DNA from: Bacteroidaceae bacterium
Lineage (GTDB): Bacteria > Bacteroidota > Bacteroidia > Bacteroidales > Bacteroidaceae
Direction of reading: 5' to 3'
Length of the DNA stretch: 64,000 nucleotides
NCBI GenBank assembly: GCA_017442185.1
Contig: JAFSAT010000024.1
Coordinates: forward strand, 62,001-126,000
Shown here: positions 1 to 64,000 of the stretch, in pieces
How positions within the stretch are numbered: position 1 is the first letter of the stretch
Layout of the letters: each line of letters starts with the position of its first letter
Made by a program: the position numbers and the translations under genes
The notes under the pieces: model-generated
Seen by the model: only the letters and a program-made list of their open reading frames with translations
What the model was told of the DNA's origin: nothing
Databases searched by the model: none

Positions 1-1733
1 AATGATTTGCTCATTTTGCGTCCCAATTTGTCACGAACAATTCCGGTGAAGTAGACATTCTTGAATGGCATGTTTTCTTGATATTCGTAGCCTGCCATTA
101 TCATGCGTGCCACCCAGAAAAATATAATATCGGGACCGGTTACAAGGTCGGCTGTGGGATAGTAGTAGTTAATCTCTTTGTTCCCGGGGTCGAGTATTCC
201 GTTGAATAGTGATACGGGCCACAACCATGAGCTGAACCATGTGTCGAGTGCGTCATCGTCTTGTGTAAGTTGGTCGGCGGTGATATTTTCGCAACCGGGT
301 ATCTGACGGGCTTTTGCTACGGCTTCTTCGAGACTTTCTGCTACCACAAAGCGCTCCTCGTCGCCTTCGATGGCGGGTAGGAAGTATGCGGGTATGCGGT
401 GCCCCCACCATAGCTGGCGGCTGATGCACCAATCTTGTATGTTGTCGAGCCAGTTTTTGTATGTTGTTTTGTATTTTGTGGGGTAGAATTTCAGTTTATC
501 TTCGATAACCGGGGGAAGTGCTATGTCGGCAAAGTGTTGCATGCTGAGGAACCACTGCATGCAGAGGCGGGGCTCCACTGCGGTGTCGGCGTTGCGCTCA
601 CTGTAACCTACTTTGTTCACATAATCTTCTATTTTTTCGAGCAATGCGGCTGCTTCAAGGTCTTTAACAATTTGTTTGCGTACCTCCATGCGATCCATTC
701 CCACGTATAGTCCGGCAGCTTCGCTTATTGTTGCATCGGGGTTGAATATGTCTATTGTCTCGATATTGTGCTTTTTGCCCAGCATATAGTCGTTTGTGTC
801 GTGTGCGGGAGTCACTTTCAAGCATCCTGTACCAAATTCAATCTCTACATAGCGGTCTTCTATTACGGGTATCGAACGTCCTACCAAGGGGACAATAACC
901 CTTTTGCCTTTCAGCCAACTGTTCTTGGGGTCTTTGGGGTTTATACACATTGCTGTGTCGCCCATAATGGTCTCGGGGCGTGTGGTGGCTACCACTGCGT
1001 AGCGGCGTCCGTTGGAATCGCGGTGCAGTATCTGATGTTTTACAGTGGGGTCGAAGTTGGCTTCGGGGGTGAGGGTTACGGCATCCGGCTCTTCGCCGTC
1101 GGTGCATCCTGCCGCTTCGTCGACATAGTATCTCAAATAGTAGAGCTTGCTTTGCTCTTCTTTGTATATAACCTCTTCGTTGCTAAGGGCTGTTTGGGCC
1201 TTTGGATCCCAATTGACCATTCGCAGTCCGCGATATATGAGGCCTTTGTTGTAGAGGTCGCAGAATACTTTAATGACGCTTTTGCTTCGTGTCTCGTCCA
1301 TTGTGAACGAGGTTCTGTCCCAATCGCACGATGCTCCTAATTTTCTTAATTGTTTAAGTATTATTCCGCCGTGCTCTTCTGTCCAATCCCATGCGTGCTT
1401 GAGAAATTCTTCGCGTGTGAGGTCGCTCTTTTTGATTCCTTGCTCGGCGAGCTTTTTTACCACTTTTGCTTCGGTTGCGATGGAGGCATGGTCGGTACCC
1501 GGCACCCAGCAGGCATTTTTGCCTGTCATGCGGGCATGGCGTATGAGTATATCTTGTATTGTGTTGTTGAGCATGTGTCCCATGTGTAGCACGCCTGTGA
1601 CGTTGGGAGGCGGAATTACAATGGTGTATGGCTCTCTTTCGTCGGGCTCTGAATGGAATAGATTGTGTTCCATCCAATATTTGTACCATTTCTCTTCTAC
1701 TTCTGCAGGAATGTAGGTGGTTGCTAAGCTCAT
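1..1733 (-). CDS. valS: Valine--tRNA ligase, N-terminal 577 residues (runs off the left edge)
   Basis: Class Ia aminoacyl-tRNA synthetase that charges tRNA-Val in the cytoplasm. The reading frame is open from an ATG at 1733 to the window edge. The HIGH-type motif is HMGH at residues 50-53, inside [15 protein letters not shown]. The KMSKS loop occupies residues 573-577, the last complete codons in the window. The middle carries the editing-domain motif [12 protein letters not shown] and the catalytic-core motif [15 protein letters not shown], both characteristic of ValRS rather than IleRS or LeuRS. Full-length bacterial enzymes are near 870-900 residues, so roughly the C-terminal third (anticodon-binding domain and coiled coil) lies outside. 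A TAnnTTTG -7 box lies about 55 nt upstream of the start. No frameshift is seen. Confidence 0.97.
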
Positions 1734-1785
1734 AGTGTATATTGTTTTATGTTTATTAATCTGTTGTTATGTGTATTACAAACTG

Positions 1786-1793
1786 CAAATTTA
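1786..1793 (-). promoter_or_regulatory. Putative valS promoter -7 box (TAAATTTG)
   Basis: On the minus strand the octamer TAAATTTG fits the Bacteroidota -7 consensus TAnnTTTG and lies 53 nt upstream of the valS start. No clear TTTG -33 element is present at the usual 19-21 nt spacing, so only the -7 box is called. Confidence 0.45.
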
Positions 1794-2097
1794 ATTGTAT
1801 TTATCGGAAACTTTTTTATTTTATTGTAAATTATTTCGGATGCTGTTTAATTTTCTTTTATAATTATTATTCCGAAGCTGTTTTTTATGCTTTTTGGGTA
1901 ATTTTCTCTCGTTGCGTGCTGCGAGAGAATGTGCATCTCAATCAAATGAAAAACGACACTGTAAACTGAATCGGGTTAGGTGTAAACTAAGACAGTTCGC
2001 CAATGTGCTGATGTAAGCTATTTCGGTTGGAATGTAAAATCTATTAGTTGACTGCTTTCAAAAATGTCAGCCTCTTCTAAGAATATTCAATATTACT
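1794..2097. other. AT-rich intergenic stretch without a recognisable gene
   Basis: About 300 bases between the divergent genes valS and mazG, before the repeat array that starts at 2098. The only reading frame here is a short one of biased composition with no recognisable features. A CTGTTTAATTTTCT segment at about 1851 recurs almost unchanged at about 58682. Confidence 0.5.
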
Positions 2098-2244
2098 GCA
2101 CTCGCTGCAAAATAATAAAGCAAGCTTTATTTATTTCGCTCGTTTGTTCGTATATTTGAGGTAAACCTCGAATATAATCCTTCACTCGCTGCAAAATAAA
2201 TAAAGTAAGCTTTATTTTATTTCGCTCGTTTGTTCGTATATTTG
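2098..2244 (+). repeat. Array A of the ~85-bp palindromic promoter-like repeat (two units), upstream of mazG
   Basis: Two units, about 2098-2158 and 2183-2244. Each has the order CACTCGCTGCAAAATA, then the palindrome AATAAAG-YAA-GCTTTATT (an 8-bp stem with a 2-nt loop), then TTTCGCTCGTTTG, then the octamer TATATTTG, which is a perfect -7 box. The units are joined by a hairpin, GAGGT-AA-ACCTC (about 2157-2168). The same element occurs at 14131-14183, 46358-46506 and, on the minus strand, 49445-49569. It is always directly upstream of a gene in the same orientation. Here the second -7 box (2237-2244) lies 79 nt before the mazG start. Confidence 0.85.
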
Positions 2245-2323
2245 AAAAGAATCCGATATATTCGAAGAAAAATCTTAATATAGTTGTAAAAAAACAACAG
2301 CTAAATATTTAAAAGCAAAAAAT

Positions 2324-3112
2324 ATGCATAATAGAAATGAAATGATGGAGGCTTTTGGTCGCTTCCTTGATGTTCTTGATGAATTGCGTGAAAAGTGTCC
2401 TTGGGACCGCAAACAGACTAATGAGAGCTTACGCCCAAATAGCATTGAGGAGGTTTATGAACTTTCAGATGCTTTGGTGGCCGATGACACGCAGAATATT
2501 TGTAAGGAATTGGGCGATGTGTTGTTACATGTGGCTTTTTATGCTAAGATAGCGAGTGAAAAGGGGCAGTTTGATATAGCTGATGTATGCAACCGTTTGT
2601 GCGACAAACTTATTTATCGTCATCCTCATGTCTTTGGCACTGTAAAGGCCGAAACAGCGGGTGAGGTGTGTAAGAATTGGGAACAGCTTAAGATGAGTGA
2701 GAAGGGTGGCAACAAAAGTATTCTGAGTGGAGTGCCGGTGTCTATGCCTTCGCTTATAAAGGCGTTCCGTATGCAGGAGAAAGCTGCTAACGTGGGCTTC
2801 GATTGGGATACCAAAGAGGATGTATGGGCCAAGGTACGTGAAGAGATTGCCGAATTGCAGGTGGAATTTGACAAAGGCGATGTGGTGAACAGCGAAAAGG
2901 AGTTGGGCGACTTGCTGTTCAGCATTGTGAATGTGGCACGTAAATATGGTATTAACCCGGATAATGCTCTTGAACAGACGAATAGTAAGTTCCGCAGGCG
3001 TTTCAACTATGTCGAGGAGCGCTCGCTCGGGCAGGGGATGGACATTCGTGATATGACGCTCGCGCAGATGGATGCTCTTTGGGATGAGGCTAAAGAGATA
3101 GAGAAACTTTGA
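2324..3112 (+). CDS. mazG: Nucleoside triphosphate pyrophosphohydrolase MazG
   Basis: Cytoplasmic house-cleaning enzyme that hydrolyses NTPs or dNTPs to NMP and PPi. At 262 residues it has the usual length of the two-domain form. The first MazG domain carries E42/E43/E46 and E62xxD65 (motif KELGDVLLHV). The second domain repeats the pattern with REEIAELQ and KELGDLLFSI near residues 172-205. These are the metal-binding EExxE...ExxD sets of the all-alpha NTP-PPase fold. CPWDRKQT near residue 25 is a further family signature. The gene stands alone: a two-unit repeat with -7 boxes precedes it, and a strong hairpin follows at 3181-3221. The start is the ATG at 2324; an in-frame ATG a few codons later is a possible alternative. 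Confidence 0.96.
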   Translation: MHNRNEMMEAFGRFLDVLDELREKCPWDRKQTNESLRPNSIEEVYELSDALVADDTQNICKELGDVLLHVAFYAKIASEKGQFDIADVCNRLCDKLIYRHPHVFGTVKAETAGEVCKNWEQLKMSEKGGNKSILSGVPVSMPSLIKAFRMQEKAANVGFDWDTKEDVWAKVREEIAELQVEFDKGDVVNSEKELGDLLFSIVNVARKYGINPDNALEQTNSKFRRRFNYVEERSLGQGMDIRDMTLAQMDALWDEAKEIEKL

Positions 3113-3180
3113 TTATAATGTAAGCTCAAAGTCTCCGACATTTATCAATGACAACAGGTATGAATGAGGGCGTAAAATAA

Positions 3181-3221
3181 TCTGTGTCAGCAAAGTTAAT
3201 ATTTTCCCTTGCTGACACAGA
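3181..3221. terminator. Rho-independent-type terminator between convergent transcription units
   Basis: A perfect 13-bp stem, TCTGTGTCAGCAA / TTGCTGACACAGA, with a 15-nt loop. It is followed on the plus strand by CTATTTTCC. It lies between mazG (+) and the Spy-like gene (-) and probably serves both. Confidence 0.75.
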
Positions 3222-3269
3222 CTATTTTCCCGGCCCGAAAATCTATTTTTGAACTTTGGGGCTCTTTCT

Positions 3270-3743
3270 TCACTTTTCTCTTTTTCTTTCTTTACCGCGC
3301 TTCCACATATTCTTTAGCATCTCCTTTTGAAAATGATCTTCGGCACGTTGTATGCTGAGTATCTTTCTTGCCGGCAGTATCTCAAGATATTTTTCTACAT
3401 ATTCTCTCTCAAGTTCTGCTATTTTTATTTTCGCTTCGGCAAATTCGCGAACAAGCTGGAGGCTTTGTTCATCGCTACATTCGGCGCCACGCTTCATGCC
3501 CACTTTTTCGCGTACTTCTTTGTTTGTTTCCCATTTCTTTTTGTGAAGCTCAAAAAAGAGTGGAAAGAATGCGTCAGCCTCGTCGGGGGTGAGCTTGGCC
3601 TCTTCGGTTATGAATTTTCGCTGTTTGGATTGAAATTCTTCTATCGAGAATCTTTTTTTGCTTTTCTCTTTGTTGCTTGTCTGGGCTGTAGCCGATAGTG
3701 TTATTACAAGCAGCATTATGAGTGTGAAGATTGTTTTTTTCAT
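3270..3743 (-). CDS. Exported Spy/CpxP-like protein, last gene of an ECF sigma operon
   Basis: 157 residues with a clear Sec signal peptide (MKKTIFTLIMLLVITLSATAQ). The mature part is almost entirely charged alpha-helix. It includes LTPDEADAFFPLFFELH, which resembles the LTxxQ-type helical motif of Spy/CpxP periplasmic chaperone-like proteins. It is the third gene of the operon sigma factor - membrane protein - this protein, with 18 nt to the membrane-protein gene. In Bacteroidales similar small helical exported proteins follow ECF sigma genes, which suggests an envelope-stress sensor or chaperone that modulates the system. That role is inferred from context. The gene ends about 50 bases from the shared terminator at 3181-3221. 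Confidence 0.75.
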   Translation of the reverse strand: MKKTIFTLIMLLVITLSATAQTSNKEKSKKRFSIEEFQSKQRKFITEEAKLTPDEADAFFPLFFELHKKKWETNKEVREKVGMKRGAECSDEQSLQLVREFAEAKIKIAELEREYVEKYLEILPARKILSIQRAEDHFQKEMLKNMWKRGKERKREK

Positions 3744-3761
3744 GATTTTTACTTTTTGTTG

Positions 3762-4112
3762 TTAATAGCCTGTGTCGGCGCTTGTGAGATAGCTGTATAG
3801 TGCATATTCGTCGATGTTATAATTCTCGAGCAGTTCGTCGATATACTCGTTGTTATACTCATCTGCGGCCGTTATTTCTTGTGCCATTTGGATATTATCG
3901 TTGTAGAAGAGTACTCCTCCGATGGTGAACATCAGAATAGTGGCTGCTGCGTATCCCCAATGTCCGACGTTTAAAAGTGATGTAACCTTGTACTTCCTCT
4001 TTTCTCTCTCTTGTGGCAGACGTGACATTACTCTGTTGTGTACCTTTGCGAAATATTCGTCGGGTACGGTGAATGGGTTCCTTTTTTTTATATCATTATC
4101 TTCTATTTGCAT
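3762..4112 (-). CDS. Small membrane protein, putative anti-sigma factor
   Basis: 116 residues from an ATG at 4112; an upstream in-frame TTG at 4127 is less likely. The cytoplasmic N-terminal half has the motif NPFTVPDEYFAKVHNRVMSRLP. One transmembrane segment follows (about residues 50-72, GYAAATILMFTIGGVLFY). The exported tail is acidic and rich in Asn, Tyr and Glu. A cytoplasmic helical part plus a single membrane span, directly downstream of an ECF sigma gene (43 nt), fits a membrane-bound anti-sigma factor. The sequence lacks the zinc-binding HxxxCxxC motif of ZAS anti-sigma factors, so the assignment rests on topology and operon position. Confidence 0.6.
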   Translation of the reverse strand: MQIEDNDIKKRNPFTVPDEYFAKVHNRVMSRLPQEREKRKYKVTSLLNVGHWGYAAATILMFTIGGVLFYNDNIQMAQEITAADEYNNEYIDELLENYNIDEYALYSYLTSADTGY

Positions 4113-4155
4113 ATTTATTCGTTTCAATTATTTGACTTTGCGCTTATTAAAAGGT

Positions 4156-4716
4156 TTAATTGTTTTCTGTCAGGTAGCTTTCTATTTTTTTTACGGCAAT
4201 GTGGTACGAGGCTTTAAGTGCGCCTATGCTTGTACCGAGTATTTCTGATATTTCGCTATATTTCATGTTGTCGAAATATTTCATGTTGAATACGATACGT
4301 TGCTTCTCGGGCAGACGTTGCACTGCCTCATGGAACAGTGCATCGGCATGGTCGCCGTTGAAATATGTATCGCTTTCGAGCTGCTCGGCAATAATGCCGT
4401 CTGTGTGGCTCAGTGAGACGGTTTCCATATTTTTGTGTCCTAAGAATGTGAGTGTTTCGTTTATTGCTATACGAAACAGCCATGTGGATATTTGTGACTC
4501 TCCGCGGAAATTCTCTATGTTACTCCATGCTTTTATAAAGGTGTTTTGCAGAAGGTCGTCGCTGTCTTCGTGTGTGAGCACCATGCGGCGTATGTGCCAA
4601 TATAGTGGCTCACTGTATCTTTTAACTATGTATGAAAAGGCTTTTATCCGCAAGGTGGGGTCTTGCAGATGTGATAGAAGTTCTTTGTCGTTATATTCTT
4701 GTTGTTTATCTGTCAT
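4156..4716 (-). CDS. RNA polymerase sigma factor, sigma-70 ECF subfamily
   Basis: 186 residues with the two ECF regions. Region 2 is at about residues 25-95, with EDSDDLLQNTFIKAW and the DNA-melting part STWLFRIAINE. Region 4 is at about 128-182, with LPEKQRIVFNMKYFDNMKYSEISEILG and a helix-turn-helix ending SIGALKASYHIAVKKI. It directs RNA polymerase to a specific regulon, probably envelope-related given the exported and membrane partners encoded downstream. It is the first gene of a three-gene operon. A 9-bp stem hairpin (4752-4787) lies just upstream of its start. No recognition promoter could be identified with confidence. Confidence 0.93.
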   Translation of the reverse strand: MTDKQQEYNDKELLSHLQDPTLRIKAFSYIVKRYSEPLYWHIRRMVLTHEDSDDLLQNTFIKAWSNIENFRGESQISTWLFRIAINETLTFLGHKNMETVSLSHTDGIIAEQLESDTYFNGDHADALFHEAVQRLPEKQRIVFNMKYFDNMKYSEISEILGTSIGALKASYHIAVKKIESYLTENN

Positions 4717-4751
4717 TTTTCAATATCCGGCAGTGGTGCAGCCTTTTCATT

Positions 4752-4787
4752 AGACTGTTTTTAAACGAAAAGGTTTAGAAACAGTCT
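4752..4787 (-). other. Hairpin between rnz and the ECF sigma gene
   Basis: AGACTGTTT / AAACAGTCT forms a perfect 9-bp stem, and an inner TTAAAC / GTTTAG extends it. It lies downstream of rnz and 36 nt upstream of the sigma-factor start. On the minus strand no T-tract follows, so it is either a weak rnz terminator or a leader structure. Confidence 0.5.
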
Positions 4788-4941
4788 TGACATATAAATA
4801 TATCTGCAAAATAATCTCGGGTGTTGTTTTGCGTTGTCGTCAATATTTTTTGCCTGTTTATCGGATGGAATTAAAGGGATTTTTATGTGTGCCGATATAT
4901 TCGCTCTGCGGTGTTTGCCGGTATAGATTGGTTGAATGTTT

Positions 4942-5856
4942 TTATATGCTGAACGTTGCTCCTTCATATGCAAGTTCTGTGTTAGGGAATAGCTCTTTTG
5001 CTTCGTCAAGAAGTATGTTGTCGTCGGTGTATCTCGACGAAAAATGTCCTATTATCAGTTTGTGGACTTTAGCTTCGAGTGCTATTTCTGCTGCTTGAAG
5101 TGCTGTGCTGTGGTATGTTTCGGCGGCACGTCCTTTTTCGCTTTCGGCAAATGTGGCTTCGTGGTATAGCAGGTTTATCTCATTCAGATATATTTTGTTC
5201 TCGGGGCATGGCAGTGTGTCGCTGCAATAGGCGTAGCTGCGCGAGGGGTCGGCGTTGCGTGTGAGACGGTCGTTGGGAATTATTTGACCGTCTGTGGTGG
5301 TAAAGTCGTCCCCGTCTTTTATGCCTTGGCGCAGATATGTGGGTATATTGTAGTATTCCATCATTTCGCCTATTATGTGGCGTTTTTTGGGCTTCTCTTT
5401 GAAAAGGAATCCGCAGCAGGGGATGCGGTGCTTTTGTGGAAGCGTTTCAACGGTGATGCTTTTGTCTTCGTATATGGTTTTGTGCTGCGTGGGGTCGATG
5501 TTGTGAAATTCTATATGGTAGGGTAGTTCTTTGCAGAAGAAATCCATCTGTGGTTGTATGATTTTTTGCAGCATAGGGTGGGCGTATATATGCAGTGGTG
5601 CGTTGCGTCCTAATAGGCCGAATGTTGATATCATTCCTATCAGTCCGAAGCAGTGGTCGCCGTGAAGGTGTGATATGAATATGTGGTTGATGAACGAAAA
5701 ATGCAGGTGTGACTTTCTTAGTTGTAACTGTGTCCCTTCGCCGCAATCTATCATGAATTGTTTGTTTCCTATTCGTACAACTTGTGAACTTGCGTTGTGA
5801 CGTGTGGTGGGCAGTGCCGAGCCGCATCCTAATATGTGTACTTCAAATTTCTCCAT
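4942..5856 (-). CDS. rnz: Ribonuclease Z (tRNA 3'-processing endonuclease)
   Basis: Metallo-beta-lactamase-fold endonuclease that removes the 3' trailer of pre-tRNAs lacking an encoded CCA. It has 304 residues, the short (RNase ZS) form. The N-terminal GCGSALPTTRHNASSQV is followed by the zinc motif HLHGDH at residues 63-68. Further metal ligands are plausible at the AYCSDT, LYHEATF and GHFSSRY motifs, and the exosite region (LPQKHRIPCCGF) is present. The tRNA genes at 59 kb lack an encoded CCA, which agrees with a need for this enzyme. It is monocistronic, with a -7 box (5877-5884) about 20 nt before the ATG. Confidence 0.96.
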   Translation of the reverse strand: MEKFEVHILGCGSALPTTRHNASSQVVRIGNKQFMIDCGEGTQLQLRKSHLHFSFINHIFISHLHGDHCFGLIGMISTFGLLGRNAPLHIYAHPMLQKIIQPQMDFFCKELPYHIEFHNIDPTQHKTIYEDKSITVETLPQKHRIPCCGFLFKEKPKKRHIIGEMMEYYNIPTYLRQGIKDGDDFTTTDGQIIPNDRLTRNADPSRSYAYCSDTLPCPENKIYLNEINLLYHEATFAESEKGRAAETYHSTALQAAEIALEAKVHKLIIGHFSSRYTDDNILLDEAKELFPNTELAYEGATFSI

Positions 5857-5876
5857 GCTGTTGTTTCTTTGTTCTG

Positions 5877-5884
5877 CAAATTTA
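5877..5884 (-). promoter_or_regulatory. Putative rnz promoter -7 box (TAAATTTG)
   Basis: TAAATTTG on the minus strand, 20 nt upstream of the rnz ATG. It fits TAnnTTTG. A TTG occurs 23 nt upstream, slightly beyond the usual spacing. Confidence 0.45.
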
Positions 5885-5953
5885 GTGTTTTTTCCCTATT
5901 CTCGTGGCAAACCTCTAAAAATAAGTGTATGTTTGTATGCCGAGGCAAACATA

Positions 5954-5990
5954 AAAAATAGACGGCGGAAAAAATCCGCCGTCTATTTTT
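5954..5990 (-). terminator. rpsA terminator
   Basis: A perfect 16-bp inverted repeat (AAAAATAGACGGCGGA / TCCGCCGTCTATTTTT) with a 5-nt loop, followed by a T-rich run. It lies 28 nt downstream of the rpsA stop codon. Confidence 0.9.
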
Positions 5991-6017
5991 TATGTTTATT
6001 GTTTGGAGTGTTTCTTA

Positions 6018-7814
6018 TTACTCTCCGCCCTCGAGCTTGCTCTTGAGTGCTGCAAGTGCGTCGATGTCACCAAGTGTGGTTGACGCAGCCTGATTCTGAA
6101 TCATGGGAGCCTCTTCGGTTGCTTTCTTGCTCTTGCGAGCTGCTGCAGCCGCTTTCTTCTCTTGCTTCTCCTCCTCTTTTGCTACATCCTCGAAGATGCG
6201 GCTGTGAGAGAGGATTATTCTCTTAGACTCTTTGCTGAACTCTATTACCTTGAACTGAAGTTTCTCATCTGCTACTGCATTTGAGCCGTCCTCTTTAACA
6301 AGATGCTTGGGGGTAGCAAAACCTTCAACGCCGTAGGGGAGTGATACTACTGCTCCTCTGTCTTGAAGTTCGGTAATTACACCTTCGTGTATCGAGCCTA
6401 CTGTGAATACTGTCTCGAATACATCCCAAGGATTCTCTTCGAGCTGCTTGTGGCCGAGGCTCAAACGGCGGTTCTCTTTGTCTATCTCAAGAACTTGAAC
6501 GTCGATAACTTCGCCAATTTGTGTAAATTCAGAGGGGTGCTTGATTTTCTTTGTCCATGAAAGGTCGCTTATGTGTATAAGTCCGTCTACGCCCTCTTCA
6601 ATCTCAACGAAGATACCGAAGTTGGTGAAGTTGCGTACTTTTGCGCTGTGCTTTGAACCAACGGGATATTTCTCCTCGATGTTTGTCCAAGGATCTTCTT
6701 TGAGTTGCTTGATACCGAGTGACATCTTGCGCTCGTCGCGGTCGAGTGTAAGGATTACAGCTTCTACTTCGTCGCCCACCTTCATGAAGTCTTGAGCCGA
6801 ACGCAGGTGCTGGTTCCATGACATCTCTGATACGTGGATAAGACCCTCAACGCCGGGAGCAATCTCGATGAATGCACCGTAGTCGGCCATGACAACAACC
6901 TTACCCTTAACAATGTCACCAACTTTGAGGTCGGGATCGATAGCATCCCAAGGATGAGGAGTGAGTTGCTTCAAACCAAGGGCAATGCGCTTCTTCTCAT
7001 CGTCAAAGTCAAGGATAACAACGTTAATCTTCTGGTCGAGAGATACAATTTCTCCCGGCTCGCTCACGCGACCCCATGAAAGGTCTGTGATGTGGATAAG
7101 ACCGTCTACACCGCCAAGGTCGATGAATACTCCGTATGAGGTGATGTTCTTTACAGTACCCTCAAGCACCTGACCCTTTTCGAGTGTGCTGATAATCTTC
7201 TTCTTCTGCTCTTCAAGCTCTGCCTCGATAAGAGCCTTGTGTGAAACTACTACGTTTCTGAATTCTTGGTTGATTTTTACAATCTTGAAGTCTTCTGTCT
7301 GACCAACGTATGCATCGTAGTCGCGGATGGGCTTAACGTCAATCTGTGAACCGGGCAAGAATGCCTCGATGCCGAATACGTCTACAATCATACCGCCCTT
7401 TGTGCGGCACTTGATGTAACCACGAACAACCTCTTGCTTTTCCATGGCCTCGTTTACGAGCTCCCATGAACGGCTTGCACGTGCTTTTTTGTGTGAAAGG
7501 CTCAGCTGACCTTTTTTGTCTTCCAAGTTCTCGATGTAAACCTCTACTTTGTCGCCTATTTTAAGGTCGGGGTTATAACGGAACTCGCTGATGGGGATGA
7601 TAGCGTCTTGCTTGTAGTTGATGTCTACAATAACTTCGCGCTTGTTGATGCCGATTACGGTACCGTTTACTACCTCACGGCTTGATACTTTGTTAAGAGT
7701 GCCGGTGTAGGCTTGCTCTTGCTCTTCGTGTGAGAGACCTGAGATGTTCTCTCCCTTTTCATAAGACTCCCAATTGAAATCGGGGGTGCCGGTTAATACT
7801 TTTTCTTCGCTCAT
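6018..7814 (-). CDS. rpsA: 30S ribosomal protein S1
   Basis: 598 residues. Six S1 (OB-fold) RNA-binding domains follow a short N-terminal ribosome-binding part. The best-conserved repeats carry signatures such as TSYGVFIDLGGVDGLIHITD, ADYGAFIEIAPGVEGLIHVS and TNFGIFVEIEEGVDGLIHIS. The C-terminal tail is rich in Lys and Ala with EEAPMIQNQ. S1 helps recruit mRNA to the 30S subunit. This matters especially in Bacteroidota, where most genes lack Shine-Dalgarno sequences, as in this window. It has its own -7 box (7865-7872) and a strong terminator, so it forms a single-gene unit between the MATE transporter gene and rnz. Confidence 0.97.
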   Translation of the reverse strand: MSEEKVLTGTPDFNWESYEKGENISGLSHEEQEQAYTGTLNKVSSREVVNGTVIGINKREVIVDINYKQDAIIPISEFRYNPDLKIGDKVEVYIENLEDKKGQLSLSHKKARASRSWELVNEAMEKQEVVRGYIKCRTKGGMIVDVFGIEAFLPGSQIDVKPIRDYDAYVGQTEDFKIVKINQEFRNVVVSHKALIEAELEEQKKKIISTLEKGQVLEGTVKNITSYGVFIDLGGVDGLIHITDLSWGRVSEPGEIVSLDQKINVVILDFDDEKKRIALGLKQLTPHPWDAIDPDLKVGDIVKGKVVVMADYGAFIEIAPGVEGLIHVSEMSWNQHLRSAQDFMKVGDEVEAVILTLDRDERKMSLGIKQLKEDPWTNIEEKYPVGSKHSAKVRNFTNFGIFVEIEEGVDGLIHISDLSWTKKIKHPSEFTQIGEVIDVQVLEIDKENRRLSLGHKQLEENPWDVFETVFTVGSIHEGVITELQDRGAVVSLPYGVEGFATPKHLVKEDGSNAVADEKLQFKVIEFSKESKRIILSHSRIFEDVAKEEEKQEKKAAAAARKSKKATEEAPMIQNQAASTTLGDIDALAALKSKLEGGE

Positions 7815-7864
7815 AAATTTCTTTTAGTTAATGAGTTAGACATTATGTTGTTAGAATTCGGGCG

Positions 7865-7872
7865 CAAAGGTA
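7865..7872 (-). promoter_or_regulatory. Putative rpsA promoter -7 box (TACCTTTG)
   Basis: TACCTTTG on the minus strand, about 50 nt before the rpsA ATG, is a perfect TAnnTTTG match. It lies between the MATE gene stop and rpsA, which gives rpsA its own promoter. Confidence 0.55.
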
Positions 7873-7883
7873 CTGCTTTTTTC

Positions 7884-9272
7884 TTAAAAATCGTTGTTTT
7901 TTGATTGCTTTTTTATGAGAATATGCGAATTTAATCGTATGGTTGCAAACAGTATGATGCAGAGTGATGTAAGTGCTTCGGCTGTGGGAATAGCGAGCCA
8001 TGCTCCTTTTATTCCACATATCTCAGGCAGCAGCACGAAGCTGATTATTAAGAAAACGTATGCGCGAAGAGCTGTGAAAACGCTTGCTTGAAAGCCGCAT
8101 TTCACACTTTGAAGATAGCCTATAAAAGTGATGTTGATTGCCATGAAAAGCAGGCCGAGAGCAAACAGAGGCATACCCTCGCGGGCAATATCAAAGGTTG
8201 TGCAATTCTTCTCGTCCACAAACAGCTTGACAAGAGGCTCGGCAAACAAGCATATCAGTATAGTGGTTACAATGCTGCATGTAATAGCGACCGTTAGCGA
8301 AAGATGCAGTGTCGAGCGCACTCTCTCCCTGCGACGGGCGCCGTAGTCGTAGCTCACAATGGGTTGGGCAGCCTGTGCAATGGCATTGTTTATCATAAAG
8401 AACAGTGGGGTGCAGTAGCAGGCGATGCTGTATGCAGCCACCCCATCTTCACCTGCAAGGTGCACAAATACATAGTTGCCGCTAACGAGCATTAGTGATA
8501 TACCAACTTCGCCCAACAGCCCCGAAAGTCCCAATTTGCACTGTTTCCACAGTCTGTTGGCAATGTTCTCTCCGGTTGCAATAATGGTTGTTATATTAAT
8601 AAGGTGTATACGTTTGGTGAAAAACAGCATGTAAATGAGTATCATCGTTCCACCAACTATGCAGCTTATTGATGATGCTGCGGCTGCACCCATTATGCCC
8701 ATGTTAAGCGGATAGATGAACAAATAGTCCAGCAGGATGTTTAATCCTGTGCTCAGAAGTTCGCACCACATTGCAAATTTTGGAGCTCCGTCGAGCCGTA
8801 CATAGAACATTCCCGAAAACATAATGCAACTGAAGAGCATGCCCGGAGTAATCCACAGCATATATTCGCGCACCAAGGGAATGAGCGCCTGCGTACTGCC
8901 GAAAAGAGACCCTAACTGATTGGGAAACAGCATGAATATGACCGACATTATCACCACAATTGCCGACGATACAGCCAAAGCCGATGTAATCTCTCGGTCG
9001 GCCTCTTGTTTGCGACCCTCGGCCAGGGCGATTGACGCACGCACCGAAGCACCGATGCCGAACATCAGTGCAATACCCGTTACGAGCATAAAAACAGGAG
9101 CGGTTATATTTATGGCGGCAAGAGCATCGCTGCCTATGCGACGACCTACAAATATGCCATCGGTGACATTCATCACAGAGCCGGCGAACATCCCCATGAG
9201 TGTGGGAAAGAATATCTTCCTGAATAAATGCCCTGTCGACATGTTGTCAAAATCGAGTCTCTGCGGCGCCAT
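7884..9272 (-). CDS. MATE family efflux transporter
   Basis: Inner-membrane multidrug/toxin antiporter of the MATE (NorM/DinF-like) family, 462 residues, about 12 hydrophobic segments. The N-terminal STGHLFRKIFFPTLMGMFAGS and RRIGSDALAAINITAPVFML are typical of family loops, and VSYDYGARRRERVR is the corresponding motif in the second half. The frame is also open upstream to a TTG at 9317. That codon lies inside the -7 box, so the ATG at 9272 (MAPQRLDFDNMS) is preferred. The substrate cannot be read from sequence. It is monocistronic, because rpsA downstream has its own promoter. Confidence 0.9.
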   Translation of the reverse strand: MAPQRLDFDNMSTGHLFRKIFFPTLMGMFAGSVMNVTDGIFVGRRIGSDALAAINITAPVFMLVTGIALMFGIGASVRASIALAEGRKQEADREITSALAVSSAIVVIMSVIFMLFPNQLGSLFGSTQALIPLVREYMLWITPGMLFSCIMFSGMFYVRLDGAPKFAMWCELLSTGLNILLDYLFIYPLNMGIMGAAAASSISCIVGGTMILIYMLFFTKRIHLINITTIIATGENIANRLWKQCKLGLSGLLGEVGISLMLVSGNYVFVHLAGEDGVAAYSIACYCTPLFFMINNAIAQAAQPIVSYDYGARRRERVRSTLHLSLTVAITCSIVTTILICLFAEPLVKLFVDEKNCTTFDIAREGMPLFALGLLFMAINITFIGYLQSVKCGFQASVFTALRAYVFLIISFVLLPEICGIKGAWLAIPTAEALTSLCIILFATIRLNSHILIKKQSKNNDF

Positions 9273-9314
9273 TCTGTTTGTTGTGTGTTGGTGTGGATGT
9301 GTGAAATTTATTTG

Positions 9315-9346
9315 CAAAAATATTAAGAAACTGTTTAAATTTCCAA
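9315..9346 (-). promoter_or_regulatory. Promoter of the MATE gene (TTG - N21 - TATTTTTG)
   Basis: On the minus strand, TATTTTTG at 9322-9315 is preceded after 21 nt by TTGG at 9346-9343. This gives a leader of about 40 nt to the chosen ATG and excludes the upstream TTG start. Confidence 0.6.
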
Positions 9347-9421
9347 TAAATTTTTTCTTAATAGAAGCAGTATTGTTTGTTTTGCCATTTTTTATAGAGA
9401 AAAAAATGTCTGTTTCTCTCT

Positions 9422-9516
9422 TTTTTGTGGTTGCATAGCTCGCTATGCGCCCTTAAAAAATAAATAAACATCCTATTTTTGCTCTATAAAAAAAATGGTG
9501 ATATAAATTTAAACAA
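9422..9516 (+). repeat. Second intergenic repeat family, copy 1 (upstream of marC)
   Basis: A 26-bp block TTTTTGTGGTTGCATAGC... (9422-9447), which contains the small palindrome GCATAG-CTCG-CTATGC, is followed after 52 nt by GATATAAATTTAAACAA (9500-9516). The same two blocks at nearly the same spacing (51 nt) occur at 55224-55317. Between the blocks the copies are still partly alignable. Confidence 0.75.
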
Positions 9517-9569
9517 TTTCTAAAAATTATTCTGATATTATTATTATCTTCGTACCAAATATTGGAACT

Positions 9570-10187
9570 ATGGAACTGTTTGCCGATTTTAACCTTATGC
9601 ACTTTTTGAGTGCCTTTATAGTGATGTTCGCCATCATTGACCCTGTTGGAACAATGCCAATCATTGTGGGGATACGCGAGAGTGGTAAAAGAATCGACGC
9701 TGGAAAGGCGGTGTTATACTCTTTCTCGTTAATGATTCTCTTCTTTTATTTAGGCGATTGGATGCTCAGCCTTTTTGGAGTAGACATTAACTCCTTTGCT
9801 GTGGCAGGTGCTCTCATCCTTTTTCTGATGGGTCTTGAAATGGTGCTCGGAATAGAGATTTTCAAGGATTATGGCGAACTTGCCGGCAATGCCACATATC
9901 TGCCTGTGGTGTTCCCGTTGTTGGCCGGTCCGGGTTCTTTCACCACGCTTCTTTCGTTGAAAGCCGAGTATGCCACATTGAATATATTCCTCGGGCTGAT
10001 GTTGAATGCCGTGGTTGTGTATCTTGCGCTTAAGTTCACCACAAAAGCACAGAAGATGTTGGGGCGCAGCGGAGTATATTTTATGAAAAAGTTCTTCGGA
10101 GTTATTCTTTTGGCAATATCTGTGAAATTGTTTACTTCAAATCTCTCATTTTTGATAGGGCAAATCTCTTCTGCCGGTGTTAATTGA
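9570..10187 (+). CDS. MarC family integral membrane protein
   Basis: 205 residues with about six transmembrane segments. The N-terminal motif MFAIIDPVGTMPIIVGI matches the MarC/UPF0056 family signature (IDPxGxxP). FPLLAGPGSFTTLLSL is the matching second half-repeat signature. MarC proteins are inner-membrane proteins of unresolved function; the old multiple-antibiotic-resistance assignment was not upheld. A TATCTTCG at 9545-9552 is a likely -7 box only about 17 nt before the ATG. A 95-bp repeat lies just upstream. The stop codon is 11 nt from the convergent thioredoxin gene, with no terminator hairpin in between. Confidence 0.9.
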   Translation: MELFADFNLMHFLSAFIVMFAIIDPVGTMPIIVGIRESGKRIDAGKAVLYSFSLMILFFYLGDWMLSLFGVDINSFAVAGALILFLMGLEMVLGIEIFKDYGELAGNATYLPVVFPLLAGPGSFTTLLSLKAEYATLNIFLGLMLNAVVVYLALKFTTKAQKMLGRSGVYFMKKFFGVILLAISVKLFTSNLSFLIGQISSAGVN

Positions 10188-10198
10188 CGGATTGTAAA

Positions 10199-12601
10199 TT
10201 ACTCTGCGCTTAATTTTTTAATAATCTCTTCGATACCGTAGAGATTGCGAAGGTCTGCATTGATATCGAGGATATTACCCTGCTTGTCGACGATTTTGTA
10301 CGTTGGATAGCCTTGTACCTTCAGGAATGTCTCTATCTTGTCTTGTTGAATCTCGGGAAGATTGTAATGGTGCACATTTTCGCCTGTTGCATCGTATTTC
10401 TTTATTGTGCTTTCCCATATTTTCCGGTCGCTTTTGTTTGCAAGGTAGAGATATGCAACATCGTATTTATTCAGGCGTTCATATTGTTCTTGTGAGTGCG
10501 CGAGCGCTGCTTTGCATGGGCCGCACCACACTCCCCATACATCTATAACAACCACTTTCCCTTTCAACGGCTCCAATAACTTGCGCAGAATCTCTTTCCC
10601 ATCGGACAGGTCTGCCGCAGTGTTGTTGCTGTGCAGGCTGGCTGCGTGGCGCAATTCTTTGTTGTTTAATGCGATGTATTTGTCGTTCTCGTGTTTGATA
10701 GCCTCTTTCACACATTCCAGCTTTACATTCTCTTCGATATATTGCATGGCAAATGGGGAGAGCGGCTCATGGTATAGGTCGAAACTGCTGTATAATTTGC
10801 GTGCAATAAGAATGTCTTTCATAGTGCTGCTATATTGCTGCTCTTCGGCAATGTTCGATGCAATGTATGTTCCGAACATGGGCCTTTCTGCTTTTATGAT
10901 GTTTACAATATCATCACGCTCAACTATGGCTTTGGCCTGCAGGGCTATCTCGCTTGAGTCCAATTCTTCTATTTGCCGGTAAAGCTCGTCGGTGTTTATA
11001 GCGTTTTTATGTGCCTCGTATAGTTTATGGTATTTTTCGGCCCACTCTTTCACAGTGGCAATCTCATTATCGGTAAGCATGATTTTCCCTGCATCGCGAT
11101 AGCGCTTAAAGATGTCCGGGTATATTTTTTTATAATCCAATACGCTTATCTGTCCTATTCTGTAGCCGCAGTAGGCGATTGTTTTGTCGTAAAGAATGTC
11201 ATTCAGCAGAGTGCTGTAATCTCGATACAATGTATATGTTGGCTCGGGTTGGGATTTTAACAGATTGTGTATGAAGTTCCGGTACTCGTCGGTGAGATTT
11301 TTATCTTTTATCCGGTAAACTGCCTGCATCATGGAAGATGCAAATTGGCATCTGTAATTATTGCTGACATATTCTCTGTATCGTTCGGATAGTGTGGGAT
11401 GTTTTTCGAGCTTTCTTGCAAATGCCTCCTCGGTCTCTTGAAGCTGTGGAAGATACATTTCCAATACTTCGGTGGCTGTTGTTGGCTTTTCGGTGTTCTC
11501 GTCATATATGTAGAATCCGTTCCAAGGTATAGGATGTGTGAGAATCTCATTTTGGAGTCGTGCGTTTTTACCCATGAAAAGTTTGTGTCCTTTCTCAAAG
11601 TCGTAGAGAAGGAAATATGTCTCTCCAGCTTCCAAAATGTTGCGTATATATGTAATATTCCAATCCATAAACACCTCGGAACTGTTTAGAAGTGGTATTT
11701 TTATTGTGAAACGGCCAAGGGTATCAAGCCTGCAGATGTACTCTTCGTTTTCAGCTTTTAGGATATTCTTTATGGTTGCTTTGTAGATGTCTGTTCTTGC
11801 TTTCTTATGTTTCGGTATTCCGCGTAACCAGCCTGTTAGCGTAACTGTGTCGCCTTGTCGGTAGCCTGTGTCTTTGAATCCTGTGTTTTTGTCGTGTTGC
11901 GGATAGTCGGGCAGTGTGATGCTGCTTATAAGGCTGTATTCGGACTTTTTATTGCCTATGGTAATACTTCGGTGGCTGTTTTTTGCTTTCCCCACTTTTA
12001 TGGCAATCTTTTCTCCGTTGCTCTCCAGCAGAAATTCATATTTGTCGCCTTTCTGCTTTTGTTGTACGTAATTCCAGAAGCGGCAATCGTATATTGCGTA
12101 CTCTTTATAAAAAGCAATGTCCCATTCGCCTGTGTCACTGTTTCGCCATGCCGAGGGGAACAGTTGTTTTGCCTTTGTGTCGCTGTTCTCGATTCCCATG
12201 ATGCAGTAATCTCCTTCGGCGTCTCCCTCTTTAAAGTCGAATTTTTCGGTTTTTAGTGGCAATGGCTCAAAATGGAATACAACGTCTGCTGCTCCGTTGT
12301 TGGTTAGGTATGTCTCTTCACCAAGTTCAATCCCTTGGCAGCTGCGGACGGGGTAGCGTTTGCCGGCGGCCTGCAGATATGTCCCTTTAGAGAAGCGCAA
12401 CCAACTGTCGGGGCGGTGGGACAGGTGCATGTATACGCGTGTCTCTTCTTTGGAAAATTCTACACGTGTAATCTCGGCCAGAGTGCTGAAATATCCCTCG
12501 ATAAGATTGTTTTTGTCTGCTGCCGGTTGCTCCCAGATTACTTGTGATTGCACTGTGGTTGTAATGAGTATTATGCCTATAAGTGTTACGAAAGTTCTCA
12601 T
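10199..12601 (-). CDS. Large exported TlpA-type thioredoxin-fold protein
   Basis: 800 residues with a Sec signal peptide (MRTFVTLIGIILITTTVQS). The thioredoxin-like domain is at the C-terminus (about residues 660-800), with VIDVWGVWCGPCKAAL and the CxxC pair near residue 690. The long N-terminal part (about 640 residues) is mixed beta and alpha and has no motif I recognise. TlpA-like proteins reduce or exchange disulfides in the periplasm. Bacteroidales carry many such paralogues with large extra domains whose partners are unknown. The upstream gene 12645-13925 encodes another TlpA-type protein, 43 nt away, so the two are probably co-transcribed. At 800 residues it is unusually long for the family. 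Confidence 0.82.
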   Translation of the reverse strand: MRTFVTLIGIILITTTVQSQVIWEQPAADKNNLIEGYFSTLAEITRVEFSKEETRVYMHLSHRPDSWLRFSKGTYLQAAGKRYPVRSCQGIELGEETYLTNNGAADVVFHFEPLPLKTEKFDFKEGDAEGDYCIMGIENSDTKAKQLFPSAWRNSDTGEWDIAFYKEYAIYDCRFWNYVQQKQKGDKYEFLLESNGEKIAIKVGKAKNSHRSITIGNKKSEYSLISSITLPDYPQHDKNTGFKDTGYRQGDTVTLTGWLRGIPKHKKARTDIYKATIKNILKAENEEYICRLDTLGRFTIKIPLLNSSEVFMDWNITYIRNILEAGETYFLLYDFEKGHKLFMGKNARLQNEILTHPIPWNGFYIYDENTEKPTTATEVLEMYLPQLQETEEAFARKLEKHPTLSERYREYVSNNYRCQFASSMMQAVYRIKDKNLTDEYRNFIHNLLKSQPEPTYTLYRDYSTLLNDILYDKTIAYCGYRIGQISVLDYKKIYPDIFKRYRDAGKIMLTDNEIATVKEWAEKYHKLYEAHKNAINTDELYRQIEELDSSEIALQAKAIVERDDIVNIIKAERPMFGTYIASNIAEEQQYSSTMKDILIARKLYSSFDLYHEPLSPFAMQYIEENVKLECVKEAIKHENDKYIALNNKELRHAASLHSNNTAADLSDGKEILRKLLEPLKGKVVVIDVWGVWCGPCKAALAHSQEQYERLNKYDVAYLYLANKSDRKIWESTIKKYDATGENVHHYNLPEIQQDKIETFLKVQGYPTYKIVDKQGNILDINADLRNLYGIEEIIKKLSAE

Positions 12602-12644
12602 TGAGCATCCTTTTTTTTGTTGTTTGTCATGTGTCTTGTTTTTT

Positions 12645-13925
12645 CTATTCTTTGTAGAGCTTCTCCTCTATAATTTTTTCAATCTCTTCGGCTGTGGCTC
12701 CTATTGCAAGAATTGTGCCATCGCGGTCTATGAGGAATATCTCTCCACCTCCTGGTATGCCGTAGCGCTCCCATATACTGTTTGTTCCTCTGAGTGCAAG
12801 CAGGTTGAGCCATGGATAGCCGTCTTTTTCTATTGCGCGCTGCATATCGGCACTTTCAAGTTCGGATGCAATACCTACAATGGTAAATCCTTTCTCTTTA
12901 TATTTGTTGTAGAGGGGAATAAAGCTCATTGATGTTCGACGGCAGGGACCGCACCAAGATGCCCAAAAATCTATTACAGCTATCTTGCCCTCTATCTCTT
13001 TTGAGAGAGTGTGGTTGATGCCGCTCAGGTCGGGTAGTGTGAAGTCGATGAACCGTGTGCCCACTTGCACGCTCAACGAGGTTATCCAGTTGCGCAGTGT
13101 CTTTGTCATGTTGCTTGTGGGGAATTTTTGCTCGTATATGTTCTCAAAAAGTTCGATGTATGGTTGTTTGGTTGCTTGGTCTTTATTTTGCAGTATGTGT
13201 TTTTTGTCTTTTAGCAAAAAGAGGCTCACCATTGTGTGGTTGTTGCGTATGTAGTTAAGTTCGTGGGCTGTCATCTGTTCATAAACTTTGTCTGCCTTTT
13301 CTGCAAGAGCTGTATATTCGGGTGTGTAAAGGCGTCCCTCTTTTTCCATCTGCTTAAGTTGAGCACTCAGGGTTTTGAGCGAGTCGCGGTCTTGACACTC
13401 ATCGTAGAGCTTTTTTAGTATGTAGCCTTCGGGGGTGAATATTTTACCTGTTTTTTCTAAAGAGTCTTTTTCTTGTCTCAGTGGAGTATAGTAAAGTTCT
13501 TCTTTTTTTCTTTTATATGATATAAGTTCTTTGTTAAGTGGGGTTTCGGAGTGTAATGTGGGGCTTGGGGCATCGTCTATTGCGCGACCGTAAAATGTTG
13601 CATACACGTTGCCTTCTTCGGCAAAAAAGTTTAATGCGTACCAGCAACCGTTGTTGTAATCTTCTAAGGCTACAAGGTCGTACATCTCGATTGTGTTGGT
13701 GTAAAAGTCATGGGAGAAGCGTCCTTCGTGTACCCTGATTGTATCGGCGGGGAGCACTCGCATGTCGCCATCGTTAATCACAAGCAGTATACCTGTTATG
13801 GTGTTGTCTTTTACTTCGCCCTCTATGTGGCAATGGATTTTTTTATCGTTGATGGTTGTAGTTTGTTGAGCTTCTGCTGCAAATATTATATGCAGTGTGA
13901 TAATAATGATAAATAGTCTGTTCAT
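12645..13925 (-). CDS. TlpA-type thiol:disulfide oxidoreductase with DUF4369-like N-terminal part
   Basis: 426 residues with an N-terminal signal peptide (MNRLFIIIITLHIIFAAEA). The N-terminal third is beta-rich (CHIEGEVKDNTITGILLVI) and resembles DUF4369, the domain usual before TlpA domains in Bacteroidales. A helical linker follows. The thioredoxin fold occupies about residues 290-420, with VIDFWASWCGPCRRTS (CxxC near residue 323) and the cis-Pro region YGIPGGGEIFLIDRDG. It is likely a periplasmic disulfide reductase, first gene of a two-gene unit. A -7 box lies at 13954-13961. Confidence 0.87.
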   Translation of the reverse strand: MNRLFIIIITLHIIFAAEAQQTTTINDKKIHCHIEGEVKDNTITGILLVINDGDMRVLPADTIRVHEGRFSHDFYTNTIEMYDLVALEDYNNGCWYALNFFAEEGNVYATFYGRAIDDAPSPTLHSETPLNKELISYKRKKEELYYTPLRQEKDSLEKTGKIFTPEGYILKKLYDECQDRDSLKTLSAQLKQMEKEGRLYTPEYTALAEKADKVYEQMTAHELNYIRNNHTMVSLFLLKDKKHILQNKDQATKQPYIELFENIYEQKFPTSNMTKTLRNWITSLSVQVGTRFIDFTLPDLSGINHTLSKEIEGKIAVIDFWASWCGPCRRTSMSFIPLYNKYKEKGFTIVGIASELESADMQRAIEKDGYPWLNLLALRGTNSIWERYGIPGGGEIFLIDRDGTILAIGATAEEIEKIIEEKLYKE

Positions 13926-13953
13926 TTTATTTATATTTTTGGCCTTTATGTGA

Positions 13954-13961
13954 CAAAGATA
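13954..13961 (-). promoter_or_regulatory. Putative promoter -7 box (TATCTTTG) for the thioredoxin pair
   Basis: TATCTTTG on the minus strand, 28 nt upstream of the start of the 426-residue TlpA-type protein. No -33 box is evident. Confidence 0.5.
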
Positions 13962-14130
13962 AATATTGTTAATTACTCTATATTATTTTTAGGTTATTTA
14001 AAATTTACTGCTTCTTTTGTTGTATTAACGCTATGATATGTTTTATAATAAGACGAAATTTTGTCTCTTTTGTGACACTGTGAATGTGTGTTTTTTATGT
14101 GTGGTATGAGATTTTTTCTCTTTTACGGGG

Positions 14131-14183
14131 AATAAAAAGATAAGCAAGCTTTATTTTATTTCGCTCGTTTGTTGCTATATTTG
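14131..14183 (+). repeat. Array B: single, partly degenerate unit of the promoter-like repeat
   Basis: AATAAAAAGATAAGC-AA-GCTTTATT, followed by TTATTTCGCTCGTTTG and TATATTTG (14176-14183). The left arm is interrupted compared with the copies at 2098 and 46358. The -7 box is 39 nt upstream of the DUF1573 start. The rest of the 300-bp gap from 13926 is AT-rich without other visible features. Confidence 0.75.
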
Positions 14184-14222
14184 CAAATAGTGTATAGAAT
14201 TGTGTTAATTTAGTTTATAATT

Positions 14223-14612
14223 ATGCCTCGCAAGTTTCTGCTTATATTGCTATTATTCTTGTGGCTGCCTGCTGTGATGGTTGCGCAGGCAGTTGTGCGG
14301 TTTCCTGAAATGGTGCATGACTTTGGCGAGGTGTGTGAGGCTTCCGATTCGCTAACCTGTGTGTTTGACGTTGTAAATGTAGGAGATAGACCTCTGCACA
14401 TCGAGGGGGTATATGTAAGTTGCGGCTGTACGGTTGCCACTTATTCGCAGGAGGCGGTGATGCCGGGTAAGGCAGGTGCTGTGTATGTTACTTTTTTTCC
14501 TAAAGACCTCGACGGACTATATTTAAAGAGTATATATGTATATACGAATACTCTTCCGCGCAAGAACGTGGTGCGTATCAAGGCGAGAGTGGTACCTGAA
14601 AAGAAGGATTAA
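14223..14612 (+). CDS. Exported DUF1573-domain protein
   Basis: 129 residues with a signal peptide (MPRKFLLILLLFLWLPAVMVAQ). The rest is a single DUF1573 / ASH-like beta-sandwich. Its hallmarks are HDFGEV near residue 35, FDVVNVGDRPLHIEGV, the VSCGCTVA motif, and the closing IYVYTNTLPRKNVVRIKARV. DUF1573 proteins are abundant in Bacteroidales and their function is not established; the fold suggests protein-protein binding in the periplasm. The promoter-like repeat lies directly upstream. Only 3 nt separate its stop from the convergent AraC-type gene, with no hairpin between them. Confidence 0.85.
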   Translation: MPRKFLLILLLFLWLPAVMVAQAVVRFPEMVHDFGEVCEASDSLTCVFDVVNVGDRPLHIEGVYVSCGCTVATYSQEAVMPGKAGAVYVTFFPKDLDGLYLKSIYVYTNTLPRKNVVRIKARVVPEKKD

Positions 14613-14615
14613 GGA

Positions 14616-14966
14616 TTAGAGATTCTGCTTCTTGAAGTAATCGCTTGCAGTTACTCCATACCTTTTTACGAATGCTCTGCGGAATGAAAGTGTGCAGTTG
14701 AACCCGCAATGATCGGCTAAGGTGCTTATGCGTGCTTGGGGATTCTCGCTTTTCAGTTTGACAAAGTGTGCCAACCTCAGGCTGTTGAGCAGGTATGGGA
14801 ATTTAACTCCTAATTCTTCGTTTACGAATTTTGATGCGTAGCTGCGGTTTGTGCCAAGGTCGGCTGCAAACTGAATTATTGAGTAATTCTTATCGAGGAA
14901 AAAAGGCTTTTTCTCATTCAACAGTTGCATATATCTTTGCCTGATATCTTTTGCTGTATACCCCAT
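14616..14966 (-). CDS. Stand-alone AraC-type DNA-binding protein
   Basis: 116 residues from the ATG at 14966. The frame is open upstream to a GTG at 15023, but that extension overlaps a CATCTTTG that looks like a -7 box. The protein consists only of an AraC/XylS double helix-turn-helix domain. The first HTH is SIIQFAADLGTNRSYASKFV. The second includes ISTLADHCGFNCTLSFRRAF and the end signature KRYGVTASDYFKKQ. No sensor or receiver domain is present. It is encoded 177 nt downstream of the TPR/receiver/AraC regulator on the same strand. It could be a small transcription factor in its own right or a remnant of a longer hybrid regulator. Confidence 0.78.
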   Translation of the reverse strand: MGYTAKDIRQRYMQLLNEKKPFFLDKNYSIIQFAADLGTNRSYASKFVNEELGVKFPYLLNSLRLAHFVKLKSENPQARISTLADHCGFNCTLSFRRAFVKRYGVTASDYFKKQNL

Positions 14967-15143
14967 TTTTTTATATTTTTCCAATATGCAAAGATGGTAA
15001 TAATGCGGGGTGTTCTTTTTCACTGAGGCGATTTAGGTTTTAACTGTAATGACAAAATTCGCCCCTCGTGTGTCTGAGGAGCGATTTTAACTGTTGAGCC
15101 AAGGATTCTCTTTGGTGGCTTGTGTGGTTTGCACAGTTTTATC

Positions 15144-17486
15144 TCAGTTGTGATTGTGGCTTGTCTGTTTTTTGCGATACTCGGTTGGTGACTCTCCAAA
15201 TTCGGCTTTAAAAGCTCTGCTGAAATAGCTTGGAGATTCAAATCCGCAAACAACCTGTATCTCGCCCATCGACATCTGTGAATTTATCAATAGGTAGCGT
15301 GCTCTTGCCAATTTTCGTTGGCGTATGTAGTTTGTTGTATTTGTCCCTGTTATGTTGTTTATCTTGCGGTTGAGTGTTGTTGTGCTCATTATGAGGTGTT
15401 CAGCCAGCATCACTGCGCTGAGGTTGCAGTTCATGATGTTTTCGTGTATGTAATCGTCTATCTGCTTTATGAATTCTTGTTCGCTGTTTGTGATTCCTTT
15501 GGTGTGTTCGTTGTAATCGTTTTGGTTGGATTCCTGCAACTGCGTGCTGTATTTTTTCTTTAATATTTCGCGTTGTTCAAACAGGCGGCGTATCATCATC
15601 AGCAATTCGTCGGGAATGAATGGTTTGCCTAAATATGCTTCGGCGCCTATGTCGATGCCTGTTATTCGGTCGGCGGTGTCGGTGCGTGCCGAAACAACAA
15701 TGATGGGTATGTGGCTTGTGCTCTCATCGTTGCGTATGGCTTTGATAAGTTCGTGCCCGTCCATTTGCGGCATCATTATGTCGGTTATGACTAATTGTGG
15801 TTGTTTGTCTGATATGATTTCGAGTGCTTCTTTTCCGTTTTTTGCCCAGCGGAAGTTGTAGCCTTCGTTCTTAAGTATTCGTGTGATGAAGAGTGCTACG
15901 TCGCTATCATCCTCTGCCACAAGAATGTAGCTTTGTGCTTCTTCGTCTTGCAGCAATTTGTCGTGTTGTGTGTTGTCGCTGCTCTCTTGGTACTCTTTTA
16001 TTTCGATGTTTTGATTTCCATTTTTGTTGTATTCTGTCATTTGGTTCACAAGATTCAGCAGATCGTTGCTCTTGCGTGTTATTGCATCGAATTCTTTGTG
16101 TGCAATTTCGTCGTTCCGGGGGATGTGGCGTTTCAGTTCGTGTGTCATTCCAAGGAGCACTGTCAGTGGTGTACGTAGCTGATGCGTTATTCCTCGGTAG
16201 AATTCTTGGCGCTCTTTGTTTATCTTTTGCAGTGCTATATTGCTTCGTCTGCGCTCGCGGGAGGCTCGTAACATGGATGCTATGGCTATTAGCGTGAGTG
16301 CTATTGTGATAATACTTCCCCATACGGTTATACGGCGTATTTCTTTTTCGCGAAGGAAAAGTTCTTGGGCTTTGTTAACCTCTTCTTTTCTTTTGTTTAT
16401 TTCGTAGTTCAGGCGCAGATTGTGTGTGTGAATACGATTCTCTTCGATGTTGACACTGTCTTTGTAGATTTGAGCTTTATGGCTGCTCTCCAATGCTTGT
16501 TGCCACGCTCCTGTTGCTTCGTAAATGTCGGCTTGTTGTGCATAGAGCCTTGCCAAACGGCTTTTGGCTCTTATCTTTTTGGCTGCTTTCAATGCCTCTC
16601 TGTTGCGTTTTAATGCTTCGCTGTAGTCTCTCTCTGCAAGGCTCAGTTGTGCCAAGGCTGTGCAGGCGTTCAGCCAATGCCATGTGTCTTTTGTCTTTAA
16701 CCCAATATCGTAGCTTTTAAGATAGTTTTCTCGTGCGGCCTCTGTGTTTCCCTCTGCTTCATCTATTTCGCCAAGATTGTAGTAGCATATACTTATTCCT
16801 ATGAGGTTGTTTGCTTCTCTGTTTTTCTGCATCGACATATTATAATATATGCGGGCCGAGTCTGTTTCGTTGTTACCTCTTTTTATTGCTCCTATGTTGG
16901 CATAGTTGATTGCCATGCCTGTGTTGCTGTGCAGCTCTTTTTCGCCTTGCAGGGCACGACGGAACATCTCCTCGGCTACTTCTGTGTTTCCCAATGACAG
17001 CATCACGTTGCCAAGTCCGTTAAGGGTGCGCACTTTGTTTTTGCGTGCAATATATGATGTGTCGCTCGTGGTTTTGTCGTACAGGCTTAGTGCTGCATAA
17101 TGGTGGTTGGCTGCCTCTTTAAGGTCGCCGATGCGTCTGAAATTTGTTCCTTGATTATTTAATGCGATAATAAGTTGTATTGTGTCTTTTTGTTCTGTGG
17201 CAAGAGCAATGCAGGTGTCGTGTTGTCTTATGGCTGCATCGAATTGCGAGTGGTTACGCAATACATTGCCATATTTTTGGCGTATCAGTAGTTCGCTGTG
17301 TTTATCGTTCACCGAGTCGTAATATGTAATGTAGTTGTTTAGCTCGGTGGCATCATGCAGTGTGTCGGCGATAGCCTTTGCATCGCTGTTGCACTGTGGC
17401 GTAGGGCGGCTGTTGTCTCCCACGCTGCATCCGATTATGAAACTTATTACCGCAACGATAACTGTTTGTGAAAAAAACTTACTCAC
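15144..17486 (-). CDS. HTCS-like regulator (TPR - TM - HisKA - receiver - AraC) lacking a HATPase domain
   Basis: 780 residues from a GTG at 17486. A signal peptide or lipobox-like start (SFIIGC, Cys20) is followed by TPR repeats at about residues 70-345. One transmembrane segment lies at 387-405. The dimerisation/phosphoacceptor helix has H435 in the motif GITHQLRTPLTVLL. After only about 35 linker residues comes a receiver domain (519-640) with acidic E525/D526/D527, phospho-acceptor D569, S599 and K621. An AraC double HTH ends the protein (670-773, GFESPSYFSRAFKAEFGESP). The N, G1, F and G2 boxes of a kinase ATPase domain are absent, so it cannot autophosphorylate as a standard hybrid kinase. 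It probably responds to periplasmic ligands or another kinase and regulates nearby genes, possibly the divergent surface locus (inference). Confidence 0.88.
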   Translation of the reverse strand: MSKFFSQTVIVAVISFIIGCSVGDNSRPTPQCNSDAKAIADTLHDATELNNYITYYDSVNDKHSELLIRQKYGNVLRNHSQFDAAIRQHDTCIALATEQKDTIQLIIALNNQGTNFRRIGDLKEAANHHYAALSLYDKTTSDTSYIARKNKVRTLNGLGNVMLSLGNTEVAEEMFRRALQGEKELHSNTGMAINYANIGAIKRGNNETDSARIYYNMSMQKNREANNLIGISICYYNLGEIDEAEGNTEAARENYLKSYDIGLKTKDTWHWLNACTALAQLSLAERDYSEALKRNREALKAAKKIRAKSRLARLYAQQADIYEATGAWQQALESSHKAQIYKDSVNIEENRIHTHNLRLNYEINKRKEEVNKAQELFLREKEIRRITVWGSIITIALTLIAIASMLRASRERRRSNIALQKINKERQEFYRGITHQLRTPLTVLLGMTHELKRHIPRNDEIAHKEFDAITRKSNDLLNLVNQMTEYNKNGNQNIEIKEYQESSDNTQHDKLLQDEEAQSYILVAEDDSDVALFITRILKNEGYNFRWAKNGKEALEIISDKQPQLVITDIMMPQMDGHELIKAIRNDESTSHIPIIVVSARTDTADRITGIDIGAEAYLGKPFIPDELLMMIRRLFEQREILKKKYSTQLQESNQNDYNEHTKGITNSEQEFIKQIDDYIHENIMNCNLSAVMLAEHLIMSTTTLNRKINNITGTNTTNYIRQRKLARARYLLINSQMSMGEIQVVCGFESPSYFSRAFKAEFGESPTEYRKKQTSHNHN

Positions 17487-17509
17487 GAGGTTTTATTTTG
17501 GTGTTTATG

Positions 17510-17517
17510 CAAATATA
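17510..17517 (-). promoter_or_regulatory. Promoter -7 box (TATATTTG) of the HTCS-like gene
   Basis: TATATTTG on the minus strand, 23 nt upstream of the GTG start. The surrounding 240-bp gap to 17727 also holds the promoter region of the divergent T9SS protein (a TATCTTGC at about 17657 is the best -7-like sequence). No operator repeat is clear. Confidence 0.55.
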
Positions 17518-17726
17518 ACCAAAAAATAGTCTATTACAGGCTGTTTTAACGCGGACTACGTGCTTTTTTTACGTAATGTTCCTTTTTTTGTTTTAAAAGT
17601 CTTTTCAGTTAAAAAACTTTTTTTTTGAGTGAAAAAACAGCCATCTATTTCTATTTATCTTGCAAACGGTAAGGAATTGACTTTTTGTGCGAATGAAAAA
17701 TATTATAAATTCTTAAATTTTTATTT

Positions 17727-20700
17727 ATGAAAAAGTTTTTGTTAAGTTCGTTGCTAATGCTCTTTGGGATGAGTGCATTTGCACAAAGCGGATGGACAAA
17801 TCCTTCGGGTAACTATCAGCTCGAGACTGTTGTCTATGCCGTAGTAGATTGTGGCGATTATGCGCTTTACAATTCTGACGTCATGCCTGAGGTGGCTGCA
17901 TTTGTCGATGGAGAATTGAGGGCTGTTGTTACAGAATATACAACCCCACCTAATGCCGCTCCCTCCGGCGATATAATGCGTATCTACACTCTTCGTGTCG
18001 GCGGCGAGGGGAGTGACGATGGAAAGACCATCACTTTCAAACTGTATGACCCTGTCAGCGGTCTTATCTATCCTCTTGAAGTAAGCGGTGGCAACACTGT
18101 AACTTGGACGGGCGATAACACTGCCGTTTACCCTTCGAACTATTATACTCTTACGGCATCGCCGGCATCCACTGCCAAACTTTTTTATACTGACGGCGAA
18201 GCAGTGACTGAGTCTCCTAAAATCTCTATGCGTATAGGTGATATAGTCTCTCTTGGCAATTACTATGTTAAGTTCTATGATGTTTACAGCAAAGAGGTAC
18301 AGGTTGATGATAACAGGGGTGTTTGGAACATCAACGGTAACTATGTAATAGAGGAGTCCAAAGAAGATGGCATATATATAAGAGGTGTTAACGAAACACC
18401 CGATAACGATGGCGACGGCGAAGCCGACTATGATGAAAAAAGCATCATATATAACATTGGAAACTTCAGCTTCAATATTCCGGTGCAGGTGCTCGAAGAG
18501 TATATTCCGGTAGAAAGCATTGCCGTAAACGATTACGACTATTATTGGCCGGGATACGGTCGCCTTGTACTCTCCGAGAATAATGTAATCTTTAACAATG
18601 GCGAGAGCATACCTACATATACCGACGTTACAATCCTCTCAAGCAGCAACACCGATGTTGTAGAGATTATAGATAATATTCTTGTTTTTAAATCTATCGG
18701 TACATCCGAGATTGCGATTGCTTCGGTGGATAATCCCGAAAAAACTGCCACTTTCAAGGTAAATATCCTCTCGGCACTTTCTTCTATGGAGACGGGATTC
18801 GAGAACGATACATACGAATGTCAAAGATGGTCGTCGGGCGAAGAGGAGCTAAAATTTCCTATGCCAATGTTCAATTGGGTAAAGAACGAAGATGGCATGC
18901 CTGTCATTGGCAACGATGTTAACGAGGCATTTACAATGGAAAGCAGCGACCCCACTGTAATTCGTATCGACCATGTCGAAGGTGAGGTTTCAACATATCA
19001 CACTGTGATGTCTCTTAAGAAAGGAACAGCCTATGTAACCTGTACAAGTGCCTACGACCCAACAAAGAGTGTAACATATAAAGTGGTTGTCAAGCAAACA
19101 ATAAGCAGTGTCACCATTACCGAGATTGATGGCAAGAGTGTCGAAAATGTGGATCAGATGCCCGAGGTTGATGTAGTGGTAGGTAAAATAGTGACAGCCA
19201 AGGCTGTTCTCGACCCTCTTGATGCCGACTATGAGAATTTCTCAATGCAGTTTGTGAATGCAAATTGGGGCGAGATAGAGAATGCTGCGGAGTATGTAGA
19301 GGTAATAGGCACTGCCGTTGCAGATGGTGTATGCACATTCCAATTCAGATTTAATGCCGTACCACAGGAAGGCTATTATCTGCAAGCCGTTGCAGACATG
19401 GACTATCTGTCGTCTATTGTTAAACTGAATGTAGTACGCAAAGTTGCGGGAATAGAGCTTTCCGAGACGATAATGAATTTCTGGATTGACGAAGGCACTT
19501 TGCAATTCAACATAGATGTTAAGCTCACACCCGATGATGCAGTAGATAAGCGATACACTGTAGAAACAAACAATGCCGATGTAATAAGTATAGTGCCGGC
19601 TTCCGAGACCGAGACAGAGAGCAGCTATTATTACTACGCAGTGGGCAAGGGTAATGCCACACTTACATTCAGAAGTGTCGATAATCCCGAGGTTGTGGCA
19701 ACTTGTGATGTCACAGTAAAGAGACGTGTCAACAGTATAATGGTAGAGGGCCTCGCCTCCGAAATTTATAACGATGGTGAAACTTACACTGCAACCCTCA
19801 GTTATTTCCCCTCGGATGCCGACTTCGATGCAGAGGCGCTGACTTACGATGTGTCCACTATGGGAGCAAGCCATCCTTACGATTGGAGACTGTTGGATAT
19901 TAATATATCGGATGCTTTCGAGGGTGGTATCAATCTCGAGATTGTGCCACGCACTCTTTGCAGCAATATAAGCATCAGGTTCAACTATGATACTCAGGTT
20001 CAAGAGGGACAAGACATTCTTATCCATGTTGCCGAGACAAGTGTTCGCGAGAAACTTACCTTGGGCGAGAATTGGAATTGGATATCTATTATCTCCGCCG
20101 ATTATTCCTTGGAGAATTTAGGTGAGGTTCTTGTAGAGGCTCGCAGCAAGGGCGAACTTGTTTACAACGACCCGGTTTGGGGACTATTCGGTTCGCTAAG
20201 CACATTAGGAAGAGATGAGGCTTATAAGGTTAATATTATGGAAGGTATAGAGTCTTATGACATCTATTTGACAGGCGACCAGATGTTGTCCACCGATGGC
20301 AGCGTCAATGATAAGGAACTTGTAAAAGGTTGGAACTGGGTATCTTATCCCTATGAGTACAGCTATCCTGTTGAGGAGATTTTTGCTGCATCAAACTTCG
20401 CCGAGGGCGATGTGATTCTCGCAAAGAATAGTGGTTTCGTTACATTGACAGACGGCAAATGGGAAGGCTCGCTTGCATCACTCAATCCCAACGAAGGATA
20501 TATGGTCTATTGCAACAGCGCCGAGGGGCTTACTCTGTCGATGCCTAACCGTTACTCACTCACACAGGGCTACTTTAGCAATAACGGTGCAGCAAGAGCT
20601 GCAGCCAAGGAGCGCTCTGTATGGAACTACAACGACAGCCATTTTGCAAACACCATGGCTGTGATTGCCAAGATTGACGTTGAAGATTGTGAATCTTATT

Positions 20701-21071
20701 CGGTAGGTGCATTTGTTGGTGACGAGTGCCGCGGTGAGGGAAAATTTATCAATGGAAAGGCATATATCTCTGTTGCCGGCGAGATGGGCGAGGTTGTTAC
20801 CTTCCGTCTATATGATAAGTGGACAAACGAGTATATAGAAATAGATACCGAACTTGCTTTTGCCGATATGGCAGGTACAGCCAAGGCGCCGGTATTAATG
20901 GGTGTCTTAGGTGGCACAACCGGAATAGCAGATGTAGATGCTATTGATAGCAACGATATTGAGGCTGTTTATGATGCAACAGGACGCGCTGTAAACGAAA
21001 TGACTAATGGTGTTTACATCATTAAAGTTCGTGAGGGCAATCGTGTTGTTACAAAGAAAGTAATCAAATAA
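17727..21071 (+). CDS. Large secreted protein with Ig-like repeats and a T9SS C-terminal sorting domain
   Basis: 1,114 residues with a signal peptide (MKKFLLSSLLMLFGMSAFA). The N-terminal domain has the pattern LETVVYAVVD...VAAFVDGELRAV. Several Ig-like (BIG2-type) segments follow at about 260-680, with recurring SSSNTDVVEI / TNNADVISI strands. Then come two GWNWxS-type segments (about 780-950; NWNWISII, GWNWVSYP). A second copy of the first domain is at about 965-1045 (VGAFVGDECRGEG...VTFRLYD). A type-A T9SS sorting domain closes the protein, with VYDATGRAV, NGVYIIKVREG and VTKKVIK. It should be exported by Sec and then T9SS to the surface. It lies upstream of the giant-protein operon and is separated from it by a terminator. 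The AFVGxECRG-type domain recurs in the lipoprotein at 40523, which suggests a functional link. Confidence 0.85.
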   Translation: MKKFLLSSLLMLFGMSAFAQSGWTNPSGNYQLETVVYAVVDCGDYALYNSDVMPEVAAFVDGELRAVVTEYTTPPNAAPSGDIMRIYTLRVGGEGSDDGKTITFKLYDPVSGLIYPLEVSGGNTVTWTGDNTAVYPSNYYTLTASPASTAKLFYTDGEAVTESPKISMRIGDIVSLGNYYVKFYDVYSKEVQVDDNRGVWNINGNYVIEESKEDGIYIRGVNETPDNDGDGEADYDEKSIIYNIGNFSFNIPVQVLEEYIPVESIAVNDYDYYWPGYGRLVLSENNVIFNNGESIPTYTDVTILSSSNTDVVEIIDNILVFKSIGTSEIAIASVDNPEKTATFKVNILSALSSMETGFENDTYECQRWSSGEEELKFPMPMFNWVKNEDGMPVIGNDVNEAFTMESSDPTVIRIDHVEGEVSTYHTVMSLKKGTAYVTCTSAYDPTKSVTYKVVVKQTISSVTITEIDGKSVENVDQMPEVDVVVGKIVTAKAVLDPLDADYENFSMQFVNANWGEIENAAEYVEVIGTAVADGVCTFQFRFNAVPQEGYYLQAVADMDYLSSIVKLNVVRKVAGIELSETIMNFWIDEGTLQFNIDVKLTPDDAVDKRYTVETNNADVISIVPASETETESSYYYYAVGKGNATLTFRSVDNPEVVATCDVTVKRRVNSIMVEGLASEIYNDGETYTATLSYFPSDADFDAEALTYDVSTMGASHPYDWRLLDINISDAFEGGINLEIVPRTLCSNISIRFNYDTQVQEGQDILIHVAETSVREKLTLGENWNWISIISADYSLENLGEVLVEARSKGELVYNDPVWGLFGSLSTLGRDEAYKVNIMEGIESYDIYLTGDQMLSTDGSVNDKELVKGWNWVSYPYEYSYPVEEIFAASNFAEGDVILAKNSGFVTLTDGKWEGSLASLNPNEGYMVYCNSAEGLTLSMPNRYSLTQGYFSNNGAARAAAKERSVWNYNDSHFANTMAVIAKIDVEDCESYSVGAFVGDECRGEGKFINGKAYISVAGEMGEVVTFRLYDKWTNEYIEIDTELAFADMAGTAKAPVLMGVLGGTTGIADVDAIDSNDIEAVYDATGRAVNEMTNGVYIIKVREGNRVVTKKVIK

Positions 21072-21088
21072 CATTATGCAAAGGTGTC

Positions 21089-21113
21089 GGCCTCTGCGCT
21101 CTTGGCAGAGGCC
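21089..21113 (+). terminator. Terminator after the Ig-like T9SS protein gene
   Basis: GGCCTCTGC / GCAGAGGCC is a 9-bp GC-rich stem with a 7-nt loop. It is extended outward by AAGGTGT / ACTCCTT with one mismatch and followed by TTTTG. It separates this gene from the downstream operon. Confidence 0.8.
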
Positions 21114-21120
21114 ACTCCTT

Positions 21121-21329
21121 TTGTAAATCATAAAAAACTGTTGATAAGGTGCTGTTGAAAAAAATATGAAAACCTATTAAAATACTCTTGCACCATCGAG
21201 TGTATGCGCAAATACGCAAGCCGAATCTCGATAAAAGCAAGTGAAACTTTTGGAGGTTTTATCCTCCCACCGGAATTGAAAATAAGTCCACTGCGACAAA
21301 ACAATTATACTACATAATATAGTAGCGAT
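21121..21329 (+). promoter_or_regulatory. Leader/promoter region of the giant-protein operon with several stem-loops
   Basis: About 210 bases without a gene. No perfect TAnnTTTG is present; TACTCTTG at 21183-21190 is a one-mismatch candidate. Downstream are ATCGAG (21195-21200) / CTCGAT (21227-21232) enclosing GTAT/ATAC, and GGAGG-N6-CCTCC (21252-21267). The arrangement could be a structured 5' leader. I do not recognise a known riboswitch. Confidence 0.35.
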
Positions 21330-23174
21330 ATGAAAACAAGTGTCAGTAAAATAATGCTCCTGATGATGCTGTTCGTTGTTTCGGGGATATATGCCATCGA
21401 AGACCCTCGAAAGAAAGATCCGCTTATTGTTACCGGTGCATTGGGAACACAGAGTACACTTTACTATTCGTCGGGTGTAGGCAGCGCTTCGCCCCTCAAT
21501 TACTCTATGTATGCCAATCTGAATGTAAACTTATATGGTTATAATATGCCCTTTGCGTTTTATTATAGCAGTAATAACTATTCATTCACACATCCGCAGT
21601 TTGCATTTAATTTCAGCCCAACATACAAAGGTTGGACACTGCATCTTGGTCGTCGCTCTATGCCTTTCTCGTCCTACGTCTATAATCTGCCTTTTAACGG
21701 TGTCGGGCTCGAATATAAGAGTACACAATCGGGTTTGCGCTTCGGAATATTTTATGGTATTTTGCGTGATGCCGTTAACTTCGTTCCAGGCGAGATGCCG
21801 TCGGGGCGTCCCGTTTATAAGCGTTCGGGTTGGGGGTTGAAGTTGGGCTATGGCAACAGTCGTAACTACTTAGACCTCTATCTGTTCCGCTCGCAAGACC
21901 ACCGCTCGTCGATAGACGAAATATGGTACGACGAGGTTAATGCACAAGAGAATATCGTTGTAGGTGTAAAAGGACGTTGGCAGATTTTCAAGCCTCTTTC
22001 TATTACAGCAAATATAGCAACCTCGATATTTTCGACGGATATCACCGCTCCCGAGGTTCCGCTCGACAAGGTTGAGAAGTATGACAAGATTTTCGGAGTG
22101 CGTTACAGTTCGCTTATGCGATGGGCTGGCGACGTAACTCTTGCCGCTAATTTCAAGAAAATATCTATGTCGCTGTTCTATAAGCATATACAGCCCGATT
22201 ATATGAGTATGGGTGTATCTTATATGAATAACAACTATCACAATATAGGAACGGCAGTGAATCTGCGTTTGGGTAAATTGAATATGGGAGGTAACTTCTC
22301 GTTGCAAGAGGATAATCTCTCGGGTGAGCAGTTATATACTACGCGCGGACTCTCCTATTCGGCAAACCTGAATATGCCCATCGGTAATAAATTCTCAGTT
22401 TCGGCCAACTACAACGGTTTTCGTCAGTGTCAGTACGACGGAACGGCGCAGGTAAACGATACAACCCGCATCAACCGAAATATGAACAGTTACACTGCTA
22501 CGCTATCCTATAATACAAGCAGCGAGAATCTCGGGCACTATGTATCGTTGTCGGCAAACTACTCGTTGAACGAAGATTATAACAGAACCATGGCCGGTAC
22601 AGGCGATGTTGCCACCACAGCCTTAGGAGCCAACTATTCGCTTAGCGTGGTGCCTATCGAGACAAATTTCGGTCTTAACTACAGCTACCAGCGTTCCGAA
22701 GGTTATGACTCTGAATATACCACAGGAGTATATACTTTGAGTGCCTCCAAGGCGTTGTTAAAAGAGCGTAACCTATCGCTTAACGCCTCAGCATCGGTTG
22801 TCGACAACAGAATGGATGGCAGCAAGAGTCTCACACTTGGTGGTAACGTGTCGGCGGCATATACCTTGGCCAAAGTGCACGGCTTCAGTCTTAATCTAAA
22901 TTACAGCAGATTTTCGAACACCAACCTTGTGGCATCCTCGTATCAGCACGAGGGTGGATACGACTTCTCATGCTCGTTCAGTTACAGCTACTCGTTTACT
23001 GCATTCAGTATTAAGCGTCGTCCAAAGGAACAGCACTCGCGCTACGGAAAATACGAATACTACTCCGACTTCTCGCGTGCTGCCGTGCGTGAGCGTATGT
23101 TGCTCGAACATCAGCAAAAGAAGAACATAGAGAACCGACAGAGAATGAACAGCGTCGAGGCATCGGCAATGTAA
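21330..23174 (+). CDS. Outer-membrane beta-barrel protein, first gene of the giant-protein operon
   Basis: 614 residues with a signal peptide (MKTSVSKIMLLMMLFVVSGIYA). From about residue 30 it is a run of alternating, aromatic-rich amphipathic strands (MYANLNVNLYGYNMPFAFYY, WTLHLGRRSMPFSSYVYNLP, VSANYNGFRQCQYD). This is typical of a large outer-membrane barrel, and the final strand of that type is CSFSYSYSFTAFSI. A charged tail of about 55 residues follows (RRPKEQHSRYGKYEYYSD...), which is unusual after the last strand and may reach into the periplasm. It is not a TonB-dependent receptor: there is no plug or TonB box. The motif SYTHPQF-like / NFSPTYKGWTLHLG resembles barrels that I recall upstream of TANFOR giant proteins in other Bacteroidota. 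Only 22 nt separate it from the giant gene. The likely role is anchor or export pore for the system (inference). Confidence 0.78.
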   Translation: MKTSVSKIMLLMMLFVVSGIYAIEDPRKKDPLIVTGALGTQSTLYYSSGVGSASPLNYSMYANLNVNLYGYNMPFAFYYSSNNYSFTHPQFAFNFSPTYKGWTLHLGRRSMPFSSYVYNLPFNGVGLEYKSTQSGLRFGIFYGILRDAVNFVPGEMPSGRPVYKRSGWGLKLGYGNSRNYLDLYLFRSQDHRSSIDEIWYDEVNAQENIVVGVKGRWQIFKPLSITANIATSIFSTDITAPEVPLDKVEKYDKIFGVRYSSLMRWAGDVTLAANFKKISMSLFYKHIQPDYMSMGVSYMNNNYHNIGTAVNLRLGKLNMGGNFSLQEDNLSGEQLYTTRGLSYSANLNMPIGNKFSVSANYNGFRQCQYDGTAQVNDTTRINRNMNSYTATLSYNTSSENLGHYVSLSANYSLNEDYNRTMAGTGDVATTALGANYSLSVVPIETNFGLNYSYQRSEGYDSEYTTGVYTLSASKALLKERNLSLNASASVVDNRMDGSKSLTLGGNVSAAYTLAKVHGFSLNLNYSRFSNTNLVASSYQHEGGYDFSCSFSYSYSFTAFSIKRRPKEQHSRYGKYEYYSDFSRAAVRERMLLEHQQKKNIENRQRMNSVEASAM

Positions 23175-23196
23175 AATACGATAAAATTATACAGTT

Positions 23197-26100
23197 ATGA
23201 TAAAGCACAGACTATTTATATTAGTTGCCCTTATATGTATGCTGCAATGTGCAAATGATTTGTTTGCGCAGGTTACGGTATCTGTTACACCACGTCAAAA
23301 CCCATTGCCGGCGCAGGGTGCTGTGTATATGACCGACCCGGGACGTTACTTCAATGTCTCGCTCACAAATACATCGGCTTCAGAACTTATCCCTGTGCGT
23401 CTCGAAGCACGTATCGAAGGCCCTATTGAAGGGGGCTTCGACATTCTCCCCGACAACGGTTCCTATCTGGCCATAAGTGCCCAGCGCACAATGCCGGTGT
23501 ATATACCGCTCAGCCCGGGGCATACACGTGTATTGACGCAGACCGACCTCTACAATATGTTCCGTCAGTACGATGCAGGAACCGAAATGTTCGGTGGTGG
23601 CGAACTTTATGATATTCTTCAGGGTGGCAGCGGCAACGGCATATTCGGTATTCTGCCCGAAGGACATTATGGACTGAAAATTACGGCTAAGACAAACTAC
23701 ACCGAATATAACGACGCCGGCGATGTTCTTGGCGAGGCTGTCTGCTTCTTTGATATATGCTATAATGCTTCCGCTCCAAGTTTCAACAATATAAAGTATA
23801 TCAATGGCGATATATCGGCCGAGGCCGACCTGATTAACCAAGATGGTTATAACACAGCTTATTTTCCAACCGCCAATCCACGCTTTTCGTGGAACGAGCC
23901 TGCATTTAACAACACAAGGCTCAGTATAACACGACAATTTCTGTACGATTTCAGAATATATCAGCTTGCAATAAATCAGGAGCCGAGCGATGCCATTCTT
24001 TACAATGGCAACATTGCATTTGAGCAGTTGGGACTGATGACACCATATTGCGTTGTGCCTTATAATGTTGTAGCCCGTCTCAAACGTTATGCCAATGTGA
24101 AGTATGTGGCGCAGGTAACAGCCCGACCGCTTGTTACGGATGTTTCCAACCCCAATTACACAATCTTAAGCAACGAGGGTAAGAGCGAGATTGTTGTGCT
24201 TCTTATGGAGGATGATGCTCTTGGCAAGGGTGAGGATATGGATATTGTAGTAGACAACTCTACAAGGGAGTATCCGATAAATGTGGCAATATCACCAAAA
24301 TACACCGAATTGCCGGCGGCTATGTATAGCTATTTTGAAACTCCCGGCAAACTGTTCAATGTTACTCTTGAGAACACATCGGGCGAGAATATTCCCGTGT
24401 GTATGTTGTTGCAGTATTTCAAAGGAAATTGGGGCGTTACGGCTGCTCCTGCACGTCAGCACACAAACAAGTATATCGAGATTCCCGCAGGTGAAAAGAT
24501 TAATCTCTCCGAGGAGCAGATAAACGAGCTTGCCGGCGGTTACGACTTTGATACCGATGTTATAGCATTCAAGGCTAAGACCGGCTTTATCATGGGCAAG
24601 CCCACAAGCGAATATTTCAGTGAAAAGATAGACACTGCTTTTTTGCGCGTGTGTCGTTACACCGGTGGTAAGCCTGTGCTGCGCGAGACTATCATAGGAA
24701 AGGGCAGAGCAGAATTTCAGACAAATCCCAACGTGCTTGATGGCGAGATGTTCAACATTTCGTTTGAACCCAAAATGCCCATCCTGCCGGCCGATGGCAA
24801 ATACTACTTTACCAAACCTTCGCGCATCTTTAAACTGAAGATAAAGAGCCTTGCTCCCAACGCAATACGAGTGTTCCCGGCACTTCAGATAGGCGAGAGC
24901 ACAGGTGTCGGCGACGAAAAGGATATATATAACGGCAGCTATTTCGCCGATGTCAAGCGTATGGCCGATAACTATTTAACCTTTAATCCGGGTGAGACAA
25001 AAACATTTACCGACGAAGAATTCGACCGCTTCTTTGGTGGTTTTATGGAGGTTAAGAGTGTGGTAGATGGCGAAGATGGCCTTATCACCGATTTTTCTAC
25101 GATAAAATTCGAGGAACAAGTATACAGCAACCTGATGCTTTTGGATTATGACAGGCTGAGTATGCTCGACCTCAAAAAGGAATCGGCATCGTCGGCGCTG
25201 CTTATGCAGTATGAACAGTCGCATCAGGTATCTTCCGAAGTCAAGTTGGGAGATGTGGATATTACGATAGAGCCTGTAAAGAATTTTCCCGTAAATGGCG
25301 ATGTGTATATTGAGAATCCGGGTCGCATATTCAATATAGTTCTTACAAACCTAACCGACAAGGACCTTAAACTGATTCCGGGTATCACATACGAGAACCG
25401 TATAATAGACGAGGAGACCTACTCCTACGCTGCGGCAAAGTTCTTTAACGAAAAACCCGAATTTGTGCTTCGAGCAAAGGAGAAAAAAGTTCTTGACCGT
25501 AATTTCCTCAAACAATTCTGTGGCGACGAAACTGCAGTGCGTCATATCTTCTCAACCGATGAGAATGAATTCGATTTCACAGATTTCGACGAGATTATAA
25601 CCACCGAGGATGCCAACCACATGAAGTTCACACTTGTCAATGCCGACAGTGTAAGAGCTATTCCAAAAGGTAGCGAGAACCGCTCGGAGCGCTTAACGGT
25701 TGCCACGATGCAGCACGATTTCTGGGCAAATCCCGATTATATCTTATATGATATTGATATTGAGATAAAACCAAAGATGAATCCGATGCCCTATAATACA
25801 AGGGCCTACTTTACCAAACCCGAGCAACTTTTCGAGGTGTGGCTATCAAATGCAAGTGATGAAGACCTTGATATAATTCCTCTTATAAAGTACAACTTCA
25901 ACGGTGACTATGATGTAACATATCTTTCCGGTTCATATAACGATCCGAACATTCCTATAATCACAATTGAGGCCGGAACCAAGAAGCAGATGAAGGATGA
26001 ATATGTAAATAAGTTCTTTGCCGGGAAGAAGTTCTATAAGATGGTGGAGCAAGAGAGTGGCCACCCTGAACGTACAGAATACAACATCTATAATGCCGAC

Positions 26101-29100
26101 AAGGATATTATAATAGACCCGGAATTGTTTAGCAATGTCGAATTCGTTGCACTCAGTCCCAAATATTTGGATGCTTTGGGTACAGGAGCCGCGCTTGTCG
26201 ACTTCTATTTGGGAACCGGAAATTTGGGCTTTCAAGTGTCGTCCACAGTGCGTTTAGACGATGTCAGCGTGTCGGTAAAACCAAAAATGCAGCCTCTGCC
26301 TGCCAATGCCGATTTGTACTTTAACAGCCCGGGTACACTGTTCGACATAGAGCTTAAGAACAATACTCTGCATGAGTATAAGGTTATACCTAATATAATG
26401 TATCTGTTCGACGAATTTGGTTCATACTATGGTTCGGTATACGACGATAAACGTCTCGAAAAGTTCATTACTCTTGCTCCGGGCGAGATTAAGCAGATAA
26501 CGGCGTCCGACCTTAATGCTTTATGCGGAAGCCCCGATACTATAAAATGTTTCGAGGCACGTCTTGATGGATTTGTCGAAAAAGCAATTCCCGATATAAA
26601 TGAGATTCTTAATCTTGAGGCCTTCAATCAGATAGAGGTTATTGCTTACTGTGTCGATTCGCTAAAGTCGCTTCCAAAAGAGATGGATGATCGCAAGACA
26701 CGCGCAATGCTTGGCGGAGGAAAGTCTGATTTTATTGCCAAGAATATAAAATTTGAAGAGGTTGTTGTGACTATTGCTCCCAAAGCCGGCGCCGATTTTC
26801 AGCCCGAACCTGATAAATATTTCGAGAAGCCCGGCGACCTGTTCGAGGTTACACTGCTTAATGTAACCAATGAGGAGCAGAAAGTAAATCTCCGCCTTAC
26901 ATACAATCATCAATATTTCATAGATAAGCCCGACAGTGTGATTACTCTTAAACCCGAAGAGAAACTTAAACTATCGGCCAATCGTTTGAACAATATCTGC
27001 GGATATGATATGTATAGCTACGGTGCTCCTCTGTTTGAGTGTGACTCCCTTGGCAATGTAAAGAAAGAGAAACCCGATGCAACGGATATTAAGATTCCAA
27101 AGGGAGATAATACAGTAACGGCGCTTGTGTGGAAAAAACTTATAGAGGACGAACTTAAACCCGAGGAATTTAAGGTAGATTCAGTGTCGGTGTGCGATAC
27201 AATATTCCAGCCGGCACTGCGCGATGTGTGGATAGGTGAATATCGTCTCACACTCACCGATTTTGAAAAGATTTCAGGAAAAGACCCCGAACAAAAAGAG
27301 ATGGGGAACGACTGCTTCAAGGGTAAGGGATATGTGCATACCACAGTGATGAATACTCCTGTACGTTTGGCAGTTGAATACGATAGTATATATATTGATA
27401 ACGAACTGCAGCGCGTAGTAAAGAACAATGTGCGAACAATAACCGAGGAGAGTGCTCATGTACCGCTCGACCTCTTTAAAGAGGAATTTGTAAAGGAACT
27501 CGAAAAGACCGACAAAGAGGGTGCCGAGGCCAAAGTAGACCAATTCCTGAAAGAGAGCAATGTGGGTGCATTCTACACCTACGTAATAGGCAATGCAATG
27601 CAGACCATTGGTAAGATAGACTCGGCCGCAGTGGTTAAGTTGCCGGTGGGACTTACCGTGCCTCTCGATAAAGAGCTTGAATGTCCGGCAACAATCCAAC
27701 TTGCCAAGATGGAATTTACTCCGGTAGATGCAAATCTGGATCTGATAGGTGAATTTGTGCTTCCCGAAAGCCCCGACCCCGAGAATCTTGCATATAGCGA
27801 TATTCTTATCTTTGCAGCACGTAAACTATCAACCTCACCCGACGAATTTCTGCCTAAGAGCGGTTCATTGGGTCTTGTAAAGGACTTTAGATTAGAAGAC
27901 CCATCGTCGGATTTTATATTCACATTCAAGGCGCCTACCAATCAAGATTACAGCAAGGCGACAGACGGCTGTTTCATTGCTTGGGAAAATGGCGGTTTCA
28001 AAGAACTGTGCGCAAGTATATCAATGAACATCCCCTCATCGGTGATTGTAAAGGATAATGGAAAAGATGCAATTGATGAAAATGTGCATCCCGAGGTTAC
28101 ACTGACAGCTTTTATTGCCGATGCCGAAGATTGGTTTGCAACCGTAAAGATGGATCCGTTCCAAATTACAAGTGCGCCCGGTTACACATTCAGCGCAGTG
28201 GGCGATTCGGTGGGTATTGTGTTCGACCGCTCTAAGCGTCGTACCCCGGCAGGTATTAAGTTCCCCGCAAACTACGACTACGATAAGGATGGTCTGGGGC
28301 TTACTGCCGACCCGGGTACAAATGAGCAGGCCTACAACGAGTGGCAGGGCTTCTATTTCGAGGAACTCAGTTGCAAATTGCCGCACTTTGTAGAGCTTGA
28401 CGATAAGAACGATTCACGTGTTAAGATAGCTGTCAATGGTATTATTTACGACGAGTCGGGATTCTCAATGGGGGTAGAGGTGGATAGTCTGCTCAATCGC
28501 GGAACACCCAAAGTGGGCGGTTGGCGCATCACCATCGACAAAATATTTATGCACGTCAAACAGAGTCATTTTGGCGATGCAGGATTCAATGGACGAATAG
28601 AGGTTCCGCTATTATATAAAAAAGGTACAAAGGACAAGGCGCAGATTGGCTACAAGGCTGCGGTGACTTCGGTTGACCACGGTGCAAAAAAAGGTCTTGC
28701 CGTAAACTTTGGTATGCAACAGATTGAGGATTCAATCAGCCTCGATTTTATGTTGGCCAATGTCAATTTCTACAAAGACAGTACCTATTTTAATATAATA
28801 TATTGCGACACTCTGCCCGAAGAGAAGCAGACGCTTGTAGAATTGTGTCTCGACGGCGATGTGGAGATTACCTGCACAGAGAGCATCGACTTTAAGCTGC
28901 CAGCCATCCCATTCGAGAATATGCGTATCGCTAACTTCGAGAAGGATGAGCTTGATAAGAAAAAAGATAAGAAATCTGATAAGAAAACCGAGAATAAGTC
29001 TCTGAAAGATCCTAACGGAGAGACCGACTTCCACACAGGACGCTGGGCATTGGCAGGCGACCCGGGAGAGGATGAGGGCAGCTTCTGGGGAGGTATGCCC

Positions 29101-32100
29101 ATAGTCCTTGAAAAGATATCCATGGAGGTAGGCGATGGTGCAGAGAAACTTGGATTCTACATCGAAGGTGGTATTGTGGTGATGGGCAATAAGAAGTTTG
29201 GTCTTGGTTGCACAGCGGGGCTTACCATTTGGTCGAAGATTGATTGGGAAGAGATGTCGCTCTCTTACGACCGAGTAGAGTTCAACACAATACACGTAGA
29301 GGGGCAATTCGCAGGAATGGTATCTGTGGTGGGCGACCTCACCGTTGCCGAGGAAGAGGAGAAGTCGGGCTTTGATGCCGAGCTTGAGATTAAGGTAAAG
29401 GGACTCTTTGAGATGGATGTTGCCGGCGGATATTACAAAATCCAAAAGGGCGATGAGGAATTTAAACTCGACGATGCAGATGAAAAGAACGATAAATACT
29501 ATCACGCAGGATTCTTTGTTGCCGATGCCAAACTTCCACCGATACCCATAGGCCCTGTATCGCTGAAAGGCATAAGTGGAGGCTTCTTCATCAACTATTC
29601 TGTTCCAATGTCGGCGGTCGAAGGTACCGATGACTTTGTCACTACTCTTAAAGAGAACCTGAAACCAAAGTATAAGTCCTACGGTGGAATGTTCGGTGTC
29701 GACCTTGTCGTGGGCGAGGAGACACTTATCAAGGGTAATGCCACCATGTTGCTGATGATTGATATTCAGAAAGATGGAGTGCGATGTCCGGGAGTGTTGT
29801 TCCAAGGCAATGTAGCTGCGTTGTGCGCACCCGACTCGGATGAGGGTCTTATAAATTCCAAGATAACGATTCTTTACGAAGATACAACAACACCCGACCT
29901 TACTGATGAGGAGATGCAGACAATGAGCAAAGCGGATATTGCTGCAAATCTCGAAAAGAAGAAAGATGAGCATAAACTGTTCCGTCTTTCAATAACCGTC
30001 GATGCCGACATGGCAGGAGTATACAAGCAGTTTACGGGCGAGGAACTTCAGATTAAGAATCCTATGGTAGGGCTGGAGGAATTCGACCAGAAGAATGCCG
30101 ACAGTGAGAATCAGGGAGAGCAGAACAACACTGAATCTTCGTCAGGTGCAGCCGAGAGCAAGGGCTATATAAAGGCGGGTGCAAGTGCAAGCATCGGCTT
30201 GGAATTGGAGGTAAGAAACTATCCTGCGCAGGATAAAACATTCTGGCACCTGTACGTTGGCGAGCCCGATGAGAGCAAGCGTTGCCGTATCACATTCATC
30301 GACTTTGAATTCGGACGTAAGTCGCCCGTCGGGCTTTGGGCAAAGCTATATGCAAATGCCTATCTGTGCCTGGGTAACGAGCTTCCCGGAGATGGACAGC
30401 TGCCGCCTCTTCCCGATAAGGTTTCCGAGGCACTTGGAATGAAGGGTGCCGACGGCAAGGTTGATAACAGCCTCAAAGGTAAGATAGCTGCTGCCCGTGA
30501 ACAGACTATGAAGGGTGGCCCCGCAGGCGGTATTAACGGCGGAATAATGCTTGGTGCAGCCATCGGTGCCGAGATTGGCTGTAATGCCGTATTCTGTTAT
30601 GCCGATGTCGAGGGTATGCTTGGTTTTGACCTAATCCTCAAACAGTATAAAGAGGGTATAAAATGTACCGACGGTCGTCGTGCCGGTGGCAAAAACGGAT
30701 TCTATGCAACCGGACAATTCTATGCAATGCTTAAGGGCGAGCTTGGACTGATGATTAATCTGTGGATATTCGAGGGTAAGGTGCCTCTTGTGGATATGAC
30801 GTTGGGCGCTCTTCTGCAAGGTGGTTTCCCCAACCCCACTTGGGTGTACGGCCGTCTGCGTGCAAAGGGCTCGGTTCTTGGTGGTCTTATCAAGTTCTCG
30901 TCGACAATTGAGATGAAGGCCGGTAAGATTTGTGTGCCCGAGATGGGTAATCCGCTCGACGATATAAAGGTATTCGGTGATATTAATCCCGGTGACGAGG
31001 ACATCGAGATTGGTTGGGCCGACAAGAGCCTTGTATCGTGCTACGGAAAATCAACCTTCACAACCAATATGAAGATTGGTAAGGTGCTTACACTTGTTGA
31101 TGAAGGTGAAACAATGGAGCGTGCCGGAATGGATGGCGATGGCAATAATGTGCTTCGTAAATATGTGTTCTATCTCGACAAGCAGTTTGAACTTTGCAAA
31201 TATGATGAGTCGGACAATACAAACGACAATCGCACGAAAATCACTACTTATGTAACACATATCAATCCTACCTATGACCAGGAGAACTACGAGATTCAGC
31301 TTGGTGCATTGCAGCCTCGCACGCTTTATCGCATTAAGCTGCGCGGTACCTGTAAGGAGATTGTAGATGGTGATGAGGTTAATCCTATCTACAAGGATAC
31401 AATCACAGGAAAGAAAGTAAATCGTCCATATGAAGATAAGCGTTACGTATATTTCCGCACCGATAATCTTAGCGACGATATAAATAAGGAGGTGGCAAAC
31501 TATCTGCCTAACCTCACTCCCTTCACGCAGACTCTTGACGAGGTTACACAACCCTCGTTTATGGAGATGCACGAGCGTCCCGACTATTGGCTGAATCCCG
31601 ACCACGAGTTTGTGGCAAGCATAAAGGTGTACGACAGTAAAACAAATACTTACGTATTCCCCGATGCTCGCGACGGATTGCGCAAGGGACAGATTACAAA
31701 ATACGATAATTTGCAGGTTGTAGAGATTGTGGAGCAGGGTATAGACGAGAGCAACAATAACTTTAAGTTTGCAACCGTAACTCTGCAAAATCCTGTTCCA
31801 AGAGAGTACTTCAAGACATCGGACAAGGTACGTTTCGAAATAAGACGTATCAACCGTGCACAGCTCGACTCATATATGGATATGGTAGAGGAGAGTTATA
31901 AGAATATCTTGGCACTTACAAAAGAGGATATGGCCGAGTATGAGTCGCAACTCGATGCAATGGATGCTGCAATTGCCGAGGGAGACAAAAAGGCCGGCGA
32001 CAAAAATACCAACCAGGCTATACGCGACCTCTATAATTACTATAAGGAGATGAGCGACCTTTATGGCGAGAACGAGGCCGAGCAACGTATGAAGGAGTAT

Positions 32101-35100
32101 AAAGAGGAGCTAAAGGCAAATACATCAGCCTTTGCCGAGGTTGTCTATACTCAGGATTATAAATATAACGGGCAAGCTTCCTTCCTCGATTATGTGACTA
32201 AGAGCGATAATTGGAGCTATTCGGGCAGCGATGCAAACGATACAAACACATCGACAGTTTATTGTCAGATGGTGGATATTGTAACCAAAGAGGAGGCTGC
32301 TATGGTAAACAGCTATGACCCCAATGCTGTATATGGCTTTAGAACAACAGAGAACCGAAGCAATAACCCCTATTTTGCGTTGAACTATTGGAACTCTACT
32401 GCGGCTGTATGGCGTGCTCCTAAGTATGACTTCTGCAGCCGTCCATTCGACGAGTGTAACTTCTCGGGCTCAACTTCACTATCGTATAACCTTACTTATC
32501 CCTATCTGCGTAATGGTATTTCCGAGGGTAGTAAGTATAGCGATACGCAGTATGAGGTTGGACTTAACCCCAAATTTGCTGTCGATTGGTTCAAATACAA
32601 TGATATGACGACCTACACACGCAATGCTTCGGGTAAGAAAAAGATATTCAAGATTGTATGGTATGCAATATACAATGATGCTTATCTTGCAGAGAATTTA
32701 GAGTCTAAGTTGAAGTTATACTATAACAGTGACTTGAAATATGGAATAGAAAAAAATAAGAAAAAGGATATTAAAAATCTGGTTGACAGATATGCCGACA
32801 ATGGCTCAATGATACAGGTTTATTCCAACTTTGTGAGCGACGGAGGATATAGTGCCGGTTCAAGGTCGTGGGTGCAAATTCCGCGCTGGCAGATTGCTCT
32901 TATGTATGCTGCCGACCACACCGGTAAGTATGGACTGAAGGCAAACAACAGTCGTTCAGCTACATCGTCTTATAAATATTTTACAGGTCAGTGGAGCACA
33001 TTCAAAGCCGATAATTACTTGAATAGAATAAAGGAATTAAAGGTTAGAATACGTTTCAGTGACGGATATAATATTGCCGAGGCAAGCGGCAAAGGCAGGG
33101 TTGAACCCACTAAGTTTGGTGTACGTCCAAGCACAAGTGCAAAGAGAACTGCTATAATAAGCTGTAACATAAATGGTAAAGGAGTAAACGGTATTACCGA
33201 TAATAATATCTCTATCAATCGCGAAGAGTATGTTACCATAGGTGACCCCGTAATGCTCGAATATCTCTTAACCAATTACGATAAGAACGATGATGGCCGA
33301 TTGCACATTGATGAGATGGCGGCAATAACAACGCTGAAACTCGACTTCTCGACAATCAAGGGAAAGGTTACTCGTCCTAATCAACCTGTTCCGGGCATTG
33401 TGTCGCTGGATGCTCTTAAACTGATGCCTAATCTTAAAAAGTTAGAGCTGCTTAATAATATGAATGGTGATATGTCCAATTCGGCTTATAATAAGTTCCA
33501 CGCTATGAACAAGACACTGAGATTGGACGGTAACCCTAAACTTCAGGAGTTGACACTCGAGAAATGGTATGTCGATAGTCTGGATTTGAGATATAATACC
33601 GAACTAAGGAAACTGAATATCGATATGCGCAGTATGTATAACAGAACACCTCCAAAAATTACTACTGTAAGAAACTCCGAGGGTGTAAGTTATCTTGATG
33701 TTAGCAAGTGTACAAAGTTGTGGGACCTTAGGGTTATCGGCTGTTTCATAGAGAAACTCGACCTCTCCAACATTGCTACACTCGAGGTGCTCGACCTTAG
33801 AATGAACTGTCTATCGCATCTCGACATAAGTGCATCGTATAAACTGTCTGAGAATTTTGTGAAAGCGGGATTCCAGACATATAAAACGGCAAAAGGCAGA
33901 GTAATCAGTTCATATATCAAATATCTCGATGTTAAGACATTCGGTTTATCAAATTCTTCGGCCGATTATATGAACCAATCTTCTGTTAACTATAAGGCGA
34001 GATTCACAAAAGAGGCCAGCAGGGATAAAGGTGTAGGAACATTGGATTCTAACCTGTATAGCTATATGTACGATGAGGCTATGAAGGTAAAGAAGACTGT
34101 GTTCGAATGGGCTTCGGCACAGACAACATTGAGGGTGCCCGGACTCAAGATAAAGTCTCTTAAGAATCTGGATGCTTGGATGCCTAAACTTACTCTTATA
34201 GATGTAAGCGACAACGAACTTACCGAGCTCGACCTTACAGGCTTTGCCGAGCTTAAGCAGGTATATGCCAATAATAACAGATTGGCCGATATTAAGGTGC
34301 GTGGCGATAATAATAAGATTTATTGGTTAGAGGTTAGCAACAATTCTCTCTCGTCGTTACCAATTGATGCAATGCCTAAGCTCTCTCACCTTAAGTGTGC
34401 AAACAATAGCATAGATATTATCTATCCTAATGTAAACACTGAGCTTAACTATCTCGACTGTTCGAACAACTATCTGACCGAGCTTGTACTCGACAAGATG
34501 ACTAAACTTACTACCCTTAAATGTAGCTATAATAAGTTAACAAATGGCAACTTCAAGATACCGGCAAACGCTAACCTACATACCTTTGAGGCAGCGGGCG
34601 CATTGGGTGATATTGATGAGATTGACCTGAGCTCTTCTACTAATATTAGAATTGTTAACGTGGCAAATAACCCGTCGCTTAAGCGATTGAAATTGGCTGC
34701 AACCACAAGCCGTTTAGAGGAACTGATAGCAAACGATTGTGCTCTTACAAAAATCTATAACGGAGGCAATAATTTCTCGTTGTTTAATTATGATTCTCAA
34801 TATAAGCCAAAGAGTACTATGGCTTGGTTGAATGAGGTTAATGTGGCGAACAATCCGGGTATGTCATTGACGGTTGTTTACAACTATGCAAATTACCAGC
34901 GACTTCGTGCAATAGATGTCACAGGATGTAATATTCTGGCAGTCTATCTACACGGAACAAATATCAACTATCTCACTCGCTTGTGTGCAGGTGTGCCACA
35001 AAGAACCTCGGGTTATAAGGTCGAAATAAAGGCGTTCAGCAATAAGTGGTATAATAGATGGGACGAGTGGAAGGATTATCCCGAGAATCGTCACACCACC

Positions 35101-38100
35101 TTTATGCGTCTTTATACAACTCCTTATCCTTACAGTTGTGTAGGTAGCTACGACCTATCGTGCCCGACAAGAGTAGAGACTATTACCGAAGACGATAAGA
35201 AACTGCGTGCTGCAATGGGTGAGACTTTCTATAATCATATGAAAGAGAAACTACGTCCCGACAGCCTCGGCTATCGTGCTTTGCACGTCGAGAATGTGAA
35301 GAACCTAACCGAGCTGCAGTGTGCAAATATGCAGATTGTCGATCTCGATGGTATTCTCAAATATATGCCTAAGGCTAAGGTCGTAAATGCTATGGGTAAC
35401 GAAATGAAGACCGTGATTCTGAAGAACCTTAACGGTGTCGATAAGCTCGACCTATCTAACAATGCGGCGCTCGATTCGCTCTCGTTCAACTATCAATATA
35501 GTAAACTCGACGAGCTGAACCTCTCACACTCTTACGTCAACGAGTATGGATTGGTAGAGGCATTAAACGTTGCAAGGAACAAGAAACTGATTGTCGATGG
35601 TGATATTGGCCCCACAGTGCTTGAGGTGGCAAAATATAAATATCGTTGTAATATAAAAGAGATGTCGCTTGTATCTAAAGGACGTAATTATGTTCTTTAC
35701 AACCTCGTGGCCGACAAGCTGACCGTTGGTGGAAAGTCGTTGAAGTTCTTTATGGGTAGCACCGGTTCATACACAGCATATAGCCGCATAGAGCATCTCT
35801 ATCTTGCCGATAGTGCCGAGCCTATTGAACTTATATTTACATCGGCCGATATGGCATTGTTGTGGCTGAATAAGTGGATAAATGATAATCCCAACCGCAA
35901 ATTCACAATGAGAATAGAGACGGACGATGCCTCCATCAATAACTCGGTGAATTCTCTGTTGTCTGTGGTGAATAATGTAACAAAGAACGGTATCTCTCGT
36001 CTCGACGATAATGTTCGACAGATGGCTAACAGCTATGTGCTGAAGTATGCCTGGGAAGAGAAGGTGCCTAAAGGCGAATTGTTCAGGGATGTTCTTGATG
36101 ACTACGATTTGCACGAGAAACGCTCGAATGACGACGTTAAGATGAGGGACGCTATGGGCAGCAAACTCTATCTGTTGTTGAAGAAACAGTATGCTCCTGC
36201 ACGCGAGTATCTGCACGTCGAGGATGTTAAGAAGGTGACCACTCTCGATTGCAAGGATTGTGGTATCGTTAATCTGACTAATGTGCTTAAGTATATGCCG
36301 TCGGTAACAACCATCAAGGCAAGTGGCAACCGTTTGCGCAGTGTGACACTTGGTGAGAATGGCCGACTAACATCGGTTGACCTCTCGGGTAGCACTGTCG
36401 CTCTCGATACTCTTAAGTTTAAGAATACAGTGCTTACACTCGACCTTTCGAAGAATACAATCAACAGCAGGGTGCTGGATGCCGCGATAATAAATACAGT
36501 GAACACTCTTACCATAAATGGTGCAGTGGGTATAAATATGGGTGTGAATACATCGACAACCTGTGTCAAAACATTTACAACCGATAACAATACTTTGCGA
36601 CTGTATAAGGCTAAGTTCCAAGGACTGAACTTCACTGGTAAGTATCTCTATTTCTACAGGGATATGAGCGAAATTTCGGTGTCGAACCTTAAGCTTGGTG
36701 CAAAGACTCAGTATGAGCTTAACTTCAGCACTGCCGATAATGCTCTTAAGTTCATAGCCGAGTGGTCGGAGAATAATATCCAGACTAGTGGTAACGCGCC
36801 AAAGTTCAATATGACGGTGGGCAGCAACAGCAATACACGCACCCTGCTCAGCAGTTATAATACTCTGGCAAAGGCCGGTAACGGATTCCTCACCGTGAAT
36901 AAGAAGAAGGCTGTTGAGGCTATTATAACAGCTGTGAATCGTGGATACGTTACCAAGGGTAGCGGTTACGATAGGATGATTACCTATCTGAACTCCATAG
37001 GTCTTGCAGATATTCAGACAGCAGAGGATGTTGAGCTGAAGAATGCCTTGGGTAGTATGATGTATAATCACTATAAGAATAAGTATGCAAGCACTAAGAA
37101 GTATCTGCATACAACGGATGTAAAGGGAATTACAACGCTTGATGCCGAGCGCACCGAACTTGTGAACCTTACAACAGTGCTTAAGTATATGACTAATGTT
37201 ACTACTATCTATGCCGGCTATAACGATATAGCCAATATAGACGTGAGTGCACATAACAGAGTAATTAAGACTCTTGACTTAAGTAATAATACTAAACTTA
37301 GTACACTGAAACTGAAAAAGTCGGGTGTTCAGAATATCGACCTCTCTTATTCTCGCATAAGCAGCGATATTCTTAAGACGGCTCTTAATAACTGTTCGGG
37401 AACAGTAACGGTTAACGGCAACTACGGTAATCAGCTATTGACATTGAGCAATGTTACAGCGGGACGATTGGATATGAGAAGTACAAACCGCATACTGCAA
37501 CTAAGTAGTTGTACTCTCTCAAAACTGACCTTTGGCGGACAGAAACTGATTTTCGAAGGCGATTTATCGAAATGTAAAATAAGTGACTTCGTGATTAACC
37601 GTCCTTCGGGCAGTGTGACAGTGCAATTCCACTCGGCCGATGCTGCGCTTATGTGGGTTGAGTATTGGTATAAAAATACTCCTACAACAAGTTTTACCAT
37701 AGAACTGATTGGCTCTAATTCATCTAATAGCACAAGTATAAAGGCCAGATTGGTAAGCATTAACAATACGCTCCGCCGTGGTGGAAAAATCAATGAAACC
37801 ACAAGAACGCAATTATATGATGTGATTAAACTTGCTGTTTCGTCTTACGGACTTAAGCAGGGTAGCATGTATGGCAATTATGTTAAGGTTATAGGGCAGT
37901 CGGGTGATAAAACGGTGACAATACAGAGCATAAGTAGCAAAATTGGTGTAATTAAGGCACTGCAAGAGATGTTTGGATTATCTTTGACTGAGGCGAAGAA
38001 CAAGTATGTAGATGTGCTCCCCTCTGTCGTTGGTAAATTCTCTTCGTCCGAGGCTGCCGAAATAAAGAAAAAGCTCGAAGATGCAGGGGCAGTAGTTACA

Positions 38101-38109
38101 GTGCAGTAG
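23197..38109 (+). CDS. Giant exported multidomain protein: TANFOR-like repeats, EF-hand, LRRs and a C-terminal L7/L12-like domain
   Basis: 4,970 residues in one uninterrupted frame, with a signal peptide (MIKHRLFILVALICM...FAQ). Order of parts: (a) seven tandem TANFOR-like beta domains starting near residues 27, 361, 518, 686, 852, 1024 and 1189, each with a pattern like VxVxPKxxPLP...YFxxPGxLFxVxLxN. (b) About residues 1340-2760, a long beta-rich region with amphipathic strands, a Lys/Asp linker (1917-1934) and a Gly/Ser/Asn linker (about 2302-2323). (c) About 2760-3350, FN3-like and helical parts. (d) An EF-hand loop DKNDDGRLHIDE at 3362-3373. (e) Leucine-rich repeats at about 3400-3985 (LDCSNNYLTELVLD). 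(f) Three ~300-residue modules starting at about 3998, 4312 and 4610. (g) A domain at 4904-4970 closely matching ribosomal L7/L12 C-terminal domains (VIKALQEMFGLSLTEAK, EIKKKLEDAGAVVTVQ). No T9SS tail is present. It probably acts at the cell surface; its function is unknown. Confidence 0.85.
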   Translation: MIKHRLFILVALICMLQCANDLFAQVTVSVTPRQNPLPAQGAVYMTDPGRYFNVSLTNTSASELIPVRLEARIEGPIEGGFDILPDNGSYLAISAQRTMPVYIPLSPGHTRVLTQTDLYNMFRQYDAGTEMFGGGELYDILQGGSGNGIFGILPEGHYGLKITAKTNYTEYNDAGDVLGEAVCFFDICYNASAPSFNNIKYINGDISAEADLINQDGYNTAYFPTANPRFSWNEPAFNNTRLSITRQFLYDFRIYQLAINQEPSDAILYNGNIAFEQLGLMTPYCVVPYNVVARLKRYANVKYVAQVTARPLVTDVSNPNYTILSNEGKSEIVVLLMEDDALGKGEDMDIVVDNSTREYPINVAISPKYTELPAAMYSYFETPGKLFNVTLENTSGENIPVCMLLQYFKGNWGVTAAPARQHTNKYIEIPAGEKINLSEEQINELAGGYDFDTDVIAFKAKTGFIMGKPTSEYFSEKIDTAFLRVCRYTGGKPVLRETIIGKGRAEFQTNPNVLDGEMFNISFEPKMPILPADGKYYFTKPSRIFKLKIKSLAPNAIRVFPALQIGESTGVGDEKDIYNGSYFADVKRMADNYLTFNPGETKTFTDEEFDRFFGGFMEVKSVVDGEDGLITDFSTIKFEEQVYSNLMLLDYDRLSMLDLKKESASSALLMQYEQSHQVSSEVKLGDVDITIEPVKNFPVNGDVYIENPGRIFNIVLTNLTDKDLKLIPGITYENRIIDEETYSYAAAKFFNEKPEFVLRAKEKKVLDRNFLKQFCGDETAVRHIFSTDENEFDFTDFDEIITTEDANHMKFTLVNADSVRAIPKGSENRSERLTVATMQHDFWANPDYILYDIDIEIKPKMNPMPYNTRAYFTKPEQLFEVWLSNASDEDLDIIPLIKYNFNGDYDVTYLSGSYNDPNIPIITIEAGTKKQMKDEYVNKFFAGKKFYKMVEQESGHPERTEYNIYNADKDIIIDPELFSNVEFVALSPKYLDALGTGAALVDFYLGTGNLGFQVSSTVRLDDVSVSVKPKMQPLPANADLYFNSPGTLFDIELKNNTLHEYKVIPNIMYLFDEFGSYYGSVYDDKRLEKFITLAPGEIKQITASDLNALCGSPDTIKCFEARLDGFVEKAIPDINEILNLEAFNQIEVIAYCVDSLKSLPKEMDDRKTRAMLGGGKSDFIAKNIKFEEVVVTIAPKAGADFQPEPDKYFEKPGDLFEVTLLNVTNEEQKVNLRLTYNHQYFIDKPDSVITLKPEEKLKLSANRLNNICGYDMYSYGAPLFECDSLGNVKKEKPDATDIKIPKGDNTVTALVWKKLIEDELKPEEFKVDSVSVCDTIFQPALRDVWIGEYRLTLTDFEKISGKDPEQKEMGNDCFKGKGYVHTTVMNTPVRLAVEYDSIYIDNELQRVVKNNVRTITEESAHVPLDLFKEEFVKELEKTDKEGAEAKVDQFLKESNVGAFYTYVIGNAMQTIGKIDSAAVVKLPVGLTVPLDKELECPATIQLAKMEFTPVDANLDLIGEFVLPESPDPENLAYSDILIFAARKLSTSPDEFLPKSGSLGLVKDFRLEDPSSDFIFTFKAPTNQDYSKATDGCFIAWENGGFKELCASISMNIPSSVIVKDNGKDAIDENVHPEVTLTAFIADAEDWFATVKMDPFQITSAPGYTFSAVGDSVGIVFDRSKRRTPAGIKFPANYDYDKDGLGLTADPGTNEQAYNEWQGFYFEELSCKLPHFVELDDKNDSRVKIAVNGIIYDESGFSMGVEVDSLLNRGTPKVGGWRITIDKIFMHVKQSHFGDAGFNGRIEVPLLYKKGTKDKAQIGYKAAVTSVDHGAKKGLAVNFGMQQIEDSISLDFMLANVNFYKDSTYFNIIYCDTLPEEKQTLVELCLDGDVEITCTESIDFKLPAIPFENMRIANFEKDELDKKKDKKSDKKTENKSLKDPNGETDFHTGRWALAGDPGEDEGSFWGGMPIVLEKISMEVGDGAEKLGFYIEGGIVVMGNKKFGLGCTAGLTIWSKIDWEEMSLSYDRVEFNTIHVEGQFAGMVSVVGDLTVAEEEEKSGFDAELEIKVKGLFEMDVAGGYYKIQKGDEEFKLDDADEKNDKYYHAGFFVADAKLPPIPIGPVSLKGISGGFFINYSVPMSAVEGTDDFVTTLKENLKPKYKSYGGMFGVDLVVGEETLIKGNATMLLMIDIQKDGVRCPGVLFQGNVAALCAPDSDEGLINSKITILYEDTTTPDLTDEEMQTMSKADIAANLEKKKDEHKLFRLSITVDADMAGVYKQFTGEELQIKNPMVGLEEFDQKNADSENQGEQNNTESSSGAAESKGYIKAGASASIGLELEVRNYPAQDKTFWHLYVGEPDESKRCRITFIDFEFGRKSPVGLWAKLYANAYLCLGNELPGDGQLPPLPDKVSEALGMKGADGKVDNSLKGKIAAAREQTMKGGPAGGINGGIMLGAAIGAEIGCNAVFCYADVEGMLGFDLILKQYKEGIKCTDGRRAGGKNGFYATGQFYAMLKGELGLMINLWIFEGKVPLVDMTLGALLQGGFPNPTWVYGRLRAKGSVLGGLIKFSSTIEMKAGKICVPEMGNPLDDIKVFGDINPGDEDIEIGWADKSLVSCYGKSTFTTNMKIGKVLTLVDEGETMERAGMDGDGNNVLRKYVFYLDKQFELCKYDESDNTNDNRTKITTYVTHINPTYDQENYEIQLGALQPRTLYRIKLRGTCKEIVDGDEVNPIYKDTITGKKVNRPYEDKRYVYFRTDNLSDDINKEVANYLPNLTPFTQTLDEVTQPSFMEMHERPDYWLNPDHEFVASIKVYDSKTNTYVFPDARDGLRKGQITKYDNLQVVEIVEQGIDESNNNFKFATVTLQNPVPREYFKTSDKVRFEIRRINRAQLDSYMDMVEESYKNILALTKEDMAEYESQLDAMDAAIAEGDKKAGDKNTNQAIRDLYNYYKEMSDLYGENEAEQRMKEYKEELKANTSAFAEVVYTQDYKYNGQASFLDYVTKSDNWSYSGSDANDTNTSTVYCQMVDIVTKEEAAMVNSYDPNAVYGFRTTENRSNNPYFALNYWNSTAAVWRAPKYDFCSRPFDECNFSGSTSLSYNLTYPYLRNGISEGSKYSDTQYEVGLNPKFAVDWFKYNDMTTYTRNASGKKKIFKIVWYAIYNDAYLAENLESKLKLYYNSDLKYGIEKNKKKDIKNLVDRYADNGSMIQVYSNFVSDGGYSAGSRSWVQIPRWQIALMYAADHTGKYGLKANNSRSATSSYKYFTGQWSTFKADNYLNRIKELKVRIRFSDGYNIAEASGKGRVEPTKFGVRPSTSAKRTAIISCNINGKGVNGITDNNISINREEYVTIGDPVMLEYLLTNYDKNDDGRLHIDEMAAITTLKLDFSTIKGKVTRPNQPVPGIVSLDALKLMPNLKKLELLNNMNGDMSNSAYNKFHAMNKTLRLDGNPKLQELTLEKWYVDSLDLRYNTELRKLNIDMRSMYNRTPPKITTVRNSEGVSYLDVSKCTKLWDLRVIGCFIEKLDLSNIATLEVLDLRMNCLSHLDISASYKLSENFVKAGFQTYKTAKGRVISSYIKYLDVKTFGLSNSSADYMNQSSVNYKARFTKEASRDKGVGTLDSNLYSYMYDEAMKVKKTVFEWASAQTTLRVPGLKIKSLKNLDAWMPKLTLIDVSDNELTELDLTGFAELKQVYANNNRLADIKVRGDNNKIYWLEVSNNSLSSLPIDAMPKLSHLKCANNSIDIIYPNVNTELNYLDCSNNYLTELVLDKMTKLTTLKCSYNKLTNGNFKIPANANLHTFEAAGALGDIDEIDLSSSTNIRIVNVANNPSLKRLKLAATTSRLEELIANDCALTKIYNGGNNFSLFNYDSQYKPKSTMAWLNEVNVANNPGMSLTVVYNYANYQRLRAIDVTGCNILAVYLHGTNINYLTRLCAGVPQRTSGYKVEIKAFSNKWYNRWDEWKDYPENRHTTFMRLYTTPYPYSCVGSYDLSCPTRVETITEDDKKLRAAMGETFYNHMKEKLRPDSLGYRALHVENVKNLTELQCANMQIVDLDGILKYMPKAKVVNAMGNEMKTVILKNLNGVDKLDLSNNAALDSLSFNYQYSKLDELNLSHSYVNEYGLVEALNVARNKKLIVDGDIGPTVLEVAKYKYRCNIKEMSLVSKGRNYVLYNLVADKLTVGGKSLKFFMGSTGSYTAYSRIEHLYLADSAEPIELIFTSADMALLWLNKWINDNPNRKFTMRIETDDASINNSVNSLLSVVNNVTKNGISRLDDNVRQMANSYVLKYAWEEKVPKGELFRDVLDDYDLHEKRSNDDVKMRDAMGSKLYLLLKKQYAPAREYLHVEDVKKVTTLDCKDCGIVNLTNVLKYMPSVTTIKASGNRLRSVTLGENGRLTSVDLSGSTVALDTLKFKNTVLTLDLSKNTINSRVLDAAIINTVNTLTINGAVGINMGVNTSTTCVKTFTTDNNTLRLYKAKFQGLNFTGKYLYFYRDMSEISVSNLKLGAKTQYELNFSTADNALKFIAEWSENNIQTSGNAPKFNMTVGSNSNTRTLLSSYNTLAKAGNGFLTVNKKKAVEAIITAVNRGYVTKGSGYDRMITYLNSIGLADIQTAEDVELKNALGSMMYNHYKNKYASTKKYLHTTDVKGITTLDAERTELVNLTTVLKYMTNVTTIYAGYNDIANIDVSAHNRVIKTLDLSNNTKLSTLKLKKSGVQNIDLSYSRISSDILKTALNNCSGTVTVNGNYGNQLLTLSNVTAGRLDMRSTNRILQLSSCTLSKLTFGGQKLIFEGDLSKCKISDFVINRPSGSVTVQFHSADAALMWVEYWYKNTPTTSFTIELIGSNSSNSTSIKARLVSINNTLRRGGKINETTRTQLYDVIKLAVSSYGLKQGSMYGNYVKVIGQSGDKTVTIQSISSKIGVIKALQEMFGLSLTEAKNKYVDVLPSVVGKFSSSEAAEIKKKLEDAGAVVTVQ
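35188..37905 (+). repeat. Three tandem ~300-codon modules inside the giant gene
   Basis: Modules start at about 35188, 36130 and 37024, with periods of about 940 and 895 bp. Each begins with an LRAAMGxxxYxxxKxKxxP-like helix. Then come LHxxDVKxxTTLxC, an LKYMPxVTTI LRR-like strand set, and (S/T)ADxALxWVxxW before an Asn/Thr-rich helical end. They are diverged at DNA level, so the duplication is not recent. Confidence 0.75.
37906..38106 (+). other. Segment encoding the L7/L12 C-terminal-like domain (last 67 codons of the giant gene)
   Basis: Residues 4904-4970 align without gaps to the heart of the ribosomal protein L7/L12 C-terminal domain. VIKALQEMFGLSLTEAK corresponds to VIKAVRGATGLGLKEAK of the E. 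coli protein, and KKLEDAGAVVTVQ to KKALEEAGAEVEVK. This alpha/beta fold normally contacts translational GTPases on the ribosome. Confidence 0.8.
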
Positions 38110-38157
38110 TTATTTAAAATGAGTATACCCGTAAGTGAAAAATAAAAAAAACAATAT

Positions 38158-40476
38158 ATGAAACGATTATTCAGTTTAAAAGGAGTAGCTGTGGCAGCGG
38201 TGCTGTTAGGAACAGTGTCGTTGCAGGCAGCAAATGAAAATAACAGTGATGCTCTGAGAATTAAAAAGCATATATATCAACCGATTGTTGTAGCAAGCGA
38301 TACAATTGTTACAGAGGAGGTTGATGTAAGCAGAATGAGCCAGAAAGAGTATGAGGAGTATCTGCGCACTGCACCTGTCGATACAACCATACGCGACTCT
38401 GTTACAGTGGCCTTTTCTGTAAAGTTACTCGCACGTCCCAAAGGAGACAGGGTGTTGTTGCGTTGGGCTCCCGATGAGTTTGCTCCTTGGTATCTTGCCA
38501 ATAAGTATGGATATAATATATTACGTATGAATCTTGATGATGGTGTGATGGACACAATCAAGAAGAATATATTTCCGATGAGTCTCGAACAGATGAAGCA
38601 GCACTTCGAGCCTGCCGACTCCTTGGCTGCAGCTGCGGCACAGATGATATATGGCAAGGGTACCGAACTGAATAATGCAATTGTCGGCAGTGGTGCCGAT
38701 GGTATAATGCAGGTTTATGAAGAGCAGCAGACACGCTTTGCATACGCTATGCTGCTTGCCGAGATTCGTCCCGATATTGCCGAGGCTATGGCTCTTATGT
38801 ATGTCGACAGTACCGCCGAAAAAGGGGAGCGATATATGTATGTAGTAACAACAAACATTCCTAAAGAAGAGGCCAATATGACCTATCAGGGAGTAGATGT
38901 AAAGAATGTGCTTGAAAAGCCTGCAAAGTTCGAGCCGCATATAACCGACTCTTTGGGCAGCGATGGTCTTTCGATGCGTATATTCTGGCCTATGGAGCCG
39001 GGTTATACGGTCTATGATATTGAGTGTCGCTATAATGGCGGTGAGTGGAAGAAACTCAATGAGCGTCCCTTTATGACACTTATGACCTACGAAGACGAGA
39101 GTGTGGGGCAGAATATCTACGAGTATGCAGGAGTGCAGCCCGGTACTTACGAATTTCGCATCTGCGGATATGACTCTTTTGGCGAGAAGAGTAATTACAG
39201 CAAATCTCATAAGGTTGAAATGCCGGATATAATTCCTCCTACAGCTCCGCTTATAAAGAATTTCTATCTCGACCGTCCCGACGAAAATACCGTGGTGGCA
39301 GATATTGTCTGGGAAAAGAACATCATCGAACCCGATTTTGTCGGTTACGATATTTACTACTACAATCCTCAAATAGACAGTGCTTGGGTGAAATTGAACG
39401 ATTATACCGTTGCGCGTGAAGATACAGTGTTCCGCTGCGAGGTCACATATCTTGGAACGGGTCGAGTGACGGTGGTGGCAAAAGATACATTGGGTAACTC
39501 TTCGGCCTCTATGCCACAGGAGATGTTCATTGCCGATGTTACAGCACCGGCTGCACCCACCAAGTTGGAGTATGTACTATCGCCCACAGGCAGCCTGCTC
39601 ATAAAATGGCAGAAGAGTGTGGATGCCGATGTTGCAGGCTATCAGCTATACTATGCCAACGACTCTACACACACCTTCTTGCAAAAAGCGGGTAAGAGCA
39701 CACGAGGAACAGCCATCTTAGATACACTCGCCGTAAACGGTGTTATACAGAGATATACCTATTATCGTGTAAAGGCGTATGACTTCTCGGGTAACGAGTC
39801 GGAATTCTCAGAAATTCTTTCGGTGAAGCGTAAGAATTACGACCCGCCACGTCCTTGCCGTGTCGACTCAGTGTGGCAAGATACAAAGGCTGTGTATATG
39901 AAATGGTACCCATCGTCCGAAGCCGATGTGGAGAAATTCTATGTCTATCGCCGTCTCGATGGAGAGAATATAAGTTCTCTGATAAATGTCCTAACAAAGG
40001 ATTCTGTGAAAAACGGTCGATTGTGGGTGGTAGACTCGCCGCAACCCAACCAAAAGAAACGTTATTTCTATCACATAGAGACAATGAACGAGAGCGGCAT
40101 AACATCCGAACCATCGTATGAAACCTCTTTCCTGTTTAAAGGGGATATGCAGTTGCACGTAAAAATTAATCTCGGAGCGAGCTACCGCGAAGATGAAGAG
40201 AAGGTTTATGTAGCTTGGGATCTCTCAGGACTGACACAAGAGATGATAGATGCAGGAGTATATTTCTGCCTTTATAAAAAATGGGACAATGATGATATAT
40301 TCCGTCACATCGAGTCTGTAAATATTAAAAACAGATATACCATAGACAATCACATGAAGCCCGGTGATGGAGCAGAGTATCGTATGCGTCTGCGTACAAA
40401 AGATGGTCGCCTAAGCCCCTACTCAAATGTGGTAAAGGTGAGAGTACCCGAAAAAAACGAGCAAAACAATGAATAA
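38158..40476 (+). CDS. Exported protein with FN3-type repeats, partner of the giant protein
   Basis: 772 residues with a signal peptide (MKRLFSLKGVAVAAVLLGTVSLQA). Near residue 100 it has RWAPDEFAPWYLANKYGYNI, a motif I recall from proteins encoded directly after TANFOR giants in other Bacteroidota. A helical part follows (about 140-230; AAAAAQMIYGKG, FAYAMLLAEIRPDIAEAMAL). From about residue 255 to the end there are four or five fibronectin type III-like domains, e.g. PPTAPLIKNFYL, TAPAAPTKLEYVL, VDADVAGYQLYY and YYRVKAYDFSGNESEFSE. No lipobox and no T9SS tail. FN3 domains mediate protein-protein contacts in secreted proteins. It lies 48 nt after the giant gene and 46 nt before the lipoprotein gene, so it is in the same operon. 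Confidence 0.82.
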   Translation: MKRLFSLKGVAVAAVLLGTVSLQAANENNSDALRIKKHIYQPIVVASDTIVTEEVDVSRMSQKEYEEYLRTAPVDTTIRDSVTVAFSVKLLARPKGDRVLLRWAPDEFAPWYLANKYGYNILRMNLDDGVMDTIKKNIFPMSLEQMKQHFEPADSLAAAAAQMIYGKGTELNNAIVGSGADGIMQVYEEQQTRFAYAMLLAEIRPDIAEAMALMYVDSTAEKGERYMYVVTTNIPKEEANMTYQGVDVKNVLEKPAKFEPHITDSLGSDGLSMRIFWPMEPGYTVYDIECRYNGGEWKKLNERPFMTLMTYEDESVGQNIYEYAGVQPGTYEFRICGYDSFGEKSNYSKSHKVEMPDIIPPTAPLIKNFYLDRPDENTVVADIVWEKNIIEPDFVGYDIYYYNPQIDSAWVKLNDYTVAREDTVFRCEVTYLGTGRVTVVAKDTLGNSSASMPQEMFIADVTAPAAPTKLEYVLSPTGSLLIKWQKSVDADVAGYQLYYANDSTHTFLQKAGKSTRGTAILDTLAVNGVIQRYTYYRVKAYDFSGNESEFSEILSVKRKNYDPPRPCRVDSVWQDTKAVYMKWYPSSEADVEKFYVYRRLDGENISSLINVLTKDSVKNGRLWVVDSPQPNQKKRYFYHIETMNESGITSEPSYETSFLFKGDMQLHVKINLGASYREDEEKVYVAWDLSGLTQEMIDAGVYFCLYKKWDNDDIFRHIESVNIKNRYTIDNHMKPGDGAEYRMRLRTKDGRLSPYSNVVKVRVPEKNEQNNE

Positions 40477-40522
40477 ACCTCTTTTGATAACAGTTTCTTA
40501 ACCACTGTAAAACAAGAAGACT

Positions 40523-41218
40523 ATGAAACTGATTAAAAATTTTTACATAATATTGGCAATGGCGGCATTGACATCCTGCGGCGAGCTGTTCAACTTTGAA
40601 GAGGCAAAACCGGCTCCTTTGGGGATAGCACTGTCGCACCACGAGGTTGATATTATCGTGGGTGACACCATAATATTAGATACCTATATAACCCCGGATA
40701 CCGTAGAGGTGTCGTATCATTGGGAGGTGTATGACGATGTCGACGCGGTGCAACTGATAGGTCGTCGTGTATATGCCAATAAGTCGGGAAGAGCCAAAAT
40801 AGTTGTCGAGGCAACAGGCTATGATGCCGAGAACAACAAGGTGCTGTTTACCGACAGCTGCTTTGTAAATGTGTTCGAGTGGAAAGAGTGTAATCCGGCC
40901 GAATATCTTTACGAAACTGTGGTATATGCCTCCTTGATGATTGACAACGAACTTATGAACGACTCTTTGGGCGACACACGCTTGGTTGCCATTGTCGATG
41001 GTGAGGTGCGTGGCGAGGCTGTCATGCGCGAGGCGCACGCTATCCCATACCTTGAGATGCGCATTGCCGCTGCTTGGCCGGGAGAGTCGGCGCAGATTCA
41101 GTGCTACCACAAAGCAGGGCATGAACGCTTCGTATTTGAGACACTGCCTTTGCATGGCGGTACGTATGGTACACTCTCCAAACTGAGGAGCTACAAAATC
41201 ACAGGACGTAAACAGTAA
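40523..41218 (+). CDS. Outer-membrane-type lipoprotein with an AFVxGExRG-type domain
   Basis: 231 residues. A lipoprotein signal ends in the lipobox ALTSC (Cys19). The N-terminal half (residues about 30-125) is an Ig-like beta-sandwich (ALSHHEVDIIVGDTIILDTY). The C-terminal half (about 130-225) has YETVVYASLMID...LVAIVDGEVRGEA...AQIQCYHKAG. This is the same pattern that occurs twice in the T9SS protein at 17727 (VVYAVVD...VAAFVDGELRAV; VGAFVGDECRGEG). It is encoded 46 nt after the FN3 gene and 21 nt before the small T9SS gene. Anchoring the surface complex to the outer membrane is a reasonable inference; nothing catalytic is visible. Confidence 0.78.
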   Translation: MKLIKNFYIILAMAALTSCGELFNFEEAKPAPLGIALSHHEVDIIVGDTIILDTYITPDTVEVSYHWEVYDDVDAVQLIGRRVYANKSGRAKIVVEATGYDAENNKVLFTDSCFVNVFEWKECNPAEYLYETVVYASLMIDNELMNDSLGDTRLVAIVDGEVRGEAVMREAHAIPYLEMRIAAAWPGESAQIQCYHKAGHERFVFETLPLHGGTYGTLSKLRSYKITGRKQ

Positions 41219-41239
41219 TAACCGATAAAAACCGAGAAT

Positions 41240-41746
41240 ATGAGAAAGCTACTTTTATTTTTATTCGGATTGATTATGACCACAACGGCTTTTGCCGATG
41301 GTAAGCTGAAACAATATGATAAGATTGTAATAATTCTTACAGATGGACGTGTATTCGATATAGAGATTGACGCCGAATCGTATGTCTACTCCTTTGTCGA
41401 AGAGAGGGGGAGCGGCATGGTGCAGTTAATAGAGGTCATAGGTACACGCGAAGAGTATATCTTTGAACGCGGCGAAATAAAGTCTGTTAAGTTTGTTGAA
41501 GCTCTTGATACACGAATAGATGATGTCGCCGATGTAAGTGAGAAAAATCCTATGCGTTATTTCGACGGTGTGCTCACATTTCATCGTTCACTGATTGGCG
41601 AGAAACTATATGTGTACGATGTAGCCGGCAAGACAATGCTCACAGCCATAATCAGCGATGGTGGCGTAGTCTCTATTGCGCATCTGTCGAGCGGTACATA
41701 CGTTGCAAAGGTAAAGAATATTAACATTAAAGTAATAGTACGATGA
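41240..41746 (+). CDS. Small secreted protein with a T9SS sorting domain
   Basis: 168 residues with a signal peptide (MRKLLLFLFGLIMTTTAFA). The N-terminal domain, about 75 residues, has the pattern KIVIILTDGRVFDIEID ... REEYIFERGEIKSVKFV, known from many short Bacteroidales secreted proteins that read like DxVxIxxxDGxxxxFxL ... VxxFxF. The C-terminal ~70 residues form a type-A T9SS sorting domain (EKLYVYDVAGKTM, LSSGTYVAKVKN, KVIVR). The stop codon overlaps the next start (ATGA), so translation of the 1,374-residue protein is probably coupled to this gene. Confidence 0.78.
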   Translation: MRKLLLFLFGLIMTTTAFADGKLKQYDKIVIILTDGRVFDIEIDAESYVYSFVEERGSGMVQLIEVIGTREEYIFERGEIKSVKFVEALDTRIDDVADVSEKNPMRYFDGVLTFHRSLIGEKLYVYDVAGKTMLTAIISDGGVVSIAHLSSGTYVAKVKNINIKVIVR

Positions 41747-44700
41747 AACGGTTATTAAATTACATATTATTGGCAATGATAGCCACATTCGTACTTGCTC
41801 CAACGGTTGTTGCACAGGTGGATTTTCAACAATCTTTCGGAGTGATGCGTAAGAATGGCAAGCATCTTATGCTTCCCGAGGGCGGTAATTGGAAAATATC
41901 TTTCTCTAATAACGACTCCATAGGAAACAGTTATCGTAAACCTGTTCAGATGCTTTTCGATGGCGCCTTATACCCGGACACATTAGGGGTGTTCATCAAC
42001 GACATCGACAGTCTTATGTTTGAGATACCCGAGATGCAGTATGCGGCAGGAGTGTTCGAGATTAACGAGCGTCTGTTTGATTTTATCGTAGAGAGCGATA
42101 CTGTGCGCACTATTTATTTCAGAATAGACTGTCTTACAAAAGTTCCAATACCAAAGGTGGGGCAAAAGGTTATTTGCAATATCTTTCGCGGTAAACTTCC
42201 CAACGGTTTCATGGGGCGTGTCGAGAAGATAAACGTCGACTACATACAAGGATGGGTAGAGATGAAGTGTGGCACATTGGGGCTCGAAGAGGTTTATGAT
42301 GTATTATATACAAGCGGCGTGTCGGGAGTGTCGCCCGACCAAGAGGCAACACCGCAAGAGATTGTGCAAAGGAGAATGGTGCTCAAAAAGCTCCCCACAC
42401 GTGCCGACGGTGGTGATGATAACATGAGTACCGACTTCACAGATGTTGTAAATAAAGTGGAGTCTATAACCGAGGTTACTGCTATTGCAAGGAAACTTTC
42501 CATCAGTAACAAGGGTAAGATAAAAGTCACAGCATTGGAAGAGGATGATGACGACGATAAGGATAAAGATAAGGATGAAGAGAATAAAGAGGAGTGGCCA
42601 ATATCATTTACAGCGAATGTAAAGGCTACAAGCGTTGCACATTTCTCTGTTATATTGGATAGGTATCTGGATATTAAGAGGATTGAGGCCGGTGTAGATT
42701 TTTCGGCCGAGGGAAAGGTTACATTTGAAGCAAGCGTCGATTTTAAACCCGACGAGGATGATAAGAAAGAATTCGATTTTATTACCGTGCCCATTCCGGT
42801 GGTTGTAATTCCGGGAGTGAGTGTGAATATAGATTTTGGAATCACCTGGGACTATCTGTTAGAGGCAAAAATAAGCGGAGAAGCCGGTATCAGCATTAAA
42901 AGGTCGGTGGGTTTTATTGTAAGTGGTGATGATAAAGATGTCACTTGGACAGACACTAAAGAGAATAATAAAAAGAATCCCATGCAATTTGAAAAAGATG
43001 CTTCGGGCGAGATAAGTCTTAAGGGTGAACTATTCCTTGCTTTTCACGTTAAGGTCGGAATTGGTATTGCAGGTGAGGGGTTGGAATTCCAATTTAAATT
43101 TGGTACCGGGCCTAAAGTGTCGGCGCAGTTGACATATAAATTCGGTCAGATAGACCGGGATGTATCGGACAAACCCGACTGGTTCAACGAGAGAGTCGAT
43201 ATGTATAGCAGCCTTAACGAAGGAACTAACTTTGTTGTGGAGTGGGGTGCATTGGTAGATATGGGATTTTATGTAGCCAATGATGCTTTCTCGTTTACAT
43301 TAAGCGATTTTTTGGAAAAATTTAATATACCGAATGTGCTCTTCTGGGAAATATTCCGCTTGGATGCTGTGCCAAACACTAGCGAGATAACAAAAAGAAC
43401 ATTCTCGAATTATGAGTATAAAGGTACATTAAAAAACAGTCTGAGACTTATCTTCCCCTATGATGCGGGAATTATATTTGTAGATGATTCGCCTTACGCT
43501 TTGTATGACGAGGTGCCCGATTATGTAGCCGAAAATATAGGTGAATTTAAGGCTATACATCCGAATGATGTAAGTTTCAGCATAAATCTCAATAAGCCCG
43601 AACTTAAGGGGCGTCAGTTGTCGATATATCCTTACGCTTACAATACTTTCTTCACCGGATATGGTGTCATTGGTAAATTAGATGAGCTTTATATTCCATA
43701 TAAGGTTACAATGCGCGATGTTCAAAAAACTTACGATAATTGTTCTATTAAGGCTTCTTTTGAGAAAGATGTGCTTTTAAGTCCATATATTAACGAGGGT
43801 GGTTTTATTCTTAAGGACATAGAGACAAATGAGGAAATTGACCGAATAAAACTTTTCGAGGGTGGAGTGCCTAAGGATACAACAATGGAGGTAAATCTTA
43901 AACGTCACGACTACTCAAAAGAGACCTTTAAAGCTGTGGCATATATCTACGATTCGGTAAACGACCAATATATGTATAGCTATACTTGGGATGCCGGATT
44001 CCAAAGTTATTACGCTCCCGAGACTCTCGAACCGGAGGAGCTGACATCGGTAGGTGCGGTGCTCAGCGGTTCGGTACATCAATCTGTATTGGACGAGGAG
44101 GGTTACAACCATATCGACAATAAGTTCAGCGTAGGATTTACTCTTAACCCGGGTAATCAGACCTTTACGGCGCTGCTAAATGACTTTAGAACGCGAGGTT
44201 TCTATTGGGATGTCGATGGCAAGTTACAGCCCGAGAAGGAGTATACCTATCGTGCATTTGTGATTGACAACGCAACAGGGAAGAAATTTATGGGCAAGGA
44301 GATTCAGTTTAAGAGTAAACCTGTGTTCTACGACTTTAAGGCGAGTGTAAACTACGATAATGTATTCCTTGGAGCAATGACAGACAGAGGCTTTGTTGGT
44401 GTATCTGACAAGTCTAAGTACAAGGTTGTAGTGAGCGAGGATCAGAACACTTGGGAGAATGATGGCGGCATCGAGCTGGATGGCAACCAACCCTACGATC
44501 GTAGCGATTATCTCGACGAAATGGTTATTGTGAGAATTTTTAAGATAGATGCGTCGGAGATTACTCGCGATCACGAAAAAGCCGATTATGATATTGGAAT
44601 ATTAAGTGAGAAAGGCTGGGAACCGGGTCGTACATACTATGCAAAGGTTATTTACGACGATGGAGTAAAAGAACGTATAGAGACAGATCCTATCTCATTC

Positions 44701-45867
44701 AAGATTCCTGCACCTTTAGATAATATCAGAGTTGCGCCTGAGGCCGATGAGGCTCAGTTTGTAGCAGATGTAACTTATCCTTACGGAGAGGGAAAATCCG
44801 AGATAACAATCGAATATTCCAAAGATGTGCAGGATATTTATATGGGGACTGCCGATGACGAGCGTGTCGATTATAAGGCTCTTTGGAGTCTCGATAAGGG
44901 AAAATACATATATACTATGTTACATGTGTTGAAGGAACTCGACCCCTCTACAACATACTACTTCAGATATTTGGTGGAAAAAACGGTAGAAGGTGTTAAA
45001 ACCACATATAAGAGCGAGGTTGGCACATTCAAGACAAAGAAACTTGAATATAAGGTTACACTCGACCCACCAAGTGTAGAGGGCAACAACGGTACACTAA
45101 AAGGGCGCGTGAACGACCTCTTGTGGAAACTCATCAACGACTCTATAAAAACCGAGGCTGATAAAAACCGAACGGTATTCTTTGAAATATCGAAAGAGAA
45201 AACCATGACCGATCCTTTGGTGATTTTCAAGAGTGTGGATGAGGGTCTGAAGGATGATAAACACGAATGGGAATTGGATTTACCCGACCTTAATTGGGAC
45301 TCTAAACTGCACTGCCGTCTGTCGGTGCAGCCTGCGCGAAGTGAGAAAATCTATCGCAGCGAGGTGAAAGTTCTGAATGTGGGCAGCAAACCCGAGAACG
45401 GATTTAATGTTCAGACTTTCGAGGCTGTTCTTAATGATGAGTGGACAACACTTAAGGGTAAGGTAAACAGTGATGTTCTTAATGTGATAAATACAATGGG
45501 AACAGATAAGGTTTTTGTGGGATTCGAGTATGCACCAAGCAAATCTGATATTCAGAATGATACAGAGTATGTGACAAGGGAGGTAGATGTTACACTCAAT
45601 ATGTCTACCGGACTGTTCTCTAAGGCGTTGCAGCTTAAGCCGAATACAACCTATTATTATCGTTCGTTTGTCTATTATGAGAATAAATATGTCTATGGTA
45701 GTATTGTTTCATTTACCACTGCCGACTACGATGCGGGATTGATTGTTCCCGATATGATTAAGCGTCGTCAGCTTGAGCTTGATGCGGTTATGAACACTGC
45801 TGTCGACATTGTAAGTGATGATATTATAGTATTTGAAAAGCGTGAACTTCCCAAAAGAAGGGAATAG
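41743..45867 (+). CDS. Large exported protein with beta-rich core and FN3-like C-terminal domains, last gene of the operon
   Basis: 1,374 residues with a signal peptide (MKRLLNYILLAMIATFVLAPTVVAQ). An acidic/lysine linker lies at residues 268-284 (EEDDDDDKDKDKDEENK). Residues about 285-480 are amphipathic strands, like the middle of the giant protein (GKVTFEASVDFKP, VEISGEAGISIKRS-like, FLAFHVKVGIGIAGEG). From about 640 to the end there are several FN3-like domains with closing strands of the type LDPSTTYYFRYLVE, LKPNTTYYYRSFVYY and GSIVSFTTADYD. There is no recognisable enzyme motif, no lipobox and no T9SS tail. Its 4-nt overlap with the preceding gene and the hairpin terminator just after it define the operon end. 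The shared strand pattern suggests it assembles with, or is distantly related to, the giant protein (inference). Confidence 0.78.
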   Translation: MKRLLNYILLAMIATFVLAPTVVAQVDFQQSFGVMRKNGKHLMLPEGGNWKISFSNNDSIGNSYRKPVQMLFDGALYPDTLGVFINDIDSLMFEIPEMQYAAGVFEINERLFDFIVESDTVRTIYFRIDCLTKVPIPKVGQKVICNIFRGKLPNGFMGRVEKINVDYIQGWVEMKCGTLGLEEVYDVLYTSGVSGVSPDQEATPQEIVQRRMVLKKLPTRADGGDDNMSTDFTDVVNKVESITEVTAIARKLSISNKGKIKVTALEEDDDDDKDKDKDEENKEEWPISFTANVKATSVAHFSVILDRYLDIKRIEAGVDFSAEGKVTFEASVDFKPDEDDKKEFDFITVPIPVVVIPGVSVNIDFGITWDYLLEAKISGEAGISIKRSVGFIVSGDDKDVTWTDTKENNKKNPMQFEKDASGEISLKGELFLAFHVKVGIGIAGEGLEFQFKFGTGPKVSAQLTYKFGQIDRDVSDKPDWFNERVDMYSSLNEGTNFVVEWGALVDMGFYVANDAFSFTLSDFLEKFNIPNVLFWEIFRLDAVPNTSEITKRTFSNYEYKGTLKNSLRLIFPYDAGIIFVDDSPYALYDEVPDYVAENIGEFKAIHPNDVSFSINLNKPELKGRQLSIYPYAYNTFFTGYGVIGKLDELYIPYKVTMRDVQKTYDNCSIKASFEKDVLLSPYINEGGFILKDIETNEEIDRIKLFEGGVPKDTTMEVNLKRHDYSKETFKAVAYIYDSVNDQYMYSYTWDAGFQSYYAPETLEPEELTSVGAVLSGSVHQSVLDEEGYNHIDNKFSVGFTLNPGNQTFTALLNDFRTRGFYWDVDGKLQPEKEYTYRAFVIDNATGKKFMGKEIQFKSKPVFYDFKASVNYDNVFLGAMTDRGFVGVSDKSKYKVVVSEDQNTWENDGGIELDGNQPYDRSDYLDEMVIVRIFKIDASEITRDHEKADYDIGILSEKGWEPGRTYYAKVIYDDGVKERIETDPISFKIPAPLDNIRVAPEADEAQFVADVTYPYGEGKSEITIEYSKDVQDIYMGTADDERVDYKALWSLDKGKYIYTMLHVLKELDPSTTYYFRYLVEKTVEGVKTTYKSEVGTFKTKKLEYKVTLDPPSVEGNNGTLKGRVNDLLWKLINDSIKTEADKNRTVFFEISKEKTMTDPLVIFKSVDEGLKDDKHEWELDLPDLNWDSKLHCRLSVQPARSEKIYRSEVKVLNVGSKPENGFNVQTFEAVLNDEWTTLKGKVNSDVLNVINTMGTDKVFVGFEYAPSKSDIQNDTEYVTREVDVTLNMSTGLFSKALQLKPNTTYYYRSFVYYENKYVYGSIVSFTTADYDAGLIVPDMIKRRQLELDAVMNTAVDIVSDDIIVFEKRELPKRRE

Positions 45868-45874
45868 TGTGGGT

Positions 45875-45912
45875 CGCATCCTCACAACCTCTTCAAAGGT
45901 TGTGAGGATGCG
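45875..45912 (+). terminator. Terminator of the giant-protein operon
   Basis: A perfect 16-bp stem, CGCATCCTCACAACCT / AGGTTGTGAGGATGCG, with a 6-nt loop. It starts 8 nt after the stop codon at 45867 and is followed by GTGTTTATATTT. Confidence 0.9.
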
Positions 45913-45957
45913 GTGTTTATATTTCTATTGTGAATAATGTGTAAAGGTGTTTATGTT

Positions 45958-46341
45958 ATGAGAGAATCTATAAGCAGGGTGGTTTTTTTATTGCTGTTAT
46001 CTGTCTCGGGGGTTTTTATAACCTCATGCGAACTTGACGGCCCTCTTGCAATTTACAAAATTGTGGTTAACGAGAATCCTATGAAGATTCCGTCTGAGAT
46101 AATGAGCAGTGTGGATAGTGTTAATTACGAATTTTCTCAAAAGGCTCGTGAGAAGGATTACGGCATAGCAAAATTCAAGAGTGTCTGTAACGAAATGCAG
46201 ATGTATTTTGAGGTGAATCGCGGAAAACTCATCTGGAATAGTTTTAGTTTCGATGTATGTCTGTATAATATGTCCGGTCAGGGAGGTGGCCCCGAGGGGT
46301 TGCTTGTTGATACAAGAACTATTTCTTACTTTTCCGAATAA
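45958..46341 (+). CDS. Small lipoprotein of unknown function
   Basis: 127 residues from an ATG at 45958; the frame is open seven codons further up, but the signal sequence begins best here. The signal MRESISRVVFLLLLSVSGVF leads to a lipobox FITSC. The mature part is short, with LAIYKIVVNENPMKIP and a Gly-rich SGQGGGPEG near the end. I do not recognise a family. It is placed after the operon terminator, so it is a separate unit, and two promoter-like repeats follow it. It may still belong functionally to the surface locus (inference from position only). Confidence 0.6.
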   Translation: MRESISRVVFLLLLSVSGVFITSCELDGPLAIYKIVVNENPMKIPSEIMSSVDSVNYEFSQKAREKDYGIAKFKSVCNEMQMYFEVNRGKLIWNSFSFDVCLYNMSGQGGGPEGLLVDTRTISYFSE

Positions 46342-46357
46342 CGTTCAAAATAGTTCT

Positions 46358-46506
46358 GCACTCGCTGCAAAATAATAAAGTAAACTTTATATTTATTTCG
46401 CTCGTTTGTGTATATCTTTGAGATAAATCTCGAAGATAGTTCTGCACTCGCTGCAAAATAATAAAGTAAACTTTATTTTTATTTCGCTCGTTTGTGTATA
46501 TCTTTG
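46358..46506 (+). repeat. Array C of the promoter-like repeat (two units), upstream of the PI-PLC gene
   Basis: Units at 46358-46420 and 46444-46506. Each carries the palindrome AATAAAGT-AA-ACTTTAT(T/A), in which both arms have changed together relative to array A. Each ends in TATCTTTG. The joining hairpin TATCTTTGAGAT-AA-ATCTCGAAGATA (46413-46438) also differs from the array A hairpin (GAGGT/ACCTC) by paired changes. The last -7 box ends only 14 nt before the ATG at 46521. Confidence 0.88.
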
Positions 46507-46520
46507 CCAAAATGTGCAAA

Positions 46521-47582
46521 ATGATGAAGCTGATTTCCTTTATATTTATTTTATTGCCTGCAATCTGCTTTTTCGGCTCAAATAATGGTGGCGAGGTGAA
46601 CATAAAAAAGTGGCTCGTATATATAAACGACACTATACCTGTATCGCGTCTTTCTTTGCCGGGGGCGCATGATGCGGCCACAGGAAACGGACTCTTGCCG
46701 GCTTTTGCTCCGGGGGTTACACAATGTATGAGCATCTCTGAACTGTGGGACTGCGGCATACGTGTATTTGACTTTCGTCCGGCATTGGACGGCAGCACTC
46801 TCAACATTTATCATGGCCCACTAAAAACTAAGCTCTCTTTTGCTCAGGCTGTGGATACGATTTTGCAAAAAATATCTTCCGGTGGCAAAATGGCGCATGA
46901 ATTTGCTATTGTACTCATGCGCAACGAAAAAGAAAATGATAATGTCAGCGAGAATATGCGTTGGGCCGAGGCAATGGGAGAATATATTGCATCGTTGGGT
47001 GAAAGGGCTGCCATCTTCGACCCCGATATCACCGTGGGTGAGCTGCGTGGGAAAATTCTGTTTCTTAGCCGTAGCAGATATTCAGGATGTAATAAAGGTG
47101 CCGGCATAGAGGGGTGGAACCACTCGCCCAAGGGCAACTTCTCGGCAAAAATATCATCCTATGGAAATGATAAAACTGCGCGTCTCATGATACAGGATTT
47201 TTATGCTCCAACTAACGAAAAAAAACAATCGGCAAAAATAAACGGTATTATGACGCTTCTTGACAGTGCTGCCAACAGTTCTTGCGGAACGTGGAGTATT
47301 AATCACGTCAGCGGCTTTGCATCTACATACTTAGGCATAAATGGACTTGCCTCTGACAAAGGGTATAGGCGTAACGCTGCAATCACGCATCCCGCAACCT
47401 TACTCTACATAAAAGGCGACAGCGTGCAGCAAAGAATAAAACCCGTAGGCCCCACAGGAATTATAATGATGGACTATGCGGGAGCTGCTTATCTCAAGGG
47501 TTATCACATAATGGGGGATAGTCTTGTTGCGGCAATTATTGCCAACAATTTTGCAGAAACTAAGGTGAGAATATATAAATAG
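46521..47582 (+). CDS. Exported phosphatidylinositol-specific phospholipase C-like protein
   Basis: 353 residues with an N-terminal hydrophobic signal (MMKLISFIFILLPAICFFG). The PI-PLC X-domain catalytic histidines are visible at H50 (LSLPGAHDAATG) and H98 (NIYHGPL). The family's CGIRVFDFRPAL lies between them, and EFAIVLMRNEK follows. Bacterial PI-PLCs cleave the phosphodiester of (glyco)phosphatidylinositol, releasing diacylglycerol; related proteins have other substrates, so the exact one is open. The frame is open upstream to a GTG at 46494, but that codon lies inside the -7 box; ATGs at 46512, 46521 and 46524 are the realistic starts. It is convergent with the gene at 47617 and shares a hairpin with it. 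Confidence 0.88.
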   Translation: MMKLISFIFILLPAICFFGSNNGGEVNIKKWLVYINDTIPVSRLSLPGAHDAATGNGLLPAFAPGVTQCMSISELWDCGIRVFDFRPALDGSTLNIYHGPLKTKLSFAQAVDTILQKISSGGKMAHEFAIVLMRNEKENDNVSENMRWAEAMGEYIASLGERAAIFDPDITVGELRGKILFLSRSRYSGCNKGAGIEGWNHSPKGNFSAKISSYGNDKTARLMIQDFYAPTNEKKQSAKINGIMTLLDSAANSSCGTWSINHVSGFASTYLGINGLASDKGYRRNAAITHPATLLYIKGDSVQQRIKPVGPTGIIMMDYAGAAYLKGYHIMGDSLVAAIIANNFAETKVRIYK

Positions 47583-47608
47583 TGTGCAGCCAATTGTAGA
47601 CTGCACAC
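47582..47608. terminator. Shared terminator hairpin between convergent genes
   Basis: GTGTGCAG / CTGCACAC is an 8-bp stem with an 11-nt loop, followed on the plus strand by ATGTTTATTTAT. It begins at the PI-PLC stop codon. Confidence 0.6.
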
Positions 47609-47616
47609 ATGTTTAT

Positions 47617-47943
47617 TTATACTTCAAATTTCATGTCAATGGCATCTGCTACTTTTGTGTTAAGCGGCGGCACATTGGCCGGAATGTCAAAATCACTCTT
47701 TTTCAAAGGACGCGATACTCTGTTCATCCCACCGCTGCCAAGCAATTCCTCCGTATCTACATAGAAGATACCCGACTGCTTGGAAGATTTCAAAATCACA
47801 AAGCCGTCATACTTCATTTCATTTTCATATATGCGTCGCAAGAACTCTGACCTGTCATTGATACGCATACATTTAACACCGGCCTCCTCAATTACCTTCT
47901 CGAAATTGTCGAGCAGGCGATCCATAACCTTTTCACTAATCAT
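47617..47943 (-). CDS. Hypothetical cytoplasmic protein, about 108 residues
   Basis: From the ATG at 47943 the product has about 108 residues and no signal peptide or membrane segment. It begins MISEKVMDRLLDNFEKVIEE (helix), continues with a charged alpha/beta part (MKYDGFVILKSSKQSGIFYV), a Gly-rich LLGSGGMN, and ends in a proline-containing, presumably extended tail (SDFDIPANVPPLNTK). I do not recognise the family. Codon use and position-specific composition look coding. It is a single-gene unit convergent with the PI-PLC gene. Confidence 0.55.
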   Translation of the reverse strand: MISEKVMDRLLDNFEKVIEEAGVKCMRINDRSEFLRRIYENEMKYDGFVILKSSKQSGIFYVDTEELLGSGGMNRVSRPLKKSDFDIPANVPPLNTKVADAIDMKFEV

Positions 47944-48383
47944 AATTCGTAAGTTATTATAAGTACGTTTACCGTTTAGAGAGACACACACATCTGATTC
48001 TTACAAGTTAACCCATAAAAATTATAGGTACATGAGATTTTGCTTAAATTTTATTGAAATTGTTGTGATGCGGTGTTGTACCTTTTTTAATATTTAAACA
48101 ACTCTATTTTTAGGAAATATAGTCTGCCATGCGCATATTAAAAACAGCAACTTATTATTACCGCAAAACAACTTTTATACTATATAAATTTAAGCAGATT
48201 AAAACTCAAAGAACTGAAAAATCATACTCTCTGTTAAATATAACACTTGAGAAAGAGAAAAGTTTCTAAATTTTACATTATTTAACTTTGTGCGTCAAAA
48301 TTCACACCTTGCAATCTGTTATTATTGACATCTGTGGGTGTCAAAGACCTCAAAACATAGTATCATCCTATGACTTTTTCACA
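47944..48383. other. 440-bp AT-rich intergenic region with no recognised gene
   Basis: It contains the promoter area of the hypothetical gene (minus) and the 3' flank of the TrhA gene. A plus-strand TAACTTTG at 48283-48290 matches the -7 consensus but leads only into sequence antisense to the TrhA gene. A weak TTGACA / TGTCAA hairpin near 48330 could end TrhA transcription. Nothing else is clear. Confidence 0.4.
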
Positions 48384-49037
48384 TCAAAAGAACATGTCCA
48401 AAATTTTCCACACTGCCACAAAATGGCACACATCGCCCAAAAGAACAAAAAAGTGAAAAACAGAATGTATATACTTAACCTTATGAAAACTATACAGAAC
48501 GGCACCTGTTATATAGCTTACTCCCTCTGCTATAATCCAAAAAAGTACCCAAAAATCAACCCGTTCATAAAACTGCTTAATAGCAACAAGAATAACAAGC
48601 CCCATAAGCACGAAACAGGCTGTCTCCACATAATTGTGTTTTTTTAATGAGAAAAGACTTACACATGTACCCACAATTGCACATAACCAGCAGAAGGCAA
48701 AAATTCCCCATCCCCATGCGTCGGCATCTATAAGTACAATAAGCGTGATTGGAGAGTAACTTCCGGCTATATGCCAATATATGGCAGCATGGTCGAGGCG
48801 GCGCATCCATTTTCGAGCAGGTTTTTCGGGGGGCCACGCATGATACAATGTAGAAAAAACGTATGAGCTGACAACACCGAACATATATAGCCACAGGCTG
48901 AGAATAGCCATTGTTCCTGCATCCCCCATATAAGCCTTAATTAAAAACAGAGTGCATACAACTATTCCCATGAGCGCTCCTGCACCATGAGACAAGGCAT
49001 TAATCCACTCCTCCTCCTTTGTATATCTCTTTTCCAT
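48384..49037 (-). CDS. trhA: TrhA / hemolysin III family membrane protein
   Basis: 217 residues with seven predicted membrane helices, a PAQR-related (YqfA/HlyIII) protein. Family signatures are NALSHGAGALMG (helix 1), FSTLYHAW (end of helix 2), HIAGSYSPITL (helix 4 region) and SVFHFFVLLGDVCHF (helix 7). The conserved Ser, His and Asp residues are thought to bind zinc in PAQR proteins. In E. coli the relative TrhA affects membrane energetics; a true haemolysin role is doubtful. It is the second gene of a two-gene operon with the YkvA-type gene, 26 nt away. Confidence 0.88.
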   Translation of the reverse strand: MEKRYTKEEEWINALSHGAGALMGIVVCTLFLIKAYMGDAGTMAILSLWLYMFGVVSSYVFSTLYHAWPPEKPARKWMRRLDHAAIYWHIAGSYSPITLIVLIDADAWGWGIFAFCWLCAIVGTCVSLFSLKKHNYVETACFVLMGLVILVAIKQFYERVDFWVLFWIIAEGVSYITGAVLYSFHKVKYIHSVFHFFVLLGDVCHFVAVWKILDMFF

Positions 49038-49063
49038 AATTATATATAAATACTTTTACAAAA

Positions 49064-49423
49064 TCATCCGAACCATTCAGTCAATTTCTCGCGTGCCTGC
49101 GCCTTTACCGTTGCATTTATGCAGGTAATCATCTTTATAAGTGCCATCAGCACAGCAGCGTCGTCGGCAAAGCCAAACGCAGGCATAGCATCGGGTATAA
49201 GGTCGACGGGAAGAATAAAATAGCCCAATGCACCAATTATCATAGTTCTCTCTTTAATACTTATATCGGGTGATTGCAGCGCATAATATAGCAATAGTAC
49301 CATGTATACAATCTTTTCGCCGGCTGTTTTTGCCACACTTTTTATCTTGTTCCACAACCTCTTCTCGGAGTACTCCTTTTCATAAGGCTCAAGATTAAGA
49401 TTATTTTCCGCTATTTTTTTCAT
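49064..49423 (-). CDS. YkvA / DUF1232 family protein
   Basis: 119 residues from the ATG at 49423; the frame extends further up but through the repeat element. Its core matches DUF1232: TMIIGALGYFILPVDLIPDAMPAFGFADDAAVL, with the family's YxxxPxDxIPDxxPxxGxxDD pattern near residues 73-93. A hydrophobic stretch (VYMVLLLYYALQSP) lies before it. The function of DUF1232 proteins is not known. It is the first gene of an operon with trhA. The promoter-like repeat array D ends with TATCTTTG 22 nt upstream of the start. Confidence 0.87.
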   Translation of the reverse strand: MKKIAENNLNLEPYEKEYSEKRLWNKIKSVAKTAGEKIVYMVLLLYYALQSPDISIKERTMIIGALGYFILPVDLIPDAMPAFGFADDAAVLMALIKMITCINATVKAQAREKLTEWFG

Positions 49424-49444
49424 ATTTTTCAGACATTCGCCGGA

Positions 49445-49569
49445 CAAAGATAATGACAAACGAGCGAAATAAATAAAGCTCGCTTTATTATTTTGCAGCG
49501 AGTGCCGTCTTATCTTCGGGGTTTTCCCCAAAGATGACAAACGAGCGAAATAAATAAAGCTCGCTTTTA
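49445..49569 (-). repeat. Array D of the promoter-like repeat, minus orientation, upstream of the YkvA-type gene
   Basis: Read on the minus strand: a partial first unit, then the hairpin GGGG-AAAA-CCCC embedded in ATCTTTGGGGAAAACCCCGAAGAT, then a full unit with the palindrome AATAAAGC-GA-GCTTTATT, and finally TATCTTTG at 49452-49445. The joining hairpin has different base pairs from those in arrays A and C but keeps its pairing and the same single mismatch. Confidence 0.85.
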
Positions 49570-49626
49570 AAAAATCTCATAAATACACTTTTCATTATAA
49601 TTTTAAAAATTATAACCTCAACATGC

Positions 49627-49657
49627 TTGCCCGTCTCTTCTTTTTGAGATATTTTTG
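49627..49657 (+). promoter_or_regulatory. murB promoter (TTG - N20 - TATTTTTG)
   Basis: TTG at 49627-49629 and TATTTTTG at 49650-49657 with 20-nt spacing fit the Bacteroidota consensus. They place the transcription start downstream of an in-frame ATG at 49623 and support the ATG at 49692 as the murB start. Confidence 0.65.
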
Positions 49658-49691
49658 CAAGATATATGATACAGATAATAAACATCGGAAT

Positions 49692-50702
49692 ATGATAAAA
49701 AAATATCCCTTTTATTCCTTGTTGTCACACAATACATTCGGTATAGATGCAACGGCAGCGCAGTTTATTGAATTTCAATCGGAAAGCGAGCTTACAGAGA
49801 TAATAAGAGAAGGTGTGACACATCCATACCTTGTTATTGGCGGAGGGAGCAACCTGCTGTTTATGAACGATTATGAAGGAACAGTATTACACTCTGCAAT
49901 ATGTGGGGTGGAAGTGCTCACAGACAATGAGCACGAAGTGTTGTTGCGTGTAGGCAGCGGAATGATATGGGATGACTTTGTTGCATATACAGTGGAACAA
50001 GGTTGGCAAGGGCTCGAAAATCTTTCGATGATTCCCGGTGAGGTTGGAGCCGCCGCCGTTCAGAATATCGGTGCATATGGTGTTGAGGTGGGTGAGTTTA
50101 TTGCACACGTCGATACAATTTCTATTGCAGACGGAAGTAGTCGCCGTTTTTCGCAGCAAGAGTGTGACTACGCTTACCGAAACAGTATCTTTAAAACTGT
50201 TGAGAAGAACAAGAGAGTGGTGACCTATGTAACCTTCCGCTTAAGAAAAAATGCAGAATACAGGCTCGATTATGGAAATTTGCGAAGCAAAGTAGAGGAG
50301 AAAGGGGCTCTCTGCCCGATGAATGTGCGAATGGCTGTGAAAGAGATTCGTGCAGCCAAGCTCCCCGATGTCTCACAATTGGGCAGTGCAGGCAGTTTCT
50401 TTATGAATCCCGTAGTATCATCGGAGTATGCCCGCAAGATGGCACGCCACTATCCGCAGATGCCGCAATATGCAACCGACGACGGCAAAGTGAAAATATC
50501 GGCAGCATGGCTCATAGAACAATGCGGATGGAAAGGAAAAAGAGTCGGTAATGTGGGAACCTATGAGCATCAGGCACTTGTGATTGTGAATTACGGAGGT
50601 GCCACAGGACGTGAGATTGCAGCCTTTGCAAAGGCGGTGTGCGACTCAGTGAAAGAAAAATTCGACGTCATGTTGGTTCCCGAGGTTAATATGGTGGAAT
50701 GA
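49692..50702 (+). CDS. murB: UDP-N-acetylenolpyruvoylglucosamine reductase
   Basis: 336 residues from the ATG at 49692 (MIKKYPFYSLLSHNTFGIDA); a longer frame exists but would start within the promoter. MurB is the FAD enzyme that reduces UDP-GlcNAc-enolpyruvate to UDP-MurNAc with NADPH in peptidoglycan synthesis. FAD-binding signatures are LVIGGGSNLLF and NIGAYGVEV. The catalytic Ser/Glu region has GSAGSFFMNPVV (the active-site Ser) and the C-terminal MLVPEVNMV (Glu). YRNSIFK matches the conserved YRxSxFK of the type I enzyme. The stop overlaps the next start (ATGA), so murB and the hydrolase gene form a coupled pair. Confidence 0.95.
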   Translation: MIKKYPFYSLLSHNTFGIDATAAQFIEFQSESELTEIIREGVTHPYLVIGGGSNLLFMNDYEGTVLHSAICGVEVLTDNEHEVLLRVGSGMIWDDFVAYTVEQGWQGLENLSMIPGEVGAAAVQNIGAYGVEVGEFIAHVDTISIADGSSRRFSQQECDYAYRNSIFKTVEKNKRVVTYVTFRLRKNAEYRLDYGNLRSKVEEKGALCPMNVRMAVKEIRAAKLPDVSQLGSAGSFFMNPVVSSEYARKMARHYPQMPQYATDDGKVKISAAWLIEQCGWKGKRVGNVGTYEHQALVIVNYGGATGREIAAFAKAVCDSVKEKFDVMLVPEVNMVE

Positions 50703-51460
50703 GGATTAAGTTATTAGGTACGGGTACTTCAACCGGCGTTCCCGAATTAGGATGCGCTTGTGAAGTGTGCACGTCTGCCGATGTGCGCGACAAACGTCTA
50801 CGCTCCTCGGCGCTGGTTGAGGATGGAGATACGCATATTCTCATAGACTGCGGCCCTGATTTTCGCATGCAGATGTTGAATGAGCCTTTTCATAAGATAG
50901 ATGCAGTGTTGCTTACGCATAAACATTACGACCATGTGGCAGGGCTTGATGATTTACGTCCCTTTTGTCGTCAGGGTGGTATTTTGGTATATGCCGATGA
51001 AGATACCGAAGAACAGGTGCGTAACTTTTTCCCATATTGCTTCTGCGAGAATAAATACCCCGGTGTGCCTAATCTCGAATTGCGCAATGTGTCGGTGGGT
51101 GAGGTTTTTAAGGTTGGGAGTGTTGAGGTGCTGCCGCTGCGTGTATATCATGGCAGAATACCCATTGTTGGTTATCGTTTCGGCTCACTCGCTTATATAA
51201 CGGATATGAGCCGTATGCCTGTGTCCGAACTTGAAAAGTTGCAAGGTGTCGAGGTGCTGGTGATAAACGCTTTGCGTTATTCAAAGCCTCACATGTCGCA
51301 TCAAACAGTGCTTGATGCCTTGCGTGTGGTGGATTTTGTGAGGCCGAGGGCTACTTATTTCACTCACATGATGCACCACATGGGGCTGCACGCCAAAATA
51401 AGCAAATGTCTGCCTGATGGGGTTTTCTTAGGCTACGACGGCTTGATGATAGATGTGTAG
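50699..51460 (+). CDS. PhnP-like MBL-fold metal-dependent hydrolase
   Basis: 253 residues of the metallo-beta-lactamase superfamily, PhnP-like group. The N-terminal GTGTSTGVPELGCACEVC and DxxDKRLRSS are the family's Cys-containing signatures. The metal motif is HKHYDH (residues about 75-80), followed by GLDDLRPF. Further ligands are in YITDMSR and FTHMMHHMG. Relatives act as cyclic phosphodiesterases; the substrate here is not shown by the sequence. Its start overlaps the murB stop by 4 nt. It converges on apbE with a 10-nt gap and no terminator. Confidence 0.88.
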   Translation: MRIKLLGTGTSTGVPELGCACEVCTSADVRDKRLRSSALVEDGDTHILIDCGPDFRMQMLNEPFHKIDAVLLTHKHYDHVAGLDDLRPFCRQGGILVYADEDTEEQVRNFFPYCFCENKYPGVPNLELRNVSVGEVFKVGSVEVLPLRVYHGRIPIVGYRFGSLAYITDMSRMPVSELEKLQGVEVLVINALRYSKPHMSHQTVLDALRVVDFVRPRATYFTHMMHHMGLHAKISKCLPDGVFLGYDGLMIDV

Positions 51461-51470
51461 GTTTAAGCGT

Positions 51471-52457
51471 CTAATAATACTGTTTCAACCCCTCGGTTTC
51501 AAACGTATCAAAGTTTCCATCTTTGTCGCTAAATATAAAATAGGCTTCAATCTCCTTATTGGCTTTGCATAGTTTTATGGCTTCGTCGAGTCCCATTACC
51601 ATAAAGGCTGTGGCGTATGCGTCGGCAGTGGCGCAATCATCTGCAAGCACTGTTGCCGAAAGCAGGCTGTGACTGACAGGATTACCAGTGCGAGGGTCGA
51701 TGGTATGTGCCACCTTACGTCCATCCACATAGCGGAAATTGCGATAGTTGCCCGATGTTGCCATACTCTTGTTGCGTATGTGTAGGATTGTTTGCAGGCT
51801 GTTGTCGGATGATGCTTCGTGGGGCTTGCTGATGCCTATGCTCCAGGGCTTTCCTTTGTCGTTCTTACCCTTTGCCACAACTTCGCCGCCAATCTCTATC
51901 ATATAGTCGGTGATACCCATGCTGTTAAGCAGAAGAGCCACTTGATCGCATCCATAGCCTTTTGCTATGGCACTGCAATCGAGCATTGTTTCGGGGTGTT
52001 GCTTGTGAATTTTGCCGTCGCTAAGGTTTACGGTTGTGTAACCGACATATCTGCGTATGCTGTCTATTGTTGTGCTGTCTGCTCCGTTACCGCTTTTAAA
52101 TCCGAAGCCCCATGCGTTTACGAGTGGAGCCACCGTGATGTCGAATGCTCCCCCTGTCTTTTGTGAGATATTTTGTGCAAGTGTGAACACCTCGACGAAA
52201 AGGCTGTCGGGGGTGATGTCGACATTGTTGTTTATTGCGCTGATAACAGAATTTTTGTTGAATGGTGATAGAGATTTGTCTACTCTGTTAAGCACCTCTT
52301 CTATTTGTGGTTTTATCTGTTCATTTGATTTATATATCACATTGTAGTATGTGCCAAATATTGTGCCACTGTCGTGTCTGTATCGCGCAGTGTTGGTTAT
52401 GATGAAAATACTTCCGATGATAAGGAATATCAGGAATAGGATTTTCCAGGTTTTCAT
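51471..52457 (-). CDS. apbE: FAD:protein FMN transferase ApbE
   Basis: 328 residues with an N-terminal membrane anchor or signal (MKTWKILFLIFLIIGSIFI). ApbE attaches FMN covalently to Thr or Ser of flavoproteins such as the NqrB, NqrC and RnfG subunits outside the inner membrane. Family motifs are GTYYNVIYKS, NKNSVISAIN, LDCSAIAKGYGCDQVA, YMIEIGGEVVAKG, DPRTGNPV and the metal-binding ADDCATADAYATAF. No lipobox Cys is seen, unlike many ApbE proteins. It is the last gene of a five-gene operon (DUF4199 - GT2 - DUF6452-like - DUF6048-like - apbE), 12 nt after the barrel gene. Confidence 0.94.
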   Translation of the reverse strand: MKTWKILFLIFLIIGSIFIITNTARYRHDSGTIFGTYYNVIYKSNEQIKPQIEEVLNRVDKSLSPFNKNSVISAINNNVDITPDSLFVEVFTLAQNISQKTGGAFDITVAPLVNAWGFGFKSGNGADSTTIDSIRRYVGYTTVNLSDGKIHKQHPETMLDCSAIAKGYGCDQVALLLNSMGITDYMIEIGGEVVAKGKNDKGKPWSIGISKPHEASSDNSLQTILHIRNKSMATSGNYRNFRYVDGRKVAHTIDPRTGNPVSHSLLSATVLADDCATADAYATAFMVMGLDEAIKLCKANKEIEAYFIFSDKDGNFDTFETEGLKQYY

Positions 52458-52469
52458 TGCTGTGTATGT

Positions 52470-53159
52470 TTATTTAAATGGTATATGATATATTATGTTA
52501 TATGTTCCACCAAATGTGGTGTGTCGGCTGTTACCAAAGCCGGGAACATACCACATGTTTGAATTGTGCCTTGTTGTTTGGTTAAGACGTACTTTGTAGC
52601 GTATGCTCCAACCCATGTGCAGGTTTTTCCATATTTTTACGTTTACTCCTACTCCCATCTCGGCCCAACTGTAAAAACCTTTTACGTCGGTAAGGTCGAG
52701 TGCTACTTCTCCGCCCCATGTCGGATCGAACATCGAGGGCGTTTTTACATCGTATTTTGCATTTGTCCAGCCGAATCGTGCCAGTCCGTATATGTAACTG
52801 CTGCGTGGTGATTTACCGCGTTTGTTTGTGAAGTTATAGTTGAAGCCTATGCGATAATAGGGAGCAGCCGACTTATAGTGTATTCCGAATGTTTCATCGG
52901 TGAAGTCGGTGCTTCCGTAGCCTGCTTCAAATACGGGATAGTATTTATCACCTAAATTCACTGTGATGGCAACCTCGCCGCTACTATAATTGTCGAGAAT
53001 AGAGTAGGCATAGCCGAAAAGGTCGGTGGATATGTTTATTCCTCTGATGTCGAGCAGGCTTGCTGTTACAGTATCGCTTTTTTCGTTTATCTGGGCCTGA
53101 ACTGCCGATGGCATAAGCAGAATAAGGCTACTGAGCAATATATAGTTTGATATTTTCAT
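52470..53159 (-). CDS. DUF6048-like outer-membrane beta-barrel protein
   Basis: 229 residues with a signal peptide (MKISNYILLSSLILLMPSAVQAQ). The rest is a small barrel with alternating strands (VAITVNLGDKYYPVFEAGYG, YRIGFNYNFTNKRG, YSWAEMGVGVNVKIW) and a final strand TYNIIYHIPF. It resembles DUF6048 proteins, which I recall next to DUF6452 lipoproteins in Bacteroidales. Its function is unknown. It overlaps the upstream lipoprotein gene by 32 nt, which indicates translational coupling. Confidence 0.78.
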   Translation of the reverse strand: MKISNYILLSSLILLMPSAVQAQINEKSDTVTASLLDIRGINISTDLFGYAYSILDNYSSGEVAITVNLGDKYYPVFEAGYGSTDFTDETFGIHYKSAAPYYRIGFNYNFTNKRGKSPRSSYIYGLARFGWTNAKYDVKTPSMFDPTWGGEVALDLTDVKGFYSWAEMGVGVNVKIWKNLHMGWSIRYKVRLNQTTRHNSNMWYVPGFGNSRHTTFGGTYNIIYHIPFK

Positions 53160-53613
53160 GTGCGTCGAAGTTGATGAAGGGGTATACGATGCGTGCAGAA
53201 TCTATGAAGTTCGTAGTGTGTCGTACAGCTTTCAGATTGTGATACATTCCTGTTCCACAGTCCATTGAAATAAAGTATGGTATATTGGTGTGCTCAACAA
53301 AGAGTGTATCATTGGTTATTGTGCCGAATTGTAGTATCACGGTGTCTGTCTCTTGTGTGTAACACATGGGAAGTGCCAATTCTGTTGCTGCTGTCAGTTG
53401 ATTGACAACTATGGAGTCTGTTCCGTTTACCATTAAAGATACGCTTACTTGTTCGGTAAATTGGTATCTCTCCTCCTCTCCGGTTTCGGCATTTATGCCA
53501 TAAAACAGAGTGCGGTAAAGTGATACGTTGTTTATGTTGCAATCGCCACCATTGTCGCATGCTGCTATAATGAGTGTAAGCAGTATAAAGGTTGTGGTTA
53601 ATATTTTTTTCAT
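53128..53613 (-). CDS. DUF6452-like lipoprotein
   Basis: 161 residues. A lipoprotein signal (MKKILTTTFILLTLIIAAC) puts the lipidated Cys at 19. The mature part is a beta-rich domain with Cys residues (GGDCNINN, LPMCYTQ, SMDCGTGMYH) and ends YPFINFDAHENIKLYIAQ. It fits the DUF6452 family of small Bacteroidales lipoproteins. It starts within the last codons of the GT2 gene (ATGA overlap) and overlaps the barrel gene by 32 nt. The pair may form an outer-membrane lipoprotein-barrel unit (inference from conserved pairing). Confidence 0.77.
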   Translation of the reverse strand: MKKILTTTFILLTLIIAACDNGGDCNINNVSLYRTLFYGINAETGEEERYQFTEQVSVSLMVNGTDSIVVNQLTAATELALPMCYTQETDTVILQFGTITNDTLFVEHTNIPYFISMDCGTGMYHNLKAVRHTTNFIDSARIVYPFINFDAHENIKLYIAQ

Positions 53614-54560
53614 ATCTCTTTGGAAATGTTGTATTTATTGCGCTCCTGTGAGGTTCTGCTTATAAGCTCGGCCAAAAAACCTGTCAAGAATAGCTGTGTG
53701 CCCAATATCATCATTGTCAGCGCTATATAAAAATAGGGTGAATCTGTTACCAAACGGAATGGCAGGCCTTGGGCAAGAGCGTATAATTTGCCTGCACCGA
53801 GTATTACGGCCGATAAAAAGCCTATGAAGAACATCAGCGAACCCCATAGTCCGAATATGTGCATGGGACGGTAACCGAAGCGCGAAAGGAACCATAGCGA
53901 CATCAGGTCGAGGTAACCATGAAAAAAACGACTTATTCCGAATTTGCTGCTGCCATATTTGCGTGCTTGATGATGCACCACAAGCTCGCCTATTTTGCTG
54001 TATCCTGCATTTTTTGCGAGATAGGGTATGTAGCGGTGCATGTCGCCGTATACTTCGATATTCTTCACCACTTCGTTGCGATAGGCTTTTAATCCGCAGT
54101 TAAAGTCGTGAAGATTTTTTATGCCCGAAACTAATCGGGCTGTGGCATTGAACAGTTTTGTGGGGATGGTTTTCGACAATGGGTCGTAGCGCTTTTGTTT
54201 GTAGCCCGATACAAGGTCGTATCCCTCTTCGGTTATCATGCGGTAGAGTATCGGAATCTCGTCGGGGCTGTCCTGGAGGTCGGCATCCATCGTTATCACT
54301 ACATTGCCTTGTGCTCGCTCGAACCCGCAATACAGTGCCGGTGATTTTCCATAGTTTCTGCGGAATTTTATTCCGTGTATATTGTTGTTTTTGTTGCGCA
54401 GCTGCTCTATAACCTCCCAAGAAGTATCGGTGCTGCCGTCGTTTATGAATATTATTTCGTAGGTGAAATTGTTGCTGTTCATCACATTCTCAATCCATGT
54501 GGTGAGCTCGGGAAGTGATTCTGCCTCGTTGTAGAGAGGTATGATTACTGATATATCCAT
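53610..54560 (-). CDS. Glycosyltransferase family 2, DPM1/GtrB-like, membrane-anchored
   Basis: 316 residues. The GT-A domain opens with SVIIPLYNEAESLPEL. It has NDGSTD and the metal-binding DADLQDSP, the usual signature of polyprenyl-phosphate mannosyl/glucosyltransferases. Two C-terminal transmembrane segments follow (about 230-260 and 268-300), as in GtrB-type enzymes. The expected reaction is transfer of a sugar from a nucleotide donor to undecaprenyl phosphate at the inner membrane; the sugar is not determined. It lies between the DUF4199 gene (9 nt upstream) and the DUF6452-like gene (4-nt overlap). Confidence 0.92.
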   Translation of the reverse strand: MDISVIIPLYNEAESLPELTTWIENVMNSNNFTYEIIFINDGSTDTSWEVIEQLRNKNNNIHGIKFRRNYGKSPALYCGFERAQGNVVITMDADLQDSPDEIPILYRMITEEGYDLVSGYKQKRYDPLSKTIPTKLFNATARLVSGIKNLHDFNCGLKAYRNEVVKNIEVYGDMHRYIPYLAKNAGYSKIGELVVHHQARKYGSSKFGISRFFHGYLDLMSLWFLSRFGYRPMHIFGLWGSLMFFIGFLSAVILGAGKLYALAQGLPFRLVTDSPYFYIALTMMILGTQLFLTGFLAELISRTSQERNKYNISKEI

Positions 54561-54569
54561 TGTTTCAGT

Positions 54570-55100
54570 TTATTTTGGGTTACGTTTCACAAACAGTGCA
54601 ATTATAGGGGCTAATATTGTTCCGTTCATGATATTGGAGCTGAGCATGCTGAATACTATGTGTCGTGTGTCGAGATTTTGATATTCTTGTATTGCGGCAT
54701 TGAAATCCTTTGCCATTGTGTCGAAAATCTCGGGGTTGTTTGCCATTATTGTTGCTGCTTGTTGCATCATCTGCATAATATATCCATTGTCCAAAAATCG
54801 GAAATATATAAATTGTGCAACGGCCGAGAGCAGTGATGCACAGATATACATTATGAGCAGAAACATCCATGCTTGAAAGAATGGCATGATATTGTTCAAT
54901 TCTCTCTTTCGAGTGCGAATCGCAAGATAACCTGCATATATGGGTGAGGCGCAATATAATGCAAGAAACAGTAGTGCAAATATTATGTTGCCGAATCCTG
55001 CAAGGATTGATGCGTACATGGCTATCCACAACAGACCGAGCAATGTTCCGCAACGCATTGCTTCTCCGTTGAGTGATATGGGGTGATTTTTTTCTTCCAT
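54570..55100 (-). CDS. DUF4199 membrane protein
   Basis: 176 residues with four hydrophobic segments (GTLLGLLWIAMYASILAG, IIFALLFLALYCASPIYAGY, FFQAWMFLLIMYICASLL and a last one near NGTILAPIIALFV). It matches the DUF4199 pattern of small Bacteroidales membrane proteins, which are often encoded directly before a GT2 gene. Function unknown. It is the first gene of the five-gene operon and has a promoter with TATCTTCG at 55132-55125. Confidence 0.8.
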   Translation of the reverse strand: MEEKNHPISLNGEAMRCGTLLGLLWIAMYASILAGFGNIIFALLFLALYCASPIYAGYLAIRTRKRELNNIMPFFQAWMFLLIMYICASLLSAVAQFIYFRFLDNGYIMQMMQQAATIMANNPEIFDTMAKDFNAAIQEYQNLDTRHIVFSMLSSNIMNGTILAPIIALFVKRNPK

Positions 55101-55124
55101 TGGCGTGATGTGTAAATAGTCTTG

Positions 55125-55155
55125 CGAAGATACGTTAATCTGCCGAACAACGCAA
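55125..55155 (-). promoter_or_regulatory. Promoter of the DUF4199-apbE operon (TTG - N20 - TATCTTCG)
   Basis: On the minus strand, TTG (55155-55153) and TATCTTCG (55132-55125) are separated by 20 nt. The same 13-mer TTGCGAAGATACG also precedes the glycosyltransferase operon at 62533, so TATCTTCG appears to be a working variant of the -7 box. Confidence 0.5.
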
Positions 55156-55223
55156 GATGTACGGGCTTTTTTCGTTTGTTAAAGACTTTTTATTATGAGG
55201 TGTTTTTTCGGCTCTTTTTATTA

Positions 55224-55317
55224 TTTTTGTGGTTGCATAGCTCGCTATGTGTCATTGAAAAATGAACCGACATACTAAAAGCGATTTGAAAAAATCCAAG
55301 GATATAAATTTAAACAA
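55224..55317 (+). repeat. Second intergenic repeat family, copy 2 (upstream of the nucleotidyltransferase gene)
   Basis: The block TTTTTGTGGTTGCATAGC... (55224-55249) matches 9422-9447 over 26 bp. After 51 nt, GATATAAATTTAAACAA (55301-55317) matches 9500-9516 exactly. The element ends 24 nt before the start of the downstream gene. Confidence 0.75.
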
Positions 55318-55341
55318 CGTCTTATTATATTATTATTTTAA

Positions 55342-56145
55342 ATGAAAGCCATGATTTTTGCGGCGGGATTGGGTACCCGTCTTAAACCGTTGACTGATAC
55401 GTTGCCCAAGGCTCTTGTTCCGGTGTGTGAAAAGCCGCTGATAGAGCATGTCGCACAAAAATTGTTTGCAGCCGGCATTGACGAGGCTGTGGTTAATGTT
55501 CACTATTTTGCCGATAAAATAGAGGCGTGGATAGGGGAGCAGGAGTGGATAGCCACTTCGCGTGACGAGGCCGAAGGAAAGATGCTTATTGAGATTAGTG
55601 ACGAACGTGCTTTGTTGTTGGAGACGGGTGGAGCGGTGTTGCATGCGCGTCGTTATCTTCAGGGGTGTGGTAGTTTTCTTATACACAATGTGGATATTTT
55701 ATCGGATTGTGATATTCGTTGGTTTGCGGCACAAGTGCGCGATGAGGCTCTTGCAACATTGCTGGTGAGTGAAAGACCCACTACGCGATTTTTGCTTTTC
55801 TCGCCCGAAACAATGCTTCTGGCCGGATGGATGAATACTGATACGGGTGATTATCATTTGGTAGATTCGTCTGTGTCGCTTGAGGATTGCAAGGCGCTTG
55901 CCTTTTCGGGTATACACGTTATGAGTGACCGTGTTTTTGATGTAATGGAGGAGTATTTGATGGTTAAGGGGCTTCCTCTTGACGAGAGTGTGGGAACACG
56001 CTTCCCTATTATGAATTTTTATATGTTCGCAGCCGAAAAATATCCAATTTATGGTGTTCTTGCCGATAAATTGGAATTTATAGATGTTGGGAAATTGGAT
56101 GCGTTAAAGCCGGCAGAGGACTTTGTAAGAAGGCACGAATGGTGA
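55342..56145 (+). CDS. NDP-sugar nucleotidyltransferase (MurU-like)
   Basis: 267 residues, a GT-A-like nucleotidyltransferase. The N-terminal signature is AMIFAAGLGTRLKPLTDTLPKAL, with the pyrophosphorylase GxGTRxxPxTxxxPK motif. NVHYFADKI and LIHNVDILSDCDI supply the metal-binding Asp. It most resembles MurU-type enzymes that make UDP-MurNAc from MurNAc-1-phosphate for cell-wall recycling. Its usual kinase partner (AmgK-type) is not encoded beside it, so the substrate is tentative. It stands alone; the terminator at 56292-56331 follows after about 150 nt. Confidence 0.85.
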   Translation: MKAMIFAAGLGTRLKPLTDTLPKALVPVCEKPLIEHVAQKLFAAGIDEAVVNVHYFADKIEAWIGEQEWIATSRDEAEGKMLIEISDERALLLETGGAVLHARRYLQGCGSFLIHNVDILSDCDIRWFAAQVRDEALATLLVSERPTTRFLLFSPETMLLAGWMNTDTGDYHLVDSSVSLEDCKALAFSGIHVMSDRVFDVMEEYLMVKGLPLDESVGTRFPIMNFYMFAAEKYPIYGVLADKLEFIDVGKLDALKPAEDFVRRHEW

Positions 56146-56291
56146 TTCTCTTTGTTCCAACGATGTTATATTTGCCATATTGTTTAATGTCGCTGAATGA
56201 GGTTTTTGTGAAATAGAACTAAAATAAAAAGTTGTAATCTTGCTTCTCGACAGAGATTCATGCTCTTATCTGCCTTAATGGGTCTTAAGAA

Positions 56292-56331
56292 AAAAATCTC
56301 CGCATCGACCGTAGACGATGCGGAGATTTTT
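56292..56331. terminator. Terminator between convergent genes
   Basis: A perfect 16-bp stem, AAAAATCTCCGCATCG / CGATGCGGAGATTTTT, with an 8-nt loop. A- and T-runs on both sides make it bidirectional. It lies between the nucleotidyltransferase gene (+) and the T9SS protein gene (-). The 56146-56291 stretch before it shows nothing else. Confidence 0.9.
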
Positions 56332-56359
56332 ACTATTTGGCGCTTGTTTGCGACAATTG

Positions 56360-58561
56360 TTATTTAACCAGCATTTTTTTGCCGTTTACAATGTATATTC
56401 CGGGTCTGCTTATATTCTCTATTCTGCGGCCTGTAAGGTCGAAGATTACCTTTTTGGCATTCTCTTCGCCGGTGATATTTTCGATGCCTGTGTTTCCTGT
56501 AAATTCGTATGCCGATACGCTCTTGAGGCCTGCAACGCCAAAGTATTTCTCGAGGCTTCCGGTGAGCTTGACCTCTTTCTTGTAGTTTGTGGGATTATCG
56601 CAGAGGTTTAGGGCTTTGCGCACCGCTCCGCTTGGTAGTTGCACGGGGATGCAATTGTCTGCGTTGGTCTCGTCGGCCGAATAGGCAATGAGCAGGTTTG
56701 TTGTTACAGATGTTGAATCGCCGAAGATTGCACCCTCTGCGACAGACTGTCCTTCGATGCTGCCAACTATGTAGCCTGTGATGATTGCTGGAATCTGCTC
56801 TCCTTCAACATATGCGGCAAGAGCTTCTGTAACGGTGTATTCCTTGGTTTCGACAGGCTCTGAAGATTCGATGGTCTCCACCTTTGTTGCCATTGTGTTT
56901 ACATATTTGTTGCTGCTTATGCCAATTATGTATCCTGTCACTTGAACAATGTCGCCGCTTTTGGCGGTTACAGTTCCCGACTGAGGATATTGTATGCTGC
57001 CTGTTGCAGTGGCTGCTCCGTCGACGCTTACATTGTAGTAATTGCCGTTGATGTTGAGCTTGCCGGTATATTGTACGTACTCTATTGCCGGCTCTTCGAG
57101 GTATGAGTCGAGGTCGGCACCTTCGATGATTGTTACATCGGGATGTTTAACTGTTGCTGTTCCTGTCTTTTCCACTGTTGGTGTGTTTCCAAATTGCAAG
57201 AGACCTCCGTAGATGTTTGTGGCGCCGCTCACTGTAACAACGTCGCCAACAGCATATCCTTTGTTGCTGCCTATGTACACCAAAATATATCCTGTGCCAT
57301 CGCTCAGCAGGAATCCGCGCTCGTATGTGGCAACTATGGTTCCTTGTGTTTTTGCATCGCCTTCTCCGGCTGCTATTACTTCGGCTATGGTGCTTAGTTC
57401 AGTGGGTGTTTCATCGGGGGTGTTGCCGTCTGATTCAACCTCTTCAACCTTTACAGCCATTGTATTTACGTATTTGCCACTGCTTACGCCTATTGCATAG
57501 CCTGTCACTTTTATGGTCTTGCCATTGAGGTTATCGCTGACAATGCCATCTTGTGGATATGATATGCTGCCAATGGCTGTGGTTGTTCCTTCTATATTTA
57601 CATTATAGTAATATCCGTTGATGTTAAGTGTTCCTGTATATTCTATATATTTTATAGTGGGTTCTTTTAGATAGGCGTCCATGGCTGCGGCGTCCATTGT
57701 GGTGACGGTGGGGGTGTCCACTGTTGCAGTTCCTGTCTTTTCCACTGTTGGTGTGTTTCCAAATTGCAAGAGACCTCCGTAGATGTTTGTGGCGCCGCTC
57801 ACTGTAACAACATCGCCGGCTGCATATCCTTTGTTGCTGCCTATGTACACCAAAATATATCCTGTGCCATCGCTCATCAGGAATCCGCGCTCGTATGTGG
57901 CAACTATGGTTCCTTGTGTTTTTGCATTGCCCTCTCCGGCTGCGAGTATTTCAGCTATGGTACTTGTTTCTGTGGGTGTTTCATCGGGGGTTTCTGTGTC
58001 ACCGTCTTCTTCGTTGCCGCCTTCGGTTGCATCGCCTTTGGCAAGTGTAAAGTCATCTATGAGGAATGAGGCTCCGTTGCCGTTTTTGTGATTCATTATA
58101 ATAAGGGCAAGCTCTGTATCTTGCTCAAGTGTGAATTTAAAAGTGGTGTTTGTCCATTCGGCGGGAGCTGCGGCTGCTGCATCGCCATAAATGTAGTCTT
58201 TTTGTGAATTTACAACTTCTCCATTCTCTAATTTGACATAGCCGAGACGATAATGTCCTGCATCTTCGCCATTTTGCTTTACATAGGCGCTCATTGTGTA
58301 TGTTCCTGCTGCGAGTGTGTAGCTCTTGGATGCAAAGCGTGTGTTTTTTTTGTCGCCCATTACCGCTACCGAACTGCTGCCGCTATGTGCGTCGGTATTT
58401 TGCTCAATGGTGGCAGTTGATGTTGCGAGTGTAGCCCAGTCGGTGGGTTTGCCGTCGGCCCACTCTTCAAAATCGGAATTTGAGATGAGGTTTTCGGTCT
58501 GTGCATTTGCTGTTGCAATAATGCCAATCAGACACATTAATGAAAGTAGAATCTTTTTCAT
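56360..58561 (-). CDS. Secreted repeat protein with OB-fold-like domains and a T9SS sorting domain
   Basis: 733 residues with a signal peptide (MKKILLSLMCLIGIIATANA). An N-terminal carbohydrate-binding-like beta-sandwich spans about residues 24-170 (NLISNSDFEEWADGKPTDW...FLIDDFTL, similar to CBM4/9-type domains). Two nearly identical ~190-residue units follow, with GTIVATYERGFLMSDGTGY and GDVVTVSGATNIYGG; they look like OB-fold domains. A third related unit resembles DUF6359 (AIITGYIVGSIEG...VQLPSGAVRKALNL). The C-terminus is a T9SS type-A sorting domain (KVIFDLTGRRIENI, GIYIVNGKKMLVK). It should be exported and placed on the surface. The two central units are almost identical in DNA over about 210 bp, a sign of recent duplication or conversion. 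Confidence 0.87.
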   Translation of the reverse strand: MKKILLSLMCLIGIIATANAQTENLISNSDFEEWADGKPTDWATLATSTATIEQNTDAHSGSSSVAVMGDKKNTRFASKSYTLAAGTYTMSAYVKQNGEDAGHYRLGYVKLENGEVVNSQKDYIYGDAAAAAPAEWTNTTFKFTLEQDTELALIIMNHKNGNGASFLIDDFTLAKGDATEGGNEEDGDTETPDETPTETSTIAEILAAGEGNAKTQGTIVATYERGFLMSDGTGYILVYIGSNKGYAAGDVVTVSGATNIYGGLLQFGNTPTVEKTGTATVDTPTVTTMDAAAMDAYLKEPTIKYIEYTGTLNINGYYYNVNIEGTTTAIGSISYPQDGIVSDNLNGKTIKVTGYAIGVSSGKYVNTMAVKVEEVESDGNTPDETPTELSTIAEVIAAGEGDAKTQGTIVATYERGFLLSDGTGYILVYIGSNKGYAVGDVVTVSGATNIYGGLLQFGNTPTVEKTGTATVKHPDVTIIEGADLDSYLEEPAIEYVQYTGKLNINGNYYNVSVDGAATATGSIQYPQSGTVTAKSGDIVQVTGYIIGISSNKYVNTMATKVETIESSEPVETKEYTVTEALAAYVEGEQIPAIITGYIVGSIEGQSVAEGAIFGDSTSVTTNLLIAYSADETNADNCIPVQLPSGAVRKALNLCDNPTNYKKEVKLTGSLEKYFGVAGLKSVSAYEFTGNTGIENITGEENAKKVIFDLTGRRIENISRPGIYIVNGKKMLVK
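57161..57373 (-). repeat. Near-identical internal repeat, copy 1 (partner 57731-57943)
   Basis: The run from TCCTGTCTTTTCCACTGTTG to the GTTTTTGCAT region is almost base-identical to 57731-57943, at a 570-bp (190-codon) period. Only a few substitutions are seen (e.g. CGTCGCCAACAG versus CATCGCCGGCTG), whereas the flanking parts of the two units are clearly diverged. Confidence 0.85.
57731..57943 (-). repeat. Near-identical internal repeat, copy 2 (partner 57161-57373)
   Basis: Second copy of the 213-bp block inside the same gene. The period is a whole number of codons, so the frame is kept. Confidence 0.85.
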
Positions 58562-58767
58562 AAGCTATTGATTTTTGTGGTTATATTTTATATTAAAACA
58601 ATTTTGACGGTGTATGATATATCTCTTTATTGGTAATATATGGCAAATTTAAATAAAAATAGGCAAATTACATTTATAAGCTGTTTAATTTTCTATTAAA
58701 ATTGTTTTGTGAATATCTGCTCGAATGTATGTGAAAAAAATAATGGAAAATTATTTTGTATAACTGC
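58562..58767. other. AT-rich region upstream of the T9SS protein gene and of the SRP RNA gene
   Basis: About 200 bases between divergent transcription units. It contains CTGTTTAATTTTCT at about 58682, which is also found at about 1851. No gene and no clear -7 box for the minus-strand gene are seen. Confidence 0.35.
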
Positions 58768-58798
58768 TTGCGTGACGAAAATAAATTCCTTATCTTTG
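58768..58798 (+). promoter_or_regulatory. SRP RNA promoter (TTG - N20 - TATCTTTG)
   Basis: TTG at 58768-58770 and TATCTTTG at 58791-58798 with a spacing of 20 nt form a consensus housekeeping promoter. It lies about 36 nt before the predicted 5' end of the SRP RNA. Confidence 0.75.
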
Positions 58799-58833
58799 CA
58801 ACGATTTTTGAGGAGCTTTTTTATACAAGAATA

Positions 58834-58931
58834 TGGGTAAGTCCTATACGGCCAGCTCCTAGCGAATCCTCCAGGGCTTGACCGCAGCAAAGGTAGTTGG
58901 TTGTAGCGGCGCGATGTAGGTAGCTTACCCA
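58834..58931 (+). ncRNA. ffs: Bacterial small signal recognition particle RNA (4.5S RNA)
   Basis: Scaffold RNA that binds Ffh to target nascent membrane and exported proteins. The ends pair (TGGGTAAG / CTTACCCA). The apical part contains the conserved Ffh-binding internal loop halves CCAGG and GCAGCA around the hairpin GCTTGACC, as in helix 8 of small SRP RNAs. The length of about 98 nt is typical for the short bacterial form. It has its own consensus promoter and an intrinsic terminator. Exact ends are estimated from the terminal helix. Confidence 0.85.
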
Positions 58932-58936
58932 CCCAT

Positions 58937-58985
58937 AGAAGCAGGTTGAATGTCTTGAAAGACTTCAACCTGCTTCTTTTTTTAT
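58937..58985 (+). terminator. SRP RNA terminator
   Basis: AGAAGCAGGTTGAA / TTCAACCTGCTTCT is a 14-bp stem followed by a run of seven T. It starts six bases after the SRP RNA terminal helix. Confidence 0.92.
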
Positions 58986-59052
58986 GTGTGTGATTGCGGC
59001 TCTGTGGATGTATAAAAGAATAATGGTGACCGAAAAATCAGTCACCATTTAG

Positions 59053-59124
59053 TAGCGCCTACGGGAATCGAACCCGTGTTCCATGCGTGAGAGGCATGTG
59101 TCCTAGCCACTAGACGAAAGCGCC
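59053..59124 (-). tRNA. tRNA-Glu (anticodon CTC), copy 1
   Basis: 72 nt that fold into a cloverleaf. The acceptor stem pairs GGCGCTT with AGGCGCT (two G-U pairs), the anticodon loop is CTCTCAC with anticodon CTC, and the T-arm is ACGGG-TTCGATT-CCCGT. CCA is not encoded. It is identical to the copy at 59157-59228. Confidence 0.93.
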
Positions 59125-59156
59125 GGATGCAAAATTTATTTAAGAGTGTGGCTTTG

Positions 59157-59228
59157 TAGCGCCTACGGGAATCGAACCCGTGTTCCATGCGTGAGAGGCA
59201 TGTGTCCTAGCCACTAGACGAAAGCGCC
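59157..59228 (-). tRNA. tRNA-Glu (anticodon CTC), copy 2
   Basis: Identical in sequence to copy 1 and separated from it by 32 nt, so the gene is tandemly duplicated. It is transcribed after tRNA-Ser from the promoter at 59367-59398. Confidence 0.93.
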
Positions 59229-59246
59229 GTTACTCTGTAAAAGTTG

Positions 59247-59334
59247 CGGAAGCTGGGGGATTCGAACCCCCGGTACGGGAAATCCGTACGGCAGTTTAGC
59301 AAACTGCTGGTTTCAGCCACTCACCCAAACTTCC
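59247..59334 (-). tRNA. tRNA-Ser (anticodon GCT)
   Basis: 88 nt with the long variable arm of a class II tRNA. The anticodon loop TTGCTAA gives anticodon GCT (codons AGC/AGU). The acceptor stem is GGAAGTT / AGCTTCC with discriminator G, and the T-arm is GGGGG-TTCGAAT-CCCCC. No CCA is encoded. It is the first gene of the three-tRNA unit. Confidence 0.94.
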
Positions 59335-59366
59335 ATTGGATTCGCCTCAACTTTTATTTTGCGATG

Positions 59367-59398
59367 CAAAGGTAGTGCGATTTTTTTATATCTGCAAA
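59367..59398 (-). promoter_or_regulatory. tRNA operon promoter (TTTG - N20 - TACCTTTG)
   Basis: On the minus strand, TTTG (59398-59395) and TACCTTTG (59374-59367) are spaced by 20 nt and lie 32 nt before tRNA-Ser. This is a textbook match to the Bacteroidota consensus. Confidence 0.75.
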
Positions 59399-59414
59399 TT
59401 TTATTGATACTTTT

Positions 59415-60518
59415 TTAATGTGTTTCCCAGAATTTGATGTACTGTCGGGCTACTTTGTCGGGGGAGTGGTGGCGCTCGATGTATTTAATGCTGTCGAGCT
59501 GCATTTGTGGAATCTGTTCTTTGTGTTTGAGAAGTTCTTCCATTTTGCGGTAAACATCTTCTTCGTCGGGAATGACATTTATCATTGGGCGCAGAGATTT
59601 TTCGCCGAGTATTTCGTAACACTCTTCTTCGGCTCCGCCTACTACTATTTTCCCGTTGCTTAGTGCTAATAGTGCATTCATGCCGGGTGAGTATCCGTAT
59701 AATTGGTCGAGGAGAACGTCGCAGTCGGCTATCATTTTTTGATATTCTTTGAATGGTATATTTTCGGCACGCAGTATTTCGCAATCGTGGGGGTAGTCTG
59801 CTTTCAGGCGTTCCAATGCGCGTAGCATAATGTCGGTACCTTTGTATACGCTGCGGCTGCGTTGTATGCCTATGAAGAATCTCACTTTGCGCCCTCCGGA
59901 GTATATGTTGCACAGATTTTCGGGATGGCTGTAAATGGGGAAAGGTATGTATGTGAGCTTTTGGGCATGTTTTTCGAGGTATGCTGCATGATATTCGTAC
60001 ATTCCTGCGATGATGCCGTTGCACTCGTTGGCAATGTATTTGTTCAGTCGGGATTTTGGGGTTTCCAGCCAATCGTCGGCTTGTCCTTTGGTGTATTCGT
60101 TGGTTATCTCTCTGTTGCCTATGTTAAAATCGGAGTAGCGTAGGTTGTAGGGTTTTTTTGTGGCGTATTCCACCCAGTAGGCGTCCATTCCGAATGCTCC
60201 CATGAATATTTTTTTGTTGTTGCGGCGCAGGTAGCGATATATGGGGTGCAGGCGTTCGGCTTTCAGCTCGAGGAACATAGGGTTTATTATTTGAACAATG
60301 TCGTAACCTCTTAAAAAGGGTAGTGTGGAATATACCTTTGCCATGTATAGCACTCCTCCTATGGTGTTGTAGCTGTGGCGGATGAGTGAAATATCCCGGC
60401 GGTAGTTCTTCCAAAAATCGCCATTGCTTGCTACGCATACGGTGTGTCCTAAATTGCGTAATCCCTCGGCAAGGGTCCAATGTACGTTGCTGTATTCGCC
60501 TATCAGGAGTATTTTCAT
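59415..60518 (-). CDS. Glycosyltransferase, GT-B fold (family 4-like)
   Basis: 367 residues. The N-terminal Rossmann half starts MKILLIGEYSNVHWTLAEGL and includes NLGHTVCVASNGDFW. The C-terminal half carries RKVRFFIGIQRSRSVYKGTD, LRAENIPFKEYQKMIADCDV and an EX7E-like region around GGAEEECYEILGE, where nucleotide sugar would bind. Acceptor and donor are not evident. It is the last gene of a three-glycosyltransferase operon and overlaps the previous stop by 4 nt. The role is probably synthesis of a surface polysaccharide or glycan (inference). Confidence 0.82.
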   Translation of the reverse strand: MKILLIGEYSNVHWTLAEGLRNLGHTVCVASNGDFWKNYRRDISLIRHSYNTIGGVLYMAKVYSTLPFLRGYDIVQIINPMFLELKAERLHPIYRYLRRNNKKIFMGAFGMDAYWVEYATKKPYNLRYSDFNIGNREITNEYTKGQADDWLETPKSRLNKYIANECNGIIAGMYEYHAAYLEKHAQKLTYIPFPIYSHPENLCNIYSGGRKVRFFIGIQRSRSVYKGTDIMLRALERLKADYPHDCEILRAENIPFKEYQKMIADCDVLLDQLYGYSPGMNALLALSNGKIVVGGAEEECYEILGEKSLRPMINVIPDEEDVYRKMEELLKHKEQIPQMQLDSIKYIERHHSPDKVARQYIKFWETH

Positions 60519-61519
60519 TTTTTCATGGGTTTTTTCCTTGATATTATCATGCGCAGTATGTGTAACCCGTATCTGTTGTTTGCCATCATGCGAAATATTT
60601 TATATTTCAATGAGTAGTTTGCGGGGGGCAGGGGGTATAGCGAGAGTGGACGCAGTTGTGTATCGCATACGTGGGCTATTTCTTGTGCGCTGCACCCGTT
60701 GTAGGCGTAGTTCAGTATTGTGTCTACTGTGAGCATTGTTATTTTGTGCTTGAGGGCGCGTTTTTGTATGTTGCTGCTTTTTTCCTGTTTTGTGTCTCTG
60801 AATGTGCAGAGCCTTTTTAGCAGTAGAATAAGGTGATTCATGCGCTCTTTTTCAAACTCGCGGTTGGTGCTCGATGTTATGGACTCTTTGCGTATGCAGT
60901 AATTGTAGATTGTTGCGTTGCTGTATATAAGGCTTGAGGCGTGATAGTGGAGAAGGGTGTTAAAGTCTTCGTCTTCGTGGTATACGTCTGTTTTAAAGCG
61001 GATATTGTGCTTCATTGCCACTGAGCGTTCAAATATATAGGTGCATGGGCTGCCCGAGAGGTTGAATTTTTCCATATATGCGGCACCGCTTATGGTGTTG
61101 CTGTATTTTAGTCTTATGTTTTTTATGCTCTCAAGGGCGGCACGTTCGCTGTGGCAGATTTTGTAGTGGAAGCGAAATATTTGCGGCAGCTCGGTGTGTA
61201 TTACTTTAAGACATCTGTTCATAGAGTCGGGTTGCAGACAGTCGTCGGCGTCTATGAATTGTATATATCTTCCGCGTGCTTCTTCGATGCCTTTGTTGCG
61301 TGCTGCTCCGGGGCCGGCGTGAGCTATGTTTATTACGCGCAGTTCTTCTTGGGGAAAGGTTTCGTTGAGCCACTGTGGCGGTTCGTGGGAACCGTCGTCA
61401 ACTATTATTATCTCGTAGCTTCCTTGTGGCATTTTTTGGTCGACGATGCTCTTGACACAGCGCATCAGCAGGTCTCCCGGGAGGTTGTAGTGTGGTATGA
61501 CGATTGAAAGGAATAGCAT
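60515..61519 (-). CDS. Glycosyltransferase family 2
   Basis: 334 residues from the ATG at 61519 (MLFLSIVIPHYNLPGDLL); a longer frame runs into the preceding gene and is not used. GT-A fold with VDDGSHEP (nucleotide-binding Asp pair), GPGAARNKGIEEARGRYIQFIDADDCL (the DxD-type DAD motif) and a C-terminal helical part of about 120 residues. It is a cytoplasmic or membrane-associated inverting transferase with unknown sugar. It sits 11 nt after the first GT2 gene and overlaps the third glycosyltransferase gene. Confidence 0.9.
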   Translation of the reverse strand: MLFLSIVIPHYNLPGDLLMRCVKSIVDQKMPQGSYEIIIVDDGSHEPPQWLNETFPQEELRVINIAHAGPGAARNKGIEEARGRYIQFIDADDCLQPDSMNRCLKVIHTELPQIFRFHYKICHSERAALESIKNIRLKYSNTISGAAYMEKFNLSGSPCTYIFERSVAMKHNIRFKTDVYHEDEDFNTLLHYHASSLIYSNATIYNYCIRKESITSSTNREFEKERMNHLILLLKRLCTFRDTKQEKSSNIQKRALKHKITMLTVDTILNYAYNGCSAQEIAHVCDTQLRPLSLYPLPPANYSLKYKIFRMMANNRYGLHILRMIISRKKPMKK

Positions 61520-61530
61520 GGTTGTTTTTT

Positions 61531-62502
61531 TTAGCACAGTTTTTTCTTCAGCATGGCGTAAAGTCGGCAGTGTGCTGATGCTCCCAGCAGGGCAAATGTG
61601 GTGTATTTGATTTTTCTTTTGGCCGGGAGGTCTTTGCGATATAGTTCGGAGAGTGTCATGCGCTCTGCGTTGATTTGTGCACAGGCGGTTTTTTGTTCCT
61701 CTTTGCTGCCGTCGGAGCAACGCAGGAGGTCGGTGAGACAATCTAATGTCCTTAGGAGCATGTCGTGGCTCTCTTGGTGCATTGCGTAGCGGTATTTTAT
61801 TTTCTTATACAGTGTCAGCATGTTGTTGTATCTGTTGCTGAGCGACTTGAAACTGTATTTGTGTGAGATGCCCTCGTTGTTGTCGTGATAATAGTAGAAG
61901 CCTGCATCGGAGTAGTACATGGCGCGACTGCTCTCTATGAGCATGGGGGTTGTGAGGATATCTTCAAATACTTCGCCTTCGGGGTAGCGGACAAAAAAGA
62001 AAAGGTCGGCGCGATATATTTTGTTGCATGCGTAGCAGTGCATGTAGCCTTTGCGTTTTATCCAGTCTCTGAAGATACTCTCGCTTCCTGTGATTTTTTG
62101 TGGAGAAAACGATACGACATTGCTTTGCGGTGTTTCGTAGTGCTCTGTCACGGGATATTCGAGTATGTCGATGTCCGGATTTGACAGGAGTATGCGCATG
62201 TTGTAGTAGTATGTCCCTGATGCTACTGTGTCGTCGCCATCTACAAATGTTATGTATTCGCCTTGTGCGGCTGCAAGCCCTGCATTGCGTGCCGAGGAGA
62301 GGCCTCCGTTTTTCTTGTGTATTACTTTTACCTTGTCGCACTCTTGTGCGTAGCGGTCGCATATAGCTCCGCAGTTGTCGGGGGAACCATCGTCCACAAG
62401 TATCAATTCATAATCGGTATATGTTTGTTGGAGTATACTCTCGATGCACCTTTGAAGATGTCGTCTTACTTTGTATACCGGTACTATGATGCTTAGTTTC
62501 AT
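61531..62502 (-). CDS. Glycosyltransferase family 2
   Basis: 323 residues. It opens KLSIIVPVYKVRRHLQRCIES, with LVDDGSPDNCGAICD, KKNGGLSSARNAGLAAAQGEY and the metal-binding FVDGDDTV. The motif set is that of EpsJ/CpsJ-like family 2 enzymes of capsule and exopolysaccharide clusters. The C-terminal part is helical with many Tyr and Arg. It is the first gene of the operon; TATCTTCG (62542-62535, minus) is the likely -7 box about 33 nt upstream. A hairpin at 62619-62664 separates it from the MFS gene. Confidence 0.92.
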   Translation of the reverse strand: MKLSIIVPVYKVRRHLQRCIESILQQTYTDYELILVDDGSPDNCGAICDRYAQECDKVKVIHKKNGGLSSARNAGLAAAQGEYITFVDGDDTVASGTYYYNMRILLSNPDIDILEYPVTEHYETPQSNVVSFSPQKITGSESIFRDWIKRKGYMHCYACNKIYRADLFFFVRYPEGEVFEDILTTPMLIESSRAMYYSDAGFYYYHDNNEGISHKYSFKSLSNRYNNMLTLYKKIKYRYAMHQESHDMLLRTLDCLTDLLRCSDGSKEEQKTACAQINAERMTLSELYRKDLPAKRKIKYTTFALLGASAHCRLYAMLKKKLC

Positions 62503-62618
62503 TTTTCTCTTTGGTGTTCCATGCGTAATATTTGCGAAGATACGAAGAACTTGCGTAATAATGGCAGGATTGGGTGAAAATCTGAAAAATTGTTGCCGGT
62601 TATTGTTCTTATATATAA

Positions 62619-62664
62619 ATAAGCGGAAGTTGCTTATATGTTTTTTTATGCAACTTCCGCTTAT
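62619..62664 (-). terminator. MFS gene terminator
   Basis: ATAAGCGGAAGTTGC / GCAACTTCCGCTTAT is a 15-bp perfect stem with a 16-nt loop that includes a T-run on the plus strand. It lies about 50 nt downstream of the MFS stop codon. Confidence 0.75.
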
Positions 62665-62712
62665 GGTATCACTCGAGCTTTTGCCTTGTTTTATTCTGTG
62701 ATAAGATTTTTC

Positions 62713-64000
62713 TTATTCCAATCCATAGTGTTTTTTTGCATCCTCTTTTTTAAGCATTATGGCGATGCAGATGGCAATAATACCGAATAATGCAAAAATG
62801 GACATAGGTACGGTGTAGTCGTAGTTTACAACAGCGCCTGTTGCGTCTTTAACCTCGGCATATTTATCAATAACCCAACCTATGAGCAATGGAACCATTG
62901 AGAGGCCTATGTTCTGAATATAGAAGATTATCGAGTAGGCCGAACCCAATTGTTTCATGGGAATTATTTTGGGTACTGAGGGCCACATGGCCGAGGGTAC
63001 CAATGAGAATGCAATACCCAAAAGCACCATCACTAATATGGCAAACCAATAGACATTGAAGATGGGTAGTGCAAAAAGTATATGCACAAGAGCCAACATC
63101 ATGGAGCCTATAATCATAAGAGTGGCGCCCTTGCCTTTGCGGTCGTAGAGCGAACCGAACAGGGGTGTCAGCAGTATGGTTCCGAAAGGCAGCATGGCGG
63201 GAATAAGGCCGGCAAGCTCAGGCTCTACTCCATATTTGTATATCATCAGTTTTGTTGCAAATTTAAGGAACGGGAATACTGCCGAATAGAACATCAGGCA
63301 CAGGAAGGTTATAAGCCAGAAGCCTTTGTTCGTGAAAATGAATTTGAGGTCGCTCAGTTTGAATTCCTCTTCTTTATTCTCTTCTTGTGTTACGGTAGAT
63401 GCATCTAATTTGCGATCGAGGATGCAATAGACAAGGTACGATACAAAACCTATACATAGTAGCGCGGCTCCCAGAAGCAGTGGGGCCGATACGTTGCCCA
63501 TTGCTTTTGCCAACGGCAGGCTGCATGCAAGGGCTGCTGCGGTTCCTATGCGTGCCATAGCCACTTGCAGGCCCATGGCAAGTGCCATCTCGTGTCCTGT
63601 GAACCATTTGGCAATCACTTTTGTAACTGTGATACCTGTAATTTCGGCGCCCATTCCGAAGATTGCGAAGCCTAAGGCTGCCACTGCCACCTGCATAGGG
63701 TAGCCCATGAACATTGCATCGCCAAAATTACTGTCGAGAGCATACCACTTGATGAGTGCTCCTGCAAGCATCAGCGAGCAGCTCATTGTACCGGTGATGC
63801 GTATTCCGCATTTGTCGAGTATGATGCCGCCGAAGAAGAGCATAAGCAGGAATACGTTGATATATCCGTATGCTCCCGAAAAGAAACCATATTGGCTGCT
63901 TGTCCAACCAAGGTCGTTGACAAGCATATCTTCGAGGGGTGCCATTACGTCGGTTATAAAATAACCGCACATCATTGTGAACGATACTATGGCAAGTGCT
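62713..64000 (-). CDS. MFS transporter, start beyond the right edge
   Basis: The frame is open through the window edge. The first in-window residues read ALAIVSFTMMCGYFITDVMA, so the true start lies outside. The visible 429 residues hold about 11-12 membrane segments with the MFS loop 2-3 motif (GGIILDKCGIRITG) and the loop 8-9 counterpart (LFGSLYDRKGKGATL). The general look is of the organic-anion/oxalate-formate-type branch, but the substrate cannot be assigned. The C-terminus is a short lysine-rich tail (KKEDAKKHYGLE). It is followed by its own terminator. Confidence 0.88.
   Translation of the reverse strand, partial: ALAIVSFTMMCGYFITDVMAPLEDMLVNDLGWTSSQYGFFSGAYGYINVFLLMLFFGGIILDKCGIRITGTMSCSLMLAGALIKWYALDSNFGDAMFMGYPMQVAVAALGFAIFGMGAEITGITVTKVIAKWFTGHEMALAMGLQVAMARIGTAAALACSLPLAKAMGNVSAPLLLGAALLCIGFVSYLVYCILDRKLDASTVTQEENKEEEFKLSDLKFIFTNKGFWLITFLCLMFYSAVFPFLKFATKLMIYKYGVEPELAGLIPAMLPFGTILLTPLFGSLYDRKGKGATLMIIGSMMLALVHILFALPIFNVYWFAILVMVLLGIAFSLVPSAMWPSVPKIIPMKQLGSAYSIIFYIQNIGLSMVPLLIGWVIDKYAEVKDATGAVVNYDYTVPMSIFALFGIIAICIAIMLKKEDAKKHYGLE

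Follow-up and report, generated by a model that had tools for sequence, protein, structure and literature searches.

Results

The window, by which we mean the whole analysed stretch of 64,000 nt, carries six plus-strand open reading frames (ORFs) packed into one operon at 21330-45867, with intergenic gaps of 22, 48, 46, 21 and −4 nt. An earlier sequence-only reading had described six co-directional genes with these coordinates and gaps between flanking terminators, and our ORF and hairpin checks reproduced this layout. The upstream terminator-like hairpin (plus strand, 21089-21113, 9 pairs) lies between the gene of a 1114-aa protein and the barrel gene; it was the one site seen where shuffles gave 0.7 (sd 0.8). 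The downstream one (plus strand, 45873-45914, 18 pairs), 3′ of the gene of the 1374-aa protein, was the longest of 8 sites in 8.4 kb, where 6.0 (sd 2.5) were expected. The six-gene extent itself did not hold, since the module has at least eight genes, one added upstream (17727-21071, plus strand) and one downstream (45937-46341, plus strand), both positionally kept in 9/9 congeners with an intact giant. The upstream gene, which precedes the barrel gene, encodes a secreted protein of 1114 aa; its C-terminal tail looks T9SS-like by eye, and no Pfam family matched at E 1e-5. The downstream one encodes a lipoprotein-like 134-aa product, and its congener orthologues lie at most 8 nt from the preceding gene, or overlap it, in 8/9 cases. 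Gene order in all nine of these congeneric loci was identical to that of the window, and the arrangement is therefore more than chance.

The first gene of the operon (21330-23174, plus strand) was claimed to encode a beta-barrel, and AlphaFold2 indeed gave a large outer-membrane beta-barrel of 614 aa with about 25 strands and a short C-terminal helical extension (pLDDT 81.7, pTM 0.65). The nearest folds of this model include barrels of MtrB or usher size, the longest good match being MtrB (6r2q_B). No Pfam family at E 1, no NCBIfam match and no hit in a PDB sequence search with the barrel profile (0 matches) were obtained.

The second gene (23197-38109, plus strand) encodes the giant, a protein of 4970 aa with a signal peptide, TANFOR-like modules, a core, leucine-rich repeats and an end resembling the C-terminal domain (CTD) of ribosomal protein L7/L12. 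Profile comparison and alignment placed a first TANFOR-like module with its continuation at aa 26-340 (23272-24216); six more copies follow at aa 362-1330 (24280-27186) with a spacing of about 160-170 aa, seven modules in all. The core region, at about aa 1345-2680 (27229-31236), includes a stretch conserved phylum-wide (aa 2340-2680). The clearest leucine-rich repeats occupy aa 3643-3826 (34123-34674), and the L7/L12 CTD-like end occupies aa 4908-4970 (37918-38106; PF00542, E 4.7e-12). LRR_4 and PF00542 were the only families over cut-off in Pfam and NCBIfam scans of the giant, which recognised neither a C-terminal toxin domain nor a T9SS sorting domain (Por_Secre_tail); we rejected the giant as a plain T9SS substrate by sequence because it has no such tail. 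A pre-toxin (PT-VENN) match below cut-off (E 0.066, aa 2439-2465) fell inside the core.

The TANFOR model TIGR02542 found no match in the giant. Its curated cut-off of 67 bits is a strict test, since it was reached in none of the 48 + 42 other genomes searched, Flavobacterium hydatis with 38.1 bits included. With hhalign, whose E-values are calculated for a single comparison, N-termini of the genus matched those of ten other Bacteroidales at 100%, and those ten matched four TANFOR proteins (TIGR02542 E-values 9.4e-9, 2.3e-4, 4.4e-4 and 0.01) at 99.2%, whereas the direct comparison of the genus with the four gave only 17%. In the alignment, LPEG.Y-type and other columns were common to the giant N-terminus and the TANFOR proteins. 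From profile-profile comparison and alignment the N-terminus of the giant is predicted to be a TANFOR-type domain; the term TANFOR giant, used in the sequence-only reading, has to be handled with care, as the relationship shows in these comparisons and not with TIGR02542.

The C-terminal part is the fastest-evolving region of the giant and contains 1 to 5 L7/L12-like domains in the giants of nine congeners. These repeats are 31-45% identical to the host's own L7/L12 over 51-56 aligned residues, and the charged positions that we take to be factor-binding are only partly kept in them. We had to abandon the idea that such an end is unique to this system: among 151 sampled genomes of the family, PF00542 also occurred in larger non-giant ORFs of four genomes (G648, G588, G636 and G623), all beginning signal-peptide-like by eye, and a fifth match (G564) lay in a candidate 104-codon open frame. 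In a literature search on L7/L12 domains of surface proteins, the L7/L12 phrase was absent among the matches listed.

Foldseek and VIA searches with a low-confidence model of the core returned mostly outer-membrane barrels (SlpA, SprA, LptD, PapC, porins). TM-scores by query length were at most 0.16 among the Foldseek rows listed, and none of the 50 VIA rows had an rmsd of 8 or less. Because ApoB also matched, the barrel-like hits may reflect nothing more than long antiparallel strands. A PDB sequence search with the core profile gave 0 matches.

The third gene (38158-40476, plus strand) encodes a 772-aa protein, proposed earlier to combine FN3 repeats with an RWA...W motif. Both features were recovered: an FN3-like profile matched at E 3.9e-9, with a model that has a far higher cut-off, and an alignment of 12 homologues showed R, W and the second W of the motif without variation and A almost unchanged. 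The fourth gene (40523-41218, plus strand) agrees with its description as a lipoprotein gene, its 231-aa product having a lipobox-like start (TSCG, read by eye) and orthologues in congeners. For the 168-aa product of the fifth gene (41240-41746, plus strand), the proposed T9SS type A sorting tail passed the NCBIfam cut-off (TIGR04183, 27.3 versus 23 bits) but stayed below that of Pfam (16.3 versus 27). The sixth gene (41743-45867, plus strand) encodes a secreted protein of 1374 aa, whose C-terminal part has a weak FN3-like match below cut-off. The signal peptides claimed for the operon correspond to signal-peptide-like starts, again read by eye.

To place the module within the phylum we surveyed 395 Bacteroidota genomes with profiles that include the window's own row, at thresholds of 1e-5 for core and barrel and 1e-20 for FN3. 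The core was present in 43 genomes from 30 of 171 genera, and both FN3 and barrel accompanied it in 43/43 (read by eye from the match lists). FN3 lay on the contig and strand of the core within 50 kb in 42/43, the barrel in 39/43. Fisher tests of the association of the core with its partners, which treat related genomes as independent, gave p 1.8e-30 and 2.3e-28. Homologues of the giant regularly lacking barrel and FN3 genes, the finding named beforehand as contrary to a conserved module, were thus not what the survey returned, and the claim of such a module stands. A TANFOR-type domain was present in all 43 core genomes and fused to the core in 24; one genome scored as separate (G183) has two ORFs that are possibly one gene with a frame break. 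TANFOR occurred in 0/19 core-negative genomes, which came from those listed without any match to core, FN3 or barrel and are not a random control. Barrel and TANFOR also occurred together at six loci in which no core was detected (G286:C38, G518:C35, G340:C87, G394:C12, G432:C61 and G288:C94).

Outside this sample, one genome of the same order (G066) had a core with no barrel, FN3 or TANFOR match within 27 kb, another (G067) had core, TANFOR and FN3 with no barrel within 34 kb, and a 4-kb contig (G054) carried core and FN3. A set of 80 loci used in the analysis of the core was the best of 437. The 31 Bacteroidales loci L080-L110 contained the barrel in 28 (all but L087, L096 and L107) and FN3 in 25 (all but L087, L094, L101, L102, L104 and L105); where a partner was missing, the giant reached, or began near, the end of the available stretch. 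First misses in L088, L091, L092, L096 and L110 were mostly overturned, longest-ORF calling having lost genes: a translated search recovered the barrel in L088 and L110 and FN3 in L091, L092 and L096. The FN3 gene followed the giant in all 25 of these loci where it was found, as it did in the window and in 9/9 congeners, where no immunity gene was seen downstream. The core of the giant, the barrel and the FN3 protein are a phylum-wide module.

In Flavobacteriaceae, barrel, core and FN3 genes cluster with separate TANFOR proteins. The core protein of F. hydatis and other members of this family has about 1550 aa and ends without a long arm. In F. hydatis the three genes share one cluster with TANFOR-BaCT, an experimentally tested antibacterial toxin (Jana, Salomon and Bosis 2020, PMC7073777). 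That paper, in the sections covered here, described TANFOR proteins as a polymorphic-toxin class in Bacteroidetes, proposed their export by T9SS, stated their exit route from the cell as an open question and did not mention a core protein; the word barrel is absent from its main text. The module, called uncharacterised in the sequence-only reading, is therefore so only in part: its TANFOR component belongs to a described toxin class, with an example that shares a cluster with barrel, core and FN3. As a whole word, TANFOR also occurs once in PMC11796102 and in an unrelated marketing paper. No further papers on the system were noticed among the matches listed, in a search that covered few subscription papers and no bioRxiv preprints.

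Discussion

The operon may serve adhesion, recognition or export. We give an even chance to a surface export or display apparatus whose arm serves recognition in place of a toxin. It would be the version, in a ruminant-gut genus of Bacteroidaceae, of a Bacteroidota system with four parts, namely a TANFOR domain, a core, a large barrel and an FN3 protein, with lipoproteins and T9SS-tailed companions as probable helpers. The giant would use Sec to pass the inner membrane, and the barrel, similar in size to an usher or MtrB, would be its dedicated outer-membrane conduit or anchor. There, core and FN3 protein would build an assembly, and the lipoprotein would be attached to the outer membrane. The portion behind the core would be displayed outwards. 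Since this outer part in the present genus consists of leucine-rich repeats ending in L7/L12-like domains, its most likely role is in contact or recognition, not that of a toxin.

More tentatively, and with the balance somewhat against it, the four parts may constitute an unrecognised protein export and display system specific to Bacteroidota, which has an outer-membrane conduit and an N-terminal targeting domain of its own. In Flavobacteriaceae such a system would handle toxins, in gut Bacteroidales recognition arms, and it would operate in parallel to the type IX translocon without passing its cargo through it.

Several known systems share some of these characteristics. In two-partner secretion, including CdiA/CdiB contact-dependent inhibition, a giant exported protein is paired with a partner barrel. 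The present system has both, and toxin-bearing relatives as well (here in Flavobacteriaceae), but its barrel has about 25 strands without FhaC/POTRA-type or any other Pfam or NCBIfam match, and FN3 and lipoprotein partners set it apart. Inverse autotransporters such as intimin and invasin combine barrel and arm, in this order, in one protein. The giant possibly follows the same order, but a separate barrel gene accompanies the core in 43/43 genomes and the barrel nature of the core comes from a low-confidence model. Chaperone-usher pili (PapC, FimD) have similarly wide barrels; this is a fold resemblance only, without usher family match of the barrel in Pfam or NCBIfam, and family scans of the six operon proteins found no pilin or chaperone. 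MtrB of the MtrCAB conduit was the longest good fold match, but the barrel has no sequence match to solved structures and Pfam assigned none of the six proteins to a cytochrome family. TANFOR polymorphic toxins, as far as the sections covered of PMC7073777 describe them, share the TANFOR-type N-terminus, signal peptide, T9SS-bearing genomes and FN3 and T9SS-tailed neighbours, and the BaCT locus of F. hydatis also has the barrel, core and FN3 homologues. In the window, however, the TANFOR-like module is fused to the core in seven copies, and leucine-rich repeats with an L7/L12-like end take the place of the toxin, without immunity gene.

Three other explanations have to be weighed against a dedicated apparatus. 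The giant might leave the cell through SprA of the type IX system, with barrel and FN3 protein merely as surface anchors. We consider this unlikely, yet the strongest of the three: SprA was found in the own genome and in 44/44 genomes of the genus, T9SS-tailed companions lie within and beside the operon, and this route is the one proposed for TANFOR proteins in the sections covered of PMC7073777. The giant, however, has no detectable T9SS tail, and a barrel gene in 43/43 core genomes is more than an anchor strictly needs. Alternatively, the core itself could be a membrane barrel through which the giant shows its own C-terminal arm, as inverse autotransporters do, leaving the 614-aa barrel as an accessory. 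The mostly barrel-like Foldseek and VIA matches, and the position of the arm after the core, fit this explanation, but the poor scores of a low-confidence model, the presence of ApoB among its matches and a Flavobacteriaceae core protein of about 1550 aa without long arm make it improbable.

Least probable to us, with only a slim chance, is a giant of the TANFOR polymorphic-toxin class whose L7/L12-like end is the effector, binding for instance translation GTPases of a target cell. The TANFOR-type N-terminus, the rapid evolution of the C-terminal part with its variable number of L7/L12-like domains in nine congeners and the identity of the repeats to host L7/L12 would suit an effector. Yet no toxin family was found in the giant by Pfam or NCBIfam, and the place after it is taken by FN3 in every congener and Bacteroidales locus where FN3 was found, with no immunity gene seen. 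Elsewhere in the family, the L7/L12-like domain also occurs in proteins that look secreted, and the presumed factor-binding charges are only partly kept.

The set of barrel, core and FN3 supplies named candidate genes for the exit of TANFOR toxins, found in all sampled genomes that have the core, and our data suggest that the same apparatus serves giants of gut bacteria without a recognised toxin. Given this sharing, the export question becomes testable through single gene removals.

Another observation concerned the gene at 15144-17486 on the minus strand, divergent from the module, which encodes a hybrid two-component regulator with TPR sensor, HisKA, receiver and AraC-type HTH (Pfam). Searched at E 1e-10, the other loci yielded no relative of a TPR-AraC regulator that lies next to the core in F. 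hydatis. Relatives of the window's regulator adjoin the module in G012, G030 (split into two ORFs), L104, L105 and L106, and it is possibly the regulator of the module.

Results

The firm result is that core, TANFOR domain, barrel and FN3 protein form a four-part module whose members occur together throughout the phylum sample and, in Flavobacterium hydatis, with a tested toxin. Among 395 evenly drawn Bacteroidota genomes, the profiles matched the core in 43, FN3 in 98 and the barrel in 107. The sequence-only reading had claimed that barrel, giant and FN3 protein occur jointly, and this was borne out in all 43 core genomes, but not in two genomes outside the sample: neither partner was seen in 27 kb of G066, and no barrel in 34 kb of G067. 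FN3 lay within 50 kb of the core, on the same contig and strand, in 42 of the 43 and the barrel in 39; a partner match fell on a different contig from the core in G492 (FN3 and barrel) and in G224, G432 and G508 (barrel). FN3 and barrel matches also occurred in 55 and 64 genomes, respectively, without a detected core. Loci L112-L147 (n = 36), covering up to 10 kb per side, held a barrel in 24 cases and an FN3 match in 12. Among 12 extended loci of this type, five showed FN3 (L179, L183, L186, L188, L190) and seven the barrel (L181-L185, L187, L188), in keeping with longer clusters in such loci. The F. davisii cluster (L187) looks decayed, since its core, barrel and TANFOR genes are each split over several frames.

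The extended TANFOR profile was positive in every core genome of the sample: 24 carried the domain and the core in a single ORF, 15 had it in a different ORF no more than 50 kb from the core with contig and strand shared, and in four (G224, G432, G492, G508) it fell solely on other contigs. TIGR02542 alone was found in 19 of 42 genomes at E 0.05 and, in a separate genome set, in 34 of 48 at E 0.1. One 2119-residue ORF (L131) carries both core and a TIGR02542 match (E 2.3e-4, below cut-off); in Niastella (L137), TANFOR and core are two separate genes of one cluster. In the window giant TIGR02542 found no match, and direct comparison of the genus N-termini with TANFOR proteins was weak (probability 17%). 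The genus N-termini did match those of ten other Bacteroidales giants (100%), which in turn matched four TANFOR proteins taken as a set (99.2%). On profile comparison, the window giant is joined to TANFOR in these two steps.

In F. hydatis DSM 2063, one strand encodes, in this sequence, an FN3 protein (688 residues), a T9SS-tailed protein (1754), a TANFOR protein (1841), the products of two genes downstream of it (358, 278), two lipoproteins (434, 447), the barrel (818) and the core (1556). The TANFOR protein agrees with WP_081912444.1 in strain, last residue (BaCT at 1542-1841) and upstream T9SS-tailed neighbour. Jana et al. (PMC7073777) showed that the BaCT end of WP_081912444.1 acts as an antibacterial DNase and that a downstream gene encodes the immunity protein. 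The same paper reports FN3 and T9SS tails enriched near TANFOR genes, does not settle the export route, and never uses the word 'barrel' in its main text.

In the window, the six ORFs described earlier were reproduced with their directions and gaps, as were both flanking hairpins; the T9SS tail of gene 5 passed the NCBIfam cut-off, and gene 3 gave an FN3-like match. The assembly comprises 2.36 Mb, and of twelve named near relatives (L068-L079), ten are MAGs of Bacteroidaceae recovered from gut sites of ruminants and two are MAGs of Bacteroidales. Many of the 44 genus genomes are incomplete, and the giant was detected in 17. It is intact in nine congeners (4667-4974 residues), all with one order: T9SS-tailed gene (truncated by the stretch edge in five), barrel, giant, FN3, lipoprotein, small T9SS-tailed gene, 1374-aa-like gene and 134-aa-like gene. 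The last overlaps or lies at most 8 nt from the preceding gene in eight of the nine; in the window it is set apart by a hairpin and 69 nt. In two more congeners (G011, G024) the giant is short, at 2469 residues, and is accompanied by barrel and FN3; in G024 (L108) the family scan of its tail found no LRR or L7/L12 family. Divergent to the module, at 15144-17486, domain families identify a hybrid two-component regulator (TPR sensor, HisKA, receiver, AraC HTH). Relatives of this regulator adjoin the module in five other loci, only positive loci being tallied.

From N- to C-terminus, the window giant consists of a signal-peptide-like start, seven TANFOR-like modules (residues 26-164, 362-458, 521-614, 688-825, 855-949, 1023-1163, 1189-1330), the core, leucine-rich repeats and one L7/L12 CTD-like domain (4908-4970). 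Mean identity to eight congeners peaked at residues 2401-2600 (0.85-0.91) and was lowest at 4601-4900 (0.10-0.13).

Discussion

The module could constitute a barrel-based machine for export or display that takes interchangeable parts behind the core. We read the window giant as a probable recognition arm on this machine, because the Bacteroidales tails scanned carry LRR families or nothing: of 13, four had LRR families, classical in L081 and L086 and of BspA/DUF285 type in L091 and L100, nine gave nothing above any cut-off, and toxin families were found in none. The window giant was also considered as a polymorphic toxin and is not classed as one, since it failed the TIGR02542, toxin-domain and immunity-gene tests.

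In Capnocytophaga, a gene that we take to be PorV-like adjoins core or barrel (L139:12086-13177, L136:3779-4927; judged by eye from the gene start), a hint of a tie to the T9SS translocon. Several core-bearing genomes have a second barrel beside a TANFOR ORF, with no core detected there. Barrel and TANFOR ORF share such a contig in G286:C38, G518:C35, G340:C87, G394:C12, G432:C61 and G288:C94, adjacent in five of the six. This arrangement suggests that a divergent second subfamily may well exist.

The giants of nine congeners carry one to five L7/L12-like domains. Within the window's own genome PF00542 matched two genes alone, the ribosomal one and that of the giant, and it occurs in other secreted-looking proteins in four of 151 family genomes (L196:104-2335, L197:4079-7078, L198:6060-7646, L199:4306-6147). 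The ribosomal domain has apparently been reused outside the cell in this bacterial family. Some of these non-giant proteins end, by eye, in T9SS-like or dockerin-like fashion.
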